Source: Sporobolomyces roseus
Lineage: Eukaryota; Basidiomycota; Microbotryomycetes; Sporidiobolales; Sporidiobolaceae
Length of the DNA stretch: 64,000 bases
Direction of reading: 5' to 3'
Assembly (NCBI GenBank): GCA_016617785.1
Contig: JADILM010000010.1
Coordinates: 930,001 to 994,000 of the forward strand
Positions 1 to 64,000 of the stretch are shown one piece after another; the first letter of the stretch is position 1; the number at the start of each line of letters is the position of its first letter. The notes under the pieces were generated by a model, which did not search any database, had not been told where the DNA came from, and saw only the letters and a list, made by a program, of their open reading frames with translations. A program made the translations under genes and the position numbers.

Positions 1-403
1 ACAATTCATCCATAATTCACCTCTCTCAATCCAATAAGATCCGTTAATTCCTCCGACGATCTCAGCTCTACAACTCCTACACTTTGTCCATAGCTCATTC
101 GGAGGTAGAGATGACTGTCTTGAGGCTAGGGAATGAGATGAAGAGGAGGAAAGGAGAGGGAACGGGGAGAAGAGGAGGGGAAGTTTCTGGAGATAGGCGA
201 GTGTAGCTGGATCCACGGCAGTCGTTTCCATTAAAGGAGGGTTCGATGGGGTTCTAGTGAGTTATAGTGAGTTGTAAGAGCGAGAGAAAGAGGTTTAACC
301 TTGCTTGATCTCTCAATCTTCTTGCCAACTCTGCCAGTCTCTCTACTGCTTCGTTGAGACTTTTAGACTGCTCTTGATCCACTACATGACTCTCTGGCTG
401 CAT
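1..403 (-). CDS. RNase P/MRP subunit Rpr2/Snm1-like, 5' part (cut by window edge)
   Basis: This is the first part of the gene found complete at 50210-51195. Translation starts at the ATG read from 403 to 401, with MQPESHVVDQEQ against MQPEGDRVDQEQ in the other copy, followed by a short helical segment rich in Glu, Leu and Arg. An intron separates this from the second exon. At that intron the copies differ most: this copy has an ATG after the intron in frame with the next exon, while the other copy seems to need a different acceptor. The zinc-binding half and the stop lie outside the window or at its edge. Function is assigned from the complete copy only. The neighbour TF-A is divergent, 662 bp away. 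Confidence 0.6.
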
Positions 404-1065
404 CACACGTCTCAAAAGTCGCCGTTAAAGTCCCCAGTTCTTCGAAGAAACCCTCTCAAGTCAGCAAACACCTCTCAAGGACAACGGAAGTGGGCGACGA
501 AACGGAGAGGAGGATCAAGCGCGGACTAAGAAGAACTGCGCTCGGGTCTACACGGAAACTTCCTTTTCCTCCTTTCAGGAGTCACAAGATTTTCGCAAGA
601 CCATGAGGTTTCTCGTTGGACAAACGCCTCTCTTTGCGTAAGAGAGGATTCTACTCAGTCAAGACGTTGGCGTATGTGCTCTCAGAAGAAGCTCCGACGA
701 GAAGGCGGGAACGACGAAGGACTTGTTCGCCGCCGCTGATGAGTTCTTCGGCAGAGAGAGAAGGTGGAAGGAACGCCTCTTCTTCGACCGCGTTTCCCCT
801 GCCAGTCGACGGATAGGCCTCGAAAGCGGGAGCGAGTGGGAGAAGAGGAGGTTTCCATCGAATTCTTCCCTGTTACCCACTCTTTCCCTCTTTCGCACTT
901 CCGACTCATCTCCTTCACTTCTTCAGCCCTCCTCAAGTTCAGTTGACAAGTATCCAATAACCTTCAATCCCTCTCATTCAGCAGAACCGTCTCTGCTCCT
1001 CACCTTCTCCTCTCTCCTCTCTCTTGCCGCCAACCTCCACTCCTCTTTCCTCCTCCATCTTCAAC
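404..1065. promoter_or_regulatory. Divergent intergenic region, Rpr2-like / TF-A (left)
   Basis: About 660 bp separate two divergent start codons, so this should hold both promoters. The side next to TF-A (about 890-1060) is a CT-rich leader. I see no conserved protein-coding exon; the ORFs here are on both strands, overlap, and are disrupted between the two arms. No specific factor site is claimed. Confidence 0.45.
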
Positions 1066-2098
1066 ATGGGCAAACCTGCAGCCGCAACCAAACCGGCACA
1101 GAAAGGAAAAGTTGTTCAACGTCACATGAGTTGCGAAGGAGTGAGTTTCTACTCTTGCCGTCTCGCTGTACTCATCTCTGATCATTAGCTGACTCACCCC
1201 TCTCTCTCTCTGATAGTGCCGCAAACGTAAAGCGAAATGTAGCAGAACATTCCCTTGTGCAGGTTGTACTATGCGAGATGTCGAGTGCGTCTGGACTTCG
1301 ATGCCACTGCGAGTTTCGCTCTCTCTCTTCCTCCCTCCCCCCTCTCGCTCAGAAGCTAATTCCCCATCCTCTCGAAATGATAGTCAACGTAAACTCGGTA
1401 CACCTGGACCGATCTCAATCTACGAGAACAGGCTAGAGATTGCAAGGTTGAAGAAAGTCGTCCATCAACTGGAAACTATCATCGCAGAACGAGATGCTGA
1501 ACAAGCAGCTTATCGATCACTCCTCCCTCCTCCTCCTCTTCAAGACCTGCTCTATCCCTCGACGAGCACTCCTACCTTCGAGGAATATCATGATGGAGAG
1601 AACTATTTCAACCTTTCGAATCCAGAAATTCCTCTTCTCCCTTACGAATCCACCTCGACTTCGCTACCTCCGTCGAACAACTACTCGCACATTCCCTACG
1701 ACGTCACTCCTTATCCTCAGCACCAGTCCCATGAAGAGTACCTTCACCCTCCTCCTGCTCGACCAGATTGGCTTCTCCATTCTCGAGCCTCGACTTGGCC
1801 TTCACCACTCCAATCAGTCAATCCTTACCATCTCCCGGAACAAGCTCTTTCTTCACATCATCCCTCTCTTCCATTCGACGCTCCTCAGCCTCTCCCAGCG
1901 GAAGAACCGATCACGCTTCCTCCGATTCATCCAGATCATTTTTCGTTCGAAGGAGGAGGAGGAGGTTCAATCGGAGACTCGTCACAAGCGTTCGCTCAAG
2001 AGAGTATAGCTATTGAGTATGATCCGCATCATCCCGAGCCGCTCTCAGGGAACTGGTCAGGAGTCACATCGTTCGAAGGTGCTCAAGTCATTGTTTAG
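1066..2098 (+). CDS. Zn2Cys6 transcription factor TF-A (left copy)
   Basis: Three exons (1066-1140, 1217-1308, 1384-2098) give 293 aa. The zinc cluster spans exons 1 and 2: CEGC, then RKRKAKC, SRTFPC, AGC and a sixth Cys in MRDVEC, which is the Cx2Cx6Cx5Cx2Cx6C spacing of fungal binuclear cluster proteins. A short linker and a Leu-rich coiled coil (ENRLEIARLKKVVHQLET) follow, as is usual for dimerising members. The rest is Pro/Ser/His-rich with no recognised middle homology domain, so the protein is short for the family. It should act in the nucleus as a DNA-binding regulator; the targets are unknown. It converges on TF-B with 182 bp between stop codons. Intron 2 begins with GC instead of GT here, whereas the mirror copy has GT. 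Reading through that intron stays open in this copy and would add residues after the cluster. Confidence 0.85.
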
Positions 2099-2280
2099 CT
2101 TTTGTCTCTTACTTTCCTCTCGCTTTGCTCTCTTTCACTCGCTGGTCGAGTACGTTATGGACAAGATTACTTTTAGGTACAAATTGAGGGAAGTTTAGGG
2201 TACGAAGGGGAAAGGGGAAGGGAGTCTAGTGTCTGTGTATTTAGCGTGTTTTGTTGCGAAAGTCGATTCATTCTCTACCT

Positions 2281-3899
2281 TTAATCATCGTTGAGCAAGT
2301 TCCTGAGAGTAGGAGTAACGACTCGACGTCCTGGAGATAACGAGCGAGATCCTTCATCTTCCCCCTCCTCGACGACTTCTTTCTTGATGTTCGTTTTCAT
2401 TCCTTCTCCTCCATCCAACTCTCGTTTCTCATCCCTCACCGCCGAGATAGGAGTATAAGGTTGAACAATTCCCGTCAATCGAGGAGAAGTGACGTGTTCT
2501 TCTCTCGAGGAAGAGAGCGAAGGCCAGGATTTCGTAAAGCTTGAGAGTGATTCAAATCCTTTCGATCTTGCAGTTGACGAGAGAGGAAGGAAGGAAGCTG
2601 AAGTAGGAGTCGAAGAGTATACAGGAGTAGGAAGGACGTAGTGAGGTCGACGAGAGGAGGAAGAAGGGTGGGAAGAGGAAGCGAGCGCTGATCGAAGGTG
2701 AGGAGAAGAGAGGGCGCTTGTGAGAGATGGTACGAGGTGTTGTTGACGACTATGTACGAGGGAGGGGATCTTGAGAGGAGGTAAGGTCGAGAAGGAAGAA
2801 CGAGGTACAGGGCGAGGTCGATCCGTCGAAGAGGAGGAGGAAGAGGGATTCATGAAAGTCGAGTTTCGAGGATCTGTTGCAACTCGATGAGCTGGTGAGG
2901 TCGACGTCCCGGCCCTCTGTGAAGAAAAGGAGTTCAGACGGACGATCGGCATCTCGAAGGTAGTGTGGTTTGAGGAAGGAAGAGGAGGAAGAGATCGAGC
3001 GATGGGTCGAAGGAGTACTGGAGACGTCGACGCGGACTTCGGGGGTTTGATTCGCGAAATCGGCACTGATGGATCGATCGCAGGTCGATAGTCCTTGACG
3101 AGCTTTTGAGCTTTCGAAGGAGGTCCTTTCTCGATTCGTCCTTGAATGTTGTCGTTCGCATCCCTGAATCGTTTGTGTCCCAATTGATCTGGACGAATAG
3201 CCAAGGGTCCTCCTTCAGCGAGTCTCTTTGCTTCGATAGCCATCGATTCGAGTTCGTGAGGAGTGAGTCGAAGGACTTTCGAAAGTGTCGCAACCTCCCT
3301 TCGAAGTCGAATGATTTCCGCTCTGTTCGCTTCAAGTTGAGATGGTCGTCTGCAGTGTTCTGGAGTCAGTATCTCGACAGCGTGAGGGATGTGAGAGAGC
3401 TGCTCACGCCGCCGCCTCGTGTCCGCCTGCTTGAGACCAAGTACAAGCCATTCCTCGCATCGCACCTTTTGAAACGAGAAAGAGAGAAGAGTCAGCAAAC
3501 GACGATGAGAGGAAAGAAGTAAAGCGACTCACAAGCCGCACATGGTTTGTTGCGATCACACTGTCGAGAGAGAGGAGAGATCAGCGGGAGAGGGAGAAGA
3601 GAGAAGAGCAAAAGACCGCTCACTCTTTGTTTTGCGCTTCGACATTGATCGCAAGACCTCACACTCGAGCGTAGATTGGTGAGCTTTGGTTTGACAATAC
3701 GGCGCTGAGGCGGAGGAGCGGAAACAGTCGGAGTCGAATCGGAAGGAGGAGGAGAAGCTTTGCAAAGGGATTTGAATCTTGAAGCGAGGGAGACGGTAGG
3801 AACTCGGATATTGGGTTGTTCCGGTTCTGAATCTTGGATCTCAATGTATTCGTGATCACCCTCTTCATCAGAGGAAGGCGGAGGTGAAGGAGTTGGCAT
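2281..3899 (-). CDS. Zn2Cys6 transcription factor TF-B (left copy)
   Basis: Four exons on the minus strand (3899-3624, 3560-3533, 3465-3408, 3349-2281) give 476 aa. The N-terminal ~75 residues are Pro/Ser/Glu-rich. The zinc cluster is split over three exons: CDQCRSAKQR, then CDRNKPCAAC, then MRGMAC, with normal six-Cys spacing. A coiled-coil-like helix follows (EANRAEIIRLRREVATL). The remaining ~300 residues are Ser/Pro-rich and low in complexity, with a basic SPGRRVVTPTLRNLL end. ATG 3899 was chosen because the upstream in-frame extension is a pyrimidine-rich leader. It is a nuclear DNA-binding regulator by family, of unknown target. It converges with TF-A. It differs from the mirror copy by one codon in length and by scattered substitutions, mostly in the low-complexity tail. 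Confidence 0.85.
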
Positions 3900-4291
3900 C
3901 GGAAGAGTAGAAGTTGAAGTGGGATGTAAGTAAGGGGGAAAGGGAGAGAGAGAAGAGGAGAGAGACGGACTGCAAACAAACAAAGGGGAAACTCCGCTTG
4001 CTCCGCGCTCGACGGTCCATCGACCGATCTCCGAAAGGAGTGCTCGAGCCCCTCGCAAGCTGGAGAAGGGGACTGTGCTTCGGTCTAGTGAAGGAAACCT
4101 CGTTGAAAGTTGCGACTCGGAAGATGCTGAATCGCTAGTCGAAGTATGTCGGGATTAGACAGTCTCTTCGAAAGGGGCAGGAGACGCAGAGAAGTGGGAA
4201 ACAACGACTCCTTCTCGAAACTTGCAGCGATTCTCAACCCTTGAGCATTTGCGCTTGCTCCCTTTGAAGTGGTCGAGGCCGATTTGAGAGT
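3900..4291. other. TF-B upstream region (left)
   Basis: This stretch lies between the 3' end of gene C and the TF-B start, both on the minus strand, and should hold the TF-B promoter and leader. The mirror stretch (46242-46736) is clearly homologous but carries indels. Open frames here are short and not shared in a consistent frame, so I annotate no gene. Confidence 0.4.
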
Positions 4292-5146
4292 CTAGAGATC
4301 GACGATACGAACGGTCAGAAGGTCACTCTCAAGCAAGGGAAAGAAAGTACGAACGATTCGAAGGAGCGAGACGAACAGTTTCGTCGCCGAGTCGTGCAAG
4401 CTAGGTATCGCCGAGAGACGATACTCAGCTGTACAAGGTGCTAAATGCGAGGTACCTTTGTCGTTCTCGGGAAGAAGTGGGAGTTGTTCGTCCCGTAACG
4501 CCGGAATCGAGGAGGAAGAAGCGTCGGAGTCCATTTGTGTGCGACGACGATGGTGATCTGAAGCATAGGGATCAGCACGCTTAGCGAGAGACGAGCTGCG
4601 AGAAACGGGAAACAACGAAGCTCACCTTCTTGGGTTAAGGTCCCATTGCCCTTGTTGGCTACTCGCTCGATCGTGTTGGACTTAGGGGACGTCGAGCAGG
4701 CAAAGTGTTAGGTAGAGGCGTTTGAAGGTTGTTCCGAAGAGACAGAGATCGAGGATGAAGTCGAGGTATCTCTGGAGAACGATCACGAGAAAGGCTCGCA
4801 AGATAGCTCCCTTCAATCCTCCTTCACGAGCGTCCTTGTTCCCAAGAGCTCGAGTGGAAGCGAGTCCATAGACTTCGTCGAACAAGTTACGTTGATTGAC
4901 TATTGAGATCGAGATTTAAGTCAGTCAAGGTGAAGGGAGGAAGAACAGGGAGGGAAGCTCACTCGAATAAGCTTCGCGACTCCTAGACATGCTGATACGA
5001 GCCTCATATCTACAGATCTGCAAGTGAGTTGGAGCACGAGCAGAGGGGGAATCAGTACGAAAACAAAGAGGGATCAGAAACTAGACGCACCCTCGAAGAA
5101 CCTGTCGATCTGCTTCAACAACGCCCTCCGGACTCAATAGTTCCAT
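4292..5146 (-). CDS. Unrecognised short gene C (left copy, frame broken relative to right copy)
   Basis: I do not recognise the family. A plausible first exon begins at ATG 5146 (MELLSPEGVVEADRQVLR). Short introns follow, then an exon beginning near 5009 with MSRSREAYS, and a conserved exon at about 4910-4682 with NQRNLFDEVYGLASTRALG and a hydrophobic stretch around LRAFLVIVLQRYLDFILDL, possibly one membrane segment. In this copy the reading frame ends at TAA 4684-4682. In the mirror copy a one-base difference just after the VIVLQ codons keeps another frame open into a further exon (DHHRRRTQMDSDASSSSIP here, 4562 downwards). One of the two copies is therefore frameshifted. It could be a decaying gene in either arm. 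The first exon has no matching ATG in the mirror copy. Confidence 0.35.
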
Positions 5147-5574
5147 TCATCTTGATGTCGTGGTCGAAGCGTGACCCGCTCGAACTCAATGACAGCCGAC
5201 CAGTAAGCAGAAACGAGAGAACCTGAGAATTTTGGAGTCGACCCATTCTACGCGAAAGTTTCGCTCAGTGGACACCATGGTCCGACGGCAAAGACCGAGC
5301 ATCTAGTACGCTATCTACGCGTCGAACACCCTGTAGAAGAGCTTGTTGCTTGACTCAACCGATTCAGATTCGTCCAATTTCCAATGCGAGAACGAAGCGC
5401 AGACCAAAGCGAGCACACAGATCCGAAGCAAGGTCAATCTCTGGCAAATCCCTGAGCTCACAGACAGATCAGAAGCAAGTGAAGTGAGTTGTAGGAGGAC
5501 AAGGTTCGATTCGAGGAGACTCTTTGCTTTCCCTCCTTCTCCTCACTCTCGAACCTCGCGTGCTCAACTAGAGC
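5147..5574. promoter_or_regulatory. Divergent intergenic region, gene C / MSH5 (left)
   Basis: About 430 bp lie between the presumed gene C start and the MSH5 start, with the two genes divergent. It is conserved in the mirror arm with indels. I see no further gene and no recognisable factor site. Confidence 0.35.
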
Positions 5575-8500
5575 ATGTCAAGAGCATCTTCAGCTACTAG
5601 TCAAGCCCGTCTAAGTAGCGCTGCAGCTTCAGGTCGCTCTCGTCAATCGAACGCTTCACTCAACTTTCCCTCTCAACCTCACAACTCTCGACAAGTCAGA
5701 TGGGGATCAGATCAAGTTATAGAACGCTCTCAGGATATGCAAGAACCGCCTCAGCTCAATTCAACAGGTGATAACGAAGGAGCGGAAGAGGAGGGAATGA
5801 ACGGAATCTGTCTAGCGATCTCTGTCGTTCGAGGCAAGCTAGGGTGTGCTTATTACGACTCGAACGACAACAAGATCTACTTCCTCGGAGATCAACCCGA
5901 TTCAAGCGAGTTTGATTTGGTCAATTTGGGTACGATTGACTTCTCCTCTCCTTCTTCGCAATCTCGACAACTCACCTTCCTTTATGCTCGACGACAGTGC
6001 TCGGACAACTCCTACCGACAAACGTGCTCTCTCCCGTTACAGCAGATTCCGCTTTTCTCGATTTCCTCGAATCTACTCTCTCGACTCTTCCAAACGCTTC
6101 TTCCTCTACTGGAGTATCCTCTGCTGCTTCGTTCTCCACTTCAAGTGATCGTCCTACTCGGTTCGAGATTCGTCCAGCTCGTGAATTCTATGCTGGACAA
6201 GGTCGTCACGCACTTTCACAGCTTGAGATTCGAGAAGGAGCTTGGTATCGAGTCGATGAAGAGAACATGCAAGCTTTGAGCGACGACATCAATAGCAACG
6301 ACAGGGGACGACGCTCTTCAAGAAGGTATCAAGGAGTAGAGGGAGATGCGCTCAAGAGGAATCGGGAACTTCGTTTGGAATCTTTCATCAACGGTCTCGA
6401 GAACAGTCCTCTGACCGTAAGCTCCAAGCCCTCCTTCCCTTCCTAGTGCTCACTCATGACGTGTGTGAGTAGCTCGGATGCGCTGGAGCGTTGCTCGCAT
6501 CGATCACGAGGATGAAAGCTGCTGCTGGAGATCTCGAAGCTACTCGATTCGAAGTCAGCGGTCTCGAACTGATGAAGCTGTCAGTTCACCGAGAGCTCTC
6601 TCGACGATGCCTTGCTGATTCTGACTCTCCCGAAACAGTGATAAAGTGATGCACATCAACGCAGAATCTTTGACGTTTGCGAACCTTTCCCGTCTTTTCG
6701 TTCATTCGTTCCGATAGCTGACTCAGTGAAGTTTCCTCGACAGCTCCCTCGCCATCTTTGACCAAGAGGCACATGCATCGATGCATTCCAGTCGAGGAAA
6801 GGAAGGGTTGTCGATCTTCGGTTAGTCTTCCCCTCGCCTCTTCTCACACAAGTTCCGCTCAACTGAAGCAAACCTGATCATAGGCATCGTCAATCTGACT
6901 CGTACTCCTCTTGGATCTGCACTCATGCGTCAATGGCTCATTCGCCCTTCTCTTGAGCTCGAAGTTATCGAACAGCGACACGAAACGGTCGCTTGCTTCC
7001 TTCGCACAGAGAATGGTGTGTCAATCGACGCCTCTCTCCTGCGACGTCTAACTCACTCTGAGCCTCTACGATCAAGCTTCTGCCGTCGACGCGATTCGTA
7101 AAGAGCTCAAGATGGTGAAGAATGCAAACAAAGCTCTCGCTACTTTGTTTCACGGGAGAGGCAACTTGAGGGAATGGCTCATCCTCTGGCAGGTCAGTCA
7201 CATCCCATGCGTTTCATCGAGCCTTCGACTGACAGATTCTTTCGATCAGATGCTCTATGCTGCTATCCTCATCTTCGATGCAACCCTTGTTCTCACTCAT
7301 TCTCGCAAAGTTCACATCGTCGAAAAGGTTAGTCGCTCATTCTCTTATTTTGTGAGAGAAGGGTATAGATCGACGTAATTACGCTTTCAGCTCAAATCTG
7401 CTATCGATGTCGAAGCTTTCCGATCAATCGGTAAAACGATCAACGAAGTTGTGAGGACCCTATTTCAGCTTCCCTCTTCTACCGTCCGATTTTGCTCATA
7501 CATCACACTACTTCCCCTCAGATCGACTGGGAAACGACAGTATCGCAGAAAGGAAGAGTTTGCGTTCGTCAAGGGATCGATACTGGTCTCGATGAACTCC
7601 GTCGTCAACTTAACGGGCTCCCTTCGCTTCTCGTGAGAGCGTCACTCAGCTTCGAGTTCTCGACTGTACTGATTTGAAAACTTGATCTGACAGTCACGCA
7701 TTGCTAGCGACCTCGCTGTTCGACTTCCTGAAGAACTCATTCCCGAACTTTCGTTCATCTACTTCCCTCAACTCGGTTACCTCATTCGCACTGCTCCCAA
7801 CAACGATGCAGAATACCTCGAAGAGTGTGCTAGACATGACTTTGAATATCAAGTGAGCAGTTCCTGCGACTCGTCGATTCAAAAGTGCTTGACTGACGAA
7901 ACGAGAGTTGCGAAGAATCTAGTTCCTGAGCGATTCTTCAGCTTACTTCAAGAGTGATCAATGTCGAGATCTCGATGAGCATTTAGGAGACTTGCAAAGT
8001 CTAGTTGTTGGCGAGTTTTCCAGACTCCCTGCAAGTCAAGAATGTGATCTGACAAACTCGTCTTGAAACAGACAAAGAGATTGAAATCAGTTCGTACTCC
8101 TTCTTCGAGCTGCTCATCAGTCATCGCTCATAGTCAGGTGCTCTCCCGTGATCAGTACAAGCTCTTCTCGACCAAATTGCGATTCTCGAGGGACCTGTCA
8201 AAGCGACGACCGAAGTTCTCTCAGAATTCGATTGGTGAGCTTTCCGGCTCTAACTCTTCTTTCTAGTACTTTACTGATCGTCTTGAATCAGTCTCCTCGC
8301 TTTCGCTGAAGCTGCGAGGCTTTATGACTGGATTCGACCCAAAATGACGGAATCTCCAGTTTGTCGAATTCAAGGGTAAGTCTCTCCTTCACCTGTTCCA
8401 TCCATCTAGTACAACCTTTACTGACCCCTGCTGCGGGTGATAGCGGTCGTCACCCTCTCTCTGAACTCTGCGTCAGTTTCGTCAAGAATGATACCGACTT

Positions 8501-10054
8501 GGTTCGTTCGATTCACTTCTCCTTTCGACTGCTCGATTACACTCATGAGTGGCACATCTGTGTAGATTGGAGGTCGAGGTATCGATTGGCGTGTCAAGGA
8601 TGAAGACGAGGGAGGAGGAGGACAAGCGACAAAGTCGAAACTTTCGAACGAGAGGAGCATGATTGTCGTTGCCGTGAGCTCAGCTACCACTCTCGTCGTT
8701 GCTCGATGATAAATACTGAATCAAGAGGCTGCAGGGCGCAAACTTCAGCGGAAAGAGTATCTACCTCAAGCAAATCGCTCTGATTACTTACATGGCTCAT
8801 CTCGGTTCACTACCTCTCACTCCTGATCTCTACGTGAACATACTGACTGACTCCCTTAATGAATAGGATGCTTCGTTCCCGCCGACAAAGCTTTGATTGG
8901 ATTGACTGATCGAATCATGACTCGAGTAACTACGAGAGAATCGATTACGAAAGTGAGTCAATCTCCCTCTTCCTCCTGCCGCTGAGTTATTCCTGATCCC
9001 GCACATTCTCGACAGGGATCTTCTGCTTTCATGATCGACTTGCAACAAATCTCGTTCGTTTCGTCTCCTCCTCCTCCTTTCTTCGCACATCGAGCTGACC
9101 TCCTTCGCTCTCCAATCAGATACATGCTTCGCAATGCTACTCGTCGCTCACTTCTCATCATCGACGAATTCGGCAAAGGTACCGATTCTAACGATGGAGC
9201 TGGATTGTTTTGTGGTTTGATCGAATTCCTTCTCGGATTAGGTCGAGATACAGTGAGCTCTTTCACAGATCTCTCGTGTTGAATCGAGCTGAAATCTCTC
9301 CGTCCTCCACAGCCTCGCGTCGCTGTCGCTACTCATTTCCAAGGTGTGTCTCTCGCTGATTGATCGAGATAGTAAACTGACTCCCCTCGTTTCGCATTAA
9401 AGCTGTTTTCGCAAACGGTCTCTTGTCACGCGCACTACCCGTTCACCTCGCTCATATGGACGTGCTCATTCACGAGACTCCTTCGTCTCTCATCAAGTCC
9501 TCTAGCACTTCGAATGGAGATACTTTGAACTCGTCTGCGAAAAGGACTGCAATTTCGCAAGGTATCGAAACTTTGACCTATCTCTACCGGTACGCCTGCC
9601 CCCCTCCCAGATACCCTCGATCCAGAGACTGATCAACAGTCGCACTAGCCTCTCTCCCGGTTTGATGGCTTCTTCGCACGCTGCTGCCTGTGCTCGACTT
9701 TTCGACCTCCCCGAAAAAGTGGTACAGCGCGCTTCGTTCGTCACTGAAGCACTCAACGACTTCAACATCGAAGCTATACTCCGTAATCCTGTTGGAGAAG
9801 ATGAGGAAGTAGTGAGTTCGCAGGAGAAGGAATGGCAAGATAATGAAACCATTGCGAAGAGATTCGTCGATTGGGATCTCGATGGTTTGGAGGGTGGAAT
9901 AGATGGATACGACGTCGAGGAACTCAAAGTAAGGTTGACGGAACTGCTTGATGTATCGTGGAGTGCTGGAATTGCGACGCGGAGCTTTCTGTTTGCTTTC
10001 TCTCAGTCTTGCGATTTGGTTTCGTCGATTTTCTGGCGCTCGGGAAGTTCCTGA
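5575..10054 (+). CDS. MSH5: MSH5, meiotic MutS homologue (left copy)
   Basis: This is a MutS-family ATPase. With MSH4, MSH5 forms the MutS-gamma clamp that stabilises meiotic recombination intermediates and promotes crossovers. About 17 exons run from ATG 5575. The N-terminal domain has the MSH5-like CLAISVVRGKLGCAYYD. The core has FGIVNLTRTPLGS and MRQWLIRPSLELEVIEQR. The ATPase has Walker A GANFSGKSIYLKQ at about 8734, FMIDLQQIS, and Walker B LLIIDEFGKGTDSNDGAGLF near 9150. The SGKS and DEFGKG residues are intact. The last exon reads past the point where the mirror copy stops and adds 32 residues (SWSAGIATRSFLF...) from single-copy DNA, ending at 10052-10054. Introns differ more between copies than exons do, which suggests selection on the protein. 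It lacks an N-terminal mismatch-binding domain of MSH2/MSH6 type, as expected for MSH5. Confidence 0.92.
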
Positions 10055-10061
10055 ATGCGCT

Positions 10062-10068
10062 ACCCTAA
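10062..10068 (+). promoter_or_regulatory. Telobox-like ACCCTAA upstream of the ribosomal protein gene
   Basis: The heptamer ACCCTAA lies about 165 bp before the uL23 start codon. Teloboxes bound by Tbf1-type factors drive ribosomal protein genes in several fungi. The match is short and could be chance. Confidence 0.3.
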
Positions 10069-10232
10069 AAATGAGCGAATTTGGGAGCAACGGTTAAGCG
10101 GGCTCACTGCAGAGTGAGTTTTGCGAGGTTTCAGATTTTTTTGGAGTTTGAGAGGGAGAGAAGAGAAGAGAGAGAGAGAGGGAGCGGATTTTAGATCCTC
10201 GTTCTCGCCTGCCGACCCGACCAGTAGTAGCC

Positions 10233-11465
10233 ATGTCGTCAAAAGGTATACCTAAACATCTATATAGATCCAACTAGACAGCGCTGACCGCTCCCTTGCT
10301 TGTCCATCACTTGTAACCTCTTCTTCAAAAAACTTCACTCCCTCAAATCAACCCAATTCAACCTCGACACTTTCTACTACACCTGCCTAATCCTACTCTA
10401 TCCCTAACCTATACTCTCATGTCACCACTATCAGCCGCAGCGAAGCCGCAAGATGTCAAGGCCAAGGTCAGCTTCGACTTTACTACTTTTATCAACTTGT
10501 CCCCTCTCTCTCCAGTACTTGAATGGTTTGGATCGCTGGATAGAGGGGGAAGATAGGGTCAGAATGAATGGTTTAACTGATGTTACTATGTTGTTATGAT
10601 GGGAAACAGGCGGCCAAGAAGGCTGCCCTCAAAGGCACTTCTTCGACCAAGTTGTCAAAGGTCCGAACCTCGGTCACCTTCCACCGGTAAGCTATCACCT
10701 TCACTCGGGGTTTCAGCGTGTGAAAGTGGTGGAGAAATGTTGGGTTGGAAGGATGAGTTACCCCCTGTTATCGAGACCGTGCTGATCATTCGTTTCGCAC
10801 TCTCTATCCCATCCTATTCGACTCGCCGATCAATCTTATGCTACCTACCGCAAATCCAACCTCGAAACTCACAAAATCGAAACTCACCCCTTCTCTCTCA
10901 CCTAATTTCTCTCCCAACTTGCCGAATTCCTTGCCCCACCTCTCTCGCAAAACTCCCTCTTCTCCCTGTTCAACACGAACATCATGAATGAATGATCAGA
11001 CCCAAGACCCTTGCTCTCTCCCGCAAGCCCCAGTACCAACGCAAGGCTGTCTTCTCTCTCCCCCGTATGGATGCTTACCGCACCATCGTTCACCCTTTGA
11101 ACACCGAGTCGGCCATGAAGAAGATCGAGGAGAACAACACCCTCGTCTTCATCGTTGACATCAAGTCGAACAAGCGTCAAATCAAGGATGCCGTCAAGAA
11201 GCTTTACGATGTCAAGGCTGTCAAGATCAACACTTTGATCCGGTAAGCCTACTTACTTTCCTTTGAGGCTGTTTCGTACTGACGAAGAGAGAGAACGGTG
11301 ATTGTTTTCAGACCCGATGGAAGGAAGAAGGCTTTCGTTCGTTTGGAGGCTGATGTCGACGCTTTGGACGTTGCCAACAAGGTGAGCTCTCTCCTCTCTT
11401 CCCCTCTCTATCTACGACGGCTGATTGTTTCTTGTTGGATGCGTGAATAGATTGGTTTCATTTAA
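10233..11465 (+). CDS. RPL25: 60S ribosomal protein uL23 (yeast L25, human L23a)
   Basis: This is a large-subunit ribosomal protein at the peptide exit tunnel, where uL23 docks the signal recognition particle and nascent-chain factors. Six exons begin with the tiny ATG exon at 10233 (MSSK), followed by a basic Ala/Lys-rich N-terminus ([20 protein letters not shown]), then [60 protein letters not shown] and the family C-terminus [20 protein letters not shown], ending FI at TAA 11463-11465. The total of about 155 aa is the normal length. A CT-rich leader and a telobox-like element precede it. It is the first gene inside the left arm boundary, only 178 bp after the extended MSH5 stop. Confidence 0.97.
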
Positions 11466-12019
11466 AGCGTTCTCGCTCGTATCTTTTGCTGGAATTCGAG
11501 TTGGCTTTCTCTGTGACAATTTCTTTCGTCTCTTTGGTCTCTCAGCCTTGGTCGGCGAAAGCAGAATGTTGTGTGGGCGAGCGATGAGTCTATTGGATGG
11601 GAGGCGGGAGAGACGGGGCAGGAACGATGGACAGAGGTCAAGGGAAGAGGTAATTCAAGGAAGGGAGAGCGGCCGGCTCGGAGTGGAGACAGCAGGACAC
11701 CGTGGGAGCAGACCGATGTGAGGTCTCGAGTGCGCTACGAGGCCGTTGCGAGAGACTGCTTCGTTCGATCAACTTCGCGAAAAACGAATTCGCTCAATGA
11801 GTTTGAAAATTCGAAGCTTGTAACGAAAGTGACGAAAGCGCGTCTGCGCGCCGATCAGCGTGAGCAGCGTGCGAGTTCTAGCTCCACGACATCCTAAGAG
11901 TGCCTGCGAAGGGAAAAGCTTTCGTTTGGAGAGTCGAGTCCTGCGACAAAGCGGATTTCAAACTTTCTGCTTCTTTCCCTTCACCTCATTCCTCTCAACT
12001 CGCTAGCCACCTCAGAACG
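11466..12019. other. Intergenic region before F-box-like gene 1
   Basis: I see no conserved coding exon. The last ~130 bp before the start resemble the leader of F-box-like gene 2 (13660-13789), including the CTCGCTAGC motif just upstream of both ATGs, so the tandem duplication probably included promoter sequence. Confidence 0.4.
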
Positions 12020-13333
12020 ATGTTAAACTTACTCGATATACCTCCAGAGCTTCTCATCGCGATCTACTATCGCATTCTCGACTCGACTTCTTTAGCGAAT
12101 CGTCATGTCGCTCAACTTCGTTTCAGCAAGACCTGTCGAACGTTCAAGGAGGCCGCAGACACTCGTACATGCCTCTACATTGATACGACACCTCGTCTGG
12201 CACATTTGGGCACAGCTATAGGGCAATGGAGTGAGAGTCGATGCGGCTCTGTCAATTCAATCATCTTCCCAAGTTTCTATGATGATCCACTCGTAGCTCA
12301 AACTCATCCGAGTATGTTTTCGGGGTTTGTTCAGCTACAGCACTTCGGCGGCGACATTGGTGACCTGAAGAGACCAGGAGATATCGTGTCGTTCAATCAA
12401 CTCGTTTGCAGTCTTGGAACCCTCACCACGCTCGACTTGAACTGCTATTCGAGCACGACTCTCCAAGTGTCAGCCGAGAGTGTCATCGAGTAAGGCGATT
12501 TAGCAATCAATAGGTAGCCGGAAACTAACGAGCTTAACTTTCGCAGCTACTTGCAGAATCTCCCTCAGCTTCAACAACTCATCCTCCCCTTCGTATTGAT
12601 TAAATCTTCAACCAATTTCCACACTATCTCCCCTCACGGTCTCACTTCCTTGAAATTGTCTCTCCGTGGACCTCAAGAATGCCACTTCTTTACTACGCTC
12701 CTCCCAGCTCTTCCTAAACTCCGCTCCCTCTTCCTTGGACTACTACCAGAAGAGTACGACAACTCGATTCCTCTTGACGATTATTCCGATGGCGAGCTTC
12801 ATTCCAATTTCGAAGCCGGCATGCTCGACAGTTTGGCAAAAAGTCTCGAACGACATAGCTCAAGCTTGACCACATTTGGATTCGCCCCAGCTATACCTTA
12901 CGGTAGCTGGTACCACTATCCGACGACCATGGTCTCTAACTTCCGCCTGCTCCACGATGTACTGCCCGACACGATTGAACACATTCTTTCCTTCCCTCAT
13001 AGCAGCCAGTTCTTCCACCACCTGCAGTACCTCTCAACCCGCTTCCCTCGACTTCGACATCTTACACTCACAAGTGAGACACTATCGGACGAGCAGCGCA
13101 ACACCCACATGTTGATCGAAGAAGATCTGGACGCGATCGTCGCTTTCTGCCAATCTTCGCCGTGCCTCGAGGTCTTGACTATCAAGGGTCTCGACAAGCG
13201 TCTTCCTCTGCCTTGGGAGAATACTCGCGCCCATCGACATGACCCGTGTCCCTTCGAGTTGTGGGATGACTTCGCACGCGAGGTTAAGGCGATGGGCAAA
13301 ATTCTGGAATGCGTCGGTCGCGATGGATATTAG
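12020..13333 (+). CDS. F-box-like protein 1 (tandem paralogue)
   Basis: Two exons (12020-12489 and 12547-13333) give 418 aa. The N-terminus (LLDIPPELLIAIYYRILDST) fits the F-box consensus LPPELL-x-I, which binds Skp1 in SCF ubiquitin ligases. The rest is Leu-rich, with segments such as LTSLKLSLRG, LPKLRSLFLGLLP and LRHLTLTSETLSD that suggest degenerate leucine-rich repeats as the substrate-binding part. The target is unknown. ATG 12020 was chosen because it aligns exactly with the start of the second paralogue and gives an exon 1 of the same 470 nt. The protein ends at GRDGY with TAG. Directly after the stop lies a GTACGT...CAG stretch that corresponds to the last intron of paralogue 2. Assignment as an F-box protein is by motif only. 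Confidence 0.75.
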
Positions 13334-13789
13334 AGCGTACGTCTTGCCCGCTCTCCTACTGTATACTAATTCCTTCCGCATACTGATGTTTCCCATCTCT
13401 TGATTGACAGTGGCCGGAGTCCGGCATGGAAGAAACGGTCAGAAATTAAACGCTCGAATCAAATTTACTTTGTACTGTCATTCTTACTGTTCAGAATCTG
13501 CAATACCGCTTGATCTACGTGAGACGAGTGTCCTTTCAAGCGAGCACACGCATCGAATGAGCGTATCTCGACGAGGGAACCGTCGCTTCGAAAAGTTTCG
13601 CAAGTCGATTTTTGTTAATTTCGATCTGTCGAGTACTGCATCGATGAGAGCTACTCTCGAGACGAATACAGGCAAAGCGAAATCTGTTGAACCTGCGAGC
13701 AGAGCTGGACTTTGCGAAACGAGTTTTGATCTCTTCCCTTCTTACCTTTCACCCACAAACCCTCGCGAGTCGCTAGCTGCACCTCAGTG
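13334..13789. other. Intergenic region between the two F-box-like genes
   Basis: It contains the 3' region of gene 1 and the promoter and leader of gene 2. A possible retained intron lies at about 13338-13410. The last 130 bp resemble the leader of gene 1. No other gene is seen. Confidence 0.4.
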
Positions 13790-15161
13790 ATGCTCAAGAT
13801 ACTCGATTTACCTCCCGAGCTCCTTCGCACTATCTTCGACCTCATCCTCGACTCGACTCGACCGGCTGATTGTCAGACCGCTCAAGTCCGCTTCCTCAGG
13901 ACCTGCAGGACCTTCAGAGCGATAGCAGACACTCGTATATGCCTCGAAGTCTGGAATGCATCAGAGTTAGCTTATCAGGGACAGAAGGTGGAGGATTGGG
14001 ATTCAGAAAGATGCAAAGCGGTCGAAATGGTGGTGCTTGAAGATGGATCAGGGTACTCAGAGGTTTTGGAGAAGCATTCAACACCCCTACGCAAGCTGCA
14101 GAACCTTCAGAGCTTATTTGTCAACGTCGAGTACTGGAGGGAGGCGGTCGACTTACAAATGCTCATTCGCATCTTCGGATCTTTCACGACTCTCACAACG
14201 CTCAATCTGGATCACACATCGTCCAATCAGACCGAAGTCGACGTTGGAGATGTTCTCGAGTGCGCGCAATCTCTTGTGCGAGGTGCGTTATCAGAATGTT
14301 GACGATTTCGCATCAACACAGCTACTTGACGCATCTCCCTCACCTTCGATCTCTCACTCTCCCCTTCGTATCGTTCAAATCGGCAAGCACATCCTACTCT
14401 CTCCCCTCACATGCCCTCGTCTCTCTCAAGGTCTCGCTACGCGGTTTACGAGGCTGCGATTTCTTTGCAGCCTTGTTTCCAGCTTTGCCGTACCTACGCT
14501 CTCTCTTTCTCGGAGTACTTCCCGCCACGGGCTACGACGATTCAGTCCCTCTCGAACACATCGATGAGGTTGGCTATAGCTTCGACCACAATGTGATTGA
14601 GCGATTAGCAGAAGCTATCGACAAAAATGGAGGAAAGTTGACAACTTTCGGATTCGGTGCTGTCCTCCCTTACGGTAGCTGGTATAGCTCTAATTGCTCC
14701 GAGCTCGTCAAGATCTATGACGTCCTCCCAACTTCACTCGAGCACATTCTCGTTACCCCTCACGGTCTCCAACTGTCGGAACTGCTTCATTACCTCTCAG
14801 ACTACTTCCCGCAACTCCGTCACCTCACCCTGACGAGCGAAACACTCTCGGACCGCGAAGAGAATCGCCAGATCCTCTCCGGCAGTGATCTCAATCACCT
14901 CACGAGACTTTGCGAAAGGGCGCCCTTGCTCGAGGTTTTGACGTTCAAGGAAGTCGGAATGTACTATCCGGAGCATAATCGATCACGTTGGGACACTGAT
15001 CCGTCGCGCGAGTGGTCTGAAATGGAATGTCAAGTGAAAGCAATGGGAAAAGTAATCGAATGCGTCGGTCGCGAAGGGTATCAAGAAGATGTGAGCTTCC
15101 AATCGCGTTTCTTCTTGACTAGCTGACTGACCCTCTCTCTGTCGTACTCTTTGCACAGTGA
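13790..15161 (+). CDS. F-box-like protein 2 (tandem paralogue)
   Basis: This is a paralogue of the preceding gene with the same layout. Exon 1 is 13790-14259 (470 nt, as in gene 1), the phase-2 intron rejoins at DYL, and exon 2 starts at 14322. The F-box motif LDLPPELLRTIFDLILDSTR is clearer than in gene 1. The Leu-rich body has the same landmarks (LVSLKVSLRG, LPYLRSLFLGVLP, LRHLTLTSETLSD, CQVKAMGKVIECVGREGY). The end can be read two ways. Without splicing the frame runs on to a TGA at 15124-15126. With a 68-nt intron (15091-15158, GTGAGC...CAG) the protein ends in GYQED directly at TGA 15159-15161. I favour the spliced form (413 aa) because it ends close to the paralogue's end. Probably an SCF substrate receptor; the substrate is unknown. 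Confidence 0.75.
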
Positions 15162-15630
15162 GTTAGTGAGTTGAAGAGTGCGTTTGTGTCTGGACCTTGA
15201 TTGAACGAAGCGCTTGGAACGAAATCACTGCTTGATTTTCTGTACTGTCTTCCCTTTCTGTTGAAATCCTTTGTGACACGACTTACTACGCTCTCTGGGC
15301 TGCAATTAGACGCCGATGGAACGCAAAGACCAGTCATTTCTCCGAGAGAGACATGGCATCGAAATTCTGCACCTCGATTCGAAGAGCTGACTACGCCTTT
15401 CGCTTCGCCCTCGTTCTCGCTGCCCTAGACTTCGAAGAGCGAAATGAGATGATAGATCTCTCATTTCCAGCTCGGCGAGTTCAGAAGGGAGAACCTGCGA
15501 GCGCATCTGTTTTGCGAGCGAAAAGAACGAAACAATGTACAAACTACTACTACTAGTTATCTATTTTTCCACCCTCTCCTCCTCCTCTTGCTCCTCTTCC
15601 ACCTCACTCCTGAACCATCGTCCTCGAAAC
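15162..15630. other. Intergenic region, F-box-like 2 / CCT6
   Basis: This is convergent space between the 3' end of F-box-like gene 2 and the CCT6 stop. Only short, unconserved open frames are seen. A C/T-rich stretch lies at about 15565-15605. Confidence 0.35.
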
Positions 15631-17962
15631 TTATTGTGGTCCCTGATCGTTCTTGAGACTTGATCGACCAGCTCTCATCATTTCATCCGTGATCAACAAG
15701 TTTGAAGCAATAACCGCTCTGCTCAACAATCATTCACTTACTCGAGATCAGTCCCACTCCCCTCAAGTCAAGCCGAAGAGAAGGCGAAAAAGAGAAACGT
15801 ACGAAGAATGAATCATATGTCTCTTTACTCGATAGTTATCCCAGATCCCCTCACTACGAATCGAAAGAGAGAGCGAGTCAGCGACGAGTACAAGAGGAGA
15901 GAGAGAATTAGTGAGAACGTACGTGATAGGATCGAGGGGTTCACCAGTTGAAAGATCGAGACCAACTACATGACCTTCTGCCGCTTCATCCTAATCAACC
16001 ACAACCTTTCTCATCAGCACCCTCTCCTCAACACACAGAAAGGAAGAGAAAGTTGAAAAACGTACTTGTAACGCAACGATCGAATCCTGAACGTCCAACC
16101 CAGCATTAACGGCCAAAGTTTTCGGTACGACCAATAATGAATCTGCGAATGCTTGAACTCCCAATTTGGTTCTACCTTTCGCAAGTTTCTTTGTTTCTTC
16201 GATCAAGTACTTGTGGGCTGAAATCTCGAACGCTCCTGCACCGGGTACGAGGGATCCATCTTCTAATGCATTCTTGACCGATCTCAAACCGTCTCGAACC
16301 GCATCGGAAATTTGTGAAATCGTGTGAGCGTTGGGACCTACACACGATTGATTGAGAGAGTCAGTAAAAGAAGAGTAGAAGAGGGGAGGGGGAGAAAGGC
16401 GGACCTTTGATCAAGAGAGTGACGGATTTAGGTTGTTTGACTTCTTCTACGAAAGTGAACTTTTCTTCGCCTAGAGTGTGCTCGTAGACTAATCCAGCGT
16501 ATCCGAGGACAGAAGGGTCGAGGTCGTCAACTGAGTTTTGTGCGGTTCCTCCACAAACGTATTGAAGTCTGGAAAAAAGGTCAGTATCTTCCGAATGTAG
16601 TAGGTAGAAGGGGGGGTACATACCGTTCCATGTTTCTTCGTTTAGCTCTCCTCAAAGCCATAATACCTTGTTTAGCCAACATATCCAAACTCAACGGATC
16701 AATCCCTTTCTGATTAATCACTACGAAATTCATCTTGTTCCCTCCCACCTCGTTCCCTTCCTTATCGAGTTGTTGATCGCAGACAGCTTGTTTCAATTCG
16801 ATAATCTTTCGTACTTTGGCATCCGTGAATTTACGTTCAGATTCAACTAATTTCTCCCTTTGTTCAGCTGAAGAATAAAAGAATCCAGAATTAATCTCCC
16901 TATACTCCTTACAGTCGCCTTGATTAGTCAACGTCGATCAAAGCTAGTGAAGAGAGAGAGAGAGAGAGAGAACGTACGTTTTCTCATATTCTAATGAAAC
17001 GTTCAAAGTGAGAATAAAACAATTCTCCAATTTTTTAGGCATATCTGGATGTCTAGGTCCATGATCCAACACCAAACCTTTAACCAATCTAGTATCGGTA
17101 TCTGTCAAATGTTGCATCTTCATCAATTCGACCATGTGTAAATCAATCGGTTCAAACTTGTCCATTTCCAACTCTTTTCCCTCTTTCACTTGAGCGTCGG
17201 TTTGAGCCAGAGGTTGTCGAATTGCTAAAACTGCGTCGACGATAGATTGGGAGAGGGATTTCGCTAGAGTTTTGTGAACTTTCGTGGCGAGAGAGGTGTA
17301 GGCTACGTTTACTAAAGTTTCGTGGTTTGGAGAGGAACCGCAAGAGAATGGAACTTTGTAGGAATCGAGGAAGGTAGTGAGTGCGTTCTTGGCTACTTCG
17401 AGTCCGTCTGCGAGAACTCGGGGGTGGACTCCTTCGGAAGTGTAACGGAGGGATTGGGAGAGGAGTTCACCTAAGAAAAAAGGGGGGAGGGAGATTAGTC
17501 AGCGAAGGAGTAACAAGATAAAGAGTAATAGTAGGGGTGCGTACCAACGAGGAGTACGACAGAAGTAGTACCATCTCCAGTCATTTCATCTTGAGCAACT
17601 GCTGTCCTCGCGATCAATGCAGCTGTCGGGTTCTATTACACCAACCCTCTGATTCATCAGCACTTTCAATTCTCGCCCACACTCGAGCGAACTTACTTGT
17701 ATCTGCATTTCAGACAATAAAACTTTGCCATCTTTAGTCATTTTCAGTTGACCTGCACCATCTACCAACATCTTGAGAGTACCCCTAGGACCCAAGTTTG
17801 ATTTTACTACTTGAGCGAGTCCGGTTGCACCAGTACAATTCAAACTGAAGGCTTGTTGGCGTCGGACTTGTTCTGCTCTTGGATTCAATAACTCGATGGC
17901 CGACCTATGGATAACTGACTGTTAGTATTTGTTGAATGAGAGTTAGAAAGAGGAGCTTACAT
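15631..17962 (-). CDS. CCT6: Chaperonin TRiC/CCT subunit zeta (CCT6)
   Basis: This is a subunit of the cytosolic group II chaperonin that folds actin, tubulin and other proteins by ATP hydrolysis. About eight exons read [53 protein letters not shown], the ATPase motif [55 protein letters not shown] and [10 protein letters not shown] (apical region), [53 protein letters not shown], and the zeta-type end [16 protein letters not shown]. The zeta identity rests on [13 protein letters not shown] and TGEPLDPI. The length of about 550 aa is normal. The start codon is split: AT at 17962-17961, then an intron, then G at 17904. Stop TAA is at 15633-15631. It is divergent from VPS74 with only about 110 bp between starts. 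Confidence 0.95.
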
Positions 17963-18072
17963 GGTGATAAGAGTAAAGTGGGAGTGAAATGGGAAAGAGA
18001 GAGAGATGAATCGTGTTTGAACTTCTCGCTCTCTCCTCCAACCTGTACCTCTCACTCATCCCACTCAGGTAG

Positions 18073-19956
18073 ATGGCATCTACTTCTACTCTCTCACGTC
18101 GGAGGGGTGCTCCTACTTCATCGATTGAAACCTCTTCCTCTTCCTCTCAACCTTTCAACTCTCAATCCTCTTCCTCTTCATCACGTCCCACCACTCCCGG
18201 TACACAATCACAATCACAACATAAAGTAGCTTATGATGAACGAGATATGAAGGATGAGACGGAAGAGAGGTTGAATCCGAGGTTGACTTTGATGGAGGAA
18301 GTATTATTGTTGGGATTGAAAGATAAACAGGTACATTCATATCTCTCTCTCTTACTCTCTACTACTGTTCTATAGTGCTCGAGTCGGAAGGGGACTGCTT
18401 TCACTTCTTAGCGAGGAGAAGAGGAAAACACGACCCTCTCTTCGATAGTCTCTCGGCTATTCGGACAAGCTATCGGAGAAGGGAATAACTCTCAAGGAGC
18501 ATACACTCTACTCTGGAATCAAGAGCTGCAAAGTGAGACGGGAGGAGGAGGGTTCTGTCTTTAAGTTGGACAAGCGTCAAGCGGGGCTTCCCTTTTTCTC
18601 CCTTTCCTCTCTTTCCTATCCTCTCTCCCACTACCATGCAACAATAGCGTGAAGTGGAAGGGAGACGAACATTCCCGCCAAGAACCGCGATTGCTGTCGA
18701 CCTCATCTCAGAATTTCGTTTCCCTCTCTCTTTGTCGGTTTCGCTGACCACTCTGTCCTCCCCCCCAATGTAGGGTTACTTATCATTCTGGAACGACAAC
18801 ATTTCATACACTTTACGAGGATGTATAGTTCTAGAGTTGGCATTGAGACACCGAATAGCTATGGTTCGTGATCCAAATCGTCGTCGATTCCCCTTAGCAG
18901 ACCGGCAAGTTCCCTCTTACTCTCCTCTCGCTCAAGGGAGAAGGAGTAGTAAATGCTGATGCGGGAGGTGATGGGTTAGGTATATTGAAGTAGTTGATGA
19001 TAAATTGACTGGAGAAGTTTTGTTGGATGAGGCATTGAAAATGATGAAGGTTAGTGAGAGAATGTCAGTTGGTACTTGGATAGATCTCATGAGTGGTAAG
19101 TCACCCTTTCAAAACTATGGAAAGAAGAAGGGAGACTAACGACGACTTGTTTCTCCTCCCTCCCTTCGTCTCTCTCCCTCTGCATTCTTTCAACACTCAA
19201 AACTCCCAAAATTCGAACACAATGATGAAAAAAATCCCTCGCAAATCTTCTCCAGGTGAAACATGGAACGTCATGAAGATAGGATATCAACTGAAACAAG
19301 TTCGTGAACGACTCGCGAAAGGACTAGTCGACAAAGGAGTACTCCGTACCGAAAAACGAAACTTTCTCTTATTCGACATGGCTACACATCCCGTTTCTGA
19401 CCCTACCTTCAAAGATGACGTCTTACGTCGTACTCTCTCCCTCCTCACTACTCGCTCGACCGCCGTTCCGACAACAAACATGTATGGAGAAGATGTTAGG
19501 TATCGAACGATTCGAGCAGTTTCAATGGTATGTGCTGCGTTCGCGGCGAATGTACTCGAGAATGCGTTGGTACATTTGAGTTATGATCAACGAGAAACGG
19601 CGTTTTCTAAATGTGATGAATTATTAGCGGAATTTAGTCAATGGCCTTTTGGAGGTGGAGTAGGAGGAGGAGGATCGAATCAACCATCTTCTTCTTCTTC
19701 GAGTTCAACACGGAATGGTGGGGGAGGGGGTGGGATCGGGGCAGGTGGAAATACGGAAAGGATGGAATCGGCGAATTTGGCAGAAATTCAGAGGTTGGCG
19801 AGGAACGAATTGAATGGAGTTAAAGAAGGAGGCGGGAAAGGTGGAGGTGCGGACGAGAGACAGGGATCTGCGGATAGACAACAGATGAGGGAATTGCATT
19901 TGGAAGTGGTTAGTGCGGTGTTGGAGGTTTATCGGAGAATGGATTCCCTACTCTAG
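18073..19956 (+). CDS. VPS74: VPS74 / GPP34 (GOLPH3) family Golgi PI4P effector
   Basis: Vps74 binds PI4P on Golgi membranes and the cytoplasmic tails of glycosyltransferases, and keeps those enzymes in the Golgi together with COPI. The Ser/Thr-rich N-terminus is followed by the GPP34 fold: [20 protein letters not shown], then [20 protein letters not shown] with the Trp and Arg expected in the PI4P pocket, [55 protein letters not shown], and the C-terminal helix block from [21 protein letters not shown] Gly/Ser-rich insertion of about 75 residues interrupts the last helices. The protein ends VYRRMDSLL at 19956. The first intron (18331-18773) is 443 nt, far longer than others in the window. 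The gene converges on COG5. Confidence 0.93.
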
Positions 19957-20333
19957 GCGGAGGGAGGGTAGCTTCTTTTTGTTTCATTGTCGGCTGCGTG
20001 TGTGTGTGTGTGGCTTTCACGTGAATCGTTTCAACTAGATACCCCATTTTCTTTGCTTCATTTCTCTCTATCCCTCTTTTGTCCTGAAAAGGTTTCCGTA
20101 GGTTGTCTTTTTCTTTTGAGTGTTCGTTGATTTTTCTGTCCTTCCTGATCTGTTTCGTAATACAATCCGTGTGGGATTCTATACCTTGATTCCGCTTACT
20201 TCTACGATTGCGAGCGATGAAACTATTCGAAAGGACTCGTGATGTCGAAGAGCCCATTCTCAAATCTTCGCAATTCTCTCTCGCTCGAAAGTTCAGAGGA
20301 ACGATACAACAATTGCACTGAACAAAGATGAAA
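19957..20333. other. Convergent intergenic region VPS74 / COG5 with a GT repeat
   Basis: The two stop codons face each other. A short (GT)n tract lies at about 19997-20012, closely followed by CACGTG (20019-20024). No coding exon is seen; the ORF across it on the minus strand is a non-conserved extension. Confidence 0.5.
19997..20012. repeat. Short GT dinucleotide tract
   Basis: A microsatellite-like run of GT units in the convergent space between VPS74 and COG5. Confidence 0.8.
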
Positions 20334-23300
20334 CTACTGAGTCCTCTCCAACACTCTTGTAACCCATTCTGCCCATTCCTTTTCCTCCTCACTCATCTCT
20401 TCTCCCTTCTCTTTCTCCCACTCCCCTAACACACCCTGAATCATCCCTACCCTCTCTTTCTCCCCATGTTCGTTCAACCACCTGACATACTCTGCTTGAG
20501 TCCATCTGTGGTGTTTGTGAGGGAGCGGGATCGGGGAACGAGAGATCAAATGATGAAGTAAGATCAAGGTGGGAATTGAAGAGGTCTGTTTAGGATCGAG
20601 AAGTGAGGGTGTATCAAGGAATAATAATGGTCGGAAAGCTAAGCGACAAAAGCGAGATCAGTTTCGAGTGAGATGATGAGAAGAGGAGGGAGAGATAGTT
20701 TACCTCTCAAAGCTTTGAATTGATCCCCCATATCTTGTAAAGATATATCGTATCCACTCAAGTATTGATTGATGGAGAATTCCAAACTCGTCGTATCTTG
20801 AGTCAATTTCAGTTTCCCGCTTTCTCCCAAAGGTTGCACGATCGAAGCGTGTAACAAGAATGTCTGAACTGTGAATCGAGCTAAATCCAATGCCCTGTAC
20901 ACGATCTTCGTCCTTCAGCTGTAATCCAGAGCTGAGAACAGGAAGAAGTGCCTACCAGTCTTTCCCTAATTGTCCGACTCTGTAACTCCCTAGGATCTCT
21001 TCTTTAACGAGGGCCAGCTTATCCGTGATATCCATCATGTAGTTACTCGCACTTCCTGATGAAGTGTCGGTCTCTTTCGAGTAGTCTACTCTGTGCATTC
21101 TTGCGAGGAGTGCAGAGAATTCTCTTCGAATCGACATGATCAATGGATTGACGATCGCCAAGTAAGCTGCTCGAAGACGCTACGCCCTCAGGAAAAAGTC
21201 GTCAGCTTGACTGAGAGATTAGAAGGGTAGAGGAAGACGTACGTCGATTGTAGGTCGGAGGATTTCTCGAACTGATTCGGTATGATCTTGTAATGCTCGA
21301 TCGAGAGGATGCCAGAGATGATACAGAGATGAAGTGAGATCTGCGTTATTGTGCTGCGAGGGAGTAGCGAGGGGTCCAAGAAGAGAAGTTGCTGAATGAT
21401 CGTGAGCGATCTGCGAAAAGTGCAACTCGATCAGCTTGCGCAATTTCGAAGCTTAGGAGAAGGATCTATACGCACGAGTGCTTCTGCACGTTGTATGAAG
21501 TTCTCAACTGCTCTACCGGCTCCCTTCGCAACAGCTTTGACCAATAACGGATCGAACCTCGCCGCGTCCAATTCGTTGACGATAGCTCTCGCTGTCGCCA
21601 ATCCCTCGTTCGCAGTAGGAGCAGATGGTGGTCGAGAAGTGAAAGATGCTGCGAGGGAAGAAGAGATCGAGAATGCTGAAGAGACGGAATCGGAAAGACG
21701 GTTGGTCGAGCGAGTTAGGTAGAGCGTTTCGAATGATTGGATGGAGCGTAAAACGAGAACCGTTTCCGGACTATGGAAATACGACTGTCAGCGGATATTG
21801 TATGCAGGGAGAGGGAAGAACTCACCTTTGATGCGAGAGAGTGTAAACTGTATCGGTGTGAACGGCAATCTTCGAGAAGAATTCTTGGAACAGTCGAAGT
21901 AATCGAGGATAACCAGTACTGAGAGTAGTTTGGATGAATGTTGAAGCTGTAGAGGTCAAGATTACAGAGACTCAGCGCCTCGAACAGCACGGAAGCTCGG
22001 AATCGCCTTACATCGAACGGCTTCTTTCGCTTGTGTTTCGAAAGCTTGAGCCAAACTCGTCCAGAACAAAACACTCGGCTTGTTATCCAGCACCTACGCT
22101 CACGAAAGAGGATCAACGAAAAACCCTCGTTTGATTCAATCTTCGAGAACGTACCGCCATCGCTTCGTCCAAAAAACTAGTTTGAGTGGTTTGATCCTTT
22201 TTCAACCTCAAGACTTTCTCCAACGTGTACACCTGTACTTCCTATCTCTCAGCTCTCGTCCGATGAGAACGAGAGGAAGGAGGAGCGTACCTTGATACAG
22301 ATGTTACCCATATCATCAATCAAGTTTTCCAATCTATTCCACATTGTCGAGTTCCATAATTGAAGGTTGTTCTGAGTCGGTTCATTCCTAGTTCTAGATT
22401 TGTACACGAATGCACTAGCCGCATTCGAAGGTGTTTCTAACAACGATCCCTCAAGAATCAGTACGGTTCGTATATCGAGACGGAGCGAGACTGAGATGTA
22501 CCTTTCGAGCCAATCTCACGAGCGAGCGAAGTCATATCGAACGCAGCTTTGACTTTCCGATAAACGAGATTATTGAGATCCTCGACGAGTGAATCGACGA
22601 GGGAAGGTAGGACTGAGAGATTGTAACTTGTTTGGAGAGACGACGCGAGCAAAGGTTGATCCTGCCCGTTGACATCGGAGTGAGCTCGAGAATGGACAGA
22701 GAGAGAGGAGGAGACATACGAGATCCGTCAAACCTCGTTGGACAGAAGTTTGCATCTCTTCAACCACCCTTTCTCGGGCTAATTCGACGGATCCCAAGTT
22801 GTTCTCGACGACGTGTAGTGATCGGATTGGGAGTAAAGCTTCTGGATCGTCTGAAGAGTGTTCGATTCCTTCGCCAGCAGTCAAGAGCGTCTCTGTGCGA
22901 ATGCACGGAGGAAACAGTGAGCTTGGGAAAGACACTGAATTCGAGTTCCGCAACTCACCGATCTCTGCGAGAGTCAACGCAGCTTCGGCCATTGCTCTCT
23001 CCCTCCTCTCAGTCCCCCTCTCTCCCTCTCCAGGTCCGACGCTACTCCTTAACCCGTTCTCCGTCCCTCCCGCAATCGACCTCCCATCAATTTCTCCCAT
23101 CTGACCTTCGAGCCTCCTTGCCAAAACGACAAACCTCTGAGCTCTCCTCGCGAGTGAAGCAGCTCTCCTCAACCTCGTCATGAGCAACAAAGAACTAGAA
23201 AGTGCTTCGTGAGGTGACGCGATCTTTCTCTTCAACCTGTACACCTCTCAACCTCCTCTGTGAGCTCAAGCAGCTATACGAGAGAACGAAAAGAGCGTAC

Positions 23301-23837
23301 CTAGAGACTCCTCCCTCGACTTCTTCGAGTCCTCTTCGAACCTCCCCTAAATCCCCTTCGATCCCTCCCAAACTCGCAGCTTGTAATAATAAACTTCCAT
23401 GATGTTTCGTAATCTATCCCCTCATCTCACAACCTCGTCAGCTCTTCTCGCAACTCGCTTAAAAATGGAGGAGATACTCACTTCTCCTTTGAGTTGTCGG
23501 TTCAAATCTTCTACTCCGAAATTCAATCTAGCTAATGCGGCACTCACATCCCCTCCTCCTCCCGCTGCCCCGTTCCCTATCAAACCTTTCATGAATCCCC
23601 CTCCCCCTCCTGCTGCTCCTGTTGACGAGGCTTCATCGCTTGAGGAAGTTGGAGGATAATCTTCACCTTTCAATACAGCGTGCGCGAAAGAATCTGCTTG
23701 GAATGTTGGGTGTAAGAAAGTCGCGTATTCTATAGCTCATACGAGGGATTAGTGAGGGAATGAGAAGAAGGGAGAAAAGAGGAAGGGGACAAACGAATAG
23801 TCGGATCAGATGGGGCAGAATTCGTCAGGGCTGGCAT
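20334..23837 (-). CDS. COG5: Conserved oligomeric Golgi complex subunit 5
   Basis: COG is a vesicle tether for retrograde traffic within the Golgi; Cog5 belongs to its lobe B. About a dozen exons read: near the N-terminus YATFLHPTFQADSFAHAVL (the Cog5 hallmark FLxPxFD-like motif), LARLNFGVEDLNRQLKGE, a helical block ending ENNLGSVELARERVVEEM, LQTSYNLSVLPSLVDSLVED, LWNSTMWNRLENLIDDMGNI, VLDNKPSVFWTSLAQAFE, PRLLRLFQEFFSKIAVHTDT, DRALQDHTESVREILRPTID, LDLARFTVQTFLLHASIVQP and a charged C-terminus ending VLERTQ. A Gly-rich insertion sits at 23530-23640. I chose ATG 23837 (MPALTNSAPSDPTI) because frames further upstream lack an in-frame ATG; an additional exon starting at ATG 24159 ([12 protein letters not shown]) cannot be excluded but would overlap the ABC gene start. 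It lies next to VPS74, another Golgi retention factor. Confidence 0.85.
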
Positions 23838-24131
23838 AGCTACACTTTGTGCACTAGCTCCAAATAAGGTCTGATCTTGTCTAGAGGTATTGGGAGTGCT
23901 TGTAGAGTGAGAAGGGGGAGTATGAGGGACAGGTTGGTTGATGAGAGTTGGAGGAGAGAGATAAGAGCGAAGTTCAATCGAGCTTTGCACGGGTAGCTCT
24001 TTCAAGGTGCCTGAGTAGTTCTAGAGGTACACTGAGAGTGTTTGGTAAGGGTTTAGAGTGAGATGTCGTAACGTAAGAAACTTCTCTCTGATCCGAACCT
24101 CTCACTTTCTCAACCCCAAGTCTGTCCGAGA

Positions 24132-27100
24132 ATGGGTCGAGTAATCCTTGTAAGCTCATTCTATTACTCCCTGCTTTGAATCGCGCTAACTCTTTCTCGA
24201 ATTGACAGGATTTCCCTCCCTACAAATTACTCTTCTTAACCTCCCTGATCCCGCTCTCCTACCTCCTCCTAACCTACCTCCTTCCACGCCTAGCTCAACT
24301 CCTTCTTCCCTCTCGATGGATTCGATCAGTCAAGGATGTCACTTCTTCTCCAGCTGATTTCGTCGATCCTTCTTCGGGATCGAGAGATCAACGAGAGAAT
24401 CAGAGTGAGGGAAGGGATAGGAGGTTATGGATATTGATCACAATAGGAGGAATAGAGGCTGTTGGGTGGGGAGCTGCAGCTGTTTGGAAAGCGATTGAAT
24501 TCGGGAGAGACGGCAAAAGACAAGAATGGGGATTGGTCGTTGGATTGACACTCGTCGCATTGGGTTGGGTGAGCGCTATTCCTACACGATCTCTATTAAG
24601 GTATGCTCACGAATCTGAGATGGGATAGGCGTTATCCTCGTTGTTATTACTCGAGAAACGAAACACTTCTGCACCACTCTCTCACTTCAACTTTTACCTC
24701 CTTCACCTAGTCTTCATTTCATTCCACTTCATCTCCCTCTCCCTCCACCGTCCCCACGACCTCCTCAACCTCGACACGGTCCTCACCTCTCTACACACCC
24801 TCTCCGTTTTCACTCTCCTAACCGTCACTCTGCGAATGCCTCTCAGCTCCTCCCCTTCTTCTCATGTCCGCCTTCCCACCTCCGACACTCTACCCGCAGA
24901 AGCAGAAGAAGAAGAAGAGGACTCAGAAGCTCCATCAATGGATTCGAAAGATCGAGTTTCTCTCCCATCTCCCGAACCACAAGTCACGTTGTTTCAATGG
25001 GTCGTGTTTAGTTGGATTGGACCCTTGATCGCTTTAGGAAAGAGCAAGAAGTTGGGATACAGGGACGTGTGGAAATTACCGTTTGAGATGAGTTCGGAAG
25101 GGATCAGGGTCACGAGTCCTGGTAAAAGGTCAGTCTACTTTCTCTCTCTGATCAGCTCAATCTGGGAGAAGGGGGCACTGATTAGTTGTATGGCGTGTAG
25201 GTTCAAAAGATTGATCCCACAAATCTTCTTCAACAATTCACAAGACTTGATCTTATCCCTCGTACTCGGTCTAATCTCTTCATTCCTCTGTACGTCTCCT
25301 TATCCCCTTCTCCCTTGCCTCACACACCAACAACTTCCTCTATCCAGCTTATCTCTCCCCCTACTTCCTAAAACAAATCCTCCAATCCCTGACCCCCGCC
25401 TCTCCTTCGCAACCTTATGATCCCTCCCTCCGACGTTCCGCATACATTTATGGACTCCTAGCCTTCGTCGCCCAAATCTTACGGGCCGAAGTTGACCTCC
25501 AACAGTTATGGCATGAGAGGAGAGCGATTATTAGGTGTAGGAGTCAATTGATGGCGGATGTTTATGAGAAAGCTTTGAGGAGGAGGGATCCATCTGGTGC
25601 GGTTGGAGAGGATAGTGATAAACTCGACAAGGACAAGGACAAGGACGGGAAGAAGGGAGGGGATGGGAAGAAGAAGAAGAAGGTTCAGGAGGGGAGGGGG
25701 AGTAGTTCGACGGGGAAAATCGTTAGTCTCATGTCTGGAGATGCGAATAAGTGAGTCGATGAATTCCCCCTTTACATCTCTTGTTGTATCGACGCTGATG
25801 TAGAGGGACGTGATCGATCACTAGGGTCGCTATGCAGCTGATGAGTCTGAGCTCGATTGTTGCGGCTCCTTTCGAATTAATCATCGCGATCGCTTTTCTC
25901 TACCAGTGCGCTCCTCTCCCTTATCTTCCCTCTGATTTTTTCAAACTGACTAACCCGCCATCCCCTAGATTGCTTGGCTGGACTTGTATTGCCGGTTTAT
26001 CCGTACTCGCCATTTCCTTACCCGTCAATAATCTCCTCGTAACTCGTCGAATCGGCGTACGTCACTAGTCTCCTAGTTCATCAGCTCTATCCCTGGATTC
26101 AGCTGATCTCAAAATCGTAGCGTAGATTCATCGGTCAATGTTGTCTGCCCGTGACAGTCGAATGGAGGTCATAAATGAATTATTCAACGGTACGCTTTCT
26201 CAACCTTCATCAGCCGTGACAATCGCTGATCCAGGGTAAGAGGTGTACAGCTATTCGGTTCGTCAAGTATAGTGCGGATGAGAGTAACTGGTTGAGAAGA
26301 GTTGGGGAGAAGAGGGATACGGAAATGAATTGGTTGTACAAAACTAGGATTAACAATCTCGTACGTCTCTATCTCGCTTCATCAATCATTCAGTAATGTG
26401 GTCTTGATGAAACGGATGCAATCGTGTGCAGCTGATCAACATTGTCTGGAACTTTACACCCGTACGTTTTTCCGCTTTCCTGCGTCCTCCTCTTCGTGCG
26501 AGACTGACTTCCGGATACCTCCCACAGGATCTCGTACGCTCATTATGACTCCAAGCCCTCACTGCAAAGCTGACCAAGTTTGTCGGTCGTGATCGACGCA
26601 CAGGTCATGCTGATTTCGTTCGCTTGTTTCACTCTGATCGTCGGTAAACCCTTGACGGTTCCTATCGCCTTCACCTCCCTCGCTCTCTTCGCACTCGTTC
26701 GATCACCTATGGCAGTCCTCCCCATGTCGATCACTCAACTCCTTCAAAGTGAGCTCTTGCCTGTCTCCAACTCTCTCGGATGGAGACCCTAACTGATTAG
26801 AGCTTCTTCGCAGCTTATGTATCGATTCAACGACTCGAACAATTCTTCGAGGAACCTGAAGTGGATAGTTGGGTATCGGCACTACAGGAAGAAGGAGCCG
26901 TTTCAACGACGAATCAATTCGAGGATATCGGAATCAGTGGAGGTACATTCAAGTACAGCGAGGAAGCTACCTCAAAAAGCGATTCGAAGAAGGCACAAGA
27001 TTCAGAAGCGAACGGTGGAGAGGTGGAAACGGTTGAACCTGAATTCGAGTTGAGGGATATCGACGTCTCGTTTCCTACTGGCAAATTGTCTCTCGTTGCC

Positions 27101-30100
27101 GGTGCTACTGGATCCGGGAAATCTTCCTTATTCCTCGCTCTACTCGGAGGTGAGCCTTCTGTCTCTCATTCGTCTCCTTATCTACGAACTGATGTTGGGG
27201 GGCGAACTTCTCACAGAAATGACTTGTCTCTCTGGAGAGATTCACCTTCGAAAAGGAACTCCCGGATTGAACCTCGATTCCTCGACTGGTCTCTATGACG
27301 GAGTTGCTTATGCTGCTCAACTCCCTTGGCTTCAACACGCTTCGATCAGAAACGTCAGTCTCGTTTTCCTCCCTCAGCAGAGTCATGATCGCTGATGAGG
27401 GACGCGAATGACAGAACATCCTCTTCGGATCGACTTACGAGAAGGACAGGTATGAAGCTACGATCGAAGCTTGCGCTTTAAAACCGGATCTCGACATGTT
27501 TGACGCGAGGGATGAAACTGGTGAGCTTTCTCTCGTACTTTCCAGCTCAACGTCGCGGCTGGAGCTGATTGTACACCTTTGTATCACAGAGATCGGAGAG
27601 AGAGGTATCTCGTATGTTCAGTTTCTTTTACGAGCGAGTTATACACGAACTTGCTGACTTGACTTCGAAACTTCGCTTGTTCAGACTCTCCGGTGGTCAG
27701 AAAGGTGAGCTGGACTCTCGCTCTGCGCGTACAGCTCATTGGTACTGATATCATCTACTCATAGCTCGTGTTGCTCTCGCACGTGCCGTCTACTCTAGAG
27801 CAAAGGTAAGCGCTTCTCTGCTCTTCGTGATCATTGTCTTTCCCTGACAGTACCTCAACTTCACAGACCGTTCTACTCGATGATCCTCTCTCTGCTGTCG
27901 ATTCTCACACCGCTCGCCACCTCTACCGAAAGTGCTTGAAAGGACCTCTCTTGGCGAATCGCACAGTCGTGAGTAGCTCGTCTCCGTCGGTCTTGTTCGA
28001 TGCACCCGACTGATTCGGTGTTTGCGACTTTCAGATCCTCGTCACCCACCACATCTCGCTATGTCTACCCGGAGCAGAGTACTTTGTCAGTCTCTCTGAA
28101 GGTCGAATCGAGAAACAAGGTCTAGTTGCCGACATGGATCAGTCCGAGCTCCAAATGGAATTGATCGAGGAAGATGAAGTAGCTGAGAAAGTTGAAGTAG
28201 TGGACGAGAACGAGAAGAAGGGACTAGTCGATCCCTCCGACCCAAAGGAGATCGAACATGCAGCTTCGAAAGCTCTCTCACCTACTACGAACGATACTCC
28301 TGGAGGAACGTCGAGCTCAACGAGGGCGCCGTCTCCTGCTAACGTGCCAGATGCGTCGACCAAGGGCAAACTCGTCGAGGAAGAACAGAGGCAGACCGGC
28401 AGAGTCAAATTCTCAGTGTACTCGCTTTACCTTCGTTCAGCCGGATACACGACTTGGCTTCTCATCCTTCTACTCATTCTCGCTGGTCGAGTCTTCCGAG
28501 TAGCAGATCGATGGTGAGTCGTCCAGTCGTCTTTCGCAGATTGGAGACCATGAATTGAGCTGACTTTCGTCTATTCTTCTCTTCAGGTGGTTCCGAATTT
28601 GGGGAGAATCGTACCATCTGTCCGATTCTTTCTTCTTCCGACTCTTCCTCCAGCAGCAACACCAACTCTCCCTCACTTCTTTCGACGCTGCTCCTCTCGA
28701 CACTCTCAACGCACCTCAATTCCCCTCGGCTTCCGACTCAGTATCGTTCTATCTTATCGGTTACGGCATCATCTGCTTGATCAATTTGGCAGTGTTGATC
28801 TTTGGTATTTTGGTCGCCTTTGGAGGGTCGTTCAAAGCTTCAAGAGTTCTCTTTACCGATTCTCTCACTCGAGTCGTTCATGCACCATTCCGTCACTTTG
28901 ATGCGACTCCAGTTGGTCGCATCCTTAGTCGCTACTCGTAAATTCCCATTCTTGCTTCTCCGATTCTCTCAACTAACGATCCTTCCCCTCGAACAGGCAA
29001 GATATCGCCACCATCGATGGATCGCTCATGGACCAAATCCGAATCTGTCTCACACACGCCCTCTCGTTCATCGTTCAAATGTCCGTTATCGTCGTCGTCT
29101 CGCCTTACTTCATACCTCCTGCGATTCTCATTATTTCTGCTTATGTCTACTACTCTCTGACGGTGAGTTGTTCACCTCCTCTCTTGTTCCAGAGCGTCAC
29201 TCATTCTCTCCCTCACTACAGTACGTCAAAACGAGCCGGGATCTTCGACGTCTTGAATCAGTCGCTCGTTCGCCAATCTTCTCGAAATTCGGAGAGACTC
29301 TACATGGAATCGTCACCTGTCGAGCCTTCGGTTCTGAACGTCGATTCTTGGGGGAACTGTTCGAGTCAGTGGACAAGATGTTGGCCTGCGCGTACGCAAA
29401 CGCTTTGACGAACCGATACCTCCTCTTCCGATTCGACAGTGAGTCTATCTCTTGATTCGCATTTACTGAGTGAAGACTGATCAGGTTTCTTGATAGGTCT
29501 CGGAGCTCTCGCCGTTATTATCACTACTTATCTCGCTCTCACCGCCGGTGCTTCTCCTGGATTGGCAGCTCTCGCTATCACTTCGGCGCAAGCTCTCGTG
29601 TACGCTCTCTCCCAAGTCTCTCTCAGCGTAGCTCTTTGCTAAGCATATTCTCGTCTGTGCAGTCAATCGGTTTACTGGCTTGTAAGTTTTCCTTTCCTCC
29701 TGTCCTTCTTCGAAACGCTGGCTGACCTTCGATCTTGTTCCACGCTAATCAGTGTCGATTCGTAAGCTACTCTTTCTCAAGTTCTCGTAGCAAGCTGGTG
29801 CTGATCTTGATCTCGTAACAGACGAGTCAACTCGAAGTCGATCTGAACGCTGTCGAGCGAGTGACTGATCTCCTTTCAACTCCTCAAGAGCCACCTCAGA
29901 TCATCGAAGGCAAGCGACCCCCTGCAAACTGGGTGAGCGATGTTGGAGGGATCTCTATCGAGAATCTAACAATCCGCTACGCTCCCAATCTTCCCGCTGT
30001 CATCAAGTCACTCTCGGTCGAATTCGCACCACGTTCGAAGATCGGGCTCGTTGGTCGCACAGGGAGCGGCAAATCGACATTCGCTACGAGTCTTCTGCGC

Positions 30101-30927
30101 TTCGTAGAACCCTCAGAGGGCAAGATCGTCATCGACGGGATCGACGTCTGCTCAATCGGACTTCACGACCTTCGGAAGGCTGTCTGTCTCATTCCTCAAG
30201 AAGCTGTACTCTTCGCTGGAACAGTCCGGTCCAACCTCGACCCGTTCAATCAGCATACAGAGGCAGACTGTATCGATGTGCTCGAGCGAGTTGGTCTCTC
30301 TTCCGCCTCCTCAACTTCGGCCACTCCCTCTGCTGGACCTTCGCGGCCCGAGTCGCCATCTCCTGAAGCCAATTCAGAGGACACGACGGTTGTCAATAAG
30401 GTCGTCAGCAATGGTCGTTTGAGCGTCAACCTCGCGACTCCCGTTAGTGCTGGAGGTCACAACTTCTCGGTGCGCTCTTTCCCCTCGTTCTCATTGGATC
30501 TTGAGCTCATTTCTCGATCGTAACAGGCTGGACAACGTCAACTTCTTGCTCTCGCGCGTGCACTCTTACGTCGTAGTCGAGTCATTATCATGGATGAGTC
30601 AACAGCATCTGTCGATTTCGAAACTGATGAAAAGGTTAGTCTCTGCTCCGCTGAAGCGATCTCATTTGCTGATTTGATCCCTCTCAATAGATTCAACACA
30701 CGATTCGAGAAGGGTTCGCCGATTCGCTAGTCATCACTATCGCTCATCGTTTACGAAGTATCATCGACTACGACAAGATTCTCGTTCTCGACAAGGGAGA
30801 GTTGGCAGAGTTTGACACTCCTACCCAGCTTCTCAAGAACAAAGATGGTATCTTCCGAGCCATGTGCGAGAAGGCTGCGGATTGGGCAGAGTTGAAAGCG
30901 ATGGCTGGATTGGAGGAGAATGAGTAG
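24132..30927 (+). CDS. ABCC/MRP-type full ABC transporter
   Basis: This is a full-length exporter with two membrane domains and two ATP-binding domains, of the MRP/YCF1-like class that moves conjugates and drugs, often across the vacuolar membrane. A probable first exon (MGRVIL, 24132-24149) joins [20 protein letters not shown], starting an N-terminal TMD0-like region, then TMD1 from about 25230. NBD1 has Walker [10 protein letters not shown], signature [15 protein letters not shown] and Walker [16 protein letters not shown]. An acidic linker with Asp/Glu and Ser runs at about 28130-28380. TMD2 follows ([20 protein letters not shown]). NBD2 has Walker [28 protein letters not shown] and [17 protein letters not shown], then [20 protein letters not shown]. 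The end is GLEENE at TAG 30925-30927. More than 15 introns, about 1500 aa. NBD1 keeps the canonical signature, and the NBD2 signature FSAGQ is usual for this class. The substrate is unknown. Confidence 0.9.
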
Positions 30928-31157
30928 AAAAGACACTGTTGATATTGATCGTTTCGCAATCTCTTCGCAATGCACCTAACTGTAGATAGCATTCGCTCGT
31001 ATTTGTGCTGCGAGATAGCGACTCGCTCGAGGATGTCAGTAGCGAAAGATACAGAATATATTCACAGATAGTGTCCCTGAATTGCGTAAGAATAACAGAT
31101 CTTAACTCAAGGCCCTCGTTAGACCTACATAGACACAACACTAAGACTCTAATGACG

Positions 31158-33761
31158 CTAAGAGAGAACATGCCAAAGTTTTTGCCAGAATCCTTTGGGC
31201 TCGATTTCTTCACTTTCGTCGTTGCTGTCGGACGATAAAAGTCAGCTCCCTCTCATTCCTGATTGAGATTAGAGCAAGGTCACTCACTCTCGACTACCTG
31301 AGAAGAAGTCGATAGCGGGAAGGGGGACGAATGAACAGCCGAGATACAATCGAGCTGAGACGTAAACTCCAATGAAAAGGATACTGCTCAAATAGGGAGA
31401 TTTAGCGGTCTCGAAGTTGGAACGAGAAAGGAGTTTTGAACGTACACAAGCAAGTAACGAGTGATGAATGTAGAAGTCGACCAATTCCCCTCGACGAAAA
31501 CCTCGAAACCTTGCGTCACGAGGAGGATGCAGAATCCGGTCAAAGCGTAGAATGATGCAAAAGGTTGGCAACGTCCACGGTATGGAAAGACTATCCGGTC
31601 GATGTCTTGCGCCTTGGCTCCGTAGAAGAATCGGATGTAGGTGAAGCAAATTCCTCCCCAGCTGATAATTCCTCCGACGCTGTTCCGTCACAGCTCTCGT
31701 GAGCTCTTCCTGTTCAGAGACCGATGATCTGGTATGACTTTGGGACTCACGAGCAGCAGTTTGACAGCTGTAGAGACCGGTAGAATTCGGGTCAGTAAGG
31801 AGAATTTCGAATGAGCGAAAGATCAGAGAGGACTTGCCCAAGTGAATACTTTTGCCGCGCCATCTGTTCCTGCTGACAAGAAAGCAAGAAGTCCAAAAGC
31901 GCTACTAACAACCACTGCGACCCATGGTAAACCGTATCGATTCGTCCGTCGGAGAACTCTGACATAATCGAATCGAGGTAAGCTCGAACTGCTTCGCGTT
32001 TACATCGAAGGAGTAGAAGAAGAACCCACGAAGGAGCTTGACCAGCTACTGCTAATCCGAAAAGCGAACGACTCGAAACATACTGTGAAAAAGGTGCGGG
32101 TCAAGTCAGTCCGAGTGAATCGGTGATCTTTCGAGTTGGGCTTACGAGTCCTGACGAAGCTGCTGAAGTTGCAGAGGACAGGAAGGCTGCATTTGCGATA
32201 CTAGGAAGAGCTCTGATGCCTGCTCTGTCAATCGCGATGACAAAGGGCGAAGACATGGCGGTCCCGTCTTCTCGTCCCAGAGCTTCATCGTCGTACGAAA
32301 CGAGGAGACCAATGACGAAGACTCCGGCGACTGTCAGACCGTTTGGATGAACTTAGCGCCTCGACAATGTGAATTTCAGGAGTATAAGGCTCACTTACTG
32401 TAGAAGAGAGCGATTCGAAAGAGAACTCGATGAATTGCTCGAGGTAAACTTCTTGAAGGATTCTTTGCCTCTGTCAAGGTTGATTGCAGGTACGGGTTTT
32501 GCGAGCACGTCGAGGGAGGTAAGGTGATGGAGCTGTTAGTGACAGCGACAGTCAAGTCGAAAGGAATTGATAGCTCACCTCCCGCAGCGAGCGAAACGAT
32601 TTCCGACCCGATGTAAGCGTACGCGCTCTGCGTTAGACAAGCCCAGAAAGCGCAGAAGCTTGCGAGGCTCGGAGGAGTGACCCCGAGAAAGGTGTCGTTA
32701 AAAGGACCTGGACTCGTGTAAAAATCGAAACCGATTGAATCTGTATTCGGTACTCCTCCTGTTGTGATGACGATTCCAACGATGAGTAAGACGATGATTG
32801 TGAGGATCTGCAGGAGACACAGAGATTCAGCTCGTGCTAGAAAGAAGGGGAAGGAGAAAGGCGGACCTTCACAACAGCGGCCCAATATTCCACCTCGCCG
32901 TAAACTCGTGGACCTCCCAAATTGACGACAACGACGATAACGTAGCAGATAGCGATCCATCCTGCGGGATTCACGTCCGACCAGAAAGAGACGAGGACTG
33001 CTGCAGCGCTTAATTCCGTGGGAAGAACGAGCAGCCAGTTTATGGTGTAAGTCCATCCTATCGACAGTCCGAAAGCTGGATCAACCATGCGAGTAGCGAG
33101 TGCGAGATGTCCTCCAGCAATGGGAAGATGCGAGACTATGGGAAAACAGAGTGAGTTGATTTCTTCGCCAGGAACTTGTTGCGCTACTCACTCATTTCCC
33201 CTAAACTGATCATCATGCAATAGACGAGGGTCGCCATCAAGCAGTAAGCAAGTAGTACGGCGAGCGGTCCCTTCTGTAAACTCTGGCTTGTCCCGAGAAA
33301 CAGACCCGCTGAGAAATTCGAAACGAAATCAGCAAACTCAAGCTCGTTTGCGAAATCGACAGGGACTCACTCCCGATGACTCCGCCGATTCTACCTCGTA
33401 CAGGCGCAAATCAGCCTCGTATACATCGCTCGACCAGGGTAGAGAAGCTCACGAGATCATAGCGACTACTCGTCAGAATTGCACTTTCAGCCAACGTCTC
33501 CAAATTGCGAGTGAAGGAAGAAGCGAGGAACTCACTATGCCTAGCTTTGAGTTGCCTCCTGAGCTGTGAAGGTTGCTCATCCGCGTCTGCCCAACTCTTA
33601 CCATCCACTAATCCGTCCCTTTCCTTGTCGGGAGCGAAGTCTGCATTGGAAACGCAGATTGAGGGCGAGAGAGACGAATGAGGGAGAGTCGGTAGAGGTG
33701 GATAAGCGGGTACATAAGCCGGCTTGAACCCGGCTCCTTCAGGCGGTGGACTGCTGTTCAT
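31158..33761 (-). CDS. Amino-acid permease 1 (APC superfamily, YAT type)
   Basis: This is a plasma-membrane type proton-coupled amino-acid transporter by family. ATG 33761 opens a Pro-rich cytoplasmic tail (MNSSPPPEGAGFKPAYVPAY), then TM1 with IGGVIG-x-GLFLGTSQSLQ, TM2 LLAYCLMATLVYCMMISLGE, SHLPIAGGHLALA, TM4-5 GWTYTINWLLVLPTELSAAA, VEYWAAVVKILTIIVLLIVG, the family motif YAYIGSEIVSLAAGEA, PSRSLPRAIHRVLFRIALFY, SSRSLFGLAVAGQAP, TNRYGLPWVAVVV and the closing helix pair before GFWQKLWHVLS at TAG 31160-31158. About nine exons and about 550 aa with 12 expected TM segments. It is a diverged paralogue of the permease at 37690-40486 and lies in the opposite orientation to it. The substrate cannot be told from sequence. 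Confidence 0.9.
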
Positions 33762-34090
33762 TTGCTTGAAGTGGACGAGGTTGAAGAGTTGAATGAGTGC
33801 TTCTCCCTGCTCAAAGTGGGTTCTGCGAATCTCTCCTATCCTTTCCTTCAGACTAGTGCCTTGAAGCAGTGCAGAGGGAGTGTGGAGTGAAAGGGCAAGA
33901 GGTATGTGCGTTCATCGATCGATCCACGAATTGACGAAAAAAGTTGAGAACGATTGAAAGTGCAGGTTATGAGGAGTAGCTACAATACAAAGGAAAGAGA
34001 GAGAGAGAGTCAACAAGAGTGATATGAGCAGTTGTACAACGAAAGAAGAGAGAAAGAGAGAATGCGAAAGAGAGAGTCTATACAAAACGA
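33762..34090. other. Region between permease 1 start and DUF3712 gene end
   Basis: It should hold the permease 1 promoter and the 3' UTR of the DUF3712 gene. AG-rich runs lie at about 33990-34080. No gene seen. Confidence 0.35.
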
Positions 34091-36323
34091 TCAAGCATCT
34101 TCGACTGCACCAACTCCTCCTCTTCCAACCATGAAGCTCGCTTCGATCGGGATATCCTCCAATCCAATCTCACCGAATCCACCTAATGCCAACTCGACCG
34201 CAGAGATTCCCTTCATACTAGCTTTAGTCTTTCCTCCGAAAACGATCTTGCCAACGAATCGACGAAGAACGTCGCCACGACCGGGAAGGAGGAACAGAGG
34301 AGCGTCGACGAAAGTAGCGGACACGATCGTAGTGGCGTTGTGAGTCGAGTTGGCGGGGTAGTGGATGGTTTCGGCGGGCATCGAAGCGACGGGTTTCATT
34401 CGAGCGAAAGCAGTTGCGGGTAGAGGGTTGGGAGGGTAGTCGGCTTGTTCATCGACACGTCCTCCGTGATGGCCGAGTGAGAATTGATCGTGCTCAGAAT
34501 CGAAGAGGTTGTCGTCAAAGTTGAAACGGGGAAGTTCTCCATCGTAAACGAGAACGTCGGGAAGGATTCGTTTCGCGTTGATCGCTTCTTCGAGACCTTT
34601 CGCAGCTTCAGGTAGAACGACTTCTCCTACGACTCGTCCAGAAGCGAGCAAGTCTCCCTCAGGTCCGTCTCCTCCTCCTCCACCAAGTTTGATCTTCATG
34701 TCCTCCATTCTCAAATTGTGGAAGACATCTGGGACTTCGTTCGTTCCTGGCAGTTTGAAGACAAAGGTGTAGTTGCTAGCGAGTTCGGAAACGAAGGAAG
34801 GAGGGAAAGGAGCTGAAGGATCGGGATCGGAAGCGAGAGGAGGTTCAGGTGAAGTGTCGTATCGAATCAAGACGTCGTTGTCCTTTCCAGAGAGGTAACG
34901 GGCGACGAATCGACTCAGTGCTCGAGAGAGGGGAGGCTTGACGCCAGCGGGAGCTTTGAGTAGGTTGCCAGCGGGAACGACTCGTCCCGAAACGGCGATA
35001 GGAGCGGATTTGGCGTGAAGAGGGAAAGAGAAAGGAGCGGTTGAGATACGGGCGAGGGTGACGTCGGGTGCTTCGTCATCTGAGAGAGTGTCGGTAGGAA
35101 GAGGGAGTGAGATCGAGACAGGGAGGCGGAAAGGCATTCCCCAAGCGACGGCTGGGATTCGACCCTCCTTGACTGCCTTGGCTAGAGGATCCTTCATGAG
35201 ACCTCTGATATCCATAGCGATGACAGATTGGTTCGGATGAGTAGGCGAAGGAGCTGTAAAGGCGGAGTAAGAAACGAGGTCGACGAGGGACATGGGATCT
35301 TGGGGAGGAGGGAAATCGGGAACTGTCGAGGGATGGAAAAGATTAGCTTATCTATAAGCGTGAGGGGAACAAGATGAGCTTACCGAGACCGATGATGCGC
35401 TTCTGAATACCGTCGATGCCCATGTTACCGGTAAAGTGCTTGCGATCCAAAGCGACAGAGATTGTATCGGCTACAGCGTCGACGCTGTATTCACGACTGT
35501 CCCAAACGGTTTGACCATATTGAAGGAGTGCTTGAGGTGAAGGGAACGAGACTGGAACTCGTAGGTTGAAGGCGTGCATCTTGGGAATTGGATCCGCTTT
35601 CGTTAGATACGAAAGTGGGAGGTAGAGAGGATCCATTCCTTCGACGACGATTAGCGGGTCTGACGATTCGAATTGATCTCCTCCTTCGTACATTTCGACC
35701 TTTCCAACGTTAACCGTGACTGCGTGCGCCTTCCGAACTGCCCATTTCGCAATCTTGTTCTCGATTCTCCTCAACCATTTCCCATCCTCCTTCGCTTCCC
35801 ATCCTAACGCTTTCCTCGCATCGATTCCTGCCATACCCTCAATCTCCACCACTACACCCAGTGACTCGTTTCCATCTTCGACTGGACTAACTTTAACACT
35901 CGAAGGTCCAACGAATAACATTCCACGTTCCGCCATTTCGTCCATCGACCCGTGTTTCGCTTGCTCCGATACGAGGTGACCGACCCATAAATGTAATGCT
36001 GCTGCTACGACGAGCGAGAGGATGAAGAGGAAGGCGAAGAACATGCAACAGATTGAAGCACAACTGAGGCGATTCCTTGTTGGTGGAGCAGGTACGACAC
36101 GAATTAAACCATCATCTTCTGATCCCAGTGATCCAGTAGTTTCATCTTCATCTGCATCCAAGTCGCGGCGTCCGTTTCTGAAGCGAGATTTACGAATTGT
36201 CGAGGGGGAAGAAGGAGTTGTTGATGAGTCTAGTTCAGGGGACAGGAGAGGGGCCGATTCGAGATCGCTTGGGTCTGATGCTCTAGTCTTGCCTTTCGTG
36301 TCTGCCTCCTGTGAGCTGGACAT
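34091..36323 (-). CDS. Single-pass membrane protein, DUF3712 / Tag1-like
   Basis: Two exons (36323-35384 and 35322-34091) give about 720 aa. The N-terminal ~85 residues are acidic and Ser/Thr-rich (cytoplasmic). One strong membrane segment follows (CCMFFAFLFILSLVVAAALH), then a large domain with a repeated beta-rich pattern: VKVSPVEDGNESLGVVVEIE, VTVNVGKVEMYEGG, a second module at MSLVDLVSYSAFTAPSPTHP, and a third with TIVSATFVDAPLFLLPGRGD, including NST and NAT glycosylation sites. This arrangement fits fungal DUF3712 proteins such as yeast Tag1, a vacuolar membrane protein tied to ending autophagy. Location in the vacuole is inference. It sits between two permeases and shares a 1.37-kb divergent promoter region with permease 2. 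Confidence 0.7.
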
Positions 36324-37689
36324 CGTTCGTGAGTGGCCGAAGGGGGAAGTGAAGGGAGAGAAGAAGCGGTGTCGTCAGTGGAAGTTTATGTCGTTCTGGA
36401 AGTGAGTGTCGATAAGCGGTCGATTTCTATAAGCTGTTCGATCGGTATCAAGGCTGTTCTAGTGGGTTTGGTAGTGGTGGAGGTCGATGAGGGAAGCCTC
36501 TCTCTCTCCCTCCCGTTCTGAATTTCGGCTGTTTCTCAAGTCCCCTCTTGTGGGAGAAGTCCTCGATTATAAGCAATACGAAAGTATAGCGAATCGAAAT
36601 CGACAAGTCTCGCTCGTTCAAATCGTATCTTTGACCTCTTTCGCAATTTTCCTCAATCTGCGAAACGACGATACCTTCCTTCCCTCGTCGGGCGGCCCCA
36701 TTCAACGCAAGCAGAGCTCAAGCGCTCGTCGCTGCCATCCTATTAGACGTCAGATGTGGGCTCTGACTACTATGTTCGCAGCTGATTTCGCAACCTGAGC
36801 TGAAACGGTTCAAACCCTTCCAACCTTTCTTTTCTTTCTCCCTTCAGCGTAGTCGACGACAGCCGCTCTGCAGATAACGCATCTACTAGACGGCTTCCCT
36901 TTCGAACTGCAAAAGATACAGGGAGAGATTGTGCTCCTCTCCAGTTTTTTCGACTTTATGCAACTATTGTTCGAGTTTCGTACTGCTTCGTACGAAAGCG
37001 TTTCGTGGGGTAGATAGGAAGTTACCAACGGCGTGGAGCCCTCGCCTTCGCGATCTTCAATCGACAGAGGTCGAAAGGAAAAAGCGATCGTGCCTTTCTG
37101 TTTCCTTCCCTTGCCGCTCGTTTCCATAGAATCCCGAAGTTCTACCTACTTCTCGCTCACTCGTACGAAGGGATCTGGAGTAGATATCGCCGGTCTTTGG
37201 AGAGCCTTCGTCTTATCTGCACTGTGGAGTAGGCTTCCAGCGGCAAAAGATTGCGATTTTTTCTGTTACCGAGGTTCGTGCTTTCTCACGCAACATGGTC
37301 GCCGTTCCAACGAAACAGTGACGAGAGGATAGCCTAGAGCGAAAGTCGTCGAAGGTCGGAGTGGAGGGTAGCAGTCGAGGCCTCACGTGAGATGCGAGAA
37401 GAGGCACGAAATTTGAGCGATCGAGCTAAAAAAAATCCTTTCCTTCGACCCCACAACTGGCCTATCAATACAATCTTCTATTTGCTGCCTTTAAAACCTC
37501 AAACAGACTCTTTTCTCTCTCTCTCTTCTCCTTTCTCCTCACTCGTCCTCACTCGTCTCCTTCACTACTCTTCTTCGACCACCCTCTACCCCCTACCGTC
37601 GTCGTCGTCGTCTCCCGTTTCGTATCGTCGTCCTTCCCACTTATCCCCCCCTTCAAATCCCCCTATTTTCGGAACTCCATTGACCCACA
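36324..37689. promoter_or_regulatory. Large divergent intergenic region, DUF3712 gene / permease 2
   Basis: At 1366 bp this is the longest gene-free stretch in the window. The 200 bp before permease 2 are CT-rich and contain a short trinucleotide tract (GTC)n at about 37598-37612. Several 60-100 aa frames exist on both strands, but none has splice logic or a recognisable domain. It may carry nutrient-responsive control sites for permease 2; I cannot name any. Confidence 0.4.
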
Positions 37690-40486
37690 ATGAGCCAACA
37701 TCTCAAAGACGAGCAAGACGTAGAGAAAGCTTCGGTACAAGATGTGACTTTCAACACCGGTGTAGAGGTTGAAGCGGATCAACAGCTTCATCGAGGGTGA
37801 GTTAATCCTCGATCTCTGTTTTCGCCCGCTCACACGGACCCCTTTCTGACTCTCCCTCTCCTTCTTGCTCCCTCTCGCTCGTAGGCTTAAAGCTCGTCAT
37901 GTACAAATGATCTCCATTGGTGTAAGTCCTCAAATATCGATTCAGAACTCGTAGGAGAACTCGAATTAACGCTGTTTTCCGTTTGACTTTTGGATTGGAC
38001 AGGGTGTTATCGGGTTAGTTTCTGCTACTTTGAGGAGCTCTAGGCGTCTAAGACGACGACGACTAACCTACTCTCTCCATTCACAGTACTGGTCTGTTCC
38101 TCGGTACCGCCAATGCTCGTGAGTTTTTTCTGCGAAATCGTTTGAAGTCGTTCATTTCGGCTCATATTCCTTCTTCCCTGTTCCCTAGTTCGCCATGGTG
38201 GTCCCCTCGGTCTCTTACTCGGTTACATGGCTGTCGGTTCAATCTGTTACTCCGTCATGGTCTGTTTGGGAGAACTCGTCTCTCATCTTCCCGTCGCTGG
38301 AGGTCACATCACTTTGGCTCGTCGATTCGTTTCTCCCGCTTTCTCCTTTGCTATGGGTTACAAGTGAGCCTCCACAGTCTCTGTCTCTCTCTTCTAAAGC
38401 TCGCAATGCTGAAACATCTTCCTCTCGTCGTTTCACAGCTACTGGTACAAGTGAGTCGACACACTTTTTTTCCGCTTTCGTTTCTCTCGAGCTAGCTCTT
38501 CGCATCCAGCTGCTGACTCTCCTCTATTTGGCTACGTTAAGCTGGACTATCGTTGTGAGTGAAAGAAGAAAGAAGAAGAAATTTTCGAAAAGGCGCGAAG
38601 CTGACCAGGTTTCTCGTCTCTCCCTCGTTTTGAACAGCTCCCTGCCGAACTCAACGCCGCCGCTGTCCTGATCGGTTACTGGTCGAAAGACGTCAACCCG
38701 GCTGTTTGGATCGCAATCTGCCTCGTCGTCGCCTGTGCCATCAACTTCGGAGGATCCCGTGCTTACGGTGAAGCTGAATTCTGGTTCGCAATCATCAAGG
38801 TTATCACCATCATCGGTTTGATCATTCTCGGAATCATTATCGATTGCGGAGGTGGACCCAACGGAGAATACATCGGTGGCAGGTACTGGCGTGACCCAGG
38901 AATGCTCGTTCAATACGCCGGCATTGAAGGAACGACTGGTCGATTCCTCGGTTTCTTCTCAGTTTTGATTCAAGCTTCATTCTCCTACATCGGTACTGAA
39001 ATCGTCGCTATCGCCGCTGGTGAGACCCAAGACCCTCGCAAGACTCTTCCCCGTGCCATCAAGAACGTGAGTCTATTCTACCTCTATCTTCTCTACCTCT
39101 AGACTTACAGAGAAGCTGACACTTTGCCCGAAAATTCAGGTCTACATCCGAATTCTCCTCTTCTACATTCTCGGTGTACTCATCACTGGTCTCCTCGTCC
39201 CCTCCAACGACCCTCGTCTCAACCTCGGATCAGGAACTGCTGCCTCTGCTCCCTTCGTCATTGCCGTGCGTCAAGTTTCCCTTCTCTCTGCTTTTTCGTT
39301 CAAAATTCTGAACTCTCCCCTGTTCCTTCGAATAGATTCAAGACGCCGGTATCAAGGCTCTTCCTTCCATCATCAACGCTGCCCTCCTCACCTCTGCCTG
39401 GTCCGCCGCTTCCTCCGATCTTTACACTTCGTCTCGAGCACTTTACGGTCTCGCGATCAACGGTCAAGCTCCTGCCTTCCTCAAGAAGACCAACCGATGG
39501 GGATTGCCCTACATGTGTGTCCTTGTCGGCGTCGCTTTCTCCCTCCTCTCCTTCATGTCGGCTGGATCCAAGTCTGCTGGTACCGTTTTCGGTTACTTTG
39601 CGAACATGAGTGAGTTCTTCCTCCAAGTTCTCCCTTTCTTGAGCTCTACAGCTGATCACGTTGATTTTGCTCCTAGCCTCTGTCTGTGGTCTCATAACCT
39701 GGTGTGGGTAAGTCGGCGTTCCTCTGTCTCCCGATTCTTTGACCCCTTCTTTCCTTTTTGCTTCGACTTCGCCTTCCCGCCTCCTGGCTACATCTTCTAC
39801 TGTCCTTACATACTCGTTACCCCTTCACAGTATCTTCTTGACCTACATCCGCTTCCGTCAAGGTCTTGACGCCCAAGGAATCGACCGAAATCTCCTCCCT
39901 TACCGCGCTCCTCTCGGCAAATACTTAGCTTACTATGGACTCATCTTCTCGTACGTTACTACTGTTCCTCTTCTGTCGTTGTCATTGCCGTTGCTGACTT
40001 GTCTCGCCAATTTCCTGTCCATTTTCGCATTTTCGTCTCTTTTCTCATCCTCTCTTCCTCTGTTGATCCCCTACAGCCTTATTATTTTACTTTTCAACGG
40101 GTTCGCGGTCTTTATTCGAGTGGACAGCGTTGGATTCGACTCCAGCACCTTCGTTACCTCGTACTTCCCGATTGTGAGCACTTTTCGAAACTTTTCTCAG
40201 TTTTCACCTTCTGACTCCCGACTCTTTCCCTCTAGGCTTTCTTCCCTGTCCTCATGATCTTCTACCGCCTCTGGCGACGAAGCGACCGTGGTCCCGCTCT
40301 CAACGACATGGACTTCGTCTCTGGATCTCGCGACGAAACCGGACTCGAAGATCCCGCTCACATCCCTTCTACCGATGACAAGACCATGGGACAGAAGATT
40401 CTCGCTTAGTAAGTCTCTTCATGTACCGATTTCCTGCGCTTTCAGATCAGAGCTGACCTTTCTTCCCTTGAAACAGCGTTCTGTAA
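37690..40486 (+). CDS. Amino-acid permease 2 (APC superfamily, YAT type)
   Basis: This is a proton-coupled amino-acid transporter by family, with about 12 TM segments and about 530 aa. ATG 37690 opens an acidic tail (MSQHLKDEQDVEKASVQDV), then KARHVQMISIGGVIGTGLFL, YMAVGSICYSVMVCLGELVS, HLPVAGGHITLARRFVSPAF, LPAELNAAAVLIGYWS, AEFWFAIIKVITIIGLIILG, SYIGTEIVAIAAGETQDPRK, YIRILLFYILGVLITGLLVP, TSSRALYGLAINGQAPAFLK, and the tail MIFYRLWRRSDRGPALNDMD. About eleven exons include an 11-nt microexon (38003-38013, GVIG). The end depends on splicing: unspliced, the frame stops at TAG 40407-40409; spliced (40409-40476 removed), it continues to Y-V-L and TAA at 40484-40486. It converges on the right MSH5 copy 190 bp away. 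Confidence 0.92.
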
Positions 40487-40674
40487 AAGCTTCTCGCAAC
40501 TCCCCCCTGTTAGTTCTCGTCTTTCGTTTATTTGTATATGGGTTCACTCGTAGGGTTATCAGTACCTTTGCTAGTTCTGCGGAATAGCATTTTCTCGCGT
40601 TTCGTCGATCTTTTGGCAGTATGCGACGTTCGAGTCAGCGAGAAAGCTTTGTCTCGTTTTCATTTCGAACATTC

Positions 40675-43600
40675 TCAAACGTCAAGCAGTTCCATCAAAC
40701 TCGCCTTGAGCTCTTCGACGTCGTATCCATCTCCGCCTCCCTCCGAACTATCGAGATCCCAATCGACGAATCTCTTCGCAATCGTTTCATTGTCCTGCCA
40801 ATCCTTCTCTTGCGCATTCACGACTTCCTCATCTTCTCCAACAGGATCACGGAGTATAGCTTCGATGTTGAAGTCGTTGAGTGCTTCAGTGACGAACGAA
40901 GCGCGCTGTACCACTTTTTCGGGGAGGTCGAAAAGTCGAGCACAGGCAGCGGCGTGCGAAGAAGCCATCAAACCGGAAGCGAGGCTAGTGCGAACATTGG
41001 TCAGTCTATAAATAGATCGAGGGTATCTGAGAGGGAGGGAGACGTACCGGTAGAGATAGGTCAAAGTTTCCACACCTTGCGAAGTTGCAGTTCTCTTCGA
41101 AGACGAGTTCGAATCATCTCCGTTCGAAGTGCTAGAGGACTTGACGAAAGACGAAGGAGTCTCATGAATGAGCACTTCCATATGAGCGAGGTGAACGGGT
41201 AGTGAGCGTGACAAGAGACCGTTTGCGAAAACAGCTTGAATCGAATCGAATCAAATCAGCGCGCACTCTCGGTTGATCAGTGACAAACTCACCTTGGAAG
41301 TGAGTAGCGACTACGACGCGAGGCTGTGGAGGAGCGAGAGAGTTCAGTTCAACTCATCCCGCGAGATCCCTGAAAGAGCTCACCGTATTTCGACCTAATC
41401 CGAGAAGGAACTCGATCAAGCAGAACAACCCAGCTCCATCGTTAGAATCGGTACCTTTGCCAAACTCGTCGATGATGAGAAGTGAGCGACGAGTAGCGTT
41501 GCGAAGCATGTATCTGATTGGAGAGCTAAGGACGTCAGCTCGATCTGCGAAGAAAGGAGCGAGGAGACGAAACGAACGAGATTTGTTGCAAGTCAATCAT
41601 GAAAGCAGAAGAGCCCTATCGAAGATCTAAGAGATCAGTGAAACCGCATTCGAAGAAGGAAGAGGAAGATTGAATCACTTTCGTAATCGATTCTCTCGTA
41701 GTTACTCGAGTCATGATTCGATCAGTCAATCCAATCAAAGCTTTGTCGGCGGGTACGAAACACCCTATTGATTTGAGGAGTCAGTCGAGAAGTTTACGCA
41801 GAGATCAGGAGTGAGAGGAAGTGAACCGAGATGAGCCATGTAAGTAATCAGAGCGATTTGCTTGAGATAGATGCTCTTTCCGCTGAAGTTTGCGCCCTGC
41901 AGCCTAACAATTCGGTGTATCTTATCGAACGACGACGAGAGTGGTAGCTGAGCTCACGGCAACGACAATCATGCTCCTCTCGTTCGAAACATCCGACTTT
42001 GTCGCTTGCCCTCCTCCTCCCTCGACTTCGTCCTTGACACGCCAATCGGCACCTCGACCTCCGATCTACTCAAACACGGACCTTATCAGCCTGATTGAGC
42101 AGTCAACAAGAGAAAAGAAACGAAACGAATCAAGTCGGTATCATTCTTGACGAAACTGACACAAAGTTCAGAGAGAGGGTGTCGACCACTGTCACTCGCA
42201 ATAAGGGTCAGTCCAAGGAATCGTAAGCTTCAGACCGGGTGAGGGCTATGGACTTGCCCTTGGATTCGACAAACTGGAGATTCCGTCATTTTGGGTCGAT
42301 TCCAGTCATAAAGCCTAGCAGCTTCAGCGAAAGCGAGGAGACTGATTCAAGACGATCAGTAGAGTACTAGAAAGAAGATGAGGACTCGGAAAGCGCACCA
42401 ATCGAGTTCTGAGAAGACTTCGATGGTTGCTTTGACGGGACCCTCGAGAATCGCAACTTGATCGAGTAGAGCTTGTACTGATCACGGGAGAGGCTCTGAC
42501 GATGAGCGGTGACCGATGAATAGCTAAAGAAGGAGTACGAACTAATTTCGATCTCTTTGTCTGTTTCGAGACGAGTTTGTCAGATCACTTCGAAAGTTGA
42601 GAACAATCTAAGATGAGATACTTACCAACAACCAGGCTTTGCAAATCTCCCAGATGTTCATCGAGATCTCGACATTGATCACTCTTGAAGTAAGCTGAAG
42701 AATCGCTGAGGAACTAGATTCTTCGCAACTCTCGTTTCGTTAGTCAAGCATTTTTGAATCCAATCATCGCAAGGACTGCTCACCTGATATTCAAAGCCAT
42801 GTCTAGCACATTCCTCGAGGTATTCTACATCGTTGTTGGGAGCAGTACGGATCAGGTAGCCGAGTTGAGGGAAGTAGATGAAGGAAACCTCGGGAATGAT
42901 TTCTTCAGGAAGTCGATCAGCGAGGTCACTCGCAATGCGTGACTGCCGATCGGAGCTATGATTCAGTACGTTCAACATCAAGCAGTTGAAGTGGTACTCA
43001 CGAGGAGCGAAGGGAGACCATTGAGTTGACGACGGAGTTCATCGAGAGCAGTATCGATCCCTTGACGAACGCAAACTGGTCCTTTCTGTGAGACTGTCGT
43101 TTCCCAATCAATCTAGAAAGGTATAATGAGGTGTGTTCAGGGTTCCACGATAGCAGAGGAGATGTGAAAGAGGGAATGCTCACGACTTCGTTGATCGTTT
43201 TACCGATTGATCGGAAAGCTTCCACATCGATAGCAGATTTGAGCTACAGCGTCGACACGTCAGTCCAAATCCTTCTCTCGCAATAAGGAAGTGAACGACT
43301 GACCTTTTCGACGATGTGAACTTTGCGAGAATGAGTGAGAACGAGGGTTGCATCGAAAATGAGGATAGCAGCGTAGAGCATCTGATTGAGGTATACTGTC
43401 AGCACAATGCTCGGTGGAGAAAGAGACGTCTGACTGACCTGCCACAGAACGAGCCATTCCCTCAAGTTGCCTCTCCCGTGAAGCAAAGCAGCAAGAGCTT
43501 TGTTTGCATTCTTGACCATCTTGAGCTCTTTACGGATCGCATCGACGGCAGAAGCTAGTAGCGAACACTGAGATTGAGTGAGACATTACAGGAGAGAGAC

Positions 43601-45064
43601 AGCAATTCAATTCACCATTCTCTGTGCGAAGGAAGCAAGCGACCGTTTCGTGTCGCTGTTCGATAACTTCGAGTTCGAGAGAAGGGCGAATGAGCCATTG
43701 ACGCATAAGAGCGGATCCGAGAGGAGTACGAGTCAAGTTGACGATGCCTACGAGCAGATTGATTCAGTTGAGCGGAGCTTGTGTGAGAAGAATCGAGGAG
43801 GATGCTTACCGAAGATCGACAATCCTTCCTTTCCTCGACTGGAATGCATCGATGCATGTGCTTCTTGATCAAAAATGGCGAGGGAGCTGTCGATGAAACT
43901 TGACTCGATCAGCTATGGGAATGGACGAACGAAAAGAGAGGAGAGGGTCGCAAACGTTAAAGATTCTGCGTTAATCTGCATCACTTTGTCGCTGTTTCAG
44001 GCAAGTCACAGTGAGCGTAACATCGTTGACGGAGCTCTCGGTAAACTGACAGCTTCATCAATTCGAGACCGCTAACTTCGAATCGAGTAGCTTCAAGATC
44101 CCCTCCAGCAGCTTTCATCCTCGTGATCGATGCGAGCAATGCTCCAGCGCATCCAAGCTACTCACACGCGCTATCAGTGAGCACCAGGAAGTAAGAGAAG
44201 AGCTTGGAGCTTACCGTCAAAGGACTGTTCTCGAGACCGTTGATGAAAGATTCCAAACGAAGTTCCCTGTTCCTCTTGAGCGCATCTCCCTCTACTCCTT
44301 CATTCCTCCTCGAAGAGCGTCCACCTCCAAATCTCTCCCTATCGTTGCTATTGATGTCGTCGCTCGAAGCTTGCATGTCCTCCTCATCGACTCGATACCA
44401 AGCTCCTTCTCGAATCTCAAGCTGTGAAAGTGCGTGACGACCTTGTCCAGCATAGAATTCACGAGCTGGACGAATCTCGAATCGAGTAGGACGATCATTT
44501 GAAGTAGAGAACGAAGCAGCAGAGGATGATCCAGTAGAGGAAGAAGCGTTTGGAAGAGTCGACAGAGTCGATTCGAGGAAATCGAGAAAAGCGGAATCTG
44601 CTGTGACGGGAGAGAGTACGTTCGTCGGTAAGAGTTGTCCGAGTACTAGCGACGAGTATCAAGGTGAGTCGTTGTGATTGCGAAGAAGGAGAGGAGAATC
44701 TAAGCGTACCCAAATTGGCCAAATCAAACTCGCTTGAATCGGGTTGATCTCCTAAGAAGTAGATCTTGTTGTCGTCCGAATCGTAATAAGCATACCCTAG
44801 CTTGCCTCGAACGACAGAGATCGCTAGACCGATTCCGTTCATTCCCTCCTCTTCCGCTCCTTCGTTATCACCTGTTGAATTGAGCTGAGGCGGTTCTTGC
44901 ATATCCTGAGAGCGTTCTATAACTTGATCTGATCCCCATCTGACTTGTCGAGAGTTGTGAGGTTGAGAGAGAAAGTGGGGTGAAGCGTTCGACTGAAGAG
45001 AGCGAACTGAAGCTACAGTGCTACTTGCGCGGTGTTGACTAGTAGCTGAAGATGCTCTTGACAT
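40675..45064 (-). CDS. MSH5: MSH5, meiotic MutS homologue (right copy)
   Basis: This is the mirror copy of the gene at 5575-10054, with the same start, exon order and domains. The N-terminal domain reads LAISVVRGKLGYAYYD. The core has NLTRTPLGSALMRQW. Walker A GANFSGKSIYLKQ is near 41895-41860. Walker B LLIIDEFGKGTDSNDGAG is near 41480-41430, and the C-terminal helix has LFDLPEKVVQRASFVTEALN. The protein stops directly after MELLDV at TGA 40677-40675. Copy-specific changes are an in-frame loss of Gly in LFC(G)LIEF just after Walker B, a moved splice acceptor before the last exon that adds four residues (41005 upwards), and an extra Phe-Gly-Gly-rich indel near 44330. All introns keep usable splice sites as far as I checked. 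It looks expressible. It is presumably a partner of MSH4 in meiotic crossover formation, like the other copy. Confidence 0.92.
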
Positions 45065-45490
45065 GCTCTAGTTGAGCACGCGAGGTTCGAGAGTGAGGAG
45101 AAGGAGGGAAAGCAAAGAGTCGCCTCGAATCGAACCTTGTCCTCCTACAACTCACCTCACTTGCTTCTGATCTGTCTGTGAGCTCAGGAAGACCACCACA
45201 GATCGGCCTGGCTTCGGATCTGTGTGCTTCCTTCGCTCTCCGTTTCGTTCTCGCACTGGAAATTCTACAAATCTGAATCGGTTGAGTCAGGCAATAAGCT
45301 CTTCTACAGGGTGTTCGACGCGTAGATAGCGGTACTAGATGCTCGATCTTTGCCGTCGGACCACCGTGACCGCTGAGCGACACTTTCGCTTAGAATTGGG
45401 TCGACTCGCAAATTCTGAGGTTCTCTCGTTTCTGCTTACTTGTCGACTGTCATTGAGTTCGAGCGGGTCACGCATCGACCACAACCTTAA
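45065..45490. promoter_or_regulatory. Divergent intergenic region, gene C / MSH5 (right)
   Basis: Counterpart of 5147-5574 with indels. It probably carries the MSH5 promoter. Open frames crossing it are present in both arms only because the DNA is duplicated. Confidence 0.35.
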
Positions 45491-46241
45491 GATGACTGGA
45501 GTCACTGAGTCCGGAGGTTGACGTTGAAGCAGATCGAGAGGTTCTTCGAGGGTGCGTCCAGTTTCTGATCCCTCTTTGTTTTCGTACTGATTCCCCCTCT
45601 GCTCGTGCTCCAACTCACTTGCAGATCTGTAGATATGAGGCTCGTCTCAGCATGTCTAGGAGTCGCGAAGCTTATTCGAGTGAGCTTCCATCCCTGTTCT
45701 TCCTCCCTTCACCTTGACTGACTTAAATCTCGATCTCAATAGTCAATCAACGTAAGTTGTCTGATGAAGTCTATGGACTCGCTTTCACTCGAGCTCTTGG
45801 GAACAAGGACGCTCGTGAAGGAGGATTGAAGGGAGCTATCTTGCGAGCCTTTCTCGTGATCGTTCTCCAGCAAACCTCGACTTCATCCTCAATCTCTGTC
45901 TGCTCGGAACAACCTTCAAACGGCTCTACCTTACCCTGCTCTGGCTCGACGTCCCCTATGTCTAAAAGCATCGAGCGAGTAAACACCAAGGGCAAAGGGA
46001 CCTTGATGACAAACGAAGAAGGTGAGCTCCGATCTTTCCCGTTTCTCGCAGCTCGTCTCTCGCTAAGCGTGCTCATCCCTATGCTTCAGATCACCATCGT
46101 CGTCGCACACAAATGGACTCCGACGCTTCTTCCTCCTCGATTCCGGCGTTACGGGACGAATCAAGTCCCACTTCTTTCAGCAACCGACAGAGCTACCTCG
46201 CAATCGCTTGTGGTATCAAATTCTCTCTCGGCGATACCTAG
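45491..46241 (+). CDS. Unrecognised short gene C (right copy)
   Basis: Mirror copy of the gene at 4292-5146, family not recognised. Its coding frame is longer than in the left arm. After an exon with MSRSREAYS (from 45651) and an intron, the frame beginning LSDEVYGLAFTRALGNKDAR (about 45755) stays open past VIVLQ through a Ser/Thr-rich stretch to TNEEG. An intron (GTGAGC at about 46021 to CAG at about 46089) leads to DHHRRRTQMDSDASSSSIP and a stop TAG at 46239-46241. The left copy shows RYLDFILDL in place of the Ser/Thr-rich stretch because of a one-base length difference. The hydrophobic version looks more like natural protein, so this copy may be the shifted one, in spite of its longer frame. 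No in-frame ATG matches the left copy's first start. Confidence 0.35.
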
Positions 46242-46736
46242 CTTGCACAACTCGGCGACGAAACTGTTCGTCTCGCTCCTTCGAATTGTTCGCACTTTCT
46301 TCCCCTGAGAGTGACCTTCTGACCGTTCGTATTGTGGATCTCTAGGCTCTCAAATCGACCTCGAACACTTCACAGGGAGCAAGCGCAAATGCTCAAGGGT
46401 TGAGAATCGCTGCAAGTTTCGAGAAGGAGTCGTCGTTTCCCACTTCTTCGCTCCTCTGCCCCTTCCGAAGAATCTGTCTAATCCCGACATACTTCGACTA
46501 GCGTTCAGCATCTTCCGAGTCGCACCTTTCAACGAGGTTTCCTTCACTAGACCGAAGCACAGTCCCCTTCTCCATCTTACGAGGGGCTCGAGCACTCCTT
46601 TCGGAGATCGGTCGATTGACCGTCGAGCGCGGAGCAAGCGGACTTTCCCCTTTGTTTGTTTGCAGTCCGTCACTCCTGTGCTCTCTCTCTCCCTTTCCCA
46701 TTCACTTCACCTCTCACTTCAACTCCTGCTCTTCCG
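46242..46736. other. TF-B upstream region (right)
   Basis: Counterpart of 3900-4291 and flanks, with a pyrimidine-rich leader before TF-B (about 46660-46735). No separate gene is supported. Confidence 0.4.
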
Positions 46737-48352
46737 ATGCCAACTCCTTCTCCTCCGCCTTCATCCGATGAAGAGGGTGATCACGAATACGTCGAGATCC
46801 AAGATTCAGAACCGGAACAACCCAATATCCGAGTTCCTACCGTCTCCCTCGCTTCAAGATTCAAAACCCTTTGCAAGGCTTCACCTCCTCCTTCCCAATC
46901 TACTCCGACTGTTTCCGCTCCTCCGCCCCATCGCCGTATTGTCAAAGCAAACCTCACTAATATACGATCAAGTGTGAGGTCTTGCGATCAATGTCGAAGC
47001 GCAAAACAAAGAGTGAGCGGTCTTTTTCTTCTTCTCTCTTCTCCTCTCTCCCGCTGATCTCTCCCTTTCAATAGTGTGATCGCAACAAGCCATGCGCAGC
47101 TTGTGAGTTGCTCTATCTCTATCCTCTCGTTGTCATTCGCTGACTCTTCTCTTTTTCTCTCGTTCTGAAGGTGCGATGAGAGGAATGGCTTGTACTTGGT
47201 CTCAAGCAGGGGGACATGAGGCTGCGGGGTGAGCAACACTCTCACAAACCTCACGCTGCTGAGATACTCACTCGAGAATGAAATAGACGTCCATCTCAAC
47301 TCGAAGCGAACAGAGCGGAAATCATTCGACTTCGAAGGGAGGTTGCGACACTTTCAAAAGTCCTTCGTCTCACTCCTCACGAACTCGAATCGATGGCTAT
47401 CGAAGCAAAGAGACTCGCTGAAGGAGGACCCTTGGCTATTCGTCCAGATCAATTGGGACACAAACGATTCAGAGATGCGAACGACAACATTCGAGGACGA
47501 ATCGAAACAGGACCTCCTTTGAAGGCTCAAAAGCTAGACAAGGATCGACGACCTGCGATCTATCCTTCACGACCGACATCGCAAACCAAACCCCAAAAAT
47601 CGGCGTCGACATCTCCAGTCCTCCTTCGACCCATCGCTCGATCTCTTCCTCCTCTCCCTTCGTCGAACCGCACTACCTTCGAGATGCCAGTCGTCCGTCT
47701 CAGCTCCTCTTCCTTATCGCAGGACGGGACGACGACCTCACCAGCTCATCGAGTGACAACAGATCCTCGAAACTCGTCTTTCATGAATCCCTCTTCCTCC
47801 TCCTCTTCAACGGATCGACCTCGCCCTGTACCTCGCTCTTCCTTCTCGACTCTACCTCCCCTCAAGATCCCCTCTCTCGTCCATAGTCGTCAACAACACC
47901 TCCAACCCTCCCTCACGAGCGCACTCTCTTCTCCCCACCTTCGATCAGCCCTCGCTTCCTCTTCCCACCCTTCTTCCTCCTCTCGTCGACCTCACTACGT
48001 CCTCCCTACTCCTGTATACTCTTCGACTCCTACTTCAGCTTCCTTCCTTCCTCTCTCGTCAACTGCAAGATCGAAAGGATCTGAATCACTCTCAAGCTTT
48101 ACGAAATCCTGGCCTTCGCTCTCTTCCTCTCGAGAAGAATATGTCGCTTCTCCTCGATTGACGGGAATGGTTCGACCTTATACTCCTATCTCGGCGGTGA
48201 GGGATGAGAGACCAGAGGTGGAAGGAGGAGAAGGAGTGAAAACGATCATCAAGAAAGAAGTTGTCGAGGGGGAGGAAGAAGCACCTCGTTCGTTATCTCC
48301 AGCACATCGAGTCGTCACTCCTACTCTCAGGAACTTGCTCAACGATGATTAA
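46737..48352 (+). CDS. Zn2Cys6 transcription factor TF-B (right copy)
   Basis: Four exons (46737-47012, 47075-47102, 47171-47228, 47287-48352) give 475 aa, with the same exon lengths as the left copy except for one codon less in exon 4. The zinc cluster CDQC, KQRC, NKPC, AAC, GMAC is identical in its cysteines and nearly so between them. The following helix EANRAEIIRLRREVATLSK matches except for minor changes. The Ser/Pro-rich tail differs at many positions (for example ETGPPLKAQKLDKDRR against EKGPPSKAQKLVKDYR), but the C-terminal RVVTPTLRNLLNDD is the same. It should bind the same kind of DNA site as the left copy. It converges with TF-A (193 bp between stops). Regulatory target unknown. 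Confidence 0.85.
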
Positions 48353-48545
48353 AGGTGGAAAACGACCTGAATTCCGTAAAAAGAGAACAGACTGAATTTG
48401 TACAAGTACAGACACTAGACTCCCTTCCCCTTTTCCCATTTGTACCCCCAAACTTCCCTAAATCTGTACCTAAAAGTAATCTTGTCCATAGGTTACTCGA
48501 CCAGCGAGTGAACCAGCGAGTACAGCGAGAAAGCAAAAGAAAAAG

Positions 48546-49564
48546 CTAAACAATGACTTGAGCACCTTCAAACGATGCGACTCCAGACCAATTCTCTGAG
48601 AGCGGCTCCGGGTGACGAGGATCGTATTCTATTGCGATACTCTCTTGAGCGAGCGCTTGTGACGAGTCTCCAATTGGACCTTCTCCTCCTCCTTCGAACG
48701 AAAAATGATCTGGATGAATCGGAGGTAGTTTGATCGGTTGTACAGCGGGAAGAAGTTGAGCAGCATCGAAAGGCAGAGAGGAGTGGTGTGAAGGAAGAGG
48801 CTGTTCAGGGAGATGGTAAGGATTGACTGATTGAAGTGGTGAAGGCCAAGTCGAAGCTCGAGAATGGAGAAGCCAGTCTGGTCGAGCAGGAGGAGGGTGA
48901 GTGTACACTTCATGGGACTGGTGCTGAGAATAAGGAGTGACGTCGTAGGGAATGTGCGAGTAGTTGTTCGAGGGAAGAAGCGAAGTCGAGGTGGATTCGT
49001 AAGGGAGAAGAGGAATTTCTGGATTCGAAAGGTTGAAATAGTTCTCTCCGTCATGATATTCCTCGAAGGTAGGGGTACTCGTCGAAGGATAGGGTAGGTC
49101 TTGGGGAGGAGGAGGAGGGAGTAGTGCTCGATAAGCTGCTTGTTCCGCATCTCGTTCTGCGATGATAGTTTCCAATTGATGGACGACTTTCTTTAACCTT
49201 GCAATCTCCAACCTGTTCTCGTAGATCGAGATAGGGCCAGGTGTACCTAGTTTTCGTTGACTATCATTGCGAGAGGGTATGGACTCAGCTTCTGAGCGAG
49301 AGGGGAGGAAGAAAGAGACGGAGAAACTCACAGCGGCATCGAAGTCCAGACACACTCGACATCTCGCATAGTACAACCTGCACAAGGGAATGTTCTGCTA
49401 CATTTCGCTTTACGTTTGCGGCACTGGATCAGAGAGGGTGGTGAGTCAGCTTTTGATCAGAGACAACTTTAGACAGGATAGAGACTCACTCCTTCGCAAC
49501 TCATGTGACGTTGAACAACCTTTCCTTTCTGTGCCGGTTTGGTTGCCGTTGCAGATTTGCCCAT
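48546..49564 (-). CDS. Zn2Cys6 transcription factor TF-A (right copy)
   Basis: Three exons (49564-49490, 49423-49332, 49260-48546) give 293 aa, the same length as the left copy. All six zinc-cluster cysteines (CEGC, KAKC, TFPC, AGC, DVEC) and the coiled coil IARLKKVVHQLETIIAERD are conserved. Intron 2 here starts with a normal GTGAGT and is 71 nt. Reading through it would shift the frame, so splicing is obligatory, unlike in the left copy. Differences from the left copy cluster in the Pro/His-rich middle and near the acidic end, and all are substitutions. The divergent neighbour is the Rpr2-like gene. Confidence 0.87.
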
Positions 49565-50209
49565 GTTTAAGATGGAGGAGGAAAGAGGAGTGGAGGTTGG
49601 CGGCAAGAGAGAGAGGAGAAGGTGAGGAGTAGAGACGGTTCTGCTGAATGAGGGTGATTGAGGGTTATTGACTACTTGTCAACTTAAACTTGAGGAGGGC
49701 TGAAGAAGTGGAGGAGATGAGTCGGAAGTGGGAACGAGGGAAAGAGTGGGAAAGAGGGAAGAATTTGATGGAAACCTCCTCTTCTCCCACTCGGTTGATC
49801 CCGCTTTCGAGGCCTATCCGTCGACTGGCAGGGGTACTCGAAAGAGGCGTCTCTTCAACCTTCTCTCTCTGCCGAAGAACAGCTCAAACAAGTCCTTCGT
49901 CGTTCCGCCTTCTCGTCGGAGGTCCTTCTGAGAGCGACATACGCTAACGTCTTGACTGAGTAGAATCCTCTTCTTACGCAAAGAGAGGCGTTTGTCCAAC
50001 GAGAAACCTCATGGTTTTGCGAAATTCTTGTGACTCCTGAAGGAGGAAAGGAAGTTTCCGAGTACACCCGTGCGCAGTTCTTCTTAGTCCGCGCTGGATC
50101 CTCCTCGTCGTTTCGTTGCCCACTTCCGTCGTCCTTGAGAGGTGTTTGCTGACTTGAGAGGGTTTCTTCAAAGGAATGGGCACTTTGACGGCGACTTTTG
50201 AGACCATTG
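49565..50209. promoter_or_regulatory. Divergent intergenic region, TF-A / Rpr2-like (right)
   Basis: Counterpart of 404-1065, 645 bp, with the same AG-rich (minus-strand CT-rich) leader next to TF-A. Several indels separate the copies here. No gene is supported. Confidence 0.45.
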
Positions 50210-51195
50210 ATGCAGCCAGAGGGTGATCGAGTGGATCAAGAGCAGTCTAAAAGCCTCAACGAAGCATCAGAGAGACTGGCAGAGTTGGAAAGAAGATTGA
50301 GAGATCAAGCAAGGTTAAACCTCTTTCTCTCGCTCTTACAACTCACTAGAACTCATTCAAACCCGCTTTTAAGACTCGCTAGATGGATCAAAGTACAGTC
50401 GATCCAGCTACACTCGCCTATCTCCAAAGACTTCCACTCCTCTTCTCTCCTTTCCCTCTCCTTTCCTCCTCTTCATCTCATTCCCTAGCCTCAAGACAGT
50501 CATCTCTACCCTCGAATGAACTATGGACAAAGTGTAGGAGCTGTAGAGCTGAAGTAGTGGGAGGAATCAGCGGATCTTATTGGATTGAGAGAGGTGAATT
50601 ATGGATGAATTGTCAAGGGTGCGGATGGGTCACCAAACAAATTGAGACGAGTGAGAAGGGAAAGGGAAAGGAAGGGTTTGAATCGGTCAAGAAAAGGAGG
50701 AGGCTCAAAGCGAAGAGACGGGAAGAATCGAATTCGCATCCAACCTCTTTCCTTTCGCAACCGACTCCAGTTCACTCTCCTCTCCTCAAGACGAAGCGTA
50801 AGAACGTGGAAGGTACTTCAGAGGGATCACGAGCTATTCCCACGTCAGTTAAGGTCGGATCGTCGACCTCGAAATCGCAAACTCCAACTTCTTCGAATTC
50901 GCTTCTCTCCTCGAAAGCCCTCGACACCGCTCGACTTCTCTCCAGATCAAGCAGTGTATCTTCTATCTCTTTACATCCGCACACCACCTCAGCCTCTCCC
51001 GCTCCGTCCACAGCTCCTCCTGCACCTACTTCACTCGATTCGAAACTTGCTGCGACCAAGAAACGGAAACGAAGTAAACAGCCTAGTGGATTGGCGGAGC
51101 TGCTTGCAAAGAAGAAGAAGGATGACGGATCAGGTGGAGGAAGCGGTGGTGGGGGTGGAGGGTTGGGTTTACAAGATTTCTTGCAGGGATTGTGA
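50210..51195 (+). CDS. RNase P/MRP subunit, Rpr2/Snm1/Rpp21-like
   Basis: ATG 50210 opens a short helical exon (MQPEGDRVDQEQSKSLNEAS). After one intron (donor 50314, acceptor probably at about 50391) the main exon reads VDPATLAYLQRLPLLFSPFP, then a zinc-ribbon-like arrangement ELWTKCRSCRAEVVGG and ELWMNCQGCGWVTKQ. Two CxxC pairs about 30 residues apart, preceded by a helical N-terminus, match the Rpr2/Snm1/Rpp21 family of protein subunits of tRNA-processing RNase P and the rRNA-processing RNase MRP. The rest is Lys/Ser/Pro-rich and ends in a Gly-rich stretch and LQDFLQGL. The tail is much longer than in yeast Rpr2. The N-terminal half is duplicated at 1-403; whether the tail is duplicated cannot be seen. 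Confidence 0.65.
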
Positions 51196-51597
51196 AATGC
51201 TTCATCTGTCTCTCCTTCGTGCGTCTTCTGTTAAGCGCTCGAGTCGCCACGTACCTTGACTGACGGGAGAGGTCGCATTGTAGAACCGGTGTTGACTGCG
51301 TCCGACCTCGTCTTCTTTACGCTCGAATCGGATTCTCTCGCTCGTCCAGCTCGAATCGGTCAGATTTGACATCGCTTCACACATCGTCGCTCGACACCAT
51401 CATATCCTCACCCTTTAAGTCGGAACTACACTAGCGTTGACAAATAAGCATCATCGTAGACTTCGGAGGAAAGCGTTCTCGACCTTTCAGATTCCCCTCA
51501 TCTCGTTCAGTTCCGAGGTCGGGCTTCCCCTCCTCCACTCTCACTCTTCCCCTCCTCTGCTCTCTCTCCCTCAACATATTCTTCACTACCCAAAGGA
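51196..51597. promoter_or_regulatory. Promoter region of the GST gene
   Basis: Between two genes on the same strand. The last 120 bp before the GST ATG are strongly pyrimidine-rich (about 51480-51590), typical of leaders here. No gene seen. Confidence 0.4.
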
Positions 51598-52625
51598 ATG
51601 TCGAAACTCACAATCTACACTTCACCCTCCGCTTTCCCCAACCCTCAAAGAGTTCGACTCTTCGTTCACGAGAAAGGCATTTCCGATAAATTCGACGAAA
51701 AGATCCTCGACATGACTCCCGGTGGAGAACAGAGGAGTTGGAGACATCTCAAAGTGAACCCTTATGGAGAGACCCCTGCTCTCAAGCTCGAGGATGGAAC
51801 TTGCATTTCGGAATCGACTGCTATCGCGAGGTGAGTTTCCTCAATTTTCCGGTGCGACGAGTCACGCTGATGTCACTAGTATTAAAGGTACCTCGACAAC
51901 ACTTACGAAGGACGCAAAATTATGGGAGAAAGTGCAATTGATCAAGCGTGAGTTGACAGATCTTTTCCTTTCTTCGCAAGATATTCTCGGCTTCCTACCT
52001 CATTCACCCTCTCCCGTTGAGATTCTCCTCTTCGATGACGCGTACTACCCTCTGCGCCTACACGAACACTGACTCGAGTGACCTATCCCACAGACTTGAC
52101 CAGCAATGGGATCAACGCATTTTCGTTCACCTCCTCTATCGCTTGACTACCGCTTTCCATGTTCTCCACGAAGGGCTTGGACACAAGCTCGAGCTTACAA
52201 AGAACGAGGAGTGGGGCAGGCACTGTCGTCGAGAAGCGATCGCTACTGCTGGGATGTGAGCGAAACTGATCGGTCTCCTCACACCCAGCTGAACTGACGC
52301 CCTCTTCGTCCGTGCCACAGGATCGATCGACACCTTAGTGATGGGAAACAGTGGATGCTAGGAGGGAACGAGCCCACCTTCGCTGACATTACGCTTTGTA
52401 CCGCAATCGTGAGTTCTTCACTTCCCCTCTTCCCTATCATCTCGAGTTGACCCCTTTCCGAGCAACCTGCAGGCTTTCAGCAAGTTCCCAACGATGGATA
52501 CGGACTTGACGGAACGTTTCGAGTACCTCGAGCTGTTCTGGAAGCGATGGCAAGAGAGGGAATCGTTCAAGAAAGCGTACGCCGACGGCGGGATGTTGGA
52601 AGAACTTGAACACCTCAAGAAGTAA
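51598..52625 (+). CDS. Glutathione S-transferase
   Basis: This is a cytosolic enzyme that conjugates glutathione to electrophiles. ATG 51598 starts the thioredoxin-like domain MSKLTIYTSPSAFPNPQRVR. The glutathione site follows: VNPYGETPALKLEDGTCISE then STAIAR, with the cis-Pro (TPAL) and the E-S pair that bind the glutamyl part. After intron 1 come YLDNTYEGRKIMGESAIDQA, then helical C-terminal-domain exons, including WMLGGNEPTFADITLCTAIA, and the end AYADGGMLEELEHLKK with TAA 52623-52625. Five or six exons, about 230 aa, normal for the family. The sequence resembles fungal Ure2/GTT-like enzymes, but I cannot set the class. The likely catalytic Ser or Tyr is in the SPSAFP loop. It lies just outside the duplication. 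Confidence 0.88.
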
Positions 52626-53238
52626 TGTGATCGTCGTCCATTCGTAGTCTCTTTGTCACTGTCGAAATAACAAGTAGTGCTCTCCCTCTTGCGACCGTCG
52701 AGTCGATCTCGAGAAGGAGGAGCGAAAGAGTAAATTTAGCAGCCTTGATCAGCTTGATTAGTCAGCTGGAGGCTAGATAACGCCCTCCTCGCCGTTCAGG
52801 GCCAGTGAGTGAGCCTTGGAGTGTCGTTGTGGAGTGCAAGACGAGAGAACAGATGAGAAAATTAAACTTGACTTCAGACTATTCACATCGCTCTGACGAC
52901 CGCTCAGTAAGCTGCACTAGCTCAAGAGGAGTCTACCCGTACAGCTCGACATCCTCGCTCTAGCTCATCGTTCCGACTCGTCTCCGATTCTCGCGTCTCC
53001 TTCAGATACTTCAAGCAGTCTCAATCTGCAGCTCTCGGTAAAACACCAATCTAAGGAAGACGGGAAGGCACAGAGTTGCAGTGAGTATAACGACGGGTAT
53101 GGAACAGAAACGAGGAATGCGATAGAAGGGCAGAAACAACGAGGGAGGGGAATCAAGCAAAAATCCCAGGAGACGACAACAGAGTGGATCACAGCTAATG
53201 ACAGAGAAAGGACGAAGGCGGATTTACGAAGTAAGGGA
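52626..53238. other. Convergent intergenic region after the GST gene
   Basis: Two genes end here on opposite strands. Only short frames on both strands are seen; no domain or splice logic. Nothing else is recognised. Confidence 0.35.
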
Positions 53239-54219
53239 TTAAAGAGTAGTAGAATTCGAGGCGTTCCAACTAGTTTTCCTGCTTGCGAGTCTCCTCCACC
53301 CCTCAGCTCGACAGGCCAATACCGCTTCGAAGGATTTGACGACGTGGAGGAGAGCTTCGCTACGAGTGGTCGATGTCGGAGGAGCGAGTTGAGGAGCGGA
53401 TTGAGAATGAGGGAGAGATGCGAAGGGTGAGGGAGAAGTGAATATGAAAAGTGATCGATGTCGGAGAGAGGGCAGTGGAGTCGAGTTCGTGATCGATGAG
53501 AGGGGAGGGATTGAATGACATGGCTGAGAAACGGATCGTTTTCGTCGATTGTGAGGATTCGAGGAGGATCGAGAAGAGGACATTTGGGAACAGGATGGGA
53601 GACGGGGTGAGAGGGATTGAGATCGACGAGGTGTAGGGAGTGAAGGTCGACGGAAACCTTCTTCGTCGAACTGAGACTGAGCGGGAGGTGGATTGTCGAA
53701 GAAGGAAATCGAATTGTCCCGACTCGACTTCGTTCGTTTCAGAGGGTTCGCAGCTTCCTCTACCTCTTCCTCCTCCGCTTCTCTCTCTTCCTTGACTTGC
53801 TCCTGAGGAAAGACAGAGTCTCGTCTTGAAGTCCCGGATGAAGATTTACTGCTGAAACGACGTTTCCTCGACGCTCGCTCGTTTGAATCCGCCGACATGA
53901 TCTCCCTTTCCGTTCCCTCCCATCTCAACTTGAGCATTTCGTATGCTTTGGCGTAGACTTCTGGCTCTGGAGCATCCCCAGCGAGAACGAACGAAGGTGG
54001 AGCGATTTGATGAGGTGAAGGCATTGGAGTTGGATGAAAGAGGTGAGGAGGATGTGCTGAAGGTCGACGGTGCCATGAGTCGGGATTCGTGCTTGATAGG
54101 AGAGGTGAACAGGGGAGAGAGGTAGCGGCGATAGGAGGAATAAAGGTACGAGGGAGTGAGGGAGAACCGTGAACTGATTGAGAGTAACGACGTTCAGGAC
54201 CGACTTCAGCTGCGCACAT
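53239..54219 (-). CDS. Unrecognised Ser/Pro/Arg-rich protein
   Basis: A single open frame of 326 aa from ATG 54219; an upstream extension to 54285 lacks an ATG. I do not recognise the family. The N-terminal third is Pro/Ser-rich. A short helical stretch (PEVYAKAYEMLKLRWEG) at about residues 85-105 is the only part that looks folded. It is followed by a basic patch ASRKRRFSSKSSSGTSRRD resembling a nuclear localisation signal, an acidic run (KEEREAEEEEVEEA), LKRTKSS, and Ser/Arg-rich sequence. A second helical stretch (EALLHVVKSFEAVLACRAEG) lies near the C-terminus. A nuclear, possibly phosphorylated, regulatory protein is a guess from composition. The uninterrupted length and ordered charge blocks support it being real. 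Confidence 0.6.
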   Translation of the reverse strand: MCAAEVGPERRYSQSVHGSPSLPRTFIPPIAATSLPCSPLLSSTNPDSWHRRPSAHPPHLFHPTPMPSPHQIAPPSFVLAGDAPEPEVYAKAYEMLKLRWEGTEREIMSADSNERASRKRRFSSKSSSGTSRRDSVFPQEQVKEEREAEEEEVEEAANPLKRTKSSRDNSISFFDNPPPAQSQFDEEGFRRPSLPTPRRSQSLSPRLPSCSQMSSSRSSSNPHNRRKRSVSQPCHSIPPLSSITNSTPLPSLRHRSLFIFTSPSPFASLPHSQSAPQLAPPTSTTRSEALLHVVKSFEAVLACRAEGWRRLASRKTSWNASNSTTL

Positions 54220-54996
54220 TCTGTCTACCTCTTGTGTATTTAGCGTCGACTTGGCGAGGATATGAGGGAGAACAGTGAGGGGCAAAAGAGCGGAAGGACG
54301 AGGGAAGAGGAAGAAGTTTATCGGAGAAAGGAAAAGTCGGCACGAGGGAGGTTCTTTATTAGAAGTAAGACGGCGAAAGGCGGGGGTCTAGTCGTTAGAT
54401 TGTGTCTTTCGGTAGATAGGAGGGGCTTCGACCGTTCGGAACAAACAAAGAAGGAAAGAGAATTCGACGAGAGAAGACTCGACTTTTTTTCCTTTGATCG
54501 AGGAGTAGGTCAGGTTCTTGTCTCGCTTCCCGCTTCCTTCAGTCTACCGGGAGTAACTCTGGAATCTACTCTGACACGCTCTCTCTCGTGTTGCCACGCT
54601 CTGTTTCCAGACTCTGTGCAATTTAGCACCAAAGTTGCGAAGAAAAAAGTCTAGAACCGAGCTGCGTCCTTCTCTTCTCGGACTCTTCTCTCTCCCCTTG
54701 AAGAACCCAAACTCCAGAACTCGTAATACTGCGTAAATGCAATACAACGTAACAATTGAGCTTCCATCGACCTCAAATGATGAAGTTCGCGAGCGTCTTT
54801 CGTAGAATCATTCTCGTCTCGACCTTAGCTCATCTCGCTTATTCCTCTCGAAGCGAGAACCTAGAAGCGCATGTAGGAGCTACGATCAGGCTATATAAAG
54901 AATCCGTTGAGGCCGTTTTCCGAGAAGAACGCTTCTTTGCGCTTCTCACGAGACGAAGGAGGAGCGACACTTTATTAAGCGAAACGGTTCGAAAAT
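54220..54996. other. Upstream region of the Ser/Pro/Arg-rich gene
   Basis: 777 bp between two minus-strand genes, presumably holding the promoter of the downstream one. The 150 bp nearest the start are purine-rich on the plus strand, which is a CT-rich leader on the coding strand. No further gene is supported. Confidence 0.35.
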
Positions 54997-56899
54997 TTAG
55001 GATTCCACTTCCTCGTACACACTGTCTGATATCTTCTCCATGTCTTGTTTCGACCAACCATCCGGACAATCAATGAATGACCTGAAAATAGAGTGAAAGG
55101 AGAGAGATTAGCAAAATTTCGAACCTGAGCGCAATTTGGTGTTTCGTCTCAATCTCTTCTCCCTTCTTTTCGATCGAAAGAGAGAGAGAGAGCTGGACCG
55201 CAATTCTGTGCGCTCAGAGTGCGAAAGGAGTACTCACCATCCAACGGTGAGGATTCTGTCTTGCGTCGATGCCCCGAGAGCGAAGAAGGCTTTTTGCTCC
55301 AGATCGACATGACCCAACGTGCATCTGTTATAGCCCGCAAGCGTCTTGTTAGATCTGAACTCTGTCCAAGTGAACGAAAGACTTGAGGGCTCACGCGGGA
55401 CAACTATCGGCGACGACTGCGGTGATCGTTTTTGAGGGATTTTTCGTACTTTGTAGCGAGATACACGAGTAGCAATAAGGTGAAGGACTCGCCGATCCCA
55501 TCTGTAGCCCGAGATGTCGTATCGGCAGTGAGACCGCACGTCTACCCTCAGATCCCATCGAGAGAGATTCGACGAGAGGCCGCGCTGAGACTAGGCTTTG
55601 ACCTACGAGTTCGTAAACAGACATGGCAGCGAAGAAGATGTCTTGCCCATCCTGTCGGCAATCGCTAGCTCCTTTCAGTACAAGGGGAACCTCGCGGTAG
55701 TGAAGAGAACGAAAGACAAACATAAAGCTTTGTGCCGCAACTACCATACCCTCCTTTACCTGCAGCGTAGAACGTAGCTATATCATCTCTCACTCATCAG
55801 CTTCAATTCCTTCCCGCGCTCGCTCAAGAAACAGCAAAGCTTACTATCTCCCACCCAAATTTTCCCTTTCCTATCCTCCAACAATTCCTGGTTTGGTTCA
55901 ACGTCGATGTTTCCCATATCAGCATTTGCTCTATCATCGTCTACAGTAGCTGCTGATCCAGTTGCTACAGGGTCTGAAGCGAATTTGCCAGAGAGAGTGA
56001 TCATAGACCATTCGGAAGGCATCTCGTTTGATGTCGAATCGTCGGGAGAAGTGGGCGTCGGTTCTGAGGAGTCTTTGTCGGAATCCTTGTTGGCGACTGC
56101 AGCTTCTGCAGCTTCGGCTTTGTCACGGTATGAGGGCGACTCGGAGTTTGAATTGCCGGAGGAGGAGGAGGGGCTCGGGTCGGAAGAGGAAGATTTCGAA
56201 GGTGAAGGGGAAGCTTGAGAGGTCGAGCCTGTCGGTTTTTCCGATGTGGAGGGAGTCGCAGAGGTCTTCGGCGTGATGGTGACCGACACTTCCTTAGCAG
56301 TGTCGCTTGAGGGAGTTGCGGTTTCGGAGGAGGAGAGAATCGACGATTTTGAGCGATAGTACCATACTCCCAATCCGAGTAAGAGAACGATGACGATCCC
56401 AGCGACGACTGTTGACCAAGATATCGTCAGCAATTGACGTGGAGGAGGGAAGAGGGCGAGCTTACGAAGGATGACAGTTCGATTACTCCCTGTTCGAGGT
56501 CTCGTTTGAACAGGAGCAGGTTGCTTCTCGTCCTCTGCACTATCGCTAGTATCACTCCCGCTCGAAGACGGTCCCGAATCATCGTTGTCGGATACAGCAT
56601 TGTCTGAATCAGAATCTTCTCGTCGATGTCGAGTCTTTTCAAGTAATCGTCAATTCAAAGAATCGCTGAGGACAAGAGAACTGTGGACTCACCCGTTTTC
56701 CTGGTTCATACAATGTCAAAGGCTGCCACTCGGGTCCTGTATCTCCCTTGTAGGCCCTCCTTGATCCCGAGCTCCTTCTCCCCTTCGAGAATTGCGTCGA
56801 ATCCTCCTCCTCCCGCTGCGAGTGAGCTATCTTCCTTCGTTCGTTGTGACCGTGTAGCGGTGCTCTTGCTCGGTCGTCGTAGGAGTATGTTGAGTGCAT
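54997..56899 (-). CDS. Membrane-anchored double-psi beta-barrel (RlpA/expansin-like) protein
   Basis: I join several exons into one minus-strand gene. ATG 56899 starts a basic cytoplasmic-type part (MHSTYSYDDRARAP), ending LTLYEPGKR. Exon 2 (from 56631) is acidic and Ser-rich (TRHRREDSDSDNAVSDN). Exon 3 has one membrane segment, VAGIVIVLLLGLGVWYY, followed by about 150 Ser/Thr/Pro-rich residues, a likely glycosylated stalk. The C-terminal domain begins TTFYAAGKGGYGSCGTKLY and continues DIFFAAMSVYELVG, then TITAVVADSCPACTLGHVDL, RILTVGWSFIDCPDGWS and ends EEVES at 54999-54997. The SCG and DSCPAC...GHVDL motifs with a closing hydrophobic-Trp strand are typical of RlpA-like double-psi barrels (expansin and barwin relatives) acting on cell-wall polysaccharide or scaffolds. 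At least seven exons; junctions in the barrel part are approximate. A type II membrane anchor on this domain is unusual. Confidence 0.7.
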
Positions 56900-57428
56900 T
56901 GAGTGAAGGGTAGAGAGCTGCAAAGAGCTTCGAGAGGAATCTTGGACTTCTTCTCATCCGCGGAGTCCGAAATACAATTTGCTTGAGTTGATCGATGGTG
57001 GAGGGTGCTATTGAGTGGATCCAGGTGGGAGAGAGCAGGTGAAACGGGTTGACGAGAGCGGGAGGAGAGAAAACAAGAGAAAGATAAACCGAAGCAGGAG
57101 AGTCTCGAAACTGGGAGTAACAGTCATGGAGTGCTAGATAGACTCGTGCAGTTCTTAGTGGCTGTCCAAAGCAGGAGAACAGAATTCGAAGTTGTTGGTT
57201 CAAGCGAGAGGAGCGGAACTGTTCCCTTCCGACCGTTTCATTCACAACAAATCACTCGACTCGACTTGAACACTCTCCAAGCTACTTACAAGACTCAAGG
57301 AAACCTCTACAAATCGGCTACACCCTCACGAAGCCGCTAAACCCAAATCCACGCCTTGAGACGCGTTCATCTCTTCTCTCTTTCCCTTCCCTCCCTCTCC
57401 CTTCCAACGCACTGAAGTACTGTTCAGT
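56900..57428. promoter_or_regulatory. Divergent intergenic region, barrel protein / CAC2
   Basis: 529 bp between two divergent starts. The last 80 bp before CAC2 are CT-rich. No gene is supported; the long minus-strand frame across it is a shadow of the barrel gene's first exon. Confidence 0.4.
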
Positions 57429-60400
57429 ATGCGTGTCAAAGCATTAGAGATCCGCTGGCACGAGACAAAGTGAGTTTCCACTTCTCCTTCTTCCACTCTA
57501 GCTTCTCCACATGCTAATCAATCGAACCTCGTTTGCTCTGCTAGTCCAATCTTCTCTGCTGATTTCCATCATTCTCCTCCGACTCAACACAAGAAACCTA
57601 GTCACCCATACGCGAAACTATCGAAAGAATTGGAGAACGAACAGGAAGTAGAATTGGATAGGAAAGATAGGGAGAAACAATGGAGATTGGCTACTTGTGG
57701 TGGTGATAACAATGTCAGAGTGAGTACACCTCTCCCTCGTATCGGTCTGCGCGTTAAAGAGGAGGAGGCAGAAGAATCGAAAGCTCTCCTTCGAACTCTT
57801 GCACAGTGCGACTGACTCTCCTTCCCTCCTCTCGTAGTTATGGCTCGTAACTCCTCGACCACCACCAACTGTTGCTCCTCTCGTCCTCCCTCCCTCAACT
57901 CCCGTCGCAGGTTCACCTTCCACCTCCTCTTCTTCATCGAAACCAAATCCACAATCCTCAACTTCCGCTCCCTCCTCTTCCTCCTCGAAACCGTTTGCGG
58001 CGAATGAGAACCCGGATCCGAAAGTTGAGTATTTGGCGACGTTGAGTCAGCATACGGGGGTTGTCAATTGTGTTAGGTTTTGTCCTCATGGTGAGTTTTG
58101 CTTCTCCTCCTTGGTTCTTTCTCGCATGGTCCGAGAATGATGGACGCCCTGAATCCCGAGCTGATTGATCGTATTTGCTGGCGTACAGGTGAATCACTCG
58201 CTTCGGCTGGAGATGGTGCGTATTCGAATTTCTGCTTAACTTCATTTCCGATCGCATCGACTGACTGTTTCCCGTCTTCGTCGCACAGATGGAAACATTC
58301 TCTTATGGGTACCTGGAGAAGGAACGAGAAAGATTGGAGAGACAGACGAAGACAGGGCTTACGAACGAGAAAGTTGGAGAGTCAAATCAATGATCAGGTG
58401 CGTCTCAGGCTCGCAACTCTCTTCGTCAACAACGCTGATAGTCGCGAGCTCTTCCGAAACAGGAGTATGACTGGGAAAGAGATCTACGATTTGGCTTGGT
58501 CACCTTCAGGACTTCAGATTCTCGCTGGAAGTGTAGATCATACTGCGACGATTTACGATGTAGCTACTGGTGCGTCTCACTCTCTGCTCACTATCCGAGA
58601 GCCTGAATCTGATAGTTCGTTGTGTGCGGCGCAGGTCAAGCGTTGCATCGAATCGCTGAACATACGAACTATGTGCAAGGAGTCGCTTGGGATCCTAGGA
58701 ATCAATTCATCGCTACTCAATCGAGTGATAGGTAAGGAGCAGGTTCGAACTAGTCAACTCGGTATGTGTGCTGATTAGCGCCCTCTCCTTCTTACAGATC
58801 GATGCACGTCTATTCGATCGCAACGAGCAACACAGGAATGCAAGTTCACGCAGTAGGAAAGAACTCTCGAATGGAACTCAAGCGTCGCAACTCTTCAACC
58901 TCGAACGCTGGTGGTCGTTCAAGCTCGAAGTCGAGGGGACGTACGACCGAGAAGGAGAAAGAGGCATCAGGATCGGTTACGAAAGATGGAGACGACGTTT
59001 TCCTCCCTCCTCCAAGGCTTCCGAATCGAGCTAGATCTACCTCAAGAGCGTCCGACTCTGACCGCTCGGAGGCATCATCGACCTCGACTGCGACCGCCAC
59101 GAGACAAGCTGCTCAAAATACTGGAGAAGTAGGAGCCTCAACCTCGAATGAGACGGAAACTGCCATGGAACCTCCCTCTTCGATTCCAGCTCATCACCAC
59201 CACCATCATTCCTCTGCTTCATCCTCTTCTCGACCTGCACACTCTCGCCGTTCTTCCTCAGCCGGAACTTCCCAATCTCCCTCTCTCAATCCCGTTTCCT
59301 CTCGTCCACTGAGATCCCCTTCTCCCGCTCCTCTTCCGGCAGTCATGCTCGACCTCTCCACGAATCCTTCTACAACCTCTACTTCCATCGCTCCCTCTTC
59401 AGCATCAGCATTAGAAACGATCAAGCTTTACTCAGATGCGAATTCGACCCCATTCTTCCGCCGATTGAGTTGGAGTACCGATGGAAGTCTCCTCTTGACT
59501 CCTGCAGGGATGTTCGAAGATCCATTCTCTCTCCCTCTCTCGACTACCTCCTCCTCCTCGGCAGTCAAGAAAGGAAAGAAGAAGGAGGAAAACTCGTTGA
59601 ATGTCAACACGGGAACAAATCCAGGTTCGGGTGAATCGAAACCTACGGTCTACATCTACACTAGATCGAACGTCTCGAAACCTCCCGTCGCGAACTTGAT
59701 GGGTCACCGAACTACGAGTATCGCTATTCGATTCTGTCCTGTCTTGTTCGATTTGAGGAGGAGTGCATCAACTGTCGGTGGAGAAGGAAAGGAAGGAGCA
59801 AGTGGAGAGGATGGAGATGAACCAATGAAGATTGAGATGACGGATGAAAGTAAAGATGTACCTTTACCTGGTTCGACCTCCTCAACTTCGACTTCGACTT
59901 CAAATCTCGCACCAGTCAAGAGCGTTTTCGATCTGCCTTATCGAATGGTCTATGCTGTCGCTACACTTGATTCGGTTTACCTCTACGATACGCAGCAAGA
60001 AGGACCGATCTGCATGTTTGGAAATTTGCACTATGCCCCGTTCACCGATTTGACTTGGTGCGTTTTGGAGTCCTGTTCGTATCCTTCCACGCCGAAGCTG
60101 ATGTAAACATTTTTCCTCTCACAGGGCCCCTGATGGCAAGACGTTGATCCTTTCGTCTCAAGATGGTTACTGCTCGATCGTAGCCTTCGCGCCTGGAGAA
60201 TTAGGAACTCCTTACGTCGGTGCTCAACCTCATCTACCTCACTCTTCCTCCTCCTCTTCGACTCCCGCCTCCGTTCAAGCACCTCAGCCAGTGGCGAGTA
60301 CTTCAGGCGAAAGGAAATTAGAGGACATGTTCGCTTCGACTTCGAACCTCCCGACTACTTCTTCCTCTACTTCTTCCTCGACCGCCACTCCCTCAAACTC

Positions 60401-60611
60401 GACGCCTTCCACGTCTCAACCTACCTCTTCAACTACCTCGACTACAATCCCCGAGAAACGCCCCGCTTCTCCTTCGACAGGAGGGAGCGGTACAACTGCC
60501 AACCCTCATCAACTGCAAGTCAAGAAGAAGAAGAAAGTAGTCCCCACTCACGTCGGACCGATCCCAGGAGCAAAACCTTCGAATGTGGCAGAGCAGGAGA
60601 AGAAGGATTGA
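57429..60611 (+). CDS. CAC2: CAF-1 chromatin assembly factor WD40 subunit (Cac2/p60)
   Basis: CAF-1 deposits H3-H4 on newly replicated DNA in the nucleus; Cac2 is its middle WD40 subunit. About eight exons begin MRVKALEIRWHETNPIFSAD, the B-subunit N-terminus. WD repeats follow: RLATCGGDNNVRLW, SQHTGVVNCVRFCPHGESLA, SAGDDGNILLW, EIYDLAWSPSGLQILAGSVD, ATIYDV, NYVQGVAWDPRNQFIATQSS, DRSMHVY, a 300-residue Ser/Pro-rich insertion with a six-His run near 59200, FFRRLSWSTDGSLLLTPAGM, LMGHRTTSIAIRFCPVLFDL, LPYRMVYAVATLDSVYLYDT, and FTDLTWAPDGKTLILSSQDG then YCSIVAF. The tail is Ser/Thr-rich with PEKRPASP and a Lys-rich end near 60530. Stop TGA is at 60609-60611. About 860 aa, longer than yeast Cac2 because of the insertions. 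It converges on the histidine kinase gene. Confidence 0.93.
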
Positions 60612-61122
60612 TCGAAAGGAGAAGGAAGGAATCTCTCGCTTGCAAAAAGAGATAACACGCATCTTGTTTCAGTCTCTCTCTGTCTCCTCAGTCGTTTGTC
60701 TTTACTTTTACTACTCGCATGCAAAAACTCTCGTGATCAGATCAGAAGAAACGAGACATTATCGAATGGATTTGGATTTGCAAGTGAGAGTGAAAAAGAG
60801 TGAGAGGGAAAGAGGGAAAGTAACGATAGTCTTCTACAATTAGGGCAGGGTACAAAGAAAACGATATGAGTTCCGACGGAAAGCGTTCGAAGCTAAGTGT
60901 AAGGGGTTGTGAACAAGGGTGAAAAGCAAAAAACGATGGTGGTTCAAACAGCGATGCAACATGCCTTCTGATGAGCAGGGGGGAAAAGGGGGAGATAGAG
61001 AGAGATATTTCGATACAACAGGTTTGCTTTTAGTGAACAGCGAAGAAAAGAGTGGATAGAGTGGAAATGAACAATCGGGTATGTGCAGGGGGAGAAAGAG
61101 AGAAAGAGAGAGAGAGAAAGAT
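60612..61122. other. Convergent intergenic region CAC2 / histidine kinase
   Basis: About 510 bp between two facing stops. A (GA)n-rich tract lies at about 61090-61120. A minus-strand frame here is a read-through of the kinase gene's last exon. Nothing else is seen. Confidence 0.4.
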
Positions 61123-64000
61123 CTATAGCGCCATATCTGCACCGTAAGAAGGATGAGAAGTACGTCTGACGATTGTCGGAGTGTTGTCGCTGTGTTGAGG
61201 TTTGGAGGAGGGGTCAAAGGAGTTGGGAGCGAAATCGAATCCACTCTTTGAAGCACTCTCTTCGTTTGGGGTGTTGGCGGAGGAAGAGTGTCGAGTAGCT
61301 GATCGAGGGGCGAGGGCTTTGAGGATGGTAGCTTCGAGGACGGCGGATCGAACGGGCTAAGGAAAGGGACGAGCAAAGTCAGCTCGAGTTTGATGAGAAG
61401 AAGAGAAGACGAGAGGCGATAGCTCACCTTTGAGAGATATCCGTCTGCACCACTGGCGATGAACTTCTCTTGATCTCCTTTTAGTGCGGAAGCAGTGAGA
61501 GCAATGATCTTGAGTCGAGAGACGTTTGGATTGTCAGATTTTCGCATCTTGACTGTCGTTTCGAGACCGTCGATACCATCCATCTGCAGAAGAGTACAGC
61601 GTCAGTCGTGCTGTAACACCGAGAAAGAGCATATGTGAACTCACTTGATGATCCATGAGGACGAGATCGTAGCGTTTCTTCTCGACCATATCAAGCGCTT
61701 CGTATCCGTTCGCAGCACTCTCGACATGGAATCCCACTGATATCAAGGGAAGATGTGAGCTGAGGAACGAGAGATTGAAAGATCACATCCAAACTGGACT
61801 CACTTTTCGTGAGAAGTCGAGCAATGATCGAACGATTCAATTCGTTATCATCAACGACGAGGACCCACGTGTTCTCCTTGATGACATCCGAGACGTCTTG
61901 GACAGACTTGGGTACACTCGACGAAGCTTGATTGAGGGAGTCTTCGCACGCCTTCTCCAACTTGAGTTCGACTGTCATCTTGGTTCCGACTCCGTAATCC
62001 GAAGTGAGAGAGATACTTCCTCCCATCAACTCGATCAAGTTCTTCGAGATACTGAGACCGAGACCGGTTCCTCCGAATTGTCGAGAAGTAGAAACGTCGG
62101 CTTGATGGAAAGGTTTAAACAGACTCGAAATCGCTTCTCGTTTGATTCCGACTCCTGTATCTTGTACTTCCCATCGAACTTTGATTGATTTGTCGTCTTC
62201 TGCTAGCTTCTTGACTCGTAGAGTGATCGATCCTTTCTTCGTGAACTTGACAGCGTTCGAAAGGAGATTCGTCAAAACTTGTCGAAGTCGAGGCATGTCA
62301 CCGAGAACTTCAGGGGAGAACTTGTCGATCTCTTCGACAAACTTGAGTCCCTTCTTGCTGGCAGCGGTGGAGAAGAGGCGAGCATCGGAGGAGAGTTCGT
62401 TCAGGTTGAAAGGTCGGCATTCGAGGTCGAGTTTTCCAGCTTCGACTTTACCCATGTCCTGTTTAATCGAGATTCCGGGATGAGATCGGGTTCGAAGAAG
62501 AGACGAAAGCAAGGATGAACGTACGAGTACTTGACCAATCATCTCGAGGAGTACATCTCCCGATCTCAAGATTTGAGCTGCCAAACTCTTCTGAGATTCG
62601 CTCAAAGGTTCCGACAACAACAATTCACTCAATCCGAGCATGTGAGCGATGGGCGTTCGAAGTTCGTGACTTGTAAGAGCGAGGAATTCGGACTTGAGAC
62701 GAGAAGCTTCGGTAGCGGCTGTTTCGGAAGCTTGAAGTTTTGCTCGTTCTTCGTAACTTTGCTTGAGTCTAGTTTGAGTAGTGACGAGATCGGTGATATC
62801 GTGAGCGACAACGATACATCCAGTGATGAGAGGTTCGTCGTCCGGTCGAGTTTCGGTGAGAGGGGTGAGGAGACAACGGAAAGTCATTCCTTTTTGGGAT
62901 GTCATCCAAGTGAGAGTTCGATCAGACTGTGCACACAAAGAGTCAGTAAGCTGAATGCAAAGATGAGAAAGCTACTGAAAGAGAAGACGCACAGTTTCAC
63001 CATCGATAACTCTTCGATAAATCTCCATAAACTCTTCAGTCGGCTTGATATCGCGAACATGTCGACCTTCGACTTCTCCCTTGAGACCAACGTCGGCGAT
63101 GAGAGAAGCTTTCTGAGCTCCTTGGAGGTATGTGATGATTCCTTCTCGGTCGATAGCGAGCAAGAGACAGCTTGCACCTTGAACGACAGCAGCGTTTTGT
63201 TGAAGAGTCCGTCGGAGTTGATCTCGCATCTATTCGAATCACTTCGCGGTGAGTACAAGGAATTGAGAGCGCAGAAGGACGAGAACATACCTTGTAGAGT
63301 TCATCGAAATCTGTGCAAGTACCGAACCAACCTTGAATCTTGCCATCGGCGTCTCGGAACGGTAACGCTCGACCCAACATCCATCTCCAAGTTCCATCAA
63401 ACCTCCTACATCGGTACTCGACTGAATAAGGTTCACCGGTTTCGAGACATCGACTCCAAGCTTTCATCGCTGCTGGCATATCATCTGAAGAAAGAACGAG
63501 GGAGAGTTAGCCCCGGGTTAGAACAAGAAAGGAGAGAAAAGAGTAGGCTTACCTTCGTGGAAAGGATTCTGCCAACCGACACCTAGAGATTGTTCAGGTT
63601 CGAGTCCAGTGTATTCATACCAAAGTTTGTTGAAGTACGAGTGAGAACCACGAGGAGTAGTAGTCCAAACCATTTGAGGCATATTGTCTAGGATCTAAAT
63701 AACGGGGTTCACACGAAATGATCAGCAACTCGAAACAGGGAGAGGTGAAGGATTTTAGGGAGATAAGGGAAAACTCGCCTGTTTGAAATAAGTTTCTCCT
63801 GAACCTTTACCCTTCTTCTTCTGTAATTGACTGTGCGAAGGTTCCCTCTGTCCCATTCTCCTCTGATCATCCGTGATATCCCTCAACAACAATACACCTC
63901 CCAAATGTTGTCGAACCCCTTGTTTCGTCGGAGCAAACAGAGGTGCAGCGGTAACTTCAATGATCCTCCTCCTCACTCGCTGTTTCCGTAGTTGCATAGC
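61123..64000 (-). CDS. PAS-containing hybrid histidine kinase (5' end outside window)
   Basis: This is a sensor kinase that autophosphorylates on His, passes the phosphate to its own receiver Asp and then to an Hpt protein, feeding a stress MAPK pathway in fungi. The visible part starts with PAS-like segments (RRFDGTWRWMLGRALPFRDA, IQGWFGTCTDF; then AVVQGASCLLLAIDREGIIT). A third PAS part, PLITGCIVVAHDITDL, precedes the dimerisation box FLALTSHELRTPIAHMLGLS (catalytic His). The ATPase domain shows LTNLLSNAVKF (N box), QDTGVGI (G1), LFKPFHQAD and GTGLGLSI (G2). The receiver has VLVVDDNELNRSI, DLVLMDHQ (phospho-Asp), LTASALKGD and GYLSK. All key residues are present. The tail after the receiver is about 70 residues and ends ADMAL at TAG 61125-61123. 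No membrane segment is seen in the visible part, so it is probably cytosolic. At least nine exons. The N-terminus is missing. Confidence 0.93.

Follow-up and report, generated by a model that had tools for sequence, protein, structure and literature searches.

An inverted duplication with MSH5 in each arm in Sporobolomyces roseus, and signs of patchwise exchange between the arms

In this work, we have used sequence comparison to analyse a window of 64,000 nucleotides (the whole stretch of DNA under analysis) from Sporobolomyces roseus, in which two long inverted arms, A and B, lie on either side of a gene-bearing block (Table 1). Each arm carries four predicted genes with open frames, coding for a g38-type protein, two Zn2Cys6 factors and MSH5. 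An earlier note had counted five genes per arm, but the ~1.7 kb between the second factor and MSH5 hold no predicted gene and contain a fragment of GDH2, whose source gene lies to the left of the window at about -12723 to -8874. The g38 protein has 270 aa, its gene is intronless, and no Pfam family was found in it at E 0.001. MSH5 is identified by the presence of MutS domains III and V (PF05192 and PF00488), and the N-terminal query matches, with 61% over 48% of its length, a protein that a source names MSH5. The arm-A copy is open for 981 codons, lacks the stop codon found at the homology edge of arm B and continues in frame to 10054; in the arm-B copy the aligned columns are free of stops. 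Between the arm copies dN/dS is about 0.13–0.29, and the coding indels measure 3, 12 and 3 bp. To our knowledge, a duplicated MSH5 is unusual. In the open-access literature, we found no report on MSH5 of Sporobolomyces and, by title, only work on Daphnia and Aureobasidium concerning duplication of the gene.

Table 1. Features of the inverted arms and the DNA between them (window positions; negative values lie left of the window)
Feature	Position	Strand	Basis
Arm A, inverted repeat, left	1..9957, extends 579 bp left of window	+	alignment
Arm B, inverted repeat, right	40676..51195	-	alignment
Enclosed block, ~30.7 kb	9958..40675	.	copy-number probes
g38, 5' part in window, arm A	1..231, CDS to -581 left of window	-	gene prediction
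g56, arm-B copy of g38	50383..51195	+	homology ends at its last codon
Zn2Cys6 transcription factor 1, arm A (g39)	1066..2098	+	Pfam PF00172
Zn2Cys6 transcription factor 1, arm B (g55)	48546..49564	-	
Zn2Cys6 transcription factor 2, arm A (g40)	2281..3899	-	PF00172
Zn2Cys6 transcription factor 2, arm B (g54)	46737..48352	+	
GDH2 fragment, arm A, intron included	4732..4999	-	
GDH2 fragment, arm B	45643..45909	+	
MSH5, arm A	5575..9957	+	MutS_III, MutS_V
MSH5, arm B	40675..45064	-	alignment

Self-BLAST of the window gave one long inverted match (1-9954 against 50613-40679, 88.4%), which on addition of the flanking sequence ran from -579 to 9954 against 51193 to 40679. These two results bear out the long mirror arms around ~30.7 kb that the earlier note had described; of the edges it placed at 1-9958 and 40675-50616, the inner ones hold to within a few bases and the outer ones must be moved outward by 579 bp on each side. 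The arms, about 10.5 kb each, are 88.3% identical over 10,599 alignment columns (full arms with flanks included), in agreement with the claim that they differ at roughly one base in ten, and are thus not nearly identical within this strain. The longest identical tract between them measures 202 bp and lies inside g38, and no other repeat pair within 294 kb of this contig is longer than 2.3 kb. Copy number was checked with four probes, three from the enclosed block and one from the right flank. Those at 20300-23200 and 34000-36400 in the block, and that at 57400-60400 in the flank, matched only themselves, while the remaining probe in the block (12500-15200) matched itself and its own tandem neighbour and nothing else. 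The block between the repeats is therefore not itself repeated, as far as its three probes go, and the flanks outside both arms do not align to each other. ETF-beta and a CAF-1-like gene lie in the outer flanks, and the two ends of the enclosed block are marked by uL23 and by an amino-acid permease.

Our analyses showed that silent divergence is uneven along the arms, ranging from 0.027 to 0.375 across 300-bp windows. The synonymous differences in g38 number 7, 8, 0, 1, 0, 13 and 9 in successive bins of equal synonymous content, with dS falling from 0.33 to 0.00-0.03 and rising again to 0.24-0.66; only 3 of 20,000 permutations were as uneven, and with the four genes taken in order only 1 of 20,000. 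The clustering is weak in factor 1 (340/20,000) and MSH5 (218/20,000), none was detected in factor 2 (3287/20,000), and identical fourfold sites form no run of unusual length (307/5000). At 9300-9599, none of the 38 fourfold sites but 24 of the 81 non-coding sites differ, which counts against conversion. The introns of MSH5 (346/1416 sites different) are more diverged between the arms than the inner intergenic DNA (145/1661 and 71/810), which may be constrained. The high-identity patches that the earlier note proposed to look for are therefore borne out in part, by the uneven silent divergence, the clustered synonymous differences and the 202-bp tract, and its suggestion that exchange between the arms is incomplete gains support. 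RIP was rejected as a source of the divergence, as C-to-T differences are rarest before A and show no CpA excess. The shared GDH2 fragment is ambiguous with regard to conversion; between the arm-A fragment and GDH2, 6 of 63 intron sites and 7 of 29 fourfold sites differ, and its use as a clock was abandoned because the intron looks younger than the arms and the fourfold sites do not.

The two arms cease to be homologous no more than about 5 bp from the final codons of g38 and MSH5, their outermost genes. In the last 45 codons of these genes dS reaches 0.66 and 0.62, respectively, against gene averages of 0.21 and 0.22. The strength of this contrast depends on the bin, with Fisher values of 1.8e-5 for 45 and 1.5e-5 for 60 codons, and of 0.025, 0.013 and 0.024 for 15, 30 and 90 codons.

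The arms were further compared with relatives known only as gene-caller proteins (P0001, P0002, P0003, P0012 and P0022), of which P0002 and P0003 could come from different species. The 5' end of MSH5 has two variants of exon 1, STGD and DPMSD, and two kinds of intron-1 end, A-like and B-like, which differ in length; all four combinations occur among arm A, arm B and the MSH5 fragments P0002 and P0003. In exon 1, A and B differ at 13 of 118 positions and P0002 and P0003 at 8 of 117, with 17-20 differences in the cross pairs. In the intron and the start of exon 2, it is A and P0002, and likewise B and P0003, that are close (6/55 each), while A-B, P0002-P0003, A-P0003 and B-P0002 show 38-41 differences, mostly because of a change of frame. 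The four combinations point to exchange between A- and B-type copies; against this counts that in exon 1 arm A is about as near to P0001 (12/117) as to arm B. The factor-2 copies differ at 39 of 345 residues, and P0012 differs from A at 29 and from B at 30, so that each is nearer to P0012 than to the other and the two are not mutual nearest relatives. Separate runs of P0012 are like A and like B (0.0025), although many of the sites concerned (10 of 17 B-like, 7 of 16 A-like) hold the ancestral state as judged by S. roseus, so that a change in a single copy could account for them. For factor 1, comparison with P0022 gave a star-like pattern (24, 26 and 28 differences) and no mosaic (runs test, 0.77). 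A scan of IMG/VR for relatives of factor 2 gave 11 pattern matches, none of them confirmed.

We propose that the inverted duplication is old and that gene conversion has since carried patches from arm to arm, a reading that we consider probable. The structure, the open frames, the low dN/dS and the uneven silent divergence are direct observations, and gene conversion is indicated by the clustered synonymous differences (in g38 and overall) and the four MSH5 combinations, with the exceptions given above. An ancestral 10.5-kb block with g38, the two Zn2Cys6 factors and MSH5 would have been duplicated in inverted orientation around ~30 kb, both copies remaining under purifying selection. The arms would later have traded patches by non-allelic gene conversion, and some A-type and B-type stretches would have outlasted the splits between related lineages; we infer, with fair support, both this conversion and the age of the two types. 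Conversion would hold parts of the arm interior alike, and the unselected flanks could have eroded as far as the ends of the g38 and MSH5 coding sequences, so that recognisable homology would stop at their last codons. Occasional exchanges might end as crossovers and thereby invert the enclosed block, which one assembly presents in one orientation.

What else could have produced these arms? Under an active or recurrent flip-flop, the 30.7-kb block would be inverted by crossing-over between the arms at a rate that leaves both orientations present in the species; this can go together with gene conversion between old arms, and we regard it as possible, though doubtful. The geometry and size of the locus match those of the Saccharomyces flip/flop region, where repeat conversion is proposed as the cause of inversion (PMC9731477), and exchange between the arms is supported here. 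However, the arms are 88.3% alike as against 97.6% in S. cerevisiae S288C (PMC9731477), share no identical tract above 202 bp and are known from a single assembly in a single orientation, and the Saccharomyces region itself is described in the same paper as unchanged over some 53,800 mitoses and 950 meioses. The arms could also be a simple inverted duplication without exchange, its uneven divergence reflecting uneven constraint and chance, as the introns more diverged than the inner intergenic DNA, the fourfold sites at 9300-9599 and the lack of clustering in factor 2 would suggest; this we think unlikely, for it must face the fall and return of dS within the intronless g38, and exon/intron combinations in MSH5 that require either exchange or repeated coincidence at several residues. 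Inversion by staggered breaks leaves an inverted duplication at both ends, the same geometry as at this locus, and the arms would then be the scar of a single event with no later exchange. The inverted duplicates around a largely single-copy block fit such an origin, as does the homology-edge stop of MSH5, present in arm B and missing in arm A as if one junction were derived. Nevertheless, a one-off scar does not by itself bring later exchange, and it accounts neither for the jumps in synonymous divergence within g38, nor for the four MSH5 combinations, nor for both edges at last codons; we judge it distinctly unlikely.

That the arms are an artefact, with two divergent haplotypes assembled head to head, is very improbable. 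The evidence is the assembly alone and a divergence of about 11% could be haplotypic, but the probes of the enclosed block and right flank have no second copy elsewhere, which also disfavours a haplotype duplication of the whole region, one STE3 place was found, the outer flanks of the arms do not align and relatives carry both MSH5 intron types. That inversion drives a mating-type or other switching cassette can hardly be credited: budding yeasts evolved flip/flop switching of mating type on at least 10 occasions (PMC6692504), but no pheromone receptor was found among the Pfam-scanned genes of the window (a subset), and the only STE3 place found sits on C11, which, as far as the pheromone receptor goes, disfavours a mating-type locus.

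The earlier note knew of no described fungal locus with this gene content in this arrangement. The gene content was indeed not found in the literature searched, whereas the arrangement is known from the Saccharomyces flip/flop region of chromosome XIV, which is the closest published case. There, inverted repeats of 4.2 kb, homogenised and carrying sporulation genes, enclose ~24 kb (PMC9731477); all eight species have the repeats, and each orientation of the block is found in nature. Both loci have long multi-gene inverted repeats around a block of ordinary genes, arms that exchange, or here would exchange, by gene conversion, and sexual-cycle genes in the repeats (MSH5 in place of the sporulation genes). 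They differ in phylum, in their genes and in the length of the repeats (10.5 kb here), and at the present locus exchange seems confined to patches and one orientation is seen in one assembly. In Ogataea and Komagataella, flip/flop switching of mating type (PMC6692504) likewise involves inverted repeats around a block able to invert, but here the arms are diverged and no mating-type genes were found among those scanned. Mammals have a recurrent X-chromosome inversion flanked by homogenised inverted repeats (as cited in PMC9731477). The likeness to the present locus lies in repeats homogenised by conversion around an invertible block. The arms of the X inversion are near-identical, whereas here they are diverged and a single orientation is known. 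By title, the open-access literature yielded no paper on fungal flip-flop repeats of this kind, only work on a dikaryotic fungus for basidiomycete inverted repeats with concerted evolution, and only wheat-rust work for Sporobolomyces in combination with mating type, genome assemblies and inversion; nothing was found there on Sporobolomyces together with Sporidiobolales at chromosome level.

More tentatively, and rather against the odds, two paralogous versions of a meiosis-linked block, A and B, may have been kept at either end of a chromosome segment through several speciations, shuffling exons yet retaining distinct stretches, with the 30.7-kb segment inverting at times in different lineages; this would be a basidiomycete counterpart of the Saccharomyces region that evolved independently around a different gene of the sexual cycle. 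Whether or not inversion occurs, paralogues at this locus seem to swap patches, with the gene tree shifting over a few hundred bases. Should inversion come to light, two fungal phyla would have sexual-cycle genes placed in inverted repeats that conversion maintains, and what keeps such repeats alike, a question left open in PMC9731477, could be addressed by comparing them.

The locus is a real inverted duplication, by our reading an old one; it carries two transcription factors together with MSH5, and its arms show signs of conversion. Within the window (G000:C10:930001-994000, in a genome of 22.4 Mb in 15 contigs), self-BLAST gave a single inverted match, 1-9954 against 50613-40679, which with the flanks added reaches -579 (left of the window start) and 51193, at 88.3% identity over 10,599 columns. 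The inner arm edges proposed in the earlier note thus stand, and the outer ones move 579 bp further out. Each arm holds four genes, g38/g56 (arm A/arm B), two Zn2Cys6 factors and MSH5, as modelled by a simple self-trained gene finder with exons then checked by hand; for comparison, three protein searches were run and the genome was searched against itself. Four probes were run: 20300-23200, 34000-36400 and 57400-60400 each had no match but themselves, and 12500-15200 matched itself plus its tandem neighbour. No Pfam family was found for g38/g56 at E 0.001. Judged by its named homologues, the genome lies near Sporobolomyces: for each Zn2Cys6 factor the best named hit is a protein of S. roseus (65% over 86% of the query for one, 61% over 100% for the other). 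An MSH5 N-terminal query matched a protein named MSH5 by one source (61% over 48%), the best named hit of the N-terminus being from Rhodosporidiobolus azoricus (38%), and MutS_V matches occur genome-wide in both arms and in five other places.

Features of the arms and of the block they enclose
Feature	Position	Arrangement	Remarks
g38/g56		outermost gene, each arm	270 aa
Two Zn2Cys6 factors		tail to tail in each arm	PF00172
MSH5		both arms	MutS III and MutS V domains
GDH2 (NAD-dependent glutamate dehydrogenase) fragment	4732-4999 and 45643-45909	opposite MSH5 strand	about 270 bp, intron included
uL23		enclosed block	
GPP34		enclosed block	
COG5		enclosed block	
CCT6, ABC transporter		enclosed block	naming by inspection only
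Tandem related gene pair	11882-15126	adjoins arm-A inner edge	F-box matches sub-threshold only; 60-69% DNA identity in parts
Two amino-acid permeases	31591-33761 and 37690-40486	enclosed block, opposite orientations	first named by inspection; 67-73% alike across short stretches

Both copies are open and under selection, and neither arm looks to be in decay. Arm-A MSH5 is open through 981 codons, arm-B MSH5 has no stop within the aligned columns, and the coding indels between the arms across the four genes measure 3, 12 and 3 bp. Between the arms, g38 has a dN of 0.035 and a dS of 0.214; the same pair of values is 0.037/0.293 in factor 1, 0.054/0.188 in factor 2 and 0.034/0.224 in MSH5. The two copies are equally distant from the S. 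roseus proteins, at 98/327 and 96/327 differing residues for factor 2 and 90/244 and 89/244 for factor 1. One blemish is found at the end of arm-A MSH5, where the arm-B stop codon is absent and the frame continues to 10054; the stretch 9957-10054 may encode a brief C-terminal extension or contain an additional intron. By inspection, the arm-A introns at 1309-1383 and 8011-8071 have apparent GC-AG splice sites, and the arm-B counterpart of the GC-AG intron in MSH5 has GT.

Silent divergence between the arms ranges from 0.027 to 0.375 per 300-bp window. In g38, dS by 45-codon bins is 0.25, 0.33, 0.00, 0.03, 0.24 and 0.66, and synonymous differences in equal-content bins number 7, 8, 0, 1, 0, 13 and 9, a clustering equalled in 3/20,000 permutations; the corresponding counts are 340/20,000 for factor 1, 3287/20,000 for factor 2 and 218/20,000 for MSH5, and 1/20,000 for the four genes taken in order. 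The longest tract identical between the arms (202 bp, -229 to -28) also lies in g38, the second measuring 139 bp. Fourfold sites differ at 156/1017 overall and are heterogeneous along the arms (p = 0.015 with 12 bins, 6e-5 with 18, 4e-6 with 24), and MSH5 introns differ at 346/1416 sites. Identical fourfold sites did not follow one another for unusually long, the longest such run being matched in 307/5000. At 9300-9599, where 0/38 fourfold and 24/81 non-coding sites differ, the pattern is not what conversion would leave.

At both edges, homology stops no more than about 5 bp from the final sense codon of the outermost gene, g38 or MSH5; the last 45 codons of these two genes have dS of 0.66 and 0.62. 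Beyond the arms, neither the outer flanks (score 84; 200 shuffles, mean 62.6, s.d. 10.1, maximum 90) nor the inner flanks (29; 200 shuffles, mean 24.4, s.d. 4.0, maximum 41) exceeded the highest-scoring shuffle; the outer score, roughly two s.d. higher than the mean, leaves room for a faint remnant there. We read these edges as erosion, in which unselected flanks diverged past recognition while some of the interior was refreshed. How strong the edge effect on dS is depends on the bin: it is strong with 45-60 codons but weak with 15, 30 or 90. The GDH2 fragment, whose source gene lies at about -12723 to -8874, some 10 kb left of arm A, differs between the arms at 12/270 positions and sits in one of their least diverged non-coding stretches. 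It was dropped as dating evidence, as the arm-A fragment differs from GDH2 at 6/63 intron and 7/29 fourfold sites and gives no clear date.

In three MSH5 proteins of relatives (P0001-P0003, ena and jgi records) the gene call reads on across intron 1, so that these proteins report its type. One intron-1 end and length class is common to arm A, P0001 and P0002, the other to arm B and P0003. The multi-residue exon-1 variant DPMSD, at most about 200 bases away, is present in P0002 and P0003 and absent from A, B and P0001. All four exon-intron combinations are thus seen among A, B, P0002 and P0003, that is, two arms here and two separate protein records. In exon 1, A and B differ at 13/118 residues, P0002 and P0003 at 8/117 and the cross pairs at 17-20, with A and B differing from P0001 at 12/117 and 17/117. 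Across the intron and the start of exon 2, A-P0002 and B-P0003 each differ at 6/55, and A-B, P0002-P0003, A-P0003 and B-P0002 at 38-41 of 55, a figure due largely to the frame change. Read most simply, these sequences suggest that the A and B types predate the split of these lineages, with exchange of sequence since. For factor 2 (345 columns, excluding the non-homologous first 33 residues of the relative's protein P0012), A-B differ at 39, A-P0012 at 29 and B-P0012 at 30, and the likeness of P0012 to A or B falls in separate runs (10 against 18.5 expected, 0.0025). Many of these sites have the S. roseus state (10/17 B-like and 7/16 A-like); clustered change within a single copy could therefore account for much of this mosaic. 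Factor 1 with the relative's protein P0022 was star-like, and no mosaic pattern was found (24/248; 26/246 and 28/246; 0.77).

At C10:1020774-1091563 (window +90.8 to +161.6 kb) lies a repeat cluster in both orientations, mostly 82-90% alike; two of its repeats form an inverted pair of 2.3 kb, separated by about 31 kb. Among the matches listed for one unit, 5/5 are on C10 at 1026-1093 kb, and the cluster, of uncharacterised proteins, is possibly a lineage-specific family.

The earlier note had proposed a candidate flip-flop locus. When inverted repeats undergo conversion, the event can resolve as a crossover, and the enclosed block would then be inverted; in Saccharomyces such conversion is the proposed cause of a 24-kb flip/flop polymorphism (PMC9731477). 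That region is the closest case, with sexual-cycle genes inside its repeats too; its S288C repeats, however, share 97.6% identity and the region occurs in both orientations (PMC9731477), whereas the arms here are 88.3% identical. Since they lack that near-identity, and the one assembly gives one orientation, we regard the locus as the same kind of structure and not as a member of the exact Saccharomyces system. A mating-type flip/flop is not supported, as the genome search located the pheromone receptor STE3 at a single place, on another contig (G000:C11:266514-267497, with a MutS gene about 16 kb away). At this locus some exchanges may invert the block, but frequent inversion at present is unlikely, because of the 88% identity and of identical tracts no longer than 202 bp. 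Most likely, the locus is an old inverted duplication in which both copies are useful and non-allelic conversion acts between the arms.
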